Shown one piece after another: positions 1 to 42,801 of a stretch of 42,801 nt of DNA (the first letter of the stretch is position 1; every line of letters starts with the position of its first letter). The notes beneath the pieces were generated by a model. That model searched no databases and was not told the origin of the DNA. It worked only from the letters and a program-made list of their open reading frames with translations. A program made the position numbers and the translations under genes. Source of the stretch: Alloalcanivorax gelatiniphagus (GTDB lineage: Bacteria; Pseudomonadota; Gammaproteobacteria; Pseudomonadales; Alcanivoracaceae); the NCBI RefSeq assembly GCF_005938655.1, contig NZ_VCQT01000018.1, positions 1 through 42,801 of the forward strand, written 5' to 3'.

Positions 1-16
1 CCGTGGAAAGACACAA

Positions 17-92
17 GGAGCGACTTCAGTCGCGATGCCTTTCGGTGGGTATCTTTATCGCGACTAAAGTCGCTCCTACAGTCGCTCCTACA
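17..92. repeat. REP-like palindromic element
   Basis: A left arm at 17-36 (core GGAGCGACTTCAGTCGCGAT) is mirrored by an arm at 57-80, with a partial second copy of the right arm tail (GTCGCTCCTACA) at 81-92. The same palindrome recurs at 6849-6913, and as a GGCTTCAGCC version at 10905-10976 and 42741-42763. All copies lie between or at the ends of genes, as expected of bacterial REP elements. This one follows the 3' end of the DAHP synthase gene. Confidence 0.75.
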
Positions 93-101
93 GATCCGCC
101 A

Positions 102-1178
102 TCAGTCGCGGGTGCGGCGGGGCAGGGTGTCGCGCACCTTGTCGGCCAGATCGATGATGGCCTGCTCGGTGGTGTCCCAGCCGATGCAGCCGTCGGTGAC
201 CGACACGCCGTATTCCAGATCGTCCAGATTGGCGGGGATCTTCTGGTTGCCCGCCTTGAGGTGGGATTCCACCATCAGGCCGACGATGGAGGTGTTGCCC
301 TCCAGAATCTGGTTGCCGATGTTTTCCATCACCAGCGGCTGCAGGCTCGGGTCCTTATTGGAGTTGGCGTGGGAGCAGTCGACCATGATGTTGGTGGACA
401 CGCCGGCCTTTTCCAGGGCGGTTTCCGCCAGCGCCACGGACACCGAATCATAGTTCGGCTTGCCGCCACCGCCGCGCAGCACCACGTGGCCGTACTGGTT
501 GCCCTTGGTGGTGGTCAGCGCCACCCGGCCGTCCGGGTCGATGCCGAGAAAACGGTGCGGATGGCAAACGCTGAGCATGGCGTTCACCGCCACGTCCAGG
601 CTGCCGTCGGTGCCGTTCTTGAAGCCCACCGGGCCGGACAGGCCGGAGGACATTTCCCGGTGGGTCTGGGATTCGGTGGTGCGCGCGCCGATGGCGGACC
701 AGGAAATCAGATCCTGAATGTACTGTGGGGTGGTCGGGTCCAGCGCCTCGGTGGCCGCCGGCAGGCCCAGCTCGGCCACGTCCAGCAGCAGCTTGCGGGC
801 AATGTTGAGGCCGTCTTCCACCTTGAAGGAATCGTTCATGTAGGGGTCGTTGATCAACCCCTTCCAGCCCACCGTGGTGCGCGGCTTCTCGAAATAGACC
901 CGCAACACCAGGAACAGGGCATCGTCGACCTTGGCGGCCAGCGTCTTGAGCCGCTCGGCGTATTCCATGGCCGCTTTCGGGTCATGGATGGAGCAGGGAC
1001 CGATCACCACGAACAGGCGCGGGTCCTTGCGATCCAGAATGTCGCGGATCTGCTGCCGGCCCCGGTACACGGTGTCCGCCGCGGCGTCGCTCAGCGGCAG
1101 TTTTTCCTTCAGGGCCCGGGGCGTGATCAGCACGTCCTGGGATTCGATGTTCAGGTCGTCGAGTTGTTGATGGCTCAT
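102..1178 (-). CDS. 3-deoxy-7-phosphoheptulonate synthase (DAHP synthase, class I)
   Basis: Condenses phosphoenolpyruvate and erythrose-4-phosphate, the first step of the shikimate pathway to aromatic amino acids; a cytosolic enzyme. The 358-residue length matches the AroF/AroG/AroH family. Visible family marks are VVIGPCSIHDPKAAMEYAERL near residue 56 (shown here as the GPCSIHD core), KPRTTVGWKG, the LDPTTPQY stretch, SGLSGPVGFKNGTDG and VDCSHANSNKD. These are the substrate- and metal-binding segments of the class I barrel. The N-terminal extension that carries allosteric inhibition in this family is present, but the sequence alone does not say which aromatic amino acid inhibits it, so no isozyme symbol is given. 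The gene is monocistronic and divergent from the chemoreceptor gene. Confidence 0.95.
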   Translation of the reverse strand: MSHQQLDDLNIESQDVLITPRALKEKLPLSDAAADTVYRGRQQIRDILDRKDPRLFVVIGPCSIHDPKAAMEYAERLKTLAAKVDDALFLVLRVYFEKPRTTVGWKGLINDPYMNDSFKVEDGLNIARKLLLDVAELGLPAATEALDPTTPQYIQDLISWSAIGARTTESQTHREMSSGLSGPVGFKNGTDGSLDVAVNAMLSVCHPHRFLGIDPDGRVALTTTKGNQYGHVVLRGGGGKPNYDSVSVALAETALEKAGVSTNIMVDCSHANSNKDPSLQPLVMENIGNQILEGNTSIVGLMVESHLKAGNQKIPANLDDLEYGVSVTDGCIGWDTTEQAIIDLADKVRDTLPRRTRD

Positions 1179-1300
1179 GGTCTGGCTGCTTGTTGGTCGT
1201 AGTGGCCGGAAGATCCGCAGTTTAGCCGAATACCGCTCAGGTTTCAGCCCGGCGTGCCGATACCGGTCGCGCCTTTTTTGCGTTTCCCATCAGGAATGAC

Positions 1301-2902
1301 ATGAAACCTTTCGCTTTTAAAGGGCTGCGTTTGCAGGCCAAGATCCTTTTGCTTTCCCTTGTGCCGCTGGTATTGGCGGTATTCGCGCTGACCGCCTGGT
1401 CCGCCATGGAGCGGGCCCGCGCCACCGAGCAAAGCCTGGAGCGCCAGCGCCAGGCGATGATTCAGATGCGTGAACTCGGCATACGCAGTGCCGCCGAGGT
1501 GGCCCGGTCGTCGATCCAGCCGCTGTTGAACATGGATGACCAGGCCGAGGCCCAGCGCCGCGCCAAGGAGATGATACTGGGCATGAAGTTCGACGGTGAC
1601 AGCTATCTGTTCGCCTACGACTACCAAGGTAATAAAGTCGCCAACGCCAATAATCCCAGCAGTAATTCCTGGGATTTGCAGGACGCGGACGGTAAATATC
1701 TGGTCCGTGACATGGTGCGCATCGCCCGGGAACAGGGGGACGGCCCCTATCAGTACAAGTGGCTGCACCCGGGCACCGGCAAGGTGGAGACCAAATACGC
1801 CTACCTGGTGTCGGTGCCGGAATGGGAGTGGGTGATCGGCACCGGTGTTTATATCACCGACATCGACGCGGACATGGCCGCCATCGAAGCGACGGCGCGG
1901 GCGGAACTGCGCCGCTCGATCCTGGTTGGCGTGCTGGCCGGCGCCGCCTTGCTGGCGGTGGTGGGCATTCTCGCCGTGGGGCTGGTGCGGCGTGTGGCCA
2001 GGCCGATTGGCGACACCGCCCGGGCCATGGAAGACATTGCCCGGGGCCGGGGTGATCTGACCCGCCGGCTGACGGTGTCCGGCAACGACGAGGTGGGCGA
2101 ACTGGCCCGCCAGTTCAACGCCTTCGTGTCGCGCATGCAGGATGCCCTCCGCGAGGTGCGCGACACCACCGGCTCGGTGAACCAGGCCGCCGGCGAGATC
2201 GCCACCGGCAGCGAGGAACTGGCCACGCGCACCGAGCAGTCCGCCGCCAGCCTGCAGGAAACCTCCGCCTCCATGGAAGAGATCACCGCCACCGTCAACC
2301 ACACCGCGGATTCCGCCGAGCGTGCCAGCACCATGGTGGAAGGCGCCGCCCGGGTGGCCGGCGAGGGCGGCCGCGCCATGCAGGAAGTGGAGACCACCAT
2401 GGCCTCCATCGACGAAGCCGCCGCACGCATCGCCGAGATCATCGGCCTGATCGACGGCATCGCCTTCCAGACCAATATCCTCGCCCTGAACGCCTCCGTG
2501 GAAGCCGCCCGCGCCGGTGAACACGGCCGGGGCTTCGCGGTGGTGGCCGAGGAAGTGCGCAACCTGGCCGGCCGCAGCGGCGATGCCGCCGCCGAGATTC
2601 GCGGCCTGATCGATACCTCGGTGACCCGCACCCGCCAGGGTTCGGAACTGGTGCGCCGGGCCGGCGCCACCATGAAGGAGATCGTGGACAGCGTGACGCC
2701 GGTGAGCGAACTGATCGGCGACATCAGCACCGGTGCCCGGGAACAGAGCCGGGGCATCGGTCAGGTCAACACGGCGGTGGCGGAAATGGACGTGATGACC
2801 CAGCAGAACGCGGCCATGGTGCAGCAGACCTCGTCCTCGGCGGCGGAGATGCGCCGCCACGCCGAACGGCTGGACAAGCTGATCCAATCCTTCGTGCTGT
2901 AA
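1301..2902 (+). CDS. methyl-accepting chemotaxis protein with Cache sensor
   Basis: Transmembrane chemoreceptor, 533 residues. A first membrane helix is at about residues 14-33. The periplasmic single-Cache-2 type domain spans about 40-195 ([31 protein letters not shown]). A second membrane helix lies at about 205-227, then a HAMP domain to about 280, and a long cytoplasmic coiled coil. The signalling tip motif is intact ([18 protein letters not shown] followed by [18 protein letters not shown]). No C-terminal CheR-binding pentapeptide is seen; the protein ends DKLIQSFVL. The start follows CAGGAATGAC. The ligand is unknown, though sCache_2 receptors often bind small organic acids. No chemotaxis genes lie nearby, so this is an orphan receptor. 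Confidence 0.95.
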
Positions 2903-2915
2903 ACCCGTGGCCGGC

Positions 2916-3623
2916 TCAGACGCCGGCCAGCAATTCCGCCACGTATTCCGGCACCCGCTGGGAGGCCGGGCCGTGGCGGTGCTCGGCGAAGGCGGTGGCC
3001 TGCTCCGAGGGCTCCAGATTGAGTTCCACGGTGTGGGCGCCGTGGCCGCGGGCCTCGGCCACGAAGCCGGCGGCCGGGTAGACGTTGCCGCTGGTGCCGA
3101 TGCTGATAAAACGCTGGCAGCCGGCCAGAGCGTCGAAGATCCGATCCATCTCCAGGGGCACCTCCCCGAACCACACCACATGGGGCCGCAGGCAGCCGGG
3201 CACCCCGCACACCGGGCACGCCAACTCCGGGCTCAGCTCCCCGTCCACCGGCACCAGCGCGTCGGTGGCGCGGCAGCGCGCCTTGAGCAGTTCGCCGTGC
3301 ATATGAATCACATTGTGGCTGCCTGCGCGCTCGTGCAGGTCGTCCACGTTCTGGGTCACCAGCAGCACCTGGCCGGGCAGGGCGCGCTCCAGTTCGGCCA
3401 GCGCCCGGTGGGCGGCGTTGGGCTGGATCGCCGGGTCGCGCAGCTGGGCGCGGCGCTGGTTGTAGAAGCGCTGCACGCCGTGCGGATCGCGCTGAAACGC
3501 CTGCGGCGTGGCCACGTCTTCCAGGCGGTGGTTTTCCCACAGTCCGCCGCTGTCGCGGAAGGTGCGGATGCCGGATTCCGCCGAGATTCCGGCGCCGGTA
3601 AGTATTACAATCTTTTCCTGCAT
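2916..3623 (-). CDS. cobB: NAD-dependent protein deacylase, Sir2/CobB family
   Basis: Sirtuin that removes acyl groups from lysines using NAD, releasing nicotinamide and O-acyl-ADP-ribose; cytosolic. The 235-residue protein shows the NAD-binding [14 protein letters not shown], the [12 protein letters not shown] segment, the catalytic His in [11 protein letters not shown], and [10 protein letters not shown]. Tyr and Arg in FYNQRR match the Y-x-x-R pair of class III (desuccinylase-type) sirtuins. The zinc site looks degenerate: a CPVC pair is present but only one Cys stands where the first pair is expected, as in some CobB proteins. The ATG at 3623 is chosen; a TTG at 3650 would add nine residues but has no better ribosome site. 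It converges with the chemoreceptor gene. Confidence 0.92.
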
Positions 3624-3665
3624 GGGTGAGCGTCTCCCGTTACCGTTCAACGTTCGCGGAGTGTT

Positions 3666-4040
3666 ATGGATACCATTATCTCACGACAGGAAGTGCTGTC
3701 GTTACCGGCCCGGGGCGCCGTCAATCTGCTGCACTTTCACCAGGGCATGATCCTGGTGGTGGGGGCCGACGCGGTGGGGCTGTACCGAGACCGGCGCTCG
3801 GTGGAAGACCCCCTGGCCAACGGCCTGGTGGGCTACGAGCCGATTCCGGAACCCCTGCGGCCGGTATTCATCGACCCGGAAGGCTACGTCAGCGAACAGA
3901 CCTCCGGTTTTATCGGCCTCAGCTCCGGTGCCGCCCTGTTCGTGCGCCCGGATGGCGTGGCCCTGTATCCCACCAGCCTGGACGCGCTGCATAATCGTGA
4001 CTGTTGCTGGCTGATTCCCTTTCCGCCCCTGAATGCCTGA
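3666..4040 (+). CDS. hypothetical protein, 124 aa
   Basis: No family recognised. The protein is short, with no signal peptide or membrane segment, and it is rich in beta-type hydrophobic patches ([25 protein letters not shown]; quoted core [20 protein letters not shown]). It has paired Cys near the C-terminus ([10 protein letters not shown]). The ATG follows GGAG at a 4-nt spacing. It is divergent from cobB with only 42 bp between the starts, so the two share a control region. It lies 66 bp before the GNAT-hydrolase gene in the same direction and may be co-transcribed with it, although a hairpin separates them. Confidence 0.7.
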
Positions 4041-4041
4041 C

Positions 4042-4069
4042 CCCGCGACGGACCGAAGTACGTCGCGGG
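4042..4069 (+). other. stem-loop between two genes
   Basis: CCCGCGAC at 4042-4049 pairs perfectly with GTCGCGGG at 4062-4069 around a 12-nt loop. No T-run follows, so it is not a classical terminator. It may be an RNA-stabilising or attenuating hairpin between the 124-aa gene and the GNAT-hydrolase gene. Confidence 0.4.
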
Positions 4070-4106
4070 CGCGGCCGCCACCGCGAAGATGTTATTGGAG
4101 AAAAGC

Positions 4107-5651
4107 ATGGCCGAAGAAAGTACACGACTGCGTCTGCGCCAACTGACCGGTGAGGATTACCCGGCCCTGGCCCGTCTGATGGACATGGTCTATCACGACA
4201 TTGGTGGCGCCTGGCCGGAAGAGACCGTCACCACCCTGATCCGGCTGTTCCCGGAAGGGCAGATGGTGATCGAGGACAACGGCACCTTGGTGGCCACCGC
4301 GCTGACCATCAAGGTCAGCTACGACCGCTTCTCCAACCCGCACCGCTATGAAGATCTTATCACCGACGACAAGGTGCGCTCCCACAGCCGCAAGGGCGAC
4401 GCCCTCTACGGCCTGGATGTGTTCGTGGACCCGGAGTACCGGGGCTACCGGCTGGGCCGGCGCCTCTACGAGGCGCGCAAGGAACTGTGCCGCGAGGAAA
4501 ACCTGCGCGCCATTCTGGCCGGCGGCCGGCTGCCCGGTTACAAGGACTACGCCGACCGCATGGGCGTCACCGAATACATCGAGCAGGTGGAGGCGCGGGC
4601 GATCTACGATCCGATTCTGACCTTCCAGCTGTCCAATGGCTTCGACGTCAAACGGCTGCTCACCAAGTACCTGCCGGAGGACGAAAGCTCTCGGGGCTAC
4701 GCCACCCTGCTGGAATGGGACAACATCCTCTACCAGCCGGACGACGACAGCGACTGGCCGCGCCGCTCGGTGGTGCGCCTGGGCGTGGTGCAGCGGCGCA
4801 TGCGCGCCGCCCGCTCGGTGGAAGACCTGCTCAGCCAGGTGGAATTCTTCGTCGATTCCCTGTCCGACTACCGGGCCGACTTCGCGGTGCTGCCGGAGTT
4901 CTTCAGCGCCCCGTTGATGGGTCTGAAACCGGACCTGAACTCGGTGGAGGCGGTGCGCTACCTGGCCAGCTTCACCGAGGAAATCCGCGACGCCATGGCG
5001 GACATGGCGGTGAGCTACAACATCAACATCATCGGCGGTTCCATGCCGCTGGAAGAGGACGGCCGCATCTACAACGTGGCCTACCTGATGCGCCGCGACG
5101 GCTCCGTGGAAGAGCAGAAGAAGATCCACATCACCCCCCACGAACGCAAGGACTGGGCGATCCAGGGCGGTAACGACCTGCGCATCTTCGACACCGACGC
5201 CGGCCGCATCGGCATCCTGATCTGCTACGACGTGGAGTTCCCGGAACTGGGCCGGCTGCTGGCGGAGCAGGGCATGGAAATCCTGTTCGTGCCGTTCTGG
5301 ACCGACACCAAGAACGGTTACCTGCGGGTGCGCCACTGCGCCCAGGCCCGCGCCATCGAGAACGAATGCTACGTGGCCATTTCCGGCAGCGTCGGCAATC
5401 TGCCCCGGGTGGACAACGTGGACATCCAGTACGCCCAGTCGGCGGTGTTCTCGCCCAGCGACTTCTACTTTCCCCACGACGGCACCATCAGCGAATCAGT
5501 ACCCAACACCGAGATGCTGCTGTTCGCCGACGTGGACCTGGAAAAGCTCAAGCTGCTGCACAGCGAGGGCTCGGTCACCAACCTGCGCGACCGCCGCAAG
5601 GACCTCTACAATCTGGTATGGCGCGGCCGCCGGGCGCTGGACGCGGAATAA
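4107..5651 (+). CDS. bifunctional GNAT acetyltransferase / carbon-nitrogen hydrolase
   Basis: Two-domain protein of 514 residues. The N-terminal ~200 residues are a GNAT N-acetyltransferase (LDVFVDPEYRGYRLGRRLYEARKELC is the acetyl-CoA loop region; core PEYRGYRLGRRLY). From about residue 215 a nitrilase/amidase-family hydrolase follows. It carries the expected Glu (FAVLPEFFSAP), Lys (EEQKKIHITPHE) and Cys (GILICYDVEFPELG). Fusions of this order are a recognised family but the substrate is not known; an acyl-amide substrate is an inference. GGAG at 4097-4100 is placed 6 nt before ATG 4107, which is why this start is preferred over an ATG 18 bp upstream. Confidence 0.9.
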   Translation: MAEESTRLRLRQLTGEDYPALARLMDMVYHDIGGAWPEETVTTLIRLFPEGQMVIEDNGTLVATALTIKVSYDRFSNPHRYEDLITDDKVRSHSRKGDALYGLDVFVDPEYRGYRLGRRLYEARKELCREENLRAILAGGRLPGYKDYADRMGVTEYIEQVEARAIYDPILTFQLSNGFDVKRLLTKYLPEDESSRGYATLLEWDNILYQPDDDSDWPRRSVVRLGVVQRRMRAARSVEDLLSQVEFFVDSLSDYRADFAVLPEFFSAPLMGLKPDLNSVEAVRYLASFTEEIRDAMADMAVSYNINIIGGSMPLEEDGRIYNVAYLMRRDGSVEEQKKIHITPHERKDWAIQGGNDLRIFDTDAGRIGILICYDVEFPELGRLLAEQGMEILFVPFWTDTKNGYLRVRHCAQARAIENECYVAISGSVGNLPRVDNVDIQYAQSAVFSPSDFYFPHDGTISESVPNTEMLLFADVDLEKLKLLHSEGSVTNLRDRRKDLYNLVWRGRRALDAE

Positions 5652-5655
5652 CCGC

Positions 5656-6543
5656 TCAGCGCCACTCCCGGAACGCCTCCACCACCGGGGCGGCCAGCGC
5701 CTCGGCGGCGGGGGACAGCGGCTCGCCGCGCAGCAGGGCAAGGCGGTAATTGCCCAGCGGTGGCAGGCCGCACTCGCTGCCCAGCCGCCGCAGCGGCGGG
5801 CGCACCAGGCTGCGCGGGAAAGGCGCCACCGCCAGATCGGCGAGCATGGCCGCCTCCTGGCCGGCGCAGTTCTCGCTGCTGTAGGCGATGCGGTAGTCCA
5901 TGCCGGCCTGATCCAGTGCCGCCAGGGCCATGCTCCGCCAAGCGCAGCCGTGGCTGGCGAGCGCCAGCGGCAGCGGTGATCGCTGCACCGCCACGCCGCC
6001 TTCCCGACCGGCCCATACCAGGGGCTCGGTGTGCACCACTTCCCCCAGGCCCGGGGCCAGGTCGTCATTGCCTTCGGTGACCAGCACCAGGTCCAGCTTC
6101 TCCTCCGCCATTCGTTCGACCAGCTCGCCGCTGCGCCCGGCCACCACCTCCACCTGCACCGCCGGGTGCCCGCTGGCGAAGCGGCTCAGCACCTGCGGCA
6201 GGATGCGGGTGCCGATGTCGTCCGGCGTGCCCAGGCGCACCACGCCGTCCAGGGCCGGCGTCAGAAACCGGGCCACCGCCTCCTGGTTCAGCTTCAACAG
6301 CCGCCGCCCGTAACCGAGCAGCATCTCGCCCTCCGGGGTCAGTCGCACCTGGCGGGCTTCGCGCACGAACAGCGGATGGCCAAGGGTCTCCTCCAGCCGT
6401 TTGATCTGCATGCTCAGCGCCGAAGGGGTACGGAACACCTGCCGGGCGGCGCGGGTGAAGCTGCCGCTTTCGGCGATGGCCACGAAGCTGCGCAGCACAT
6501 CGGTATCGAGCAGGGGCGGAGGAGTGGGGGAGGACACCGTCAT
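5656..6543 (-). CDS. LysR-family transcriptional regulator (LrhA/HexA-like)
   Basis: A 295-residue regulator. The N-terminal winged helix-turn-helix reads LRSFVAIAESGSFTRAARQV then RTPSALSMQIKRLEE. The substrate-binding domain begins near residue 90 (VRLGTPDDIGTRILPQVL). The TPSA-S-QIKRLEE form is like LrhA/HexA regulators. It is transcribed away from the small DUF1127-like gene at 6658, and the region between carries a perfect dyad with T-N11-A geometry (6552-6570), so autoregulation and control of the neighbour are likely. The 3' end sits 4 bp from the end of the GNAT-hydrolase gene (convergent), with no visible terminator between them. Confidence 0.93.
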   Translation of the reverse strand: MTVSSPTPPPLLDTDVLRSFVAIAESGSFTRAARQVFRTPSALSMQIKRLEETLGHPLFVREARQVRLTPEGEMLLGYGRRLLKLNQEAVARFLTPALDGVVRLGTPDDIGTRILPQVLSRFASGHPAVQVEVVAGRSGELVERMAEEKLDLVLVTEGNDDLAPGLGEVVHTEPLVWAGREGGVAVQRSPLPLALASHGCAWRSMALAALDQAGMDYRIAYSSENCAGQEAAMLADLAVAPFPRSLVRPPLRRLGSECGLPPLGNYRLALLRGEPLSPAAEALAAPVVEAFREWR

Positions 6544-6551
6544 GGTTATTG

Positions 6552-6570
6552 CCTTCAGTAAAACTGAAGG
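6552..6570. promoter_or_regulatory. probable LysR operator
   Basis: CCTTCAGT at 6552-6559 and ACTGAAGG at 6563-6570 form a perfect 8-bp dyad around AAA. T6555 and A6567 give the T-N11-A spacing of LysR boxes. The site is 9 bp upstream of the regulator's start codon and upstream of the divergent small gene. The regulator's own binding is inferred. Confidence 0.6.
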
Positions 6571-6657
6571 ATGAGTGTAGATCTTTTCGTTGGATTGAAC
6601 AAAGACCGGCGGCGATGCTGGGGGCCTTCGAACCGGATATCAGGAAAGGAGCCCATC

Positions 6658-6900
6658 ATGAATACCCGCGAATCCGACCATCAATCACGCCCGACCCGGC
6701 CCCGGGAACCGGAACTTTATATGCCGGCGATGCCGCCCCTGGGCCTGATCCATGCCCTGGAGACCCGCGTGCGCGCCTGGTTGAAACGTCGGCGCCTGCG
6801 CCGCTTCGAACGTCACCAGGACGCCGCGCCAGTGGTACCTGGCGGTGGTAGGAGCGACTTCAGTCGCGATGAAGATGGCACCGGCGCTGGTCGCGACTGA
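6658..6900 (+). CDS. small DUF1127-like protein with C-terminus lying in a REP element
   Basis: An 80-residue product with AAAGGA at 6645-6650 before ATG 6658. Residues about 28-52 (LIHALETRVRAWLKRRRLRR) form a basic amphipathic helix like the first half of DUF1127 proteins. The usual continuation (a second helix of the type LDDRLLRDIGL) is missing. Instead the reading frame runs into the REP-like palindrome at 6849-6913, which encodes the last ~17 residues. DUF1127 genes are often found opposite LysR genes. The gene may therefore be truncated by the repeat, or it may be a short unrelated protein. Confidence 0.5.
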   Translation: MNTRESDHQSRPTRPREPELYMPAMPPLGLIHALETRVRAWLKRRRLRRFERHQDAAPVVPGGGRSDFSRDEDGTGAGRD

Positions 6901-6913
6901 AGTCGCTCCTACA
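6849..6913. repeat. REP-like palindromic element
   Basis: The left arm at 6849-6870 (core GGAGCGACTTCAGTCGCGAT) and the right arm at 6891-6913 are inverted, separated by 20 bp. It is the same element type as at 17-92. It supplies the 3' coding end and stop codon of the small gene at 6658. Confidence 0.75.
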
Positions 6914-6936
6914 TCCGGCCGGCCGTTGAAGCGCAT

Positions 6937-6965
6937 AAAAAAAGCGCCCCGAGGGGCGCTTTTTC
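6937..6965. terminator. bidirectional rho-independent terminator
   Basis: A7-GCGCCC, loop CGAG, GGGCGC-T5. A strong GC stem is flanked by A and T runs, so it can act on both strands. It lies 21 bp past the ETF-QO stop codon on the minus strand and also after the small plus-strand gene. Confidence 0.88.
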
Positions 6966-6985
6966 TGTTCCGGTGAGGGACCCGC

Positions 6986-8641
6986 TTACATGTTCGGGTA
7001 GTTGGGCCCGCCGGTGCCTTCCGGGGCCACCCAGTTGATGTTCTGGGTGGGGTCCTTGATGTCGCAGGTCTTACAGTGCACGCAGTTCTGGGCGTTGATC
7101 TGGAACCGCTTTTCCCCGCTGGTCTCGTCCTCGACCACTTCGTACACGCCCGCCGGGCAATAACGCTGCGCCGGTTCGTTGTACTTGGGCAGGTTGTACT
7201 CGATGGGGATGCTCGGGTCCTTCAACTGCAGGTGGCAGGGCTGATCTTCTTCGTGGTTGGTGTTGGACAGAAACACCGAATCCAGCTTGTTGAAGGTCAG
7301 TTTGCCGTCCGGCTTCGGATAATCGATCTTCTTGCACTGATCCGCCGGCTTCAGGGTGTCATGGTCCGGGGTGGTATCGCGCATGGTGAACGGCAGCTTG
7401 CCGTTGAAGATGTTCAGATCGACGAACGCGAAGGCGGAACCCAGCAGATTGCCGAACTTGTGCTGGGCGGGGCCGAAGTTGCGTTGTTGATGCAGCTCTT
7501 CGTGGACCCAGCTGTTCTCGAAGGTGGCCTTGTACTCGCTCAGCTCGTCACCGGCGCGGCCATCGGCGATGGCCTTGGCGATGGTCTCGGCGGCCATCAT
7601 GCCGGACTTCATGGCGGTGTGGTTGCCCTTGATCTTGGCGAAGTTCAGGGTGCCGGCGTCACAGCCCACCAGGATACCGCCCGGGAAGGTCATCTTCGGC
7701 AGCGATTGCAGGCCGCCCTTGGCGATGGCACGGGCGCCGTAGCTCACACGCTTGCCACCTTCCAGGTACTTTTTGACTTCCGGATGGGTCTTCCAGCGCT
7801 GCATCTCGTCGAACGGCGAAACGTGCGGGTTGGAATAGGCCAGGTCGGTGATCAGGCCCAGGGTCACCTGATTGTCTTCCAGGTGGTACAGGAAGGCACC
7901 GCCCGGGGAACCGGATTCGCTCAGCGGCCAACCGGCGCTGTGCATTACCAGGCCCTTCTTATGCTTGGACGGGTCGATTTCCCACAGCTCCTTGATGCCG
8001 ATGCCATAGTGCTGCGGGTCCACGCCTTCGCGCAGGTTGTACTTCTCCATCAGCTGCTTGCCCAGGTGGCCACGGCAGCCTTCGGAGAACACGGTGTACT
8101 TGGCGTGCAGCTCCATGCCCGGGTCGTAGCTGGGCTTGTGCTCGCCGTCGGCGGCGACACCCATCTGACCGGTGGCGATGCCTTTCACGGAACCGTCTTC
8201 GTTATAGAGGATCTCGCTGGCGGCGAAGCCCGGGAAAATCTCGATGCCCATGCCTTCCGCCTGTTCCGCCAGCCAGCGGCACAGGTTGCCCAACGAAATC
8301 ACATAGTTGCCTTCGTTGTGCATGGTCTTCGGCGCGAACGGGCCGGGTACCTTGCTGGCTTTGTCGGCGCCGGTGAAATAGTAGATTTCATCGGTGGTCA
8401 CCGGCGCGTTGAGGGGGGCGCCTTTCTCTTTCCAGTCGGGGAACAGTTCGTTCAGCGCGCGCGGCTCGAACACCGCGCCGGAAAGAATATGGGCGCCCAC
8501 TTCGGAGCCCTTCTCGACGACCACTACGCTGAGTTCCTGGCCGCTTTCCTGGGCGATTTGGCCGAGCCGGCAGGCGGTTGCCAGACCGGAGGGGCCGGCG
8601 CCGACGATGACTACGTCGACTTCCATTGATTCGCGTTCCAC
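6986..8641 (-). CDS. electron transfer flavoprotein-ubiquinone oxidoreductase (ETF-QO)
   Basis: Membrane-associated FAD and 4Fe-4S enzyme that passes electrons from ETF (EtfA/EtfB, encoded next door) to ubiquinone, linking fatty-acid and amino-acid dehydrogenases to respiration. The 551-residue protein has an FAD-binding GAGPSGLATACRL near the N-terminus, the ILSGAVFEPRALNELFP segment, and a C-terminal ferredoxin-like cluster (CPAGVYEV, then NCVHCKTCDIKDPTQNINW). It ends GTGGPNYPNM as in the family. The start is GTG at 8641 with AGGAG 7 nt upstream; an in-frame ATG at 8626 is the alternative. It is divergent from etfBA. Confidence 0.96.
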   Translation of the reverse strand: MERESMEVDVVIVGAGPSGLATACRLGQIAQESGQELSVVVVEKGSEVGAHILSGAVFEPRALNELFPDWKEKGAPLNAPVTTDEIYYFTGADKASKVPGPFAPKTMHNEGNYVISLGNLCRWLAEQAEGMGIEIFPGFAASEILYNEDGSVKGIATGQMGVAADGEHKPSYDPGMELHAKYTVFSEGCRGHLGKQLMEKYNLREGVDPQHYGIGIKELWEIDPSKHKKGLVMHSAGWPLSESGSPGGAFLYHLEDNQVTLGLITDLAYSNPHVSPFDEMQRWKTHPEVKKYLEGGKRVSYGARAIAKGGLQSLPKMTFPGGILVGCDAGTLNFAKIKGNHTAMKSGMMAAETIAKAIADGRAGDELSEYKATFENSWVHEELHQQRNFGPAQHKFGNLLGSAFAFVDLNIFNGKLPFTMRDTTPDHDTLKPADQCKKIDYPKPDGKLTFNKLDSVFLSNTNHEEDQPCHLQLKDPSIPIEYNLPKYNEPAQRYCPAGVYEVVEDETSGEKRFQINAQNCVHCKTCDIKDPTQNINWVAPEGTGGPNYPNM

Positions 8642-8777
8642 AGCCTGTCTCCTAGCTTTCGGTTGCGTTACGGCCCTTATTTTGCCTTGTATGGGCCGGC
8701 CGGGACCTCGCCGTGACGCCGTGAGCCTGAGGCTGTCTGGCCTGGCCGGTGCGGGCGGAGGTTCTTGGGGTGGCGCG

Positions 8778-8806
8778 AGTATATAAGCATCCGCTGGACG
8801 GCACCA
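8778..8806 (-). promoter_or_regulatory. possible ETF-QO promoter
   Basis: On the minus strand TATACT (8783-8778) is a good -10 hexamer. The sequence 17 bp upstream (8806-8801, TGGTGC) is a weak -35. The 524-bp gap between the divergent ETF-QO and etfB genes (8642-9165) holds this, the two operator-like palindromes described next, and a possible etfB -35 (TTGACC at 8967) with no convincing -10. Nothing else is recognised there. Confidence 0.35.
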
Positions 8807-8820
8807 CCAATTGGGCAGAT

Positions 8821-8837
8821 GTGAAACCCTCTTTCAC
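8821..8837. promoter_or_regulatory. operator-like inverted repeat
   Basis: GTGAAA at 8821-8826 and TTTCAC at 8832-8837 are perfect inverted arms around 5 bp. It lies 7 bp from the PsrA-like box, in the shared region between divergent ETF genes. The binding protein is unknown. Confidence 0.45.
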
Positions 8838-8844
8838 AAATGCT

Positions 8845-8858
8845 CAAACAAGTGTTTG
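8845..8858. promoter_or_regulatory. PsrA-like operator
   Basis: CAAAC-AAGT-GTTTG is a perfect match to the published PsrA consensus (G/C)AAAC-N2-4-GTTT(G/C). PsrA is a TetR-family fatty-acid sensor controlling beta-oxidation genes in pseudomonads. Its position between ETF-QO and etfBA makes fatty-acid-responsive control of electron transfer plausible. Binding is inferred. Confidence 0.6.
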
Positions 8859-9165
8859 GATTATCCGCCGGCAGGTGCTTGATTTTCAACAAAATGAGCG
8901 ACCGGCGAGTCATGAATAGTGAACACAATTGGCAGCGAAATCATCCGCTTACGCATTTTCGGCCTATTGACCTCGCGGGGGGTAGCGTTCAAGATACCGG
9001 ACCTCGCGCGGGGCCCCGTGTTCGGCGTCGTCTCGCCTTTTTCATCGTTTTCGTCCCTCCCGGGGACCGGGTTGCCACAAGGCAAGGTGGGCTTCCAAAC
9101 CCTGGTTTGTGGCAGCCGCGGAAGGGAACGATTCAAGTCACCAAGTGGAAGATTCCGAGGATCCT

Positions 9166-9915
9166 ATGAAGGTTCTTGTACCCATCAAGCGAGTCATTGA
9201 CTACAACGTTAAGGTTCGCGTGAAAGCGGACAACTCCGGCGTCGATCTCGCCAATGTCAAAATGGCCATGAACCCCTTCTGCGAAATCGCCGTGGAAGAA
9301 GCCGTGCGCCTGAAAGAAAAAGGCGTGGTGTCCGAGATCGTGGCCGTGAGCATCGGTCCGAAGGCCGCCCAGGAACAACTGCGTACCGCCATGGCGCTGG
9401 GCGCCGACCGTTCCATCCTGGTGGAAACCGACGAAGACGTGCAGCCGCTGGGCATCGCCAAAGCGCTCAAGGCCATCGTCGACGAAGAGAAGCCGGAGCT
9501 GGTTATCCTCGGTAAGCAGGCTATCGACGACGACAACAATCAGACCGGTCAGATGCTGGCCGCGCTGACCGGCATGCCCCAGGGCACCTTCGCTTCCGAA
9601 GTGAACATGGAAGAAGGCAAGGTCAAGGTCACCCGTGAAATCGACGGTGGTCTGCAGACCGTTGAGCTGAAGCTGCCGGCGGTGGTCACCACCGACCTGC
9701 GCCTCAACGAGCCGCGCTACGCTTCCCTGCCGAACATCATGAAGGCGAAGAAAAAGCCGCTGGACGTGAAATCCCCGGCGGATCTCGGTGTCGACATGAC
9801 CCCGCGCGTCACCATCGAGAAGGTGGAAACCCCGGCCGAGCGCAAGGCTGGTGTCATGGTGGGCTCCGTGGATGAGCTGGTCGACAAACTGAAGAACGAA
9901 GCGAAGGTGATCTGA
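9166..9915 (+). CDS. etfB: electron transfer flavoprotein beta subunit
   Basis: Small subunit of the ETF heterodimer; binds AMP and accepts electrons from acyl-CoA dehydrogenases. The 249 residues start [20 protein letters not shown] and include the [18 protein letters not shown] and [16 protein letters not shown] segments typical of the family, plus the recognition-loop type stretch [23 protein letters not shown] 9166 is preferred because GAGG lies 5 nt upstream; longer in-frame extensions lack a family match. Its stop overlaps the etfA start by one base, so the two subunits are translationally coupled. Confidence 0.97.
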
Positions 9916-10844
9916 TGAGTGTTTTAGTTTACGCCGAACACGACAACGCCGCGCTGAACAAAGCAACGCTCAGCGTGATCGCCGCCGCCAAGGAAATCGG
10001 CGGTGACATTACCGTTCTGGTTGCCGGCAAGGGCTGCAACGCCGTGGCCGAGCAGGCCGCCAAGGCGGAAGGCGTGAGCAAGGTACTGTGTGCCGACAAC
10101 GACGCCTATGAGCATCAGCTGGCCGAGAACATCGCCGAGCTGGTGGCCGAGGTGGGCGCCGACTACAGCCACATCCTGGCCGCTGCCACCACCACCGGTA
10201 AAAACTTCGCGCCCCGCGCCGCGGCGCTGATGGACGTGGCCCAGATCTCCGAGATCTCCGACGTGGTCGACGCCGATACCTTCAAGCGTCCGATCTACGC
10301 CGGCAACGCCATCGCCACCGTGAAGTGCGCTGACGCCAAGAAAGTGATCACCGTGCGCCCGACGTCCTTCGACGCCGTGGCCGAGGAGGGCGGTTCCGCC
10401 TCCGTGGAAAGCTGTGACGTGGTCAAGGACGCCGGCATCTCCTCCTTCGTGGGTGAGGAACTGGCCAAGTCCGACCGTCCCGAGCTGGCCAGCGCCGAGA
10501 TCGTTATCTCCGGTGGCCGTGGCATGGGCAACGGCGACAACTTCGAAATCCTCTACAAGGTGGCCGACAAGCTGGGCGCCGCCGTCGGTGCTTCCCGCGC
10601 CGCCGTGGACGCCGGCTTCGTGCCCAACGACATGCAGGTGGGTCAGACCGGTAAGATCGTCGCCCCGAACCTGTACGTGGCGGTGGGTATCTCCGGCGCC
10701 ATTCAGCATCTGGCCGGCATGAAGGACTCCAAGGTGATCGTTGCGATCAACAAGGACGAAGAAGCGCCGATCTTCCAGGTGGCTGACTACGGCCTGGTGG
10801 CGGATCTGTTCGAAGCCGTACCGGAGCTGGACAGCAAGCTCTGA
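9915..10844 (+). CDS. etfA: electron transfer flavoprotein alpha subunit
   Basis: Large, FAD-binding subunit of ETF, 309 residues. The C-terminal FAD domain is clear: SGGRGMGNGDNFEI, GASRAAVDAGFVPNDMQVGQ, TGKIVAPNLYVAVGISGAIQH, and INKDEEAPIFQVADYGLVAD. It overlaps etfB by one base (TGATG). A terminator follows 26 bp after the stop codon, so etfBA is a two-gene operon. Its electron acceptor is the ETF-QO encoded on the opposite strand at 6986-8641. Confidence 0.97.
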   Translation: MSVLVYAEHDNAALNKATLSVIAAAKEIGGDITVLVAGKGCNAVAEQAAKAEGVSKVLCADNDAYEHQLAENIAELVAEVGADYSHILAAATTTGKNFAPRAAALMDVAQISEISDVVDADTFKRPIYAGNAIATVKCADAKKVITVRPTSFDAVAEEGGSASVESCDVVKDAGISSFVGEELAKSDRPELASAEIVISGGRGMGNGDNFEILYKVADKLGAAVGASRAAVDAGFVPNDMQVGQTGKIVAPNLYVAVGISGAIQHLAGMKDSKVIVAINKDEEAPIFQVADYGLVADLFEAVPELDSKL

Positions 10845-10870
10845 GCGGGATTCAACATCCGTTCCTGAAA

Positions 10871-10897
10871 AGCCCGGCCTTGTGCCGGGCTTTTTCG
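10871..10897 (+). terminator. rho-independent terminator of etfBA
   Basis: AGCCCGGC (10871-10878) pairs with GCCGGGCT (10884-10891) around a 5-nt loop and is followed by TTTTCG. Confidence 0.9.
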
Positions 10898-10904
10898 TTT
10901 CTGG

Positions 10905-10976
10905 GGGATCGCGGCTGAAGCCGCTCCTGCGGAGACAGGATGCCCCCCTGTAGGAGCGGCTTCAGCCGCGATCCCC
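10905..10976. repeat. REP-like palindromic element, GGCTTCAGCC type
   Basis: A left arm ending GGCTGAAGCCGCTCCTGC and a right arm starting GTAGGAGCGGCTTCAGCCGC are inverted around a short centre. This is the G/C version of the elements at 17-92 and 6849-6913, and it also occurs at 42741. Confidence 0.75.
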
Positions 10977-11118
10977 GCGCACCAGAATGGCGCAGCCCAC
11001 GCCGACGGCCCCGCCACGGCGCATTTCTCCTTCGCAAACCTTTACAATTTCTGGCACGGCGTTTGCTCATACTGATACAGGGGCCGGCAAGGAGCCGGGC
11101 CGTGTCAGCGAGAATGCC

Positions 11119-12555
11119 ATGGGGCCACTATCTCTGCCGGACGTGTCCGGTTACGACGAAATGATTCTGCCGGGTGGCAGGGTCCGGGACGCCTACAAGG
11201 GCTACCACCGCTGGTTGCTCGGCCAGGTCCACGACGGGTTGCTGCGCAAGCGCAAGGAAGCGGAGCTGCAGTTCCACCGGGTCGGTATTACCTTCAACGT
11301 CTACGGCGAGGAAAGCGGCACCGAGCGGTTGATTCCCTTCGACGCCCTGCCCAGGGTGATCCCCGCCGCCGACTGGCGCCGCCTGGAACAGGGCGCGATC
11401 CAGCGGGTGCGGGCCCTGAACCTGTTTCTGCACGACATCTACCACGACCAGGCCATCATCCGCGCCGGCCGCTTGCCCGCCGAACAGGTGTTCGGTAACG
11501 CCCAGTACCAGCCCTGCATGCAGGACCTGGACCTGCCCAACCGGGTCTACTCGCACATCAGCGGCGTGGACGTGATCCGCGACGGGGAGGGCACCTGGTA
11601 CGTGCTGGAGGACAACCTGCGCACCCCCTCCGGGGTCAGCTACATGATCGAGAACCGGCGCATGATGATGCGCCTGTTCCCGGAGCTGTTCAGCCAGCAG
11701 TCCGTGGCGCCGGTGGAACACTATCCCTCGCTGCTGCTGGAAACCCTGCAGGAAAGCGGCGCGGTGCCCAACCCCACGGTGGTGCTGCTGACTCCGGGCC
11801 GCTTTAACAGCGCCTATTTCGAGCACGCCTTCCTGGCCCAGCAGATGGGCATCGAACTGGTGGAAGGCGCCGACCTGTTCGTCAAGGACGGGCTGGTCTA
11901 CATGCGCACCACCGCCGGCCCCCAACGGGTGGACGTGATCTACCGGCGGGTGGACGACGACTACCTGGACCCGCTGGCGCTGCGCCCGGATTCCATGCTT
12001 GGCGTGCCCGGGCTGCTGTCGGTGTACCTGCAAGGCAACGTGATTCTGGCCAACGCCATGGGCACCGGCGTCGGCGACGACAAATCCATCTATCCCTATG
12101 TGCCGGACATGATCCGCTTCTACCTGGACGAGGAACCAATTCTCGCCAACGTACCCACCTGGCAATGCCGCGACCCCAAGGCCCTGGACCATGTGCTGGC
12201 CCACCTGCCGGAACTGGTGGTCAAGGAAGTCCATGGCGCTGGCGGCTACGGCATGCTGGTGGGCCCGGCGGCCAGCCGGGCGGAGATCGCCGCCTTCCGC
12301 GAACGCCTGCGGGCCCGGCCGGCCAACTACATCGCCCAGCCCACCCTGTCGCTGTCCACCTGTCCGATCTTTGTTGATGAAGGCATCGCGCCGCGCCATA
12401 TCGACCTGCGCCCGTTTGTGCTCAGCGGCAAGGAAACCCGCTTGGTGCCCGGTGGCCTGACCCGGGTGGCGATGAGCGCCGGCTCGCTGGTGGTGAACTC
12501 TTCCCAGGGCGGTGGCACCAAGGACACCTGGGTGCTGGAGGACGGATCATGCTGA
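11119..12555 (+). CDS. circularly permuted ATP-grasp protein (first gene of Anbu operon)
   Basis: Member of the COG2308 family, predicted to form a peptide or amide bond using ATP. It has 478 residues from ATG 11119. Family marks include EDNLRTPSGVSYMIENRRMM (residue ~165), VVLLTPGRFNSAYFEHAFLA, QRVDVIYRRVDDDYLDP, ANAMGTGVGDDKSIYPYVP and HGAGGYGMLVGPAA. An in-frame upstream extension to 10987 runs into the REP-like element and has no family support; the ribosome site at 11119 is weak. The stop codon overlaps the alpha-E gene by 7 bp. Genes of this family regularly accompany alpha-E, transglutaminase and Anbu genes, as here. The substrate is unknown. Confidence 0.93.
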   Translation: MGPLSLPDVSGYDEMILPGGRVRDAYKGYHRWLLGQVHDGLLRKRKEAELQFHRVGITFNVYGEESGTERLIPFDALPRVIPAADWRRLEQGAIQRVRALNLFLHDIYHDQAIIRAGRLPAEQVFGNAQYQPCMQDLDLPNRVYSHISGVDVIRDGEGTWYVLEDNLRTPSGVSYMIENRRMMMRLFPELFSQQSVAPVEHYPSLLLETLQESGAVPNPTVVLLTPGRFNSAYFEHAFLAQQMGIELVEGADLFVKDGLVYMRTTAGPQRVDVIYRRVDDDYLDPLALRPDSMLGVPGLLSVYLQGNVILANAMGTGVGDDKSIYPYVPDMIRFYLDEEPILANVPTWQCRDPKALDHVLAHLPELVVKEVHGAGGYGMLVGPAASRAEIAAFRERLRARPANYIAQPTLSLSTCPIFVDEGIAPRHIDLRPFVLSGKETRLVPGGLTRVAMSAGSLVVNSSQGGGTKDTWVLEDGSC

Positions 12556-13478
12556 GTCGTACCGCCGCCGACCTGTACTGGCTGTCGCGCTATTTCGAGC
12601 GCGCCGAGAACACCGCGCGCATGCTGGACGTGGCCTGGAACCTGTCGCTGATTCCGTTCGCCGTGGACGCCCGCGAGGAGATCACCGCGCCGCTGATCAT
12701 CACCGGCAGCCGGGAAGCCTATGAGGCCGCCCATGACGACATCCGCGTGGACGAGGTGATGCACTTTTTCACCCTGGACGATGGCAACCCGGGCAGCATC
12801 TTCCACTGCCTGCGCGCCGCCCGGGAAAGCGCCCACGCGGTGCGCGGCAAGATCACCGCGGAGATGTGGGAGAGCGTCAACAGCACCTGGCTGGAACTGC
12901 GCGAGATCCGCGCGCAGGGCCTGGAAGGCTACGGCGCCAGCGAGTTCTTCGACTGGGTCAAGAACCGCTCGCACCTGTTCCGTGGCGCCACCTACGGCAC
13001 CAGCATGCGCAACGATGCGTTCCGTTTCCTGCGCCTGGGCACCTTTATCGAACGGGCCGACAACACCGCCCGCATCCTCGATGTGAAGCACCAGATCGGC
13101 GGTTTCGACGGCGACGGCGCGGTGGACTTCTACCGCTGGCACGCCCTGCTGCGCTCGGTGGGCGCCTATGAAGCCTACCGGGAAATCTACAGCGAACCGA
13201 TCAACTCCGAGCGCGTCTCCGAACTGCTGATCCTGCGCCCGGAAGTGCCACGCTCGCTGCGCTCGTGCATGCAGATGCTGTGCGAGCTGCTGCCGGCCAT
13301 CGAGGGCCAGGCCGGCCAACAATCGAAACGACTGGCGGCGGTGCAATTCGCGCGGCTGCAATACGGCGACCTGGACCATATCGTGGACACCGGCCTGCAC
13401 GAGTACCTCACCGACTTTCTGCGCCGCGTCAACGAACTGGCGGACACCATCCGCCAGGAATACCTGGAGGTGGTATGA
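12549..13478 (+). CDS. alpha-E domain protein
   Basis: A 309-residue all-helical protein of the COG2307 (DUF403) family. It begins with the signature MLSRTAADLYWLSRYFERAE, with further matches at FRFLRLGTFIERADNTARIL. No enzymatic role is established. It is found with, and in some genomes fused to, the circularly permuted ATP-grasp protein, so a complex is likely. It overlaps that gene by 7 bp and the transglutaminase gene by 4 bp (ATGA), which suggests equal, coupled synthesis. Confidence 0.93.
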   Translation: MLSRTAADLYWLSRYFERAENTARMLDVAWNLSLIPFAVDAREEITAPLIITGSREAYEAAHDDIRVDEVMHFFTLDDGNPGSIFHCLRAARESAHAVRGKITAEMWESVNSTWLELREIRAQGLEGYGASEFFDWVKNRSHLFRGATYGTSMRNDAFRFLRLGTFIERADNTARILDVKHQIGGFDGDGAVDFYRWHALLRSVGAYEAYREIYSEPINSERVSELLILRPEVPRSLRSCMQMLCELLPAIEGQAGQQSKRLAAVQFARLQYGDLDHIVDTGLHEYLTDFLRRVNELADTIRQEYLEVV

Positions 13479-14269
13479 AACTCTCGATCCGACATCGCAC
13501 CGAGTACCGTTACTCCGAACGCGTCCGCCACAGCACCCAGTACCTGCGCCTGACACCGCGCCCGTCCCGGCGCCAGCGCATCCTCGACTGGCACCTGGAC
13601 CTGCCGGAACACGCCACCCGCGCCGCCGACGGCTTCCACAACATCCTGCACGTGCTGACCCTGGACCAGCCCCACCAGAGCATCGAACTCACCGCCCGTG
13701 GCCAGGTGGAAATCGTCGACGAGGACCAGGAAGACGACGACGCCCGGCTGTCGCCGCTGGTGTTCGCCCGCACCTCGGCGCTCACCGCCACCGACCAGGC
13801 CCTGCGGGACCTGGCCGAGCGCTACCGGGGCGACCTGTCCCTGGCCACCCTGGAAAAACTCAGCGAACAAATCCTCGCGGACATGCCCTTCACCGCCGGC
13901 GTCACCGACGTGGCCAGCGACGCCGTGGCCGCCTACCAGGGCGGGCAGGGCGTGTGCCAGGACCACACCCACGTCTTTCTTGCCTGTTGCCGCTCCTTGG
14001 GGATACCCGCGCGCTACGTGAGCGGCTATCTTTACAGCGACGACAGCGAACATGTGGCCAGCCACGCCTGGGCCGAGGTCTGGCGCAACGACCGCTGGCA
14101 CACCTTCGACGTCACTAACCAGACCCGCCGGCCACGGCACCACCTGAAACTGGCCGTGGGTCTCGACTATCTCGACGCCTGCCCGGTTCGCGGCGTCCGC
14201 TACGGCGGCGGCGTGGAATCGCTCAACGCGGTGGCCCACGTGCGCCTTACCGGCACCGGGGAACAATAG
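13475..14269 (+). CDS. transglutaminase-family cysteine protease-like protein
   Basis: A 264-residue protein with an N-terminal beta region (IRHRTEYRYSERVRHSTQYL) and a transglutaminase-like core. The catalytic triad is visible: Cys in GQGVCQDHTHVFLACC, His in SHAWAEVW, and Asp in WHTFDVTN. It lacks a signal peptide, so it acts in the cytosol. In these operons the transglutaminase fold is thought to cut or transfer amide bonds, perhaps on the product of the ATP-grasp enzyme. The start is the ATGA overlap with the alpha-E gene; a longer frame upstream has no homology. Confidence 0.92.
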   Translation: MKLSIRHRTEYRYSERVRHSTQYLRLTPRPSRRQRILDWHLDLPEHATRAADGFHNILHVLTLDQPHQSIELTARGQVEIVDEDQEDDDARLSPLVFARTSALTATDQALRDLAERYRGDLSLATLEKLSEQILADMPFTAGVTDVASDAVAAYQGGQGVCQDHTHVFLACCRSLGIPARYVSGYLYSDDSEHVASHAWAEVWRNDRWHTFDVTNQTRRPRHHLKLAVGLDYLDACPVRGVRYGGGVESLNAVAHVRLTGTGEQ

Positions 14270-14294
14270 GGCAGGCGGTAAGCGGAGTTCGGCA

Positions 14295-15014
14295 ATGACC
14301 TATTGCGTGGCCCTGGCACTCAAGGACGGGCTGGTATTCGCGGCGGACTCGCGCACCAACGCCGGTGTCGACCAAATCGCCACCTACCGCAAACTGCACA
14401 AATTCGTGATCGAAGGCGAACGCGTCATCGTCATGATGACCGCCGGCAACCTGGCCACCACCCAGAGCGTGCTCAGCCTGATGCGCATGCGCCTCAACAG
14501 CGACCGGCCCAACCTGTTCGGCGCCGCCTCCATGTACGACGTGGCCACCATCATCGGCGCCACCGGCCGCGAAGTGGTCGCCCGCGACAGCGGCCAGGGG
14601 CAGGGCCGCGTGGACTTTGGCAGCAGCTTTATCGTCGGCGGCCAGATCCAGGGCGAACCGCCGCGCCTGTTCCTGGTCTACCCGGAAGGCAACTTCATCG
14701 AAGCCACCGCCGACACCCCGTACTTCCAAATCGGTGAAACCAAATACGGCAAACCCATCCTCGACCGGGTGATCGACTACGACACCTCCCTCGACGACGG
14801 CATCAAATGCGCCCTTATCAGCATTGACTCCACCATCCGCTCCAACCTCTCCGTGGGCCTCCCCCTGGACGTGCTGCGCTACCAGCGCGCCAGCTTTAAC
14901 GCCAGCGAACACTTCAACGTGGACGAACACCACGAAGGCTTCCGCCAGCTCGGCGAAGCCTGGTCCGTGGGCCTGCGCGATGTGTTTCATCGCATTCCGA
15001 ATTTGAAGTGGTGA
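14295..15014 (+). CDS. Anbu (proteasome-type beta-subunit-like) protease
   Basis: A 239-residue protein of the Anbu/COG3484 family, bacterial relatives of proteasome beta subunits and HslV. The N-terminus reads MTYCVALALKDGLVFAADSR. After removal of Met the Thr would be the N-terminal nucleophile. The NAGVDQIATYRKLHKF and VMMTAGNLATTQSVLSL stretches are typical. It ends the four-gene operon (ATP-grasp, alpha-E, transglutaminase, Anbu), 25 bp after the transglutaminase gene. The established view is that Anbu assembles into open helical or ring particles; its peptidase substrate is not known. No terminator is seen before the CRISPR leader. Confidence 0.93.
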   Translation: MTYCVALALKDGLVFAADSRTNAGVDQIATYRKLHKFVIEGERVIVMMTAGNLATTQSVLSLMRMRLNSDRPNLFGAASMYDVATIIGATGREVVARDSGQGQGRVDFGSSFIVGGQIQGEPPRLFLVYPEGNFIEATADTPYFQIGETKYGKPILDRVIDYDTSLDDGIKCALISIDSTIRSNLSVGLPLDVLRYQRASFNASEHFNVDEHHEGFRQLGEAWSVGLRDVFHRIPNLKW

Positions 15015-15080
15015 TGCCCTCCGCTGCACCCGGTAGCAACCGCCGCCCACACACCTGGTGGCCGATGACCATCACCTGAT

Positions 15081-15174
15081 CTGCCCCTTATTTTTTGACT
15101 AATTTTTGATCGGTTTTTTTGGTGGAAAATCAGAGCCTGATTTTCTTCTTTTGAATCAATAAGATATATTTAGA
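15081..15174 (+). promoter_or_regulatory. CRISPR leader 1
   Basis: An AT-rich stretch directly before repeat 1 of array 1. It has a GGTGGAAAAT box at 15121-15130 that begins exactly 54 bp before the repeat, TTGGT at 15119 (56 bp before), an IHF-like AATCAATAAGATA at 15154-15166 (one mismatch to WATCAANNNNTTR), and the ending TTTAGA as in the E. coli I-E leader. Leaders 2 and 3 share these blocks at the same spacing. The 5' limit is approximate. Confidence 0.85.
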
Positions 15175-18100
15175 GTGTTCCCCACAGGCGTGGGGATAAA
15201 CCGGATGCATGGCGTTTGAAACCGACCAATCGGATGTGTTCCCCACAGGCGTGGGGATAAACCGCGAGATTGCCGAAGCTGATGGTGTCCTCAGAGGTGT
15301 TCCCCACAGGCGTGGGGATAAACCGGCCCGGACCGATATTCGGGAGTGCCGATAATGGTGTTCCCCACAGGCGTGGGGATAAACCGCGCCCCCGGTGTAG
15401 GCGTAGGCGGTCTGTTCGGTGTTCCCCACAGGCGTGGGGATAAACCGCTCTGACGCCTGATAGGGTCCGGAATCAGTCGGTGTTCCCCACAGGCGTGGGG
15501 ATAAACCGGCGCACTGAATCGCGTCCATATTGTCGGAGCAGTGTTCCCCACAGGCGTGGGGATAAACCGGCTGATATCGGCACCGGAGCGGTTTGTTCTC
15601 AGTGTTCCCCACAGGCGTGGGGATAAACCGGGGGCATTTACGAAAGGGGAAATTTCCCATTTGTGTTCCCCACAGGCGTGGGGATAAACCGTCATAGAGC
15701 TGGTCGGCGGATAGGGCCGCCCGGTGTTCCCCACAGGCGTGGGGATAAACCGTGGGCCGTCGATATGGGCGAGACGCTGCTGGTGTGTTCCCCACAGGCG
15801 TGGGGATAAACCGGATCAACGACAAACAGGTGTCAACACCGGCAAGTGTTCCCCACAGGCGTGGGGATAAACCGACCGCCAGGACAGGGAGCACCCAAAA
15901 AACGCGGTGTTCCCCACAGGCGTGGGGATAAACCGCGGTTTGCTGTCGATGGTTCCGATGAACGACGGTGTTCCCCACAGGCGTGGGGATAAACCGATTC
16001 CGCCAATGAATGGCGCCGGTCTCGCGGCGTGTTCCCCACAGGCGTGGGGATAAACCGCCGGCGCTTTCGTTGGTTCGTTGGCTGTGGTCGTGTTCCCCAC
16101 AGGCGTGGGGATAAACCGGTCTGGGCGACTGTCAGCAACGCGATCCCGGGGTGTTCCCCACAGGCGTGGGGATAAACCGGCCCTGTAACCGAAAGCATGG
16201 GCGGCGCCCCAGTGTTCCCCACAGGCGTGGGGATAAACCGCGGCGGGCTGGTAATGGCGCTGGTCACTGATAGTGTTCCCCACAGGCGTGGGGATAAACC
16301 GCCGTTCCGTCGGGTCTGACCGCGCTGGAAACGGTGTTCCCCACAGGCGTGGGGATAAACCGAGGTGCAGACGATGAACACCTACATTATCACAGTGTTC
16401 CCCACAGGCGTGGGGATAAACCAGGTGGCGCCCTTGTCATACCCGGATATGGGGCGTGTTCCCCACAGGCGTGGGGATAAACCGGCCGTGGATGTGTTCA
16501 ACATGGATGACAGTTTGTGTTCCCCACAGGCGTGGGGATAAACCGCAGGCGCCCCAGGTGGCGGTGCCGGAGGCTCTGTGTTCCCCACAGGCGTGGGGAT
16601 AAACCGCGGCGCAAGAGTGATGGATGACTATTGCGCGAGTGTTCCCCACAGGCGTGGGGATAAACCGTCCCGGCCCGTGTACTACCGTGGGATCCGTGAG
16701 TGTTCCCCACAGGCGTGGGGATAAACCGACGGTTGATCATGGCACGCGGAGCCGTTCGGGGTGTTCCCCACAGGCGTGGGGATAAACCGTTGAGCGAGCG
16801 GAACGCTCGCAGGATTCCGAGGTGTTCCCCACAGGCGTGGGGATAAACCGGTTTCATGTTGGGGCGGCGCGTTTGCGCAGTTGTGTTCCCCACAGGCGTG
16901 GGGATAAACCGACGATGGCCAAGAGGCCGTAGGCCGGCCAGCTGTGTTCCCCACAGGCGTGGGGATAAACCGGCTGAAGAGGTTGCTATCGGCGACATCC
17001 CGGAGTGTTCCCCACAGGCGTGGGGATAAACCGTCTTCAAGCGGCTGCCGGAGAAGCGGAAATTTGTGTTCCCCACAGGCGTGGGGATAAACCGTCAATG
17101 CCGATCATCTTATTACGTTAACGCATGTGTTCCCCACAGGCGTGGGGATAAACCGGGTCTGCCTTACATGGAAATGCGGCTGTACCGGTGTTCCCCACAG
17201 GCGTGGGGATAAACCGGGGCAGCCGGAGAAGCTGGCCGGCACAGGGCAGTGTTCCCCACAGGCGTGGGGATAAACCGTCGAGAAGGCCGCCAGCGAGCCC
17301 AAGATGCGCGTGTTCCCCACAGGCGTGGGGATAAACCGTTCCAGACCGAACGCTATGGCGATCAGCCGTAGTGTTCCCCACAGGCGTGGGGATAAACCGC
17401 GCCGGGGATTTCCCCGGACACCTCTGATTATGTGTTCCCCACAGGCGTGGGGATAAACCGAAAACGGAAAAGGCCACCAAGGATTAACAATGGTGTTCCC
17501 CACAGGCGTGGGGATAAACCGCTCGCGGGGACAAACATCCAGATGCTGCCGGAGTGTTCCCCACAGGCGTGGGGATAAACCGTTGCCCATATCATTCCTC
17601 CCTGCCGCTCTGGGGTGTTCCCCACAGGCGTGGGGATAAACCGCTGTTCGGCCAGCGGAACAGTGCGCAATACGTGTGTTCCCCACAGGCGTGGGGATAA
17701 ACCGCCTGACCAGCAATGGCCGGGCCTGTACAACCGCGTGTTCCCCACAGGCGTGGGGATAAACCGTAAATGCACCCAACGGGCAATTCTGAAAAATAGT
17801 GTTCCCCACAGGCGTGGGGATAAACCGGCCTGGAGGTGGCCCGGGCGCAAACCGGGGAAGTGTTCCCCACAGGCGTGGGGATAAACCGGGGTTGTGTTTG
17901 AGTGGGAATGCAGCTGCGAGGTGTTCCCCACAGGCGTGGGGATAAACCGCACACAACGGCGGATCGAACGGCGCCGCGACCGTGTTCCCCACAGGCGTGG
18001 GGATAAACCGGCCAAGTACGCGCCACTGGAAAAGATCAACGAGTGTTCCCCACAGGCGTGGGGATAAACCGTGCACGACTGCCTGCAATGTTTCTCCGAA

Positions 18101-18742
18101 GATGTGTTCCCCACAGGCGTGGGGATAAACCGGCTGCCCTACATGGAAATGCGACTTTACCGGGGTGTTCCCCACAGGCGTGGGGATAAACCGGTCGTTC
18201 GTCAGGATCACCATGGCCTTGCAACGTGTTCCCCACAGGCGTGGGGATAAACCGGCTCCGATCCTACCGGCGAATAGGGCCGATCCGTGTTCCCCACAGG
18301 CGTGGGGATAAACCGAGAAAAGTGCCGGCTGGCATTCTCTGAGCACGGTGTTCCCCACAGGCGTGGGGATAAACCGTTCTTTGGGAAGAATTTGGAGGTT
18401 ACGTCAATGTGTTCCCCACAGGCGTGGGGATAAACCGCTATCGAGTGAATCTCGTCATACCCAAGACCAGTGTTCCCCACAGGCGTGGGGATAAACCGTA
18501 GGCCTAGAAATCGCAGACCTGACCGGATTAGTGTTCCCCACAGGCGTGGGGATAAACCGTGGCGGTGGCGGGCGAAGTCCATACCGAACACGTGTTCCCC
18601 ACAGGCGTGGGGATAAACCGTGCCCATGCGTTGATCGAATCGGCGCTGGTTTGTGTTCCCCACAGGCGTGGGGATAAACCGGCGGGTGGAACCGGGCAAC
18701 GCCCAGTTCACCGGTGTTCCCCACAGGCGCGGAGACAAACTC
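15175..18742 (+). CRISPR. CRISPR array 1, type I-E, 59 repeats / 58 spacers
   Basis: A 29-bp repeat starting GTGTTCCCCAC and ending ATAAACCG, with hairpin stem CCCCAC/GTGGGG and tetraloop AGGC. Units are 61 bp throughout except one 33-nt spacer (17705-17737). Cas6e would cut after base 21 and leave the 8-nt handle AUAAACCG, identical to E. coli. The repeat at 16395 ends in A instead of G. The last repeat (18714-18742) is degenerate in its 3' half (GCGGAGACAAACTC), which together with the AT-rich leader on the left fixes orientation as left to right. Spacers 33 (17156) and 49 (18133) are near-duplicates. Spacer 18 (16241) nearly matches a spacer in array 3. Long minus-strand reading frames over the array are artefacts. 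Confidence 0.99.
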
Positions 18743-18827
18743 CGGATGCTGTAAAACATCCATGGATATACATTAAGGATGAATTTCGGATTATCTAGAT
18801 TGCTCTTTGTTGGGTGGAGGAATGTTC

Positions 18828-19082
18828 ATGGTTACGCGAACGAAACTGGTGCGGTTGGGCAACAGCCGCGCTGTGAGAATCCCCAAAGCGGTTCTGGATC
18901 AGGTGGGTATGACGCTTGGCGACGTGGAAATCGAAGTGCGCGGTCGGGAGCTGGTGATTCGCCCGGTGGCGGCGATGACGTTGAGTGAAATGCTTAAAAC
19001 CTTCAGCCCTGGAGATACGGCTCTCACCGCCGAGGACCGCGACTGGCTTGATGCCCCCCGGGCGGGAAACGAGATGCTGTAG
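18828..19082 (+). CDS. AbrB/MazE-fold antitoxin-like protein, apparently without toxin
   Basis: An 84-residue DNA-binding swapped-hairpin protein: TKLVRLGNSRAVRIPKAVLD is the classic MazE/AbrB motif. GGTGGAGG at 18812-18819 is 8 nt before ATG 18828; ATG 18822 and 18807 are too close to it or upstream of it. It starts 86 bp after the end of array 1. No toxin gene follows. After the stop a GTG-initiated frame at 19085 begins VAYAP, like some MazF starts, but loses all resemblance at once. It could be a solitary antitoxin or regulator, or what is left of a mazEF pair. Confidence 0.75.
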   Translation: MVTRTKLVRLGNSRAVRIPKAVLDQVGMTLGDVEIEVRGRELVIRPVAAMTLSEMLKTFSPGDTALTAEDRDWLDAPRAGNEML

Positions 19083-19174
19083 TCGTGGCGTATGCCCCTT
19101 TGGCAAGCAGTTGGCGGTCGATCATTGCCGTTCCCCGGATGGCTTGCATTAACCCGGGGAAGTTGAGATATTAC

Positions 19175-19188
19175 ATGGTATATACCAT
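19175..19188. promoter_or_regulatory. palindromic operator of vapBC
   Basis: ATGGTATATACCAT is a perfect 14-bp palindrome ending 17 bp before the vapB start, a typical place and form for VapB/VapBC autorepression. A possible promoter is TTGCAT (19144) - 17 bp - GATATT (19167), which would put the operator at the transcription start. Confidence 0.55.
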
Positions 19189-19205
19189 CTGTGTGGGAGC
19201 TACCC

Positions 19206-19469
19206 ATGACCGATACGGCGAAAGTATTCATGAGCGGTCGGAGCCAGGCGGTGCGCCTGCCGGCTGAGTACCGCTTCACCGAGAAGGAGGTTTTCATCCG
19301 TCGGGACCCTGTTACCGGGGATATCGTGCTGAGTACACGTCCGGAAAGCTGGGCCGGCTTTCTGGAAGTCCAGGCGCGGACGGATGTGCCCGATGATTTT
19401 CTGGGCCCGGATGAGCGTGAGGCGCCCGATGCGCATCGGGACCCTCTCGAAGGGATTGATCGTGGCTAG
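19206..19469 (+). CDS. vapB: VapB-family antitoxin
   Basis: An 87-residue AbrB-fold antitoxin. The DNA-binding N-terminus reads [19 protein letters not shown], and the acidic C-terminus would bind and block VapC. GGGAG at 19195 precedes ATG 19206 by 6 nt. The 3' end overlaps vapC by 8 bp, the normal arrangement for coupled antitoxin and toxin. It sits between CRISPR arrays 1 and 2. Confidence 0.88.
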
Positions 19470-19866
19470 ATTCATGCTCGATACCAACATCGTGAGTCAT
19501 CTGCTTCGCGGTCACCCGGCTGTCGTCACGGCGGTCACGGCCACCGCAATAGGGGAAATCTGTATATCCGCCGTCACTGAAGGCGAGCTTCGATTCGGAC
19601 TTGCGCGCCGACCTGAAGCGACACACCTTGCGAATCTGGTCCGTGAATTTTTGGCCCGGGTCTCGGTCGAGCCATGGAACTCCGACGTGGCGCAGCGATA
19701 CGGTACCTTAAGAGCCGAGAACCAGGCCCGCGGGGTATCCCTCTCCGCCCTGGACATGATGATCGCCGGGCACGCCTATTCGCTAGGCTTGGTGTTGGTC
19801 ACATCAGACAGTGCCTTCACCCATGTACAGGGTCTGAGCGTGGAGAATTGGGCCGTCAATCCCTGA
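19462..19866 (+). CDS. vapC: VapC-family PIN-domain ribonuclease toxin
   Basis: A 134-residue endoribonuclease toxin, probably cutting tRNA or rRNA as in the family. The acidic PIN residues are present: Asp in [12 protein letters not shown], Glu in [12 protein letters not shown], Asp in [11 protein letters not shown], and Asp in [10 protein letters not shown]. The start is GTG 19462 (VARFMLDTN), preceded by AAGGGA and overlapping vapB by 8 bp; ATG 19474 would be too far inside. All active-site residues are kept, so the module should be functional. It could help hold the CRISPR region in the genome, which is an inference from position only. Confidence 0.9.
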
Positions 19867-20055
19867 TCGGCGGCATCCTGTCCGACCCGCGGCTTTCAAC
19901 CCGCTGCCGCGTCCCCCTGAATATCAAGTTTTCAATAACCCGCCAGTGATTCTCCAATCGAGTACACGACGGTTCCCCCTCATGCTGAAGCGGACAGCAA
20001 GCACCGCGGACCGTTCGCCTGGCTGGTCGCTTAGGTACCGTGTCTGAACTGGTAA

Positions 20056-20150
20056 AGTGCCCCTGTTTTTTTGGTTGTTTTTTGATCTTTTTGTTTGGTG
20101 GAAAATGGGACTCCGATTTTCCTCTTTTTAATCAATAAGATACATTTAGA
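20056..20150 (+). promoter_or_regulatory. CRISPR leader 2
   Basis: It carries the same blocks as leader 1: a T-rich start, TTGGT at 20095, GGTGGAAAAT at 20097-20106 (54 bp before the repeat), an IHF-like AATCAATAAGATA, and the end TTTAGA. The 189 bp between vapC and this leader contain nothing recognisable. Confidence 0.85.
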
Positions 20151-20484
20151 GTGTTCCCCACAGGTGTGGGGATAAACCGTTCTGGCTATGGGGGATCGGA
20201 TCACTCGGTACGTGTTCCCCACAGGTGTGGGGATAAACCGCGTTCGGAGTCTGGTTTTCCGGGGCCATTGGCGTGTTCCCCACAGGTGTGGGGATAAACC
20301 GCTCACGTTGGACCACCCGCTGGTTATTTCCAGGTGTTCCCCACAGGTGTGGGGATAAACCGCACACTTAATCGCGGTCTCGTCATCCATCACAGTGTTC
20401 CCCACAGGTGTGGGGATAAACCGCTCCGCGCCCTGTGGGATGAACGGCTGGCGGCGTGTTCCCCACAGGTGTGGGGATAAACCG
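20151..20484 (+). CRISPR. CRISPR array 2, leader-proximal part (repeats 1-6)
   Basis: Six repeats of 29 bp (GTGTTCCCCAC start, AGGT tetraloop, ATAAACCG handle) with five intact 32-bp spacers, continuing into the first 28 bp of spacer 6 (20485-20512). An IS256-family element interrupts spacer 6. Four bases after the element (CGAT, 21906-21909) complete it, and the array resumes at 21910. This part keeps its leader, so it should still be transcribed and still gain spacers. Confidence 0.98.
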
Positions 20485-20503
20485 CGGCTGGAGTCAGGCA
20501 TCA

Positions 20504-20512
20504 AAATGGTGG
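20504..20512 (+). repeat. target-site duplication, left copy
   Basis: AAATGGTGG, repeated exactly at 21897-21905 directly outside the other end of the IS. Nine bp is normal for IS256-family insertion. Deleting one copy plus the IS leaves a perfect 32-bp spacer. Confidence 0.95.
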
Positions 20513-21896
20513 GAGTTATTGTCAAATCTGGTGTATGACCATCAGGCAGCGTTCCTGTCAGATTGATCTTCCACCTCTATTCCATCCTGAAACTGTACGT
20601 TGTCCACGACCAGCTTCAGTTGGTCGAACCCCTTGATCCGCTTCCAGCGCTTTTGGGCGGACTGGAGCAGTTTGAACACCATCGATAACGTGGTGTCGCG
20701 GTTGCCGCAAGAGCGGCTTCGCTTGGTTCTCAGTCGCACTGTGGCGAAGGTGGATTCAATCGGATTGGTCGTCCGTAAGTGAATCCAGTGAATCGCCGGA
20801 AAATCGTAGAAGGCCAGCAGCTCGTCACGATCCTTCTCCAGGTTTTCCATGGCCTTTGGGTACTTGTCCCGAAACCGCCTCAAGGTGCTATCGAACGCCT
20901 TGTGAGCGCTGTCTCTTGTCTCGGCCAGATAGATCTCGTGCAGTGCCGATTTCACCTTTGGCTGCACGGACTTGGGCAGTTTGTCCAGCACGTTAGCCGT
21001 CTTGTGGACCCAGCACCGCTGGTGCCGGGTGTCCGGAAACACCTTGCTCAGGGCCTTCCAGAAGCCCAGTGCGCCGTCGCCAACAGCTAGCTTGGGCGAA
21101 GGCTCCAGGCCTCTTTCCCGTATGTCCGTGAGCAGCTCTCGCCAGCTGGCTTCGGACTCCCGGTGGCCGTCCTCGACCGCAACCAGCTCCTTGTGGCCGT
21201 GCTCGGTCACGCCAATGATCACCAGCAGGCAGAGCCGGTCATCCAGGCGGACGTTGCTGTACACGCCGTCCGCCCACCAGTAGACGTAACGCTTCTGGCT
21301 CAGGTCTCGTCGCTGCCAGTCCTTGTGCTCATCAAGCCACTTCGCCTTGAGCCGAGACACTGTGTTGGCCGACAGGCCATTGGCTTGTTCACCAACCAGC
21401 GCACTCAGGGCCTCCTGGAAATCACCGGAGGAAACACCTCGCAGGTAGAGCCAGGGAATCAGTTCCTCCAGGCTCCGGGCGCGCTTCAGGTAGGGTGGCA
21501 GCAGGTGGCTGTTGAAGCGAATGCCAGAGCCACTGCGGTCCCGGACCTTGGGAACCTGGACTTCTACGTCGCCGACGCCTGTCTGAACAGCGCGTTTGGG
21601 AAGGTGCCCATTGCGCACCACAGCACGGCGGCCATCCGGCGTCTTGACGTCCGCGTACTGCTTCAACAGGCTCTCCAGCTCCGTCTCAACGGCCTGTGCG
21701 ATCAGATCCCGGGCACCCTGCCGGATCAACTCGTGCAACGGGTCGTTGCTGGCTACCTCTGGTTGTGAAAGAGCATGCAGGTTAGACTTGGGCATGGCGT
21801 ATCATTCCTCTGTTGGTTGTGATCTTGGCGGAGATCAACCAACAGGATACGCCACCCCTTCAGCCTGCTTCCATACACCAGAAATCACCATAACTC
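20513..21896. mobile_element. IS256-family insertion sequence, 1384 bp
   Basis: The terminal inverted repeats are 25 bp: 20513-20537 (GAGTTATTGTC...GGTGTATG) and 21872-21896 read in reverse (GAGTTATGGTG...GGTGTATG), with 4 mismatches. One full-length transposase gene is on the minus strand. The 9-bp duplication flanks the ends exactly. Both ends and the transposase are intact, so the element is probably young and mobile. It lies in spacer 6 of CRISPR array 2. Confidence 0.96.
20542..21795 (-). CDS. IS256-family transposase
   Basis: A 417-residue mutator-type DDE transposase that moves its own element. Family marks are the N-terminal HELIRQGARDLIAQAVETEL, RAVQTGVGDVEVQVPKVRDR, YWWADGVYSNVR (first Asp), LLVIIGVTEHGHKELVAVED, VGDGALGFWKAL (second Asp), HQRCWVHKTANVLDKLP, and TNPIESTFATVRLRTKRSR (Glu). 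Nothing appears truncated. It is transcribed against the CRISPR array, towards leader 2. Transcripts running past the gene would be antisense to the six newest repeats and the leader. Confidence 0.97.
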   Translation of the reverse strand: MPKSNLHALSQPEVASNDPLHELIRQGARDLIAQAVETELESLLKQYADVKTPDGRRAVVRNGHLPKRAVQTGVGDVEVQVPKVRDRSGSGIRFNSHLLPPYLKRARSLEELIPWLYLRGVSSGDFQEALSALVGEQANGLSANTVSRLKAKWLDEHKDWQRRDLSQKRYVYWWADGVYSNVRLDDRLCLLVIIGVTEHGHKELVAVEDGHRESEASWRELLTDIRERGLEPSPKLAVGDGALGFWKALSKVFPDTRHQRCWVHKTANVLDKLPKSVQPKVKSALHEIYLAETRDSAHKAFDSTLRRFRDKYPKAMENLEKDRDELLAFYDFPAIHWIHLRTTNPIESTFATVRLRTKRSRSCGNRDTTLSMVFKLLQSAQKRWKRIKGFDQLKLVVDNVQFQDGIEVEDQSDRNAA

Positions 21897-21905
21897 AAAT
21901 GGTGG
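21897..21905 (+). repeat. target-site duplication, right copy
   Basis: AAATGGTGG, identical to 20504-20512. Bases 21906-21909 (CGAT) are the last four bases of the interrupted spacer. Confidence 0.95.
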
Positions 21906-21909
21906 CGAT

Positions 21910-23953
21910 GTGTTCCCCACAGGTGTGGGGATAAACCGGCGCCGTCGTACAGCAATCCGCACCTGCCGGAGTGTTCCCCACAGGTGTGGGGATAAACCGG
22001 TGCGGGCTACCCAGGTATCACTGGCCGACGCGTGTTCCCCACAGGTGTGGGGATAAACCGAAAATCTACGAGGACTACGAGAGCGCCTACGGGTGTTCCC
22101 CACAGGTGTGGGGATAAACCGCGGGAGATGGAGCGGTACTTTATCGGCGACTACGTGTTCCCCACAGGTGTGGGGATAAACCGCAGGCTGACAACCTCGA
22201 ACAGGCGTTCCACGCGTGTTCCCCACAGGTGTGGGGATAAACCGGTAACGACATTTTGTCGCAGCATTGGCGGCACGTGTTCCCCACAGGTGTGGGGATA
22301 AACCGATCTTCCAGCGTGTCCGCGAGTCCGAGGAAGAGTGTTCCCCACAGGTGTGGGGATAAACCGCAGGTGCTTGCCGGCGTGGCCCTGCTGATCCGGT
22401 GTTCCCCACAGGTGTGGGGATAAACCGCGACCATGTGGACCCGCTTCCCGGTGACCGGGGTGTTCCCCACAGGTGTGGGGATAAACCGCACCCCCATATC
22501 GCCACGGACAGCCGGGAGGTGTGTTCCCCACAGGTGTGGGGATAAACCGGGCTCCTGGGTCTGGGCGCTGGGTAGAGGGGCGTGTTCCCCACAGGTGTGG
22601 GGATAAACCGGCGTTCGCTGAGGTGCGCGTCACCGAGTGCCGGTGTTCCCCACAGGTGTGGGGATAAACCGGTGCCGGCGGCGACGACACCTGGGGATTC
22701 CCTGTGTTCCCCACAGGTGTGGGGATAAACCGCACTCCTTTATGCTGCTCACTCATCGCCCAGGGTGTTCCCCACAGGTGTGGGGATAAACCGGACGTCG
22801 ATCAGTTCTCCCTCGTTCATCAGCAGTGTTCCCCACAGGTGTGGGGATAAACCGCGTCAACTGGCATGATCTACCGTGTGCAGCACGTGTTCCCCACAGG
22901 TGTGGGGATAAACCGGGCTGTTTCCATATGGTGGGCGAGATCAACGCGTGTTCCCCACAGGTGTGGGGATAAACCGTGCTTTCCTCGCCCCACCCAATGG
23001 CGCGGCCCGTGTTCCCCACAGGTGTGGGGATAAACCGTAGGGGTGCTGCGGGTAGCCGTAGTCCAGCCAGTGTTCCCCACAGGTGTGGGGATAAACCGCC
23101 TACGCCAGAGACGCCAACAGCCGGGAGATAGTGTTCCCCACAGGTGTGGGGATAAACCGGGATTCTTGCAGGCGATCAAAGCGGGGATCCTGTGTTCCCC
23201 ACAGGTGTGGGGATAAACCGGGTGCGGTAATGGCCGACGAGATCGGCTTGGAGTGTTCCCCACAGGTGTGGGGATAAACCGCTGAACCTGAACGGCTACG
23301 ACGACTGGTACCTGTGTTCCCCACAGGTGTGGGGATAAACCGTGTTCCCGCGTTTCCGTCTGGTGCCGGGCCAGGTGTTCCCCACAGGTGTGGGGATAAA
23401 CCGCTGGGAGGCTGGATCCTGATGGGCACACTCACGTGTTCCCCACAGGTGTGGGGATAAACCGCTGCCGCTCGAACACTTCAGCGCGGCGGAGTTGTGT
23501 TCCCCACAGGTGTGGGGATAAACCGCCGTCGGCGTTCGCGGCGCCGGACGACGTGGAGTGTTCCCCACAGGTGTGGGGATAAACCGGAAAGGATTTGTTG
23601 GGTGACCGCGCGGAACTGGTGTTCCCCACAGGTGTGGGGATAAACCGGAAATGGCTAGACGGATTAACCCGGAACACTGGTGTTCCCCACAGGTGTGGGG
23701 ATAAACCGCTGCTGGCCGAGTGGCTGGGCACGTTCGAGCGGTGTTCCCCACAGGTGTGGGGATAAACCGCAGATGGAGCGCATCTCCGGCCCGCTGTCCA
23801 ACGTGTTCCCCACAGGTGTGGGGATAAACCGAGATCGGCGCGGTTATCCACGCCCTTGCCGGCGTGTTCCCCACAGGCGTGGGGATAAGCCGCTCATTGG
23901 CCAGCAGAAGAGGACAGCCTGGCGGTGTTCCCCACGGCCGTGTGGTGGCCACC
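21910..23953 (+). CRISPR. CRISPR array 2, leader-distal part (repeats 7-40)
   Basis: Thirty-four repeats with the AGGT tetraloop, including two 33-nt spacers (22122-22154 and 23770-23802). The second-last repeat (23864-23892) carries the array 1 loop AGGC and an altered handle (ATAAGCCG). The last (23925-23953) keeps only the first 11 bases. The IS separates these repeats from leader 2, so spacers 7-39 depend on read-through or on another promoter. Counting both parts, array 2 has 40 repeats and 39 spacers. Confidence 0.98.
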
Positions 23954-23973
23954 AATGAGCATGATGTGGTAAT

Positions 23974-24009
23974 TCAGGCCGCGTGGCCCTTATAGCTCAT
24001 CGCGTTCAT
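23974..24009 (-). pseudogene. hicB: hicB remnant (first 11 codons)
   Basis: AGGAG is 8 nt before an ATG at 24009. The peptide MNAMSYKGHAA, then TGA, matches the usual start of one HicB antitoxin group (M-x-x-M-x-Y-K-G-x-x-A). Nothing like HicB follows, and the sequence runs straight into the end of array 2. The ATG overlaps the stop of the hicA remnant (ATGA), the expected hicA-hicB junction. Confidence 0.55.
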
Positions 24010-24098
24010 GGGGTGACTCCTGCTTGTTCAAGAAATGCCCGAGCATCAGGGACCTGATACGGTTTGGCGTCCGGGCCTAGGAGCGCGGAATATAGCCT
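24006..24098 (-). pseudogene. hicA: hicA remnant (C-terminal end)
   Basis: A 30-codon open stretch ending in PYQVPDARAFLEQAGVTP and a stop codon. This is the C-terminal signature of one HicA mRNA-interferase toxin group (...AKPYQVRDARAFLEQIGVTP type). The upstream two thirds of the gene are absent, so the toxin is dead. With the hicB stub it forms a scar of a toxin-antitoxin pair between the end of array 2 and cas3. The 24010-24386 stretch otherwise holds only the cas promoter region. Confidence 0.6.
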
Positions 24099-24237
24099 TC
24101 AGGGTACTTTGCCGTCTGCGGTCATGGTGTCAGATTTTAATACCGAAAAAGGGGGAGGATGGTAAACCGGTCCCGCATACGGTCTGATTCGTCCCTGCCG
24201 CCCGTATGGGCGTGGCGCCAGGGTCAACGGTGCTCTG

Positions 24238-24266
24238 TTGTGATCTGCGTCACAGGGCGCTAGATT
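24238..24266 (+). promoter_or_regulatory. cas operon promoter overlapped by CRP/Vfr box
   Basis: TGTGATCTGCGTCACA at 24239-24254 is a perfect CRP/Vfr palindrome (TGTGA-N6-TCACA). TTGTGA at 24238-24243 could serve as -35, with TAGATT at 24261-24266 as -10 (17-bp spacer). CRP would then cover the -35 and repress. In E. coli, cAMP-CRP is known to repress the type I-E cas genes. The promoter elements are inferred; the box itself is clear. The leader to cas3 would be about 115 nt. Confidence 0.6.
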
Positions 24267-24386
24267 GTGAGCTTGGCGACGTTGCCTGGGGCGATGTCGT
24301 CAATGGTTCCGCGTGATGGGCCGAAGAGCCCAGTGATAAAAAACCTCGCCGTTGGACAAAGCGGCTAAAAGAGGCAAAAGGGATTT

Positions 24387-27077
24387 GTGATCGGGATGCA
24401 CGCTACTGATTGGCCGGCTTGTTTTTTGTATTGGGGTAAAGCTCGGCCGGCTTCCGCTGAGGGCGCGGCCTACCATCTGCTGCCGTTCCATAGTCTGGAC
24501 GTGGCGGCCGTGGGTTGGCACCTGTTGGCGCCGGAGCGTCCCTTGGCCCGGCTGCTGGCCCGGCGCCTTGATCTTCCTCCACCGATATTACGCTCTCTGC
24601 TGGTGTTCTTCCTGGGGCTGCACGACTTGGGCAAGTTCGCCCGTGCTTTCCAGGGGCTGGTTTCCATGGGGTCTCTGGTCCCGCCGTTAAGGTCCTGCCA
24701 ATACACCGAACGCCACGATCGTCTGGGCGCCTTGCTATGGTCCGAGGCGGGCATTCCCTGGCTGAGGGATGGCACCCTGGGCTTTCCAAAACAATCCTTC
24801 GACGGTGATCAGCGCAACACCCTGAGCGCCACGCTGGGCGTCTTGACCAGCGTGGTGTTCGGGCACCATGGCAAGCCGGTGGCGCGGAATGGCTTGCGAA
24901 TGCAGTCTTTCTTCGGTGCGGATCAGCACGCCGATGACCTTCAGGCGGCGAGGGCCTTTGTGGCCGAATGGGCGGCTCTGATGGCGGTGCCCTGGCCGGT
25001 GGAGCAATTAACCTCGGCGCAATGGGCCGCATCGCTGCGTGGGTTGAGTTGGACGCTCGCTGGCTGGGCGGTCCTCAGCGATTGGCTCGGTTCCAATCAG
25101 ACCTATTTCGAATACGTTGACGAACCCGACCCCTTGAAAGCGTACTGGCCGGCGGCGCTTGAAAAGGCGGAACAGGCTCTGTCCGCCACCGGGTTCGGTC
25201 ACACGCTGGAGCCCAGGCCGTATACCGGCCTGAGCACCTGGTTCAAGGGTAAGGCGGTAACGCCCACGCCCCTTCAAAGCGCGGTGGAAGCGCTTGAGCT
25301 TCAGGCCGGGCCACAGCTTTTTATTCTTGAAGACGTGACCGGGGCCGGCAAAACCGAAGCCGCCTGTATTCTGGCTCAGCGGCTGCTGTATGCCGGGGAG
25401 GCGGAAGGGCTGTATTTCGCTTTGCCCACCATGGCCACTTCCAACGCCATGTACTCCCGCCTGGGCGCCATGCATCGTCGCTTTTACACGGAGGAGGGCG
25501 CGCCATCCTTCGTGCTGGCCCACGGGGCCCGCGACTTGAATGAGGACTTCGCCCGTTCGCTGGTCGGTGACCAGCCCGGCGACCGGAATTATCGCGCCGA
25601 TGAAGCCAGCGCGTCGGCGCAGTGCAACCATTGGCTGGCGGACTCGCGCAAGAAAGCGCTGTTGGCGGACGTGGCGGTGGGCACCATCGACCAGGCACTG
25701 ATGGGCGTGCTGCCGTTTCGTCACCAATCGCTGCGGCTGTATGGGTTGGCGCGCAAGGTGCTTATCGTCGATGAAGTCCATGCCTACGACGTTTATACCC
25801 GGTCGCTTCTGGTGGCCTTGCTGGCTCACCACGCCAGACAGGGCGGCAGCGCCATCTTGCTGACCGCGACTCTGCCTCTGGGCCAGCGCCAGGCGCTGGT
25901 AAATGCCTGGCGCCAGGCGTTGAACGCCGCCCCGATATCGTTGCAAGAGACGGAGTTTCCTTTGCTAACCCGCACCGGCGGCGATCCGTCCGTTCTGGAA
26001 CAGCCGGTGCAAGCGAGACCGGCAAGCCGCCGATCCGTGGCGGTGGATTGGCTTGAGGATGAAGATCAGGCGGTGGAGACACTGCTCAATGCCGTATCCG
26101 AGGGGCGGTCCGTGGCCTGGGTACGGAACACGGTGGATGACGCCATCCGGGCTTATCAAACGGTACGGGACCGTCACCCCGAGCCGGATCGCTGCGTCCT
26201 GTTCCACAGCCGTTTCGCCATGGCGGACCGCCAGGAAATTGAGTCCAGGGTGCTGTCGGCGCTTGGCAAGGACTCGGAACCGCAGGCGCGCAGGGGCCAG
26301 GTGCTGATCGCCACTCAGGTCTTCCAGGAGAGCCTGGACTGCGATGTGGATGTGATGATCAGCGACCTGGCGCCGGTGGATTTGCTGATACAGCGGGCCG
26401 GCCGCCTGCAGCGCCATGACCGTGGTGAGCGCCCGCTGCCACGCCTCTGGGTGCTGGCGCCGCCATGGGATGAGCGGCCCGGCGTCAGCTGGCTGCGGGA
26501 CGCCTTGCCAGGCACCTCCTTCGTGTACCCCGACGTGGCGATAAGCTGGCTGACTCAGAAAGTGCTCCGCGAGCGCGGCGGCATCCATCTGCCCGATGAC
26601 GCCCGTGTGTTACTGGAGGGTGTCTACGGCGTATCCGAAGAAACCCTGCCCGAGGGGCTGCGCGACGTGCACCTCCAGCAGGAGGGCGAGGATCAGGGCA
26701 GGATCTCCATGGCGCGCTACAACCTGTTGGACCTGGCCGCCGGTTACGTGGGCGATGACCAACCCTGGCTGGACGACCACCAGGAAATCGGCACCCGGCT
26801 CAGCGACGAGCCCACCGTGAATGTGGTGCTACTGAAAAGGGAGGCCGAAGGCGGGATCGTGTTATGGGCTCAAGGCGAGCGCCATGCCGCCATGCTCAGC
26901 CAGCTTCGCCTGCGCGAAAGCCAGGCACGCAAGCTGCCGGAGCTGGCTGGGGCCGATCTGGCCGCCTGGGAAGAATTGCAGGGCCGGTACAAAGCACTGA
27001 AATACACCCGACCCTGGCTGCCCGAGGCGGACGCGGCGGTACGCTACGATCCGGCGCTCGGGTGTTTGTTGGGGTAG
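24387..27077 (+). CDS. cas3: Cas3 helicase-nuclease, type I-E
   Basis: Nuclease-helicase recruited by Cascade to unwind and shred target DNA; 896 residues. The HD nuclease domain at the N-terminus has H35, the H79-D80 pair (FFLGLHDLGKF), H160-H161 (FGHHGKP) and SDWLGSN near 232. The superfamily 2 helicase has Walker A TGAGKTEA (K322), DEVH at 462-465, LLTATLP (~492), FHSRFAMADR, and motif VI QRAGRLQRH. Every key residue is present. The start is GTG 24387 after AAAAGGGA; ATG 24396, three codons in, is an alternative. It is the first gene of the cas operon, 38 bp before cas8e. Confidence 0.97.
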   Translation: MIGMHATDWPACFLYWGKARPASAEGAAYHLLPFHSLDVAAVGWHLLAPERPLARLLARRLDLPPPILRSLLVFFLGLHDLGKFARAFQGLVSMGSLVPPLRSCQYTERHDRLGALLWSEAGIPWLRDGTLGFPKQSFDGDQRNTLSATLGVLTSVVFGHHGKPVARNGLRMQSFFGADQHADDLQAARAFVAEWAALMAVPWPVEQLTSAQWAASLRGLSWTLAGWAVLSDWLGSNQTYFEYVDEPDPLKAYWPAALEKAEQALSATGFGHTLEPRPYTGLSTWFKGKAVTPTPLQSAVEALELQAGPQLFILEDVTGAGKTEAACILAQRLLYAGEAEGLYFALPTMATSNAMYSRLGAMHRRFYTEEGAPSFVLAHGARDLNEDFARSLVGDQPGDRNYRADEASASAQCNHWLADSRKKALLADVAVGTIDQALMGVLPFRHQSLRLYGLARKVLIVDEVHAYDVYTRSLLVALLAHHARQGGSAILLTATLPLGQRQALVNAWRQALNAAPISLQETEFPLLTRTGGDPSVLEQPVQARPASRRSVAVDWLEDEDQAVETLLNAVSEGRSVAWVRNTVDDAIRAYQTVRDRHPEPDRCVLFHSRFAMADRQEIESRVLSALGKDSEPQARRGQVLIATQVFQESLDCDVDVMISDLAPVDLLIQRAGRLQRHDRGERPLPRLWVLAPPWDERPGVSWLRDALPGTSFVYPDVAISWLTQKVLRERGGIHLPDDARVLLEGVYGVSEETLPEGLRDVHLQQEGEDQGRISMARYNLLDLAAGYVGDDQPWLDDHQEIGTRLSDEPTVNVVLLKREAEGGIVLWAQGERHAAMLSQLRLRESQARKLPELAGADLAAWEELQGRYKALKYTRPWLPEADAAVRYDPALGCLLG

Positions 27078-27115
27078 ACGGCGATAGTCGCTGAACGGAG
27101 GGAATCGAGATAAGT

Positions 27116-28801
27116 ATGAACTTGCTAAAGGAAGACTGGCTGCCGTTCAGGACGCGAAATGGTCAAACGCGATACGCACCACCTACGGCGATATCCGATC
27201 CGGACATCGTCGATCTGGGCCTGCCGCGTGCTGACTTCCAGGGCGCGGCCTACCAATGGCTGATTGGCCTGCTGCAGACCGCCTTGCCCCCCAAACACCA
27301 CGTTGATTGGTTGGAAGGTCTGACACAACCGCCGGATCAGAAAGCGCTGGAGGAGGCTTTTGCCCCTTTTCTGCAGGCCTTTGAATTGGACGGCGATGGC
27401 CCGCGTTTTATGCAGGATCTGGACCCGCTGGACGACGCCAAGCCCTCGCCGGTGGCCGGGTTGCTGATCGACGCGCCGGGTGCCAACGGCATCAAGAACA
27501 ATACCGACTTCTTCGTGAAGCGGGGTGGTACCGAGGTGATGTGCCCGGATTGCGCGGCCATGGCCTTGTTCACCATGCAGATCAATGCGCCGTCCGGCGG
27601 CGCTGGTTACCGCGTCGGCCTGCGGGGTGGCGGCCCCCTGACCACGCTGGTTCTTCCCGAGGCGGGCGACGCCAGTCTTTGGCAGCGGCTGTGGCTGAAC
27701 GTGATGTCCGGGTCGGTGTTCGACCGTGATGGGCTGGCCTTTGCGGCGCCCTCGGCGGAGGATGCCACTCTATTCCCTTGGGTGGCGCCCACGCGGGAAA
27801 GCAAAGCCAAGAACACCGAGGTATTCCCGGAGCACATGCATCCGTTGCATCCGTATTGGGCGATGCCGAGGCGCTTTCGCCTGATTGTGGAAAACCAGCC
27901 CTGCCGCTGCGATCTGTGTGGCCGTGAGGCGCCGCAAAGCGTGCGCGAGGTAAAGGCGAAGAATTACGGCGCCAACTATGCCGGGCCCTGGCTGCACCCG
28001 CTCACCCCCTATCGCACGGACCCGAAGAAACCCCAGGAGCCGCCGTTGTCCAGCAAGGGCCAGCCCGGGGGCATCGGTTACCGCAACTGGTCTTATCTGG
28101 TGCTGCCGGATCCGACCAATACCGGTGCGCTGCCGGCGGCGGTGGTCCGTGATTTTCTCGACGCCAAATATCAGACCAGTACGAATGAAAGGGCCTGGGG
28201 AGAGGACGTGGAAGCGCTTCTAAGGCGGCCCCGGCTGTGGGTGTTCGGTTACGACATGGACAACATGAAAGCCCGCTGCTGGTACGGCACGGAAATGCCG
28301 TTGGTGGTACTGCCGGAGGCCCTCCAGGACGTCTTCCGCGAGGCGGTGCAGCATTTCTCCGACCTCACCCGTCAGGTGGTCTGGTACACGCGCACCCAGA
28401 TCAAAAACGCCTGGTTCGAGCGCCCCGGCGATGCCAAGGGCGACACCTCCTACCTGGAAGCGCAGCTTTATGAGAACACCGAGGGCGCTTTCTTCCAGGC
28501 GCTGGAGAGCATCAAGGCAGTGTTGATCGAGCACGGTGAAACAGCCGACCTGAGCGCGCCCGCCGACGCCTGGTTCCGGGCCCTGCGCGCCGCCTCGCTG
28601 GCACTGTTCGAAGACCAGGTGCTCACCGCCGCTCAGGAGGCGCTCAATTGGCCGCGCGTGGTGTCGGCAAGGAGCCGCCTGCTGGCTTTCCTGAGCGGGC
28701 AGGGCAAGGGCGCCAAACCGATTACGCAGTTCGCCCGCCAATACCATGTTCCTCTGACGCGGAGCGAACGCGACAACCCTGAGCGGAAGGAAACGGCATG
28801 A
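27116..28801 (+). CDS. cas8e: Cas8e (Cse1/CasA), Cascade large subunit
   Basis: Recognises the PAM and starts R-loop formation within Cascade, then recruits Cas3; 561 residues. The N-terminus MNLLKEDWLPFRTRNG is typical. PGANGIKNNTDFFVKRG (121-138) corresponds to the PAM-reading L1 loop. A zinc site is formed by C143-x2-C146 and C265-x2-C268. NAPSGGAGYRVGLRGGGPLT is the strongest family block. The gene ends in an ATGA overlap with cse2. Confidence 0.97.
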   Translation: MNLLKEDWLPFRTRNGQTRYAPPTAISDPDIVDLGLPRADFQGAAYQWLIGLLQTALPPKHHVDWLEGLTQPPDQKALEEAFAPFLQAFELDGDGPRFMQDLDPLDDAKPSPVAGLLIDAPGANGIKNNTDFFVKRGGTEVMCPDCAAMALFTMQINAPSGGAGYRVGLRGGGPLTTLVLPEAGDASLWQRLWLNVMSGSVFDRDGLAFAAPSAEDATLFPWVAPTRESKAKNTEVFPEHMHPLHPYWAMPRRFRLIVENQPCRCDLCGREAPQSVREVKAKNYGANYAGPWLHPLTPYRTDPKKPQEPPLSSKGQPGGIGYRNWSYLVLPDPTNTGALPAAVVRDFLDAKYQTSTNERAWGEDVEALLRRPRLWVFGYDMDNMKARCWYGTEMPLVVLPEALQDVFREAVQHFSDLTRQVVWYTRTQIKNAWFERPGDAKGDTSYLEAQLYENTEGAFFQALESIKAVLIEHGETADLSAPADAWFRALRAASLALFEDQVLTAAQEALNWPRVVSARSRLLAFLSGQGKGAKPITQFARQYHVPLTRSERDNPERKETA

Positions 28802-29457
28802 GCGATACGGAGCTTGAAAACGCACAGAAGAAAGACGCGCGGATTGAGCGCTGTCACGTTCTCTCCGGCCACGAAGCATGGGCGGTGCGTGACTGGTGGC
28901 AGCGGCTGACCCTGTCCCCCGAAATGCTCAAGAAACTCGGTTCCCGTCCAGGCTGGTCAAAAGGTGTGCGCGCCGAATTACGCCGCTGCGACCGCCCGGA
29001 AGCCGCGCTGCTCACCGAGGGCTTTCGGCATCTCTGGGATGGGCTGGGCCGTGACGAAATCGCAAAGGATGCCCTATACGTCTGGGCCGGGGTCGCCATG
29101 GTCCTGGCGGAACTAAAGGGCGAGCAGGCTGGCGTCAGCTTAGCGACCAAAGCGGGTAAAGCCAAAGGTGATGCCAAGAAACAAGGTGATAGCAAGCAAC
29201 CACGCATGAGCGAATTGCGCTTTCAGCAACTGATGGAATGCCATTCATTCGAAGAACTGCTGATGCGGCTCCGGCGGGCATTGGCGCTGGTGGATAAAGA
29301 GGGCGTCAGCGCGGTGTCCCTGGCCGATGACATTCTTCAATGGTGGAAAGAAAACGAGAGCCCCTGGCGCCCCGAGCGGCCCACGCAGGGGGTGGCGTTC
29401 CGCTGGGCCAACGACTATTTCCGTCAGGTGGCGGGTTACCGCTCGAACAACGACTGA
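28798..29457 (+). CDS. cse2: Cse2 (CasB, Cas11e), Cascade small subunit
   Basis: Small helical subunit, two copies per Cascade, which stabilises the crRNA and displaced strand. At 219 residues it is longer than the ~160 of E. coli. Much of the excess is a Lys-rich hydrophilic insert at about 117-136 (KAGKAKGDAKKQGDSKQPR) between the two helical halves. Family marks are WWQRLTLSPEMLKKLG and RGYR-like basic surface residues, and the final LADDILQWW...FRWANDYF. The start codon overlaps the cas8e stop codon. Confidence 0.93.
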   Translation: MSDTELENAQKKDARIERCHVLSGHEAWAVRDWWQRLTLSPEMLKKLGSRPGWSKGVRAELRRCDRPEAALLTEGFRHLWDGLGRDEIAKDALYVWAGVAMVLAELKGEQAGVSLATKAGKAKGDAKKQGDSKQPRMSELRFQQLMECHSFEELLMRLRRALALVDKEGVSAVSLADDILQWWKENESPWRPERPTQGVAFRWANDYFRQVAGYRSNND

Positions 29458-29485
29458 ATTCACTGATTATAAATAGGGGTGTGTC

Positions 29486-30553
29486 ATGACTCATTTTATT
29501 CAAGTGCATCTGCTGACGTCCTACCCGCCGGCCAACCTCAACCGGGATGACCTGGGGCGCCCGAAGACGGCGATGATGGGGGGCAGAAAGCGGCTGCGGG
29601 TTTCCTCGCAAAGCCTCAAGCGTACCTGGCGTACTTCCGCGCTGTTTGAGGAGGCGCTGGGGCGGCATTGCGGTACGCGCACCAAGAAAGTGGGTTTGAT
29701 CGCTGTGGAGGCGCTTCTCGCCCAGGGCGTTGAAGAGAAGAAAGCCAATGAATGGGCGCTGGAAATCGCCAAAGTGTTCGGGGATGTGGAAAAAGGCAAG
29801 CTGGAGACCAGCCAGCTCGTGCATGTCGGTCCGGAGGAACTTGCGGCGGTAAAGGCATTGGCGACCACGCTTGCCGAAGAGAAGCGCGCTCCAGAAAAAT
29901 CGGAATTGGACGCCTTGCGTCATCATACCAGCGCCGTGGACGTGGCCTTGTTTGGTCGTATGCTGGCGGCGTCACCGGCTTTCAACGTGGATGCTTCCTG
30001 CCAGGTGGCGCACGCCATCACCGTGCACGCCGCCGAAGTCGAGGACGACTATTTCACCGCCGTGGACGACCTGAATACCGGTGAGGAGCACCGTGGCGCC
30101 GCTCATGTTGGTGATGCCGGCTTTGGCGCGGGGTTGTTTTACTCCTATGTCTGCATCGATCGCCATCTGCTCGAGGAAAACCTGGATGGGGATCGGGAAC
30201 TGGCGGACCGCGCCATTGCCGCTCTGCTGGAAGCCGCCGTACGCACTTCCCCCAAAGGCAAGCAGAACAGCTTTGGTTCCCGCGCCCACGCCAGCTACGT
30301 GCTGGTGGAAGCCGGTGATCAGCAGCCCCGCTCCCTGTCGGTGTCCTTCCTGAAGCCGGTGAGCGGTGACAATCAGGCGCTGGACGCCATTCAGCGCCTC
30401 GAACGCCAGGTGAGTGCTTTCGACGGTGCCTACGGCGCCGGCGCCGACCGCCGCTTCGTACTGTCCGCCGAGCCGGACTACCCGGGCGCGCCGGAGGGCA
30501 TGAAGTCCGGTGACCTCGGTTCGCTGATCGAGTTTCTGAAAGCGGATCGCTAG
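29486..30553 (+). CDS. cas7e: Cas7e (Cse4/CasC), Cascade backbone
   Basis: RAMP-fold protein, six copies of which form the crRNA-binding backbone of Cascade; 355 residues. Diagnostic stretches are FIQVHLLTSYPPANLNRDDL, RLRVSSQSLKRTWRTS, the thumb region with ALFGRMLA, and KGKQNSFGSRAHASYVLVE. It starts 28 bp after cse2. There are 8 bp between its stop and the cas5e start. Confidence 0.97.
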   Translation: MTHFIQVHLLTSYPPANLNRDDLGRPKTAMMGGRKRLRVSSQSLKRTWRTSALFEEALGRHCGTRTKKVGLIAVEALLAQGVEEKKANEWALEIAKVFGDVEKGKLETSQLVHVGPEELAAVKALATTLAEEKRAPEKSELDALRHHTSAVDVALFGRMLAASPAFNVDASCQVAHAITVHAAEVEDDYFTAVDDLNTGEEHRGAAHVGDAGFGAGLFYSYVCIDRHLLEENLDGDRELADRAIAALLEAAVRTSPKGKQNSFGSRAHASYVLVEAGDQQPRSLSVSFLKPVSGDNQALDAIQRLERQVSAFDGAYGAGADRRFVLSAEPDYPGAPEGMKSGDLGSLIEFLKADR

Positions 30554-30561
30554 GGGGCGCC

Positions 30562-31305
30562 ATGAGCCAGTATCTTGTGTTCCGCCTGTATGCGCCGCTG
30601 GCCAGCTGGGGCGAAGCGGCGGTGGGCGAGACGCGTCCCTCGGGTACCTGCCCGGGCCGTGGCGCCTTGCTGGGCCTGCTGGGCGCCGCCCTTGGGCTGC
30701 GCCGTGACGACGCGGAGGGGCAGGCAGCTTTGTTTGGCGGCTTTCGCGTGGCGGTGAAGCAATATCGTGCCGGTACCTTGCTGAGCGATTACCACACTGC
30801 CCAGGTGCCCGCCTCACAATCGAGAGTCCGTTATCGCACTCGCCGTGACGAACTCAACGCGCCTCAAAAGGTGATTCATACCATTCTCTCCAGCCGCCAG
30901 TATCGCTGCGACGGGCTGTGGACGGTGGCGGTACGGGCGACTCCGGCGGCGCGGCAGGACCTGGCGGTTCTCCGTGAGGCCCTGTTCAAACCCGTGTTTC
31001 CCCTGTACCTCGGCCGCCGGGCCTGCCCGCTGGCGGCGCCATTGGCGCCGGAGGTGATCGAGCGTGAGACCTTGAAGGCGGCCCTTGATCACGAGTTCGA
31101 GCCATTGATGTCCGGCCAGCAGAGCTGGCTACGGCCCGACGCTGCCTGCCTCTATGTGTGGGAGGGGACGGCCACCGACCTGGACGGTGACGACCGGCAC
31201 GTCGAAAGCAACGATGTGTGGGATGACCCGCTCAACCGCGACCGCTGGCAGTTCGGCCCGCGCAAGGCATTTCGGCGATACCAATACGCCCGGGAGGTGG
31301 CTTGA
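30562..31305 (+). CDS. cas5e: Cas5e (CasD), Cascade 5'-handle-binding subunit
   Basis: RAMP protein, 247 residues, that holds the crRNA 5' handle and caps the Cas7 backbone. The N-terminus (YLVFRLYAPLASWGEAAVGE) and the glycine-rich [18 protein letters not shown] are typical. PLYLGRRACPLAAPL near 150 is another family block. GGGGG is just before the ATG. Its stop overlaps the cas6e start by one base (TGATG). Confidence 0.96.
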   Translation: MSQYLVFRLYAPLASWGEAAVGETRPSGTCPGRGALLGLLGAALGLRRDDAEGQAALFGGFRVAVKQYRAGTLLSDYHTAQVPASQSRVRYRTRRDELNAPQKVIHTILSSRQYRCDGLWTVAVRATPAARQDLAVLREALFKPVFPLYLGRRACPLAAPLAPEVIERETLKAALDHEFEPLMSGQQSWLRPDAACLYVWEGTATDLDGDDRHVESNDVWDDPLNRDRWQFGPRKAFRRYQYAREVA

Positions 31306-32003
31306 TGCATCTCTCTCGCGTTCGTGTTGATCTCAATGGCCTTGGCCGCAATGAGCTGTTCGCGGTCATGGGCGGTGAGCCTTACGGCACCCACCAACTG
31401 CTCTGGCGATTGTTTCCCGATTACAGCGGCCCGCGGCCTTTTCTTTTCCGCCAGGAAATCGAGGACGGCGCCGACGGCGAAGGGCGCTGCAAGGGGTTAC
31501 CGTTGTTTTATCTGCTTTCCGAACAAACCCCGGTGGCGGTGCCCGGTCTGTTGGCGGTGGAAAGCAAACCGTTCGCGCCACGCCTGGACGCGGGGGAGAC
31601 CCTGGCGTTTCGATTACGCGCCAACCCCACCGTGGCGCGCCGGGTCGACGGCCAGAAGCACTCCGTTCGCAGCGATGTTCTGATGCATGCCAAAGCGGCG
31701 TTCGCACCGGATCAGCGCGCCAGCCAGGAATGCAAGGACGCCATGGACGCCGCCGCGCGGCAGTGGTTGGCCGGGCAGGGCGAAAAGAATGGCTTCGTCC
31801 TCCGGGCGGAGCCGGAGGTCAGCGGCTATCGCCAACACAGCCTGGGGCGCAGAAGGCAGGGTAAGCCGATTCAGTTCTCCGGCGTGGATTACAGCGGCAC
31901 GCTGGAGGTGACCGATGCACAGGCCTTCATGGCGTCGTTGGCGCAGGGCCTGGGCCGTTCCAAGGCGTTCGGCTTCGGCATGATGATGATACGGCGTGCC
32001 TGA
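31305..32003 (+). CDS. cas6e: Cas6e (CasE) crRNA endoribonuclease
   Basis: Metal-independent RNase that cuts pre-crRNA at the base of the repeat hairpin and stays bound to the 3' stem. It has 232 residues from ATG 31305. The catalytic His is in EPYGTHQLLWRLFPD (H30), and the C-terminal G-rich loop QGLGRSKAFGFGMMM is intact. The start is taken at the TGATG overlap with cas5e rather than the TTG one codon upstream. It must process three hairpins that differ only in their tetraloop, since the stems of all three arrays are the same. Confidence 0.96.
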   Translation: MHLSRVRVDLNGLGRNELFAVMGGEPYGTHQLLWRLFPDYSGPRPFLFRQEIEDGADGEGRCKGLPLFYLLSEQTPVAVPGLLAVESKPFAPRLDAGETLAFRLRANPTVARRVDGQKHSVRSDVLMHAKAAFAPDQRASQECKDAMDAAARQWLAGQGEKNGFVLRAEPEVSGYRQHSLGRRRQGKPIQFSGVDYSGTLEVTDAQAFMASLAQGLGRSKAFGFGMMMIRRA

Positions 32004-32005
32004 CC

Positions 32006-33240
<1,235 letters not shown>

Positions 33241-33346
33241 AAATTTTTCTATTCCGGTCGGCAAAAATGACTGGAAGAAGGCATATATTGTGGACCGGGT
33301 TGCAGTCCGATCCTATGGTGGTCCCGCCAAAAGGAGGATATTAATA

Positions 33347-34159
33347 ATGAAATGGGCTGTATTTTTTGTTCTGTCTTTTATGATGTTTGGTTGTGGAGGC
33401 GGGGGCTCCGGAGGTGGCGGAGGTTCCGAGTCCCCAGGTAATGGAAATCCGAGCCAGCCGGCGGATCTTGCCGGGCTTTGGCAGGGCGAAGTTAATGGTT
33501 ATAGCTCCTCGCTCTTCATTGATACCGACGGCACCATGACCGGTAGCTGGCTTGATACTGATAATGTCGAATTCTATTCCGTGTATGGCAAAGTGCCCAT
33601 GCGCGCGGAATCATCCGCTGACCTTCTTTTGTGCGAGCATCAGCGTGGGGAAGACGGTCAGCAACGGACGTTCGCGGCCGAAGGCGTTTGCCAGTCTGTC
33701 CAATGGAGCGCCTCGACGGTGGAAGGCCAGACCATACAGGGCTCGCTCGCGGGACAATCGGTTGAGTTCGCCTACGCCGGTGATACCGCCGAGCCGGTTA
33801 CCCCGGTGTCCGGCTGCCGAAACATCAGCACCGAATACATAAGCCAGGGCGACTACTTGTCTTCAGACTCCATGACTCTGAACATTATGTCGGACGGCAC
33901 GGTAACAGGGTCGCGCACGGAAAGAATGGACTATGACGCTCCACAGCCGGGCCCTGTGGTGCAGTGGGACATAGCCGGGGAAGTAGCATCCCACCATATC
34001 GATGGCGTCCAGCGGCTTGAGCTTTTTCTCATGTCCCAAACGGATGACGAGGAGATCATTGACGGCTTGATTTGGGAGGATCTGGTGTATTTTGTGAGCA
34101 CCGATCATGGAAGCCCTTATCTGGTTTATCGTTATGGCGAGCATTCCAGTTGCCTCTGA
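33347..34159 (+). CDS. putative lipoprotein, 270 aa, between cas2 and array 3
   Basis: The start ATG 33347 has a very strong AAGGAGG (33331-33337). A short signal peptide ends in a lipobox-like MMFGC followed by a Gly/Ser-rich linker, so the mature protein would be anchored to the membrane by Cys16. The rest looks beta-rich, with two loosely similar halves, each opening with a phrase like TDGTMTGSW / SDGTVTGSRTE. Cys residues in the later part could form disulfides. No family is recognised and there is no sign of a CRISPR-related function. It stands alone between the cas operon and array 3. Confidence 0.75.
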   Translation: MKWAVFFVLSFMMFGCGGGGSGGGGGSESPGNGNPSQPADLAGLWQGEVNGYSSSLFIDTDGTMTGSWLDTDNVEFYSVYGKVPMRAESSADLLLCEHQRGEDGQQRTFAAEGVCQSVQWSASTVEGQTIQGSLAGQSVEFAYAGDTAEPVTPVSGCRNISTEYISQGDYLSSDSMTLNIMSDGTVTGSRTERMDYDAPQPGPVVQWDIAGEVASHHIDGVQRLELFLMSQTDDEEIIDGLIWEDLVYFVSTDHGSPYLVYRYGEHSSCL

Positions 34160-34271
34160 GCAAATCGATTCCGGCCCGTTTCTGGCTCCGGAGTTAACGC
34201 CACGGTTTGTCAGCGGGACTCCGCGACCTCAGTCAGTGACAGCGTGAGATTTGGCCCTCTGCTTTATCCGC

Positions 34272-34298
34272 GGCGGCCCGCCTCCAGAGCGGGCCGCC
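34272..34298. other. GC-rich stem-loop
   Basis: GGCGGCCCGC at 34272-34281 pairs perfectly with GCGGGCCGCC at 34289-34298 around 7 nt. There is no T-run. It lies 113 bp after the lipoprotein stop codon and may end that transcript in a factor-dependent way. The stretch 34160-34510 has no gene I can support and nothing else recognisable. Confidence 0.4.
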
Positions 34299-34510
34299 GA
34301 GTCCGCCCTGGTTCTATCCGCAAGGCATAAACCTCAACGCGCCTCGGAACCTTTCCTCGGTCGACGACCGCGCTCCTTCCGGGTGGCTCCGCCGACCCGG
34401 CCAACCTGGCTGGTGTCCCTCGCCCTTGTCATCCAGCACAACCCTGGCCTGACGAAGTGATGGTTTTCTCGTGACGTCGTTTGAGCGGTTTCTGTAGTAC
34501 CTAATCGAAG

Positions 34511-34587
34511 GCTGTTTTTTGATCAACTTGTTCGGTGGAAATTACCGGCCCGGTTTTCTTCTTTAAGATCAATGGGATACATTTAGA
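34511..34587 (+). promoter_or_regulatory. CRISPR leader 3 (diverged)
   Basis: It shares the T-run, GGTGGAAAT box (34534, exactly 54 bp before the repeat), TTTTCTTCTTT and terminal TTTAGA with leaders 1 and 2. It differs at two likely functional sites. The TTGGT motif at -56 is TCGGT here, and the IHF-like site reads GATCAATGGGATA, with two mismatches to consensus instead of one. Confidence 0.82.
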
Positions 34588-35898
34588 GGGTTCCCCACAC
34601 GTGTGGGGATAAACCGTGAATGAAATTGCAGGAAACAGATTGATGGATGGGTTCCCCACACGTGTGGGGATAAACCGGTCATCCAGCATCACGTCCAGCG
34701 CCTCAGCGAGGGTTCCCCACACGTGTGGGGATAAACCGGGTGCTTGTGCTGATTCTTAGGTATTCGGCAGGGGTTCCCCACACGTGTGGGGATAAACCGG
34801 GGCAGGACGAATTGACAGAGGGCGAGGGCGAGGGTTCCCCACACGTGTGGGGATAAACCGGGCCCTCACCTTACGTACATGATGAAAAAGCCGGGTTCCC
34901 CACACGTGTGGGGATAAACCGGCGGCGGGCTGGTAATGGCGCTGGTCACCGACGGGTTCCCCACACGTGTGGGGATAAACCGGAGTGGACGAAGTTCAAG
35001 CCGAAGATGGTGCAGGGTTCCCCACACGTGTGGGGATAAACCGAGCAGAGGTAAAATAGTCGTGGCGCTTGCCACGGGTTCCCCACACGTGTGGGGATAA
35101 ACCGGACGCCACCACCGGTTCTGGTGGTCGTCACAAGGGTTCCCCACACGTGTGGGGATAAACCGGACCGCGGAACGCCCGGCGCCCACCAATTCCAGGG
35201 TTCCCCACACGTGTGGGGATAAACCGGCCCGGTCGGCCTCCGGATGGGCCAACTTGCCGGGTTCCCCACACGTGTGGGGATAAACCTCAGTTGGCGAACA
35301 GGTTCGTGCGTTCGGCGGAGGGTTCCCCACACGTGTGGGGATAAACCGTCGATGTCGGTACCGGCAGATATTGCTCTGGCGGGTTCCCCACACGTGTGGG
35401 GATAAACCGTCGCCGCCGGCATCGACAAGCAGAAGAGGGCCGGGTTCCCCACACGTGTGGGGATAAACCGGACGCAGATAGGCGCGCGCCTCAAGCAAAG
35501 CGGGGTTCCCCACACGTGTGGGGATAAACCGTAGCAGGGCAGCAGACAAAGAACGCGGCGCAGGGGTTCCCCACACGTGTGGGGATAAACCGAGCACGGG
35601 CCGGGTGGACGGCATTGTGGCGACGGGTTCCCCACAGGCGTGGGGATAAACCGAAATCGCCGACCGTGTGACCGCCTACGGGAAGGTGTTCCCCACAGGC
35701 GTGGGGATAAACCGTGGAATTGGCCCAGGCCCAGCTACTCCGCGCACGTGTTCCCCACACGTGTGGGGATAAACCGCCGAGCAGGACCAGGAAGACTTTG
35801 GCCAGCTGGGGTTCCCCACACGTGTGGGGATAAGCCGTTCTTGTCGCCGGTCGCGGTGCTCTGCTCGCCGGGTTCCCCACAGGCGTGGGGATAAACGG
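34588..35898 (+). CRISPR. CRISPR array 3, type I-E, 22 repeats / 21 spacers
   Basis: The 29-bp repeat begins GGGTTCCCCAC, has the tetraloop ACGT (making the central 16 bp a perfect palindrome) and ends ATAAACCG. The repeat at 35259 ends in T. Repeats 1-17 are otherwise uniform. The five leader-distal repeats are mosaic: 35625 (GGG start, AGGC loop), 35686 (identical to array 1 repeats), 35748 (GTG start, ACGT loop), 35809 (GGG start, ACGT loop, AAGCCG end) and 35870 (GGG, AGGC, ending ACGG). One spacer is 33 nt (35715-35747). Spacer 6 (34922) nearly equals spacer 18 of array 1. Confidence 0.99.
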
Positions 35899-36122
35899 GC
35901 ATTGGGCTAGATCGCCAGACAGATAGAGGATGCATGTGGCGGGTAGAGCGGTTGGCTGGGCTTGCCGTACCCGGAACTGTGACAGCGAAGGAGAGCTATA
36001 CCTGAAGCCCGTTAATCCGGGCCGACCAGAGCCAATCATCAGGATCAACGGCTGCTGTAGTGTGTGCGGGGGGTAATTGGCAGGTATGATCCGATGTAAT
36101 AAAAACGACCCAGGAGGGCAAA

Positions 36123-36398
36123 ATGAAATACGCCATCATTGGCTTTATTTTTCTTGTGTGGGGTGGCTCTGCCGGCGCCAGGACCCTGGAAGAAATTGGT
36201 ATATGGAAGAACCCAAAAGGGGAGATGTATGTCCATGTCGCCAACGAGGGTGGCGGCAAAGCGACCATCAGCCTTTACGCCACTGACGAGCATAACGTGA
36301 ACAAGGTCATGTTTTTTGGCAGTGCCGAAAAGTTCGACGATCTAATCACTTTGATTCGCAAAGCGCAGGAGCGCGCCGGAGAAATCAAGGGTGAGTAG
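36123..36398 (+). CDS. small exported protein, 91 aa
   Basis: A probable signal peptide MKYAIIGFIFLVWGGSAGA with cleavage after GARA-like small residues near 19-20, then a ~70-residue mature domain (EIGIWKNPKGEMYVHVANEG). GGAGG lies 6 nt before the ATG. No family is recognised. It is the first gene after array 3; the 224 bp between holds no feature I can name. Confidence 0.65.
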   Translation: MKYAIIGFIFLVWGGSAGARTLEEIGIWKNPKGEMYVHVANEGGGKATISLYATDEHNVNKVMFFGSAEKFDDLITLIRKAQERAGEIKGE

Positions 36399-36518
36399 GT
36401 TCCGAAAAACCGCAGCTCTAACAGGCGAACAGCATCAACAGCGCGGCCAAATACATGATCTCGGCTGCGCCGCCATTGCTCCGGTCATGCAATGGGCGAT
36501 AGATCAGGGGGCGATATA

Positions 36519-36929
36519 ATGAGGTTTGCACTTGGCATTTTACTAGCGGCGGCGCTGCTGTCCGGCTGTGCTACACCGCTGGATGACTTGCTGGAGGGCG
36601 GTTACTCAGAGGCGAAAGTTCAACCCGCGCCGGCTAGCCTGGTCGGCACATGGACGGGCAGCATGGGTTCCTATCTGGTGACCCTTGTGGTGGAACCCGA
36701 TGGCACTGGCCGATATTGCCATTCTTGGAATGAGAAGAATGCGGTGTCGTTGCTCAAATATGATGGCGAGCGTCTGGTTTTCCAGGACGGTGCCAGGGCG
36801 GAACTGATTTCCGCCTCATCCGATAAACTGATACTCAAACCGAGTTACAAGCACGCGAAAGAGTCCGTATTAAGAGCGGACAGGTCACTGAGGGCGGCTT
36901 CTCTGTATTGTCGTAGCGCGTTGAGATAG
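36519..36929 (+). CDS. putative lipoprotein, 136 aa
   Basis: MRFALGILLAAALLSGCATP is a textbook lipoprotein signal with lipobox LSGC. The mature part starts with a linker and then a small beta domain (LVGTWTGSMGSYLVTLVVEP) that resembles the first part of the 33347-34159 lipoprotein (LAGLWQGEV...DGTMTG). AGGGGG at 36506 and ATG 36519 support this start over an in-frame ATG at 36492. It has two further Cys residues. Function unknown. Confidence 0.7.
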   Translation: MRFALGILLAAALLSGCATPLDDLLEGGYSEAKVQPAPASLVGTWTGSMGSYLVTLVVEPDGTGRYCHSWNEKNAVSLLKYDGERLVFQDGARAELISASSDKLILKPSYKHAKESVLRADRSLRAASLYCRSALR

Positions 36930-37010
36930 CCGCTTTCCAGATTTTCTCTTTCGGTGCCGTTCAACCCCAGCGTTAAACGTATTGGTGCCAGGATGCGTTG
37001 GAAGGCCGGT

Positions 37011-37424
37011 TCAGCCTTCCATGCAGCCGTGGAAAATGCCGTCCTTGAATTCGTTGACTGCCCGTAGCTGAAGCTGCTCGCTGGAGAACCGGGGCACTTC
37101 CCAGGCCTTCATGGCAATGGCATTCAGCAAAGGCATCGATGAATCCTTGTTGAGCGTTTCCAGGGTGTCGGACAGGGCCATGCCGCTTTGCCGCGCCAGC
37201 ATAACGGTTTCGCCAAACCGCTCCATAAGCTTGCACCGTTCCATCCGGGCCTTGAACTCGGACTCGGGTGCGGTTTCGGCCAGCGCGGGTGTACAGAAAA
37301 GCGCCGCCAAAAGGAGCAGGCTCTTGGCTTTGAGTATTTCTGGTCCGCTGGTTTTGCTCTGTTTTATCCCCAAGAAAGCCGAAATTACTTCAGAAGTGGT
37401 GGTCCAATCTTTTCTTCCGTGCAT
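37011..37424 (-). CDS. hypothetical exported protein, 137 aa
   Basis: Convergent with the lipoprotein gene. The frame opens with about 33 polar residues before a clear signal-type segment (KAKSLLLLAALFCTPALA), so either the true start is internal (no ATG or GTG is well placed) or the N-terminal region is unusually long. The mature part has two Cys (RCKLMERFGE and HGCMEG) and is predicted helical. GGAA precedes the ATG at 37424. A hairpin (TGGAAGGC/GCCTTCCA, 36999-37021) spans the stop codon. No family recognised. Confidence 0.5.
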   Translation of the reverse strand: MHGRKDWTTTSEVISAFLGIKQSKTSGPEILKAKSLLLLAALFCTPALAETAPESEFKARMERCKLMERFGETVMLARQSGMALSDTLETLNKDSSMPLLNAIAMKAWEVPRFSSEQLQLRAVNEFKDGIFHGCMEG

Positions 37425-37512
37425 GATGCTTCCGTTTTTATAAGTTTGTTGTCATAACGATATCTATCACATATTTCACTTTCCGCTCAAATGTTCTTTT
37501 GCTGCAAGGTGG

Positions 37513-37727
37513 GTGATTCAGGGCTGGAGTGGGAAGGTGGTCGGTGGCGGTTCCGCCTTGCAGTCCCAGGACGGAAAAATCGGGGTGGTGGTTGCGTCCG
37601 TTGTTGAGGAATACAACAAGGGTTCGCTGATTTCGGAGACGTGCTTGAAGACAAAACGGTTGTGGAGTTCAGAAATATTGAAGTGGCCCAGAAGAATACC
37701 GGGTCCTTCAAGAACTCGGGCTTTTTT
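37513..37727 (+). other. non-coding or decayed stretch with terminator-like end
   Basis: The 333 bp between 37425 and 37757 have no gene I can support. A plus-strand frame from GTG 37513 reads sensibly for ~40 codons (GKIGVVVASVVEEYNKGSL), and a second frame continues (LEDKTVVEFRNIEVAQKNTG), which could be a frameshifted relic. At 37699-37727 an imperfect stem (CCGGGTC / GAACTCGG) followed by CTTTTTTG looks like a plus-strand rho-independent terminator. Confidence 0.3.
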
Positions 37728-37757
37728 GTGTCCGGGCGCGGACAGTCGGCGGCGCGA

Positions 37758-38108
37758 TCAGTTGATATCCAGCCAGTCCGCGCTGATGCCCAGGGCGTCG
37801 GCGATTTTTGCGCGGGTGGCGGCACGCGGCTTTTTCGCTTTTTCCTGTTGGGCGTAGGCGGCTTGGGTGATACCGATGCGTTCAGCGACCTGGAGCTGGG
37901 TCAGGCCGAGGTGCTTTCGCCAAGCGGCGGCCGGGGAAAGATCGTCCATCACCATCATGCCGACCACTTCATGCGGAATCAGATCTGAACCGGGGTGAGT
38001 GGCGACGTATTCGTCGTAGGGGATCACCACGAAGGCGGGTTTCCCGTCCGAGCCGTTGATGATTTGAACCTTGGTAGGTGCCTTGCGAGTCCATTTCACA
38101 TCGTTCAT
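37758..38108 (-). CDS. HTH (XRE-type) antitoxin-like regulator, no partner toxin seen
   Basis: A 116-residue protein in two parts. Residues ~12-40 resemble the Phd/YefM type (VQIINGSDGKPAFVVIPYDEY). Residues ~68-113 form an XRE helix-turn-helix (LTQLQVAERIGITQAAYAQQ). Such proteins are usually antitoxins or autorepressors paired with RelE/HigB toxins, but no toxin gene lies on either side: 64 bp upstream begins the LhgO-like gene's 3' end, and downstream there is no coding sequence. AGGAGGACAG precedes the ATG. A perfect palindrome covers its start codon. Confidence 0.85.
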   Translation of the reverse strand: MNDVKWTRKAPTKVQIINGSDGKPAFVVIPYDEYVATHPGSDLIPHEVVGMMVMDDLSPAAAWRKHLGLTQLQVAERIGITQAAYAQQEKAKKPRAATRAKIADALGISADWLDIN

Positions 38109-38126
38109 CTGTCCTCCTGACAGATG
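38106..38126. promoter_or_regulatory. palindromic operator over the start codon of the HTH gene
   Basis: CATCTGTC (38106-38113) and GACAGATG (38119-38126) are perfect 8-bp inverted arms around CTCCT. On the minus strand the loop is AGGAG, the ribosome-binding site, and one arm contains the ATG. It can therefore work as a DNA operator and as an RNA hairpin that holds the start site. Confidence 0.6.
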
Positions 38127-38172
38127 GAAATATAAGTATTTTTATAAGACTAATCAAGGGCGGTGCGCGCGG

Positions 38173-39267
38173 TTACCCGGCCGCGATCCGCTCCGCCAAC
38201 GCCAGGGCGGCGGTGAGGCCGGGGGATTCGATGCCGAGCAGGTTGGTCAGGCCTTCCAGGCCGTGGTGGCGGTGGTCCTGGATCAGGAAGTCCGGGTGGG
38301 GTTGGCCGTCGACCATGAGTTTGGGGCGCACGCCGGCGTAGTCCGGATGCAGGGCGCCTTCGGGGAGGGCTGGCCAGTAGCGGCGTACCGCGGTTTCGAA
38401 GTGGGCCTGGCGGGTGTCGTCGACGCGGTAGTCCGGGTGGTCCACCCATTCCACGTCCGGGCCGAAGCGGGCGCGGCCGGCCAGGTCCACGGTGAGGTGC
38501 ACTCCCAGGCCGTGGGCTTCCGGGAGGGGGTAGATGAGCCGGTCCGTGGGGCTGGCGCCGGCGAGGCGGAAATAGTTGCCCTTGGCGAAGCGCTGGGTGG
38601 GGCGTTGGTCGTCGGGGAAGCCGTTCATTTGTTCGATCAGGGGCACGGCGCCCAGGCCGGCGGCGTTGATCAGGCGGTCGCTGCGCAGCTCGAAGGTGTC
38701 GCCGCCGGTGTCCACCCGCAGGTCGAAGCGGCCGGGGGCGCAGTCGATGTGGGTGACCCGGTGGCGGGGGCAGAGCAGGGCGCCGTGGTCCTCGGCGTCG
38801 CGGGCCAGGGCGGCCATCAGGCCGTGGCTGTCGACAATGCCGCTGTGGGCGGAGTGCAGGGCGGTGGCGGCGCGCAGCCAGGGTTCCTCCCGGGCCAGTT
38901 TGCCGCCGCTGATCAGGGTCAGGCCGGTGGCGCCGGCGGCGCTGGCGTTGTCCAGCAGTTGCGCCAGGGCGTCCTGTTGGTCCGGGCCGGCCACGATCAG
39001 CTTGCCGCAGCGGCGGTGGGGGATGTGGCGGGCGGCGCAGTACTGGTAAAGCAGGGCGTTGCCGCGCAGGCAGCTTTGTGCTTTGAGCGAGTCGGGCGGG
39101 TAGTAGAGCCCGGCGTGGATCACTTCGCTGTTGCGCGACGACAGGTGCTCGCCGAAGTGGGCTTCGTTTTCCAGCACCACCACCGGGTCGCCGGCCAGGG
39201 CCAGTGCGCGGGCCACCGCCAGGCCCACCACGCCGGCGCCGACCACCACGGTGCCGACCCGCTCCAT
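38173..39267 (-). CDS. FAD-dependent oxidoreductase, L-2-hydroxyglutarate oxidase (LhgO)-like
   Basis: A 364-residue DAO-superfamily enzyme. The FAD-binding VVVGAGVVGLAVARALALAG is at the N-terminus, followed by the LhgO-type SSRNSEVIHAGLYYPPDSLK, AHSGIVDSHGLMAALA, LINAAGLGAVPLIEQM, GNYFRL, YAGVRPKL and a C-terminal LLGIESPGLTAALALAERIA. The family oxidises L-2-hydroxy acids and passes electrons to the quinone pool; the precise substrate cannot be read from sequence. It overlaps the upstream sulfatase gene by one base (TGATG), so it is the second gene of a two-gene operon. Confidence 0.9.
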   Translation of the reverse strand: MERVGTVVVGAGVVGLAVARALALAGDPVVVLENEAHFGEHLSSRNSEVIHAGLYYPPDSLKAQSCLRGNALLYQYCAARHIPHRRCGKLIVAGPDQQDALAQLLDNASAAGATGLTLISGGKLAREEPWLRAATALHSAHSGIVDSHGLMAALARDAEDHGALLCPRHRVTHIDCAPGRFDLRVDTGGDTFELRSDRLINAAGLGAVPLIEQMNGFPDDQRPTQRFAKGNYFRLAGASPTDRLIYPLPEAHGLGVHLTVDLAGRARFGPDVEWVDHPDYRVDDTRQAHFETAVRRYWPALPEGALHPDYAGVRPKLMVDGQPHPDFLIQDHRHHGLEGLTNLLGIESPGLTAALALAERIAAG

Positions 39268-41339
39268 CAGGGTTCCTGGTCGCCGGCCGGCGCATCCCGG
39301 CGGTCGCGGATGGCGTTGTCGTAGAACAGGTAGCGGGAGGTTTCGTAGAAGCCCCGGGCCAGATCGAACAGGTGCTGGAAGGTCTCCGGGTCCGCGTCGG
39401 AACGGTCCTGTTCCGGGTTGTCGCTGTAAAGCTTGTGCAGGCTGGCGTCCTCGCCGTCGTGGTTGAGCCGGGCCATGTGGTCGGCGGTGACCGCGCCGAT
39501 CTGCGGGCGGGGGCCTTCGCGCAGCACCACGAAGGCGGTGCGGTCGCCTTCCGGGGCGGGTTGCTGGATGTCCCGGCCGAGGGTGGTGTTGTCGTATTCC
39601 AGGCCGATCAGGCCGGCCACCGTGGGCATCACGTCGATCAGGCTCACCGCCTCGTGGATGCGGCGCGGTTGCAGCAGCCCGGGGGCGTAGATCATGTGCG
39701 GCACATGGTGGCTTTCCAGGCGCAGTACCTCCTGGAAGCGTGGCATGTGCGGCAGGGTGGTGATGCGGTTGTTGTGGTCGCCGAAGAACACGAACAGGGT
39801 GTTGTCGAAGTAGTTGCTTTGGCGGGCCATGTCCATGAAGCGGCCCACGTTGTAGTCGAGCAGGCGCACGGCGTTGTACTGGGCGGCGTTCTTGAAGCCG
39901 TTGCCGTTCAGTTGCTCCTCGCTGAGGTCGTCGCGCACCTTAAAGTCGTCGTTGTCCGGCGGGATGGTAAAGGGCCGGTGGTTGCCGGCGGTCTGAATAA
40001 AGGCGAAGAACGGCTGGTCGTCGGGAATGGCGTCGAGGATGGCGTGGGATTCCTTGAACAGGGCCAGGTCGGAGATGCCCCATACATCCACGTTGGGGCT
40101 TTGCCAGTCGCCTTCCTCGTACAGTTCCAGGCCGTCGATGCTGCGGGTGAGCAGGCCTTTCAGGTTGGCCCAGCCGGCGTTGCCGCCAACCATGTAGAGC
40201 TTCCGGTAGCCGTCCAGTTGGTCGACGATCATGCGTTGGTGGCCGATCAGCGGGTTGCGGCTGGCGCTTTCCTCCGGGGCCACGTCCGGGATGCCGGTGA
40301 GGAACGCCCAGATGCTTTTGGCGGTGCCGGTGACCGGCACGTAGAAATGCTCGAAGAACCAGCCGCCTTCGGCGATACGGTCCAGGTTCGGGGTCGGGTC
40401 GAACGGGGTGCCGTAGGCGCCCACCCGGCTGGCGCCCAGGGACTCCAGCATTACCACCACGATATTGGGCGGCCGGGTGGTGTCCAGGCGGTGGGGCTGC
40501 ACGGTGACGTGGCGGCGGTAGTTCAGGTCGCCACGGCGGTCGGCGGGCAGGTCCAGAAAGTCCGCCATCAGCGGGTAGTAGTGGCGCACCGCTTCCAGGT
40601 CGTAGGGCTCGGTCTCCAGCTGGCTGGTGTCGTAGAAGAACAGCACCGGGTTCAGGCCCAGGGCCGCGACCGCCTTGTCGCCGGACACGAAGGCATCACT
40701 CCAGCGCAGGGGCACCGGGTTTTCCCAGTTGATGTCGGTGGCCCGGCCCAGCAGCCCTAAGGTGAACAGCAGGAACACCACCACGCCCCCGGCCCACAGG
40801 GAACGGGTGCGGATCGGTGGCTTGTCGCGCAGCAGGAAGCGGGCGGCCAGGCCCGCGAACAGCCAGGTGATCAGCGCGCTGGCGGCCAGCCAGCCCAGGG
40901 TGATCCACACCACCGGGTAGCTTTCCCAGACCATTTGCGTGGACATGCGGGTGTCCTGCAGAAAGCGCAGGGCGGTGATGTTCAGCCGGTCGCCGAGGTA
41001 CACGTAGTGGCCGAAATCCAGGATATAGGTGAGCAGCAGCAACAGGGTGGCCAGGCCCAGATAGACCAGCGCCAGGCCACGGGCCAGCGGCGAGCGGACC
41101 AGGTTGAAGCGCGGTAGCCAGGCCAGCACCGCCAGCGGCAACACCATCAGCAGGGCCAGCCGCAGATCGAAGCGCAGGCCCACACCCACCGCCTGCCAGA
41201 TCTGGCCGGCGCTGACGGTGTCGCCCACTTCGGAGAAGAACAGATAGAAGGCGGCGCGCAGCAGCACCATCAGAATCCACAGCGTCGCCACGCAGGCGGC
41301 CAGAAAGCGAAGCCGGCGGGAATGCCACCATCCCATCAT
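39267..41339 (-). CDS. LTA-synthase-like membrane sulfatase/phosphoglycerol transferase
   Basis: A 690-residue inner-membrane protein. About five membrane helices fill the first ~230 residues (FLAACVATLWILMVLLRAAF; LALLMVLPLAVLAWL; LVYLGLATLLLLLTYIL; and others). A periplasmic alkaline-phosphatase-fold domain follows: metal ligand Glu in VVVMLESLGASRVG, nucleophile Thr in VTGTAKSIWAFLTG, and metal-binding FFGDHNNR. It is related to LtaS and OpgB-type enzymes that move phosphoglycerol or phosphoethanolamine onto envelope glycans or lipids; the acceptor is unknown. GGAG placed 8 nt before ATG 41339 decides the start; ATG 41345 is the alternative. Divergent from the DUF2244 gene. Confidence 0.88.
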   Translation of the reverse strand: MMGWWHSRRLRFLAACVATLWILMVLLRAAFYLFFSEVGDTVSAGQIWQAVGVGLRFDLRLALLMVLPLAVLAWLPRFNLVRSPLARGLALVYLGLATLLLLLTYILDFGHYVYLGDRLNITALRFLQDTRMSTQMVWESYPVVWITLGWLAASALITWLFAGLAARFLLRDKPPIRTRSLWAGGVVVFLLFTLGLLGRATDINWENPVPLRWSDAFVSGDKAVAALGLNPVLFFYDTSQLETEPYDLEAVRHYYPLMADFLDLPADRRGDLNYRRHVTVQPHRLDTTRPPNIVVVMLESLGASRVGAYGTPFDPTPNLDRIAEGGWFFEHFYVPVTGTAKSIWAFLTGIPDVAPEESASRNPLIGHQRMIVDQLDGYRKLYMVGGNAGWANLKGLLTRSIDGLELYEEGDWQSPNVDVWGISDLALFKESHAILDAIPDDQPFFAFIQTAGNHRPFTIPPDNDDFKVRDDLSEEQLNGNGFKNAAQYNAVRLLDYNVGRFMDMARQSNYFDNTLFVFFGDHNNRITTLPHMPRFQEVLRLESHHVPHMIYAPGLLQPRRIHEAVSLIDVMPTVAGLIGLEYDNTTLGRDIQQPAPEGDRTAFVVLREGPRPQIGAVTADHMARLNHDGEDASLHKLYSDNPEQDRSDADPETFQHLFDLARGFYETSRYLFYDNAIRDRRDAPAGDQEP

Positions 41340-41499
41340 GCGCATGTCTCCAAGCAAGGGTCCGTATCTCGACAAGCCGCCCATGCTACCGGCTGGGCCC
41401 GGCGTCGTCATCGCGCGGCGATTTCCCATGTTGGCGCCGGGGGTGCGATCATGGGCGGTGCGAACCTGGATGCCGAGTCAATCCGATGCCGAGTCCATC

Positions 41500-42012
41500 A
41501 TGGTGCTGAGCGAAACCCGGGCGGGAACCACGGTGATCACCCTCCGTCCCCATCTGTCCGCCGACTGGCGGCAGGTGAAGCGGTTCATGGCGCTGATCGC
41601 GGCGGTGGTGTTCGTGGTGGCCGCCGCCTGGAGCGCCGCCGGCATCTGGCTGGCGCTGCCGTTCGCCGGCCTGGAAGTGGGGCTGGTGTGTTTTTTGATG
41701 CACAGGGTCTGCTTCCGGCTCAGCTATCTGTACCAGCGCATCACCATCGAGCCGGAGCGGGTGCTGATCGAACAGGGCGTGCGCGGGCCGCCGCGCCGCC
41801 GCTGGGAACTGAGCCGGCCGGACGCCCATCTGCATGTGATACTGCCGGCTCGTTCCGTGGATCTGCCGCGTCTGATCCTGCGCGACGATGAGAGCGGTCT
41901 GGAGGTGGGCGCCTTCCTGCATGCGGAAGGGCGGGAACAGGCCCGCCGGGCGCTGCGCGGTGCCGGGCTGATGGAAACCTCGGACCGCTGGTGGGAGACC
42001 GCCGGGCCCTGA
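41500..42012 (+). CDS. DUF2244 membrane protein
   Basis: A 170-residue protein. Two membrane segments lie close together at about residues 27-62 (FMALIAAVVFVVAAAWSAAG and LPFAGLEVGLVCFLMH), followed by a cytosolic beta domain (QRITIEPERVLIEQGVRGP). This is the DUF2244 layout; no role is established for the family. ATG 41500 gives the usual family length. ATG 41470 is possible, and the longer frame to 41338 overlaps the start of the divergent sulfatase gene. Ribosome sites are weak at all of them. Confidence 0.8.
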   Translation: MVLSETRAGTTVITLRPHLSADWRQVKRFMALIAAVVFVVAAAWSAAGIWLALPFAGLEVGLVCFLMHRVCFRLSYLYQRITIEPERVLIEQGVRGPPRRRWELSRPDAHLHVILPARSVDLPRLILRDDESGLEVGAFLHAEGREQARRALRGAGLMETSDRWWETAGP

Positions 42013-42055
42013 ACGCCGCTCTTTTCAGTGCCGCTCTTCTAAGTAAGGAACCGCC

Positions 42056-42400
42056 ATGAAATACATCTTCGAAGTCCGCATGAAACACGGCTACACCGTG
42101 GAGGAATACGCCGAGGCCTGGATCGAGGCCAGCCGCGTCATCCAGCAAACCCCCGGTGCCCGGGGTACCTACCTGCACCGCAAGATCGGCGAGCCGGACA
42201 CCCTGCTGGCGATTGCCCATTGGGACTCCAAGGCCCACCGGGACGCCAAGGACGACAGCCGCAGCGCCCGGGTCAAGGCGATCCTGGAAAAACACGCGCG
42301 CACCTGCGAGATCACGCCGCTGGGTGAGTTCGAGGAGCCGGAATGGCGGGTGCCGCCCCAGCCGGGCAGCGGTAATGATGGGAGCGGTAATGATGTTTGA
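42056..42400 (+). CDS. small ABM/EthD-like ferredoxin-fold protein
   Basis: A 114-residue protein (MKYIFEVRMKHGYTVEEYAE). The pattern of short strands and helices, WIEASRVIQQTPGARGTYLH and LLAIAHWDSKAHRDAKDD, resembles antibiotic-biosynthesis-monooxygenase-like dimeric alpha/beta barrels. This is a fold-level guess; no active-site residue can be named. AAGGAA precedes the ATG. It is probably co-transcribed with the lipoprotein gene, which overlaps its 3' end by 11 bp. Confidence 0.7.
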   Translation: MKYIFEVRMKHGYTVEEYAEAWIEASRVIQQTPGARGTYLHRKIGEPDTLLAIAHWDSKAHRDAKDDSRSARVKAILEKHARTCEITPLGEFEEPEWRVPPQPGSGNDGSGNDV

Positions 42401-42740
42401 CGGAGGCCGCCGCGCGGCGGTGGCAGCGTTGGCGTTGGCGGTAATGCTGACGCTGGCCGGCTGTGATTACCGCGACGCGCCCCAGGGGGCGCCGCTGCGG
42501 GCGCTGGCCGCCGAGCCGCAGACCTATCAGGGCAGCCTGGTGGCCACCAGCGGCGTGGTGCGGGGCTTTGACGATCCGGAGCATTACTGGATCGAGGATG
42601 AGGCCCTTAATCGGGTGGAGCTGGAACCGTTGGCGTTGGCCCGGGAGCACCTGGGTCAGCGGGTCCAGGTGGTGGGCACCTTCCATTACGATCCGGGCCA
42701 GGGGCGCTGGCTGGAGGTGCGAGACTTTAGTCCGCTTTGA
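42390..42740 (+). CDS. putative lipoprotein, 116 aa
   Basis: The lipoprotein signal AAVAALALAVMLTLAGCDYR has lipobox LAGC. The mature ~90 residues contain GSLVATSGVVRGFDDPEHYWIEDEAL and VELEPLALAREHLGQRVQVV (cores quoted: GSLVATSGVVRGF; HLGQRVQVVGTF), a beta-rich layout like OB-fold periplasmic proteins. GGAG sits 5 nt before ATG 42390; ATG 42393 directly follows. It overlaps the ABM-like gene by 11 bp. Confidence 0.75.
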   Translation: MMFDGGRRAAVAALALAVMLTLAGCDYRDAPQGAPLRALAAEPQTYQGSLVATSGVVRGFDDPEHYWIEDEALNRVELEPLALAREHLGQRVQVVGTFHYDPGQGRWLEVRDFSPL

Positions 42741-42763
42741 TCGCGGCTGAAGCCGCTCCTACA
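42741..42763. repeat. REP-like half element
   Basis: TCGCGGCTGAAGCCGCTCCT then ACA directly after the lipoprotein stop codon: the right arm of the G/C-type element at 10905-10976. The matching arm may lie beyond the window. Confidence 0.65.
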
Positions 42764-42801
42764 GTATGGGCTATCCCCTCTGTAGATACCGTCTCTCCTA
42801 T

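Follow-up and report, generated by a model that had tools for sequence, protein, structure and literature searches.

A type I-E locus with three arrays of different repeat type

The window, a stretch of 42,801 nucleotides from the marine bacterium Alloalcanivorax gelatiniphagus (assembly GCF_005938655.1, contig NZ_VCQT01000018.1, positions 1-42,801), carries within the region under study (15,175-35,898) an ordinary type I-E CRISPR-Cas system with three arrays (Table 1). The operon is complete, in the order cas3-cas8e-cas11-cas7-cas5-cas6e-cas1-cas2, and each of the eight proteins exceeded the threshold of one or more NCBIfam models for I-E proteins or Cas3. An extra open reading frame lies between cas2 and array 3. 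An earlier sequence-only reading had assigned one cas6e and one cas1 to all three arrays, and the genome, rated 100% complete, indeed contains a single match to each, with no second cas6 or cas1 found. A genome search yielded no further I-E array of the same kind beyond the three; its one reverse-strand repeat match was the palindrome of a repeat inside array 2 and not an extra array.

Table 1. Features of the CRISPR-Cas locus, in positions of the window
Feature	Position	Strand	Remarks
Array 1 leader, final 60 bases	15115..15174	+	aligned with the other leaders
Array 1	15175..18742	+	59 repeats of type T2/AGGC, the final one decayed
Array 2 leader, final 60 bases	20091..20150	+	aligned with the other leaders
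Array 2	20151..23953	+	40 repeats, T2/AGGT; 39 to 23892 and one heavily decayed at 23925-23953
IS256-family insertion	20513..21896	- (transposase)	splits the sixth spacer of array 2; transposase NF033543, E 7e-99
cas3	24387..27077	+	TIGR01587, TIGR01596 above cut-off
cas8e (cse1)	27116..28801	+	TIGR02547 above cut-off
cas11 (cse2)	28798..29457	+	TIGR02548 above cut-off
cas7e	29486..30553	+	TIGR01869 above cut-off
cas5e	30562..31305	+	TIGR01868 above cut-off
cas6e	31302..32003	+	TIGR01907, E 8.7e-45; sole genome match
cas1e	32006..32929	+	TIGR03638, E 6.8e-114; single genome place, in two pieces; sole cas1 found
cas2e	32926..33240	+	TIGR01873 above cut-off
Array 3 leader, final 60 bases	34528..34587	+	aligned with the other leaders
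Array 3	34588..35898	+	22 repeats, G2/ACGT consensus in 17/22
Mosaic block of array 3	35625..35776	+	#116 G/AGGC hybrid, #117 T/AGGC (array-1 type), #118 T/ACGT hybrid

The repeat is 29 nt long, with a GC-rich 6-bp stem, to which predicted folds add a seventh pair at its base, and a 4-nt loop, and recurs with a period of about 61 nt. Chance is excluded as its source, since no repeat match occurred in any of 100 shuffles compared with 120 observed. A repeat-by-repeat listing bore out the sequence-only description of loops AGGC, AGGT and ACGT and of position 2 as T, T and G in arrays 1, 2 and 3, a total of 121 repeats (with the decayed one at 23925 included), leader ends uniform within each array, and a stem common to the three consensus repeats. 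On full alignment, 113 of the 121 repeats match the consensus of their array at positions 1-28 (58/59 in array 1, 38/40 in array 2, 17/22 in array 3). The eight that deviate are all leader-distal, namely #59, #98, the repeat at 23925 and #116-#120 of array 3; away from the array ends, the mosaic of array 3 apart, none deviates at these positions, and position 29 is the sole difference in two more repeats (#21 A, #110 T). Stem changes, which the earlier reading had named as evidence against itself, affect just two of the 121 repeats, both terminal, and in #59, at the end of array 1, stem and handle are both decayed. Repeat #98 (23864), the oldest intact one of array 2, has the loop AGGC and AAGCCG; #120, at the old end of array 3, also has an AGGC loop, and single handle changes occur in #119, #120 and #98.

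The earlier reading did not mention the insertion that splits array 2 and the mixed types in the last five repeats of array 3. The insertion is flanked by a 9-bp target duplication, and the sixth spacer without it is 32 nt long. Alignment of the leader ends revealed common GGTGGA and ATCAAT..GATA..TTTAGA blocks; the conserved ATCAAT..GATA block is a candidate IHF feature. Among the spacers, an AAG PAM was seen at one protospacer only, in a microvirus capsid gene with a 31/32 match and AAG just before it. Spacer 18 of array 1 and spacer 6 of array 3 have a common core, which had 0 exact matches in IMG/VR. Three phage records matched by all three array queries, in several to many pieces with 67-88% identity over repeats, were not taken as protospacers; the array 2 query covered the part beyond the six leader-side repeats (20151-20484).

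Differences between co-resident arrays gather in the loop and positions 1-2

Three substitutions in a single genome give little power, and the cas6e regions of 63 genomes, A. gelatiniphagus among them, were surveyed with an array finder based on the I-E pattern. Arrays were present in 54 genomes, at least two arrays or array pieces in 12, and differing consensus repeats in 10. A mis-oriented palindromic fragment of genome G429 was dropped before this survey and before the control, switch and loop counts below. A pattern-free finder returned 70 arrays, three of them outside the pattern set, none being a divergent full-length I-E repeat. Peptide patterns located Cas6e relatives at four loci, of which the two distant ones (30% and 26%) were without an array of the same kind. 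Between co-resident arrays of the 10 genomes, 26 of 28 variable sites fall in the loop (18) or at positions 1-2 (8), with one in the stem and one in the handle. The differences are thus concentrated in the loop and positions 1-2 here and in nine other genomes.

The concentration exceeds that of a distance-matched between-genome control, whose pairs share arrays and are not independent. With one pair per genome, the most different, 2 of 28 sites lie outside the six positions compared with 8.53 expected (P ~0.003), and collapsing the stem pairs in this version gave 2/28 versus 8.26 (19 of 20,000 draws as low). With all 16 within-genome pairs, the figures are 3/41 versus 11.83 (22/20,000).

Changes inside arrays were divided into those confined to a single repeat and those inherited by later repeats; both counts cover non-terminal repeats with at most four differences, in arrays of at least six repeats. 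The 44 single-repeat changes are about uniformly spread (21 stem, 8 loop, 9 handle, 4 positions 3-5, 2 positions 1-2). Of the 19 inherited switches, 11 are in the loop, 2 in the stem, 1 at positions 1-2, 3 at positions 3-5 and 2 in the handle, and the loop is favoured only among the inherited ones (Fisher P 0.0035). The result is weaker when array 3 of A. gelatiniphagus is removed (loop versus stem P 0.016; loop plus positions 1-2 versus the rest P 0.089).

The sameness of stem and handle claimed earlier holds for the consensus repeats of A. gelatiniphagus but not as a rule, because the sister genome G026, whose one Cas6e match is 87% identical, has co-resident ATAAACCG and ATGAACCG arrays that differ in the 5' handle. 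The stem differs between co-resident arrays in G024, where one array has just four repeats, and compensated stem changes were seen between genomes.

The old end of array 3 is a mosaic

Repeat #117 of array 3 equals the array 1 consensus and is flanked by the reciprocal hybrids #116 and #118, the pattern expected of an inter-array recombination tract. The mosaic is likely the scar of an exchange with another array, in which a short array-1-type tract recombined into array 3. Judging from the repeat sequences, a tract of about 120 nt with two spacers would have been replaced at a later time by array-1-type sequence, and recombination inside repeats would leave reciprocal hybrids at both tract ends. 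One such exchange would explain the order G/AGGC, T/AGGC, T/ACGT of #116-#118. The same tail could have arisen by point mutation, stepwise or after acquisition: decay is usual in old repeats, #119, #120 and #98 have single handle changes, and position 1 alternates too along the arrays of G141. We regard this course as improbable, since array-1 alleles are restored jointly at positions 2, 13 and 15 between reciprocal hybrids, and stepwise mutation requires 8 substitutions at these positions in 5 successive acquisitions.

Searches for the donor found spacer #117, with three mismatches allowed, at its own place only among 46 genomes (0/45 other family genomes); spacers #116 and #117 had no match among 489 spacers compared from 7 genomes, and their 20-base cores had 0 exact IMG/VR matches each; the donor may be lost or unsampled. 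A literature search of partial coverage found no description of hybrid repeats flanking an exchanged tract.

Probable separate repeat lineages under a common constraint

We consider it probable that the locus as a whole reflects separate repeat lineages, filtered substitutions, AGGC ancestry and the tract exchange in array 3. Each array would form its own repeat lineage because the leader-proximal repeat is copied at each acquisition, a mode supported by the uniformity of the leader ends and by runs of repeats with the same variant. Where the copied repeat gains a substitution, this may survive mainly in the tetraloop and at positions 1-2, since the stem and most of the handle presumably must fit the one set of Cas1-Cas2, Cas6e and Cascade that all arrays use. 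Drift from an AGGC ancestor would have given rise to array 2 and probably also to array 3, as suggested by the AGGC loops of #98 and #120. Variants can follow array lineages, since array 2 and the AGGT array of G026 have the repeat in common and their leaders are 82% identical (200 bases).

Somewhat unlikely, in our estimate, is that the arrays were instead acquired separately from other strains, each with its own repeat and leader. The array 3 leader has little in common with the leader of the downstream array in either sister genome (29% and 34% over 200 bases), whereas these two leaders are alike (76%); its last 60 bases are nearest to the first, upstream array of G023 (85%), and the extra open reading frame before array 3 also fits such an origin. 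Against it, arrays 2 and 3 each have array 1's loop in their oldest intact repeat, the leader ends have the same blocks, and the layout of two arrays upstream of cas6e and one downstream recurs in both sister genomes. That loop identity is functional, marking arrays for different processing or uptake, is very hard to credit: the loop is uniform in each array except at the old end, but copying explains this uniformity, different loops (GGAC, AGGC) stand behind orthologous leaders, and predicted folding energies do not vary with the loop (-12.9 kcal/mol for a T2 repeat, whether the loop is AGGC, AGGT or ACGT).

The sequence-only reading held that repeat change had been confined to the parts of the RNA that Cas6e does not read, leaving the loop and position 2 free. 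The stem arms of the repeat double as a DNA inverted repeat used in integration, and Cas1-Cas2 therefore predicts the same pattern. Cas6e does hold the stem via its major groove, with base recognition on either side of it (PMC5965380), and the stem is identical in the three consensus repeats; however, the handle varies with one Cas6e in G026, it sits between Cas5 and Cse1 in assembled Cascade (PMC5965380), and compensated stem changes between genomes fit Cas6e or Cas1-Cas2 alike. Position 2 is not neutral in predicted folds either, as G2 allows GGU to pair with the handle's ACC (-15.4 versus -12.9 kcal/mol, with either loop). The constraint thus cannot be assigned to Cas6e in particular, an explanation we find doubtful; the data do not discriminate Cas6e, Cas1-Cas2 or Cas5/Cas8e as its enforcer.

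Possible loop inversion

I-E loops might also change by inversion, in which the palindromic stem would allow the 4-nt loop to turn into its reverse complement; such a flip, by template switch or cruciform, would change several bases at once. Among 65 loops, reverse complements make up 59 of the 1998 pairs that differ; column shuffles gave an expectation of 27.4, and 1 of 5000 reached the observed count. Plain reverse or plain complement pairs were absent from the 1998, a weak control because neither kind of loop would keep the usual purine-NN-pyrimidine form. Counted by distinct consensus repeat, reverse complements are more frequent among kin: 1/14 within genomes (AGGC and GCCT in G826), 9/113 within families, whose labels are only partly filled in, and 52/1994 otherwise. 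The pairs may go back to three independent cases, and the excess is just as well accounted for by a sequence preference that is strand-symmetric. A literature search of partial coverage returned no description of loop inversion, and we think the mechanism has little chance of being right.

Relation to published systems and implications

The loop and position 1-2 pattern is recurrent and already described. Repeat mutations are reportedly the subject of Mitrofanov 2026. Co-resident I-E arrays differing in the tetraloop have been published for Bombella apis, where differences are said, in the part of the paper drawn on here, to tend to the loop or tails, with the loop apparently unconstrained (PMC12282179). 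A. gelatiniphagus likewise has one cas set, several arrays, differing loops and the same stem; B. apis has canonical and orphan arrays, whereas here three lie on one contig, with a position 2 change and a mosaic tail (PMC12282179). Copying of the adjacent repeat at acquisition was inferred in E. coli from stretches of repeat variants (PMC2886076). CRISPR1-CRISPR2 of Escherichia/Salmonella similarly combine one I-E cas set with linked arrays, two there, and decayed terminal repeats, but have one typical repeat for both arrays and not one for each (PMC2886076). In the relevant passages of Kunin 2007, repeat cluster 2 is associated with the Ecoli (I-E) cas subtype, stems of structured clusters are kept by compensatory changes, and "relaxed conservation of loop residues" is said of cluster 3; repeats are compared there across genomes and here among co-resident arrays (PMC1896005). 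A multiple-array survey reports that I-E loci typically have at least two arrays, pairs being mostly in the same orientation and often flanking cas, and describes consensus repeats by overall edit distance, whereas our comparison is position-resolved (PMC12814883).

These results refine known biology and overturn none of it. One Cas set with several repeat variants is a ready-made test of the positions that a common machinery tolerates, and the variants tag their arrays, making inter-array exchange visible. The comparison of un-inherited changes, which are about even along the repeat, with inherited ones, which gather in the loop, offers a simple split of mutation from selection on repeats.

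Repeats and cas genes of the window

The genome (4.2 Mb in 50 contigs, rated 100% complete), of which the window is a 42.8-kb contig, has Alloalcanivorax profundimaris and an Alcanivorax MAG as its closest named kin by Cas6e. Within the window, a complete I-E cas operon has two arrays on its upstream side and one on its downstream side, and the three arrays share one orientation. Listing of every repeat confirmed the loops AGGC, AGGT and ACGT and the position 2 bases T, T and G. There are 121 repeats, counting a badly decayed one at 23925: 113 match the consensus of their own array at positions 1-28, the departing repeats lie at the leader-distal array ends, and stem changes occur in two repeats, both terminal.

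The sequence-only reading assigned all three arrays to one set of cas genes. Whole-genome searches upheld this, with one Cas1 gene found by a general Cas1 model (the match lying in two pieces) and one Cas6e gene by a Cas6e model. The repeat pattern, with up to three mismatches, gave 119 forward matches and 1 reverse match genome-wide; the latter falls on a repeat inside array 2 and reflects its palindromic sequence. The blocks GGTGGA and ATCAAT..GATA..TTTAGA are common to the leaders of all three arrays.

Features of the window and of arrays in related genomes
Feature	Coordinates	Remark
Proteasome-fold ORF (PF00227)	within 10987-15014	next to array 1
Array 1	15175-18742	59 repeats
Array 1 spacer 18	16241-16272
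Array 1 spacer 33	17156-17187
Array 1 spacer 47	18011-18042
Array 1 spacer 49	18133-18164
MazE-like antitoxin ORF, then ORF with sub-threshold MazE match beside VapC-type PIN-domain ORF	18807-19866	between arrays 1 and 2
Array 2	20151-23953	40 repeats
IS256-family element	20513-21896	inside spacer 6 of array 2
Lipoprotein-like ORF (by eye)	33290-34159	between cas2 and array 3
Array 3	34588-35898	22 repeats
Array 3 spacer 6	34922-34953
Array 3 spacer	35044-35075	after repeat #106
G026 terminal repeat	L009 13062-13090
G141 array	C1:729774-731368
G027 array	C23:133085-136368

The IS256-family element is flanked by a 9-bp target duplication, and without it the interrupted spacer is exactly 32 nt. 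Seen from the leader, 34 older repeats lie beyond the element, which may cut them off from the leader promoter. The ORFs upstream of the proteasome-fold ORF presumably encode ATP-grasp, alpha-E and transglutaminase proteins, and the gene group resembles an Anbu-type operon. The lipoprotein-like ORF had no Pfam match; in the window, the downstream array lies about 1.26 kb farther from cas6e than it does in either sister genome.

In the Microviridae major capsid gene of blackfly microvirus SF02, 31 of 32 bases match the array 3 spacer after repeat #106 and the PAM is AAG; this is an I-E spacer directed at a group of small ssDNA phages. Array 1 spacer 18 and array 3 spacer 6 have 27 bases in common, offset by one base, therefore both arrays have apparently drawn on one target region. 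Spacers 33 and 49 of array 1 are 90% alike across 29 bases, as if taken from the same gene of related phages. A weak match of spacer 47 (90.9% over 33 bases, E 0.09) makes the ERF family gene of phage CBW1004C-Prop1 a possible protospacer.

Differences between co-resident arrays

Cas6e regions were compared in 63 genomes, the window's included, leaving out weak and some contig-end cas6e matches and requiring at least three repeats for an array. Arrays were present in 54 genomes, at least two arrays or array pieces in 12 and differing consensus repeats in 10. Among co-resident arrays of these 10 genomes, 28 sites varied: the loop accounts for 18, positions 1-2 for 8, the stem for one (an array of 4 repeats in genome G024) and the handle for one (sister genome G026). 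Random placement put 26 of 28 sites in the loop and positions 1-2 in 0 of 100,000 trials. Loops are also most variable between genomes, therefore the control was drawn from between-genome repeat pairs carrying the same number of differences. With these pairs, which are not independent of each other, the sites expected outside the loop and positions 1-2 were 8.53 of 28 for one pair per genome (2 observed, P about 0.003), 11.83 of 41 for all 16 pairs (3 observed, as low in 22 of 20,000 draws) and 8.26 of 28 when paired stem sites were counted once (2 observed, as low in 19 of 20,000 draws). Between genomes, positions 10, 17 and 24 (entropies 0.90, 0.92 and 1.16) are roughly as variable as positions 1 and 2 (0.78 and 0.95), yet the former varied 0, 1 and 1 times within genomes and the latter 5 and 3 times. 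The array finder used the I-E pattern; detection rerun pattern-free as a check for missed repeats gave 70 arrays, and the 3 beyond the pattern set contained no divergent full-length I-E repeat.

The sister genomes G026 and G023, assigned to the same genus as the window's genome, have Cas6e 87% and 88% identical to the window's and three arrays apiece. The G026 arrays combine loop and handle as AGGC/ATGA, AGGT/ATAA and GGAC/ATGA. Two handles thus occur with one Cas6e match, and the proposed rule that only the loop and position 2 may differ is broken. In G023, one array has loop GGGC, another has AGGC except for four older repeats with GGGT, and the remaining one has AGGC; the handle is ATGA throughout, but terminal or penultimate repeats have ATAA. 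This succession of an old ATAA repeat and younger ATGA repeats in every G023 array looks like parallel or concerted handle change. The G026 terminal repeat in the table has a compensated stem, CCCCGC/GCGGGG, and loop AGGC, in an array otherwise made of repeats with stem CCCCAC/GTGGGG and loop GGAC.

Repeat change within arrays

Changes were followed within 69 arrays or array pieces (2707 repeats). Un-inherited single-repeat changes (n = 44) are spread near-evenly (stem 21, handle 9, loop 8, positions 3-5 4, positions 1-2 2). Inherited switches, defined by at least two repeats on either side (n = 19), are biased to the loop (loop 11, positions 3-5 3, stem 2, handle 2, positions 1-2 1), and the two distributions differ (P 0.0035). 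Array 3 of the window supplies 5 of the 19 switches; without it, P is 0.016 for loop versus stem and 0.089 for the full comparison.

Array 2 has the same repeat as the AGGT array in G026, and their leaders are 82% identical over 200 bases. Between G026 and G023, the leaders of the downstream arrays are 76% identical and the loops are unlike. Therefore, while a leader persists, its loop can stay or change. Among the intact repeats, the oldest one in array 2 (#98) and the oldest one in array 3 (#120) carry AGGC, a pattern suggesting an AGGC ancestor. Array 3 may instead have arrived separately; its leader is dissimilar to the downstream leaders of both sister genomes (29% and 34%), and over the last 60 bases the closest leader is that of G023's first array (85%).

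Starting at its oldest end, array 3 runs (position 2/loop) #120 G/AGGC, #119 G/ACGT, #118 T/ACGT, #117 T/AGGC, #116 G/AGGC and #115-#99 G/ACGT. Repeat #117 is identical to the array 1 consensus; hybrid #116 begins like array 3 but has the array 1 loop, and hybrid #118 begins like array 1 but has the array 3 loop. Stepwise mutation would require 8 substitutions within 5 acquisitions. We infer instead an exchange of about 120 nt containing two spacers, with the crossovers falling after position 2 and before the loop; this would leave the reciprocal hybrids #116 and #118. No donor array was found: neither mosaic-block spacer recurred among the 489 spacers compared, the #117 spacer was absent from 45 other family genomes, and IMG/VR gave no exact match to a 20-base core of either, therefore the exchange is read from the repeat pattern. 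Internal rearrangement of arrays by recombination between repeats is an idea already known (PMC8047081). In the G141 array, A and G alternate at position 1 along adjacent repeats, another possible mosaic. The G027 array holds many spacer duplicates (one spacer four times, another five times), which suggests repeated tract duplication in a relative.

Loop variation and the proposed filter on repeat change

Canonical and orphan I-E arrays of Bombella apis likewise differ in the tetraloop; there, differences are said to favour the loop or tails, the loop apparently not being constrained (PMC12282179). Stem compensation and relaxed loops were already known for structured repeats (Kunin 2007, PMC1896005), and a 2010 study inferred that the neighbouring repeat is copied (PMC2886076). 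The loop-differing co-resident arrays of the window are real and are one more instance of a described pattern. Pairs of a loop and its reverse complement number 59, versus 27.4 by column shuffles, with a stronger excess among kin. Loop inversion across the palindromic stem would yield such an excess, although independent cases are few, and so would a strand-symmetric sequence preference.

The sequence-only reading took the variable positions to be those ignored by the single Cas6e. In the predicted fold, position 2 is not inert: G2 lets GGU form pairs with the handle's ACC, and the energy drops from -12.9 to -15.4 kcal/mol whether the loop is AGGC or ACGT. The stem arms double as a DNA inverted repeat for integration. 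Cas6e grips the repeat stem, and in Cascade the handle is located between Cas5 and Cse1 (PMC5965380). Since the stem is read by Cas6e, the handle lies at Cas5 and Cse1 and the stem arms take part in integration, the results suggest that repeat change is filtered by all of the shared machinery together and do not single out Cas6e.
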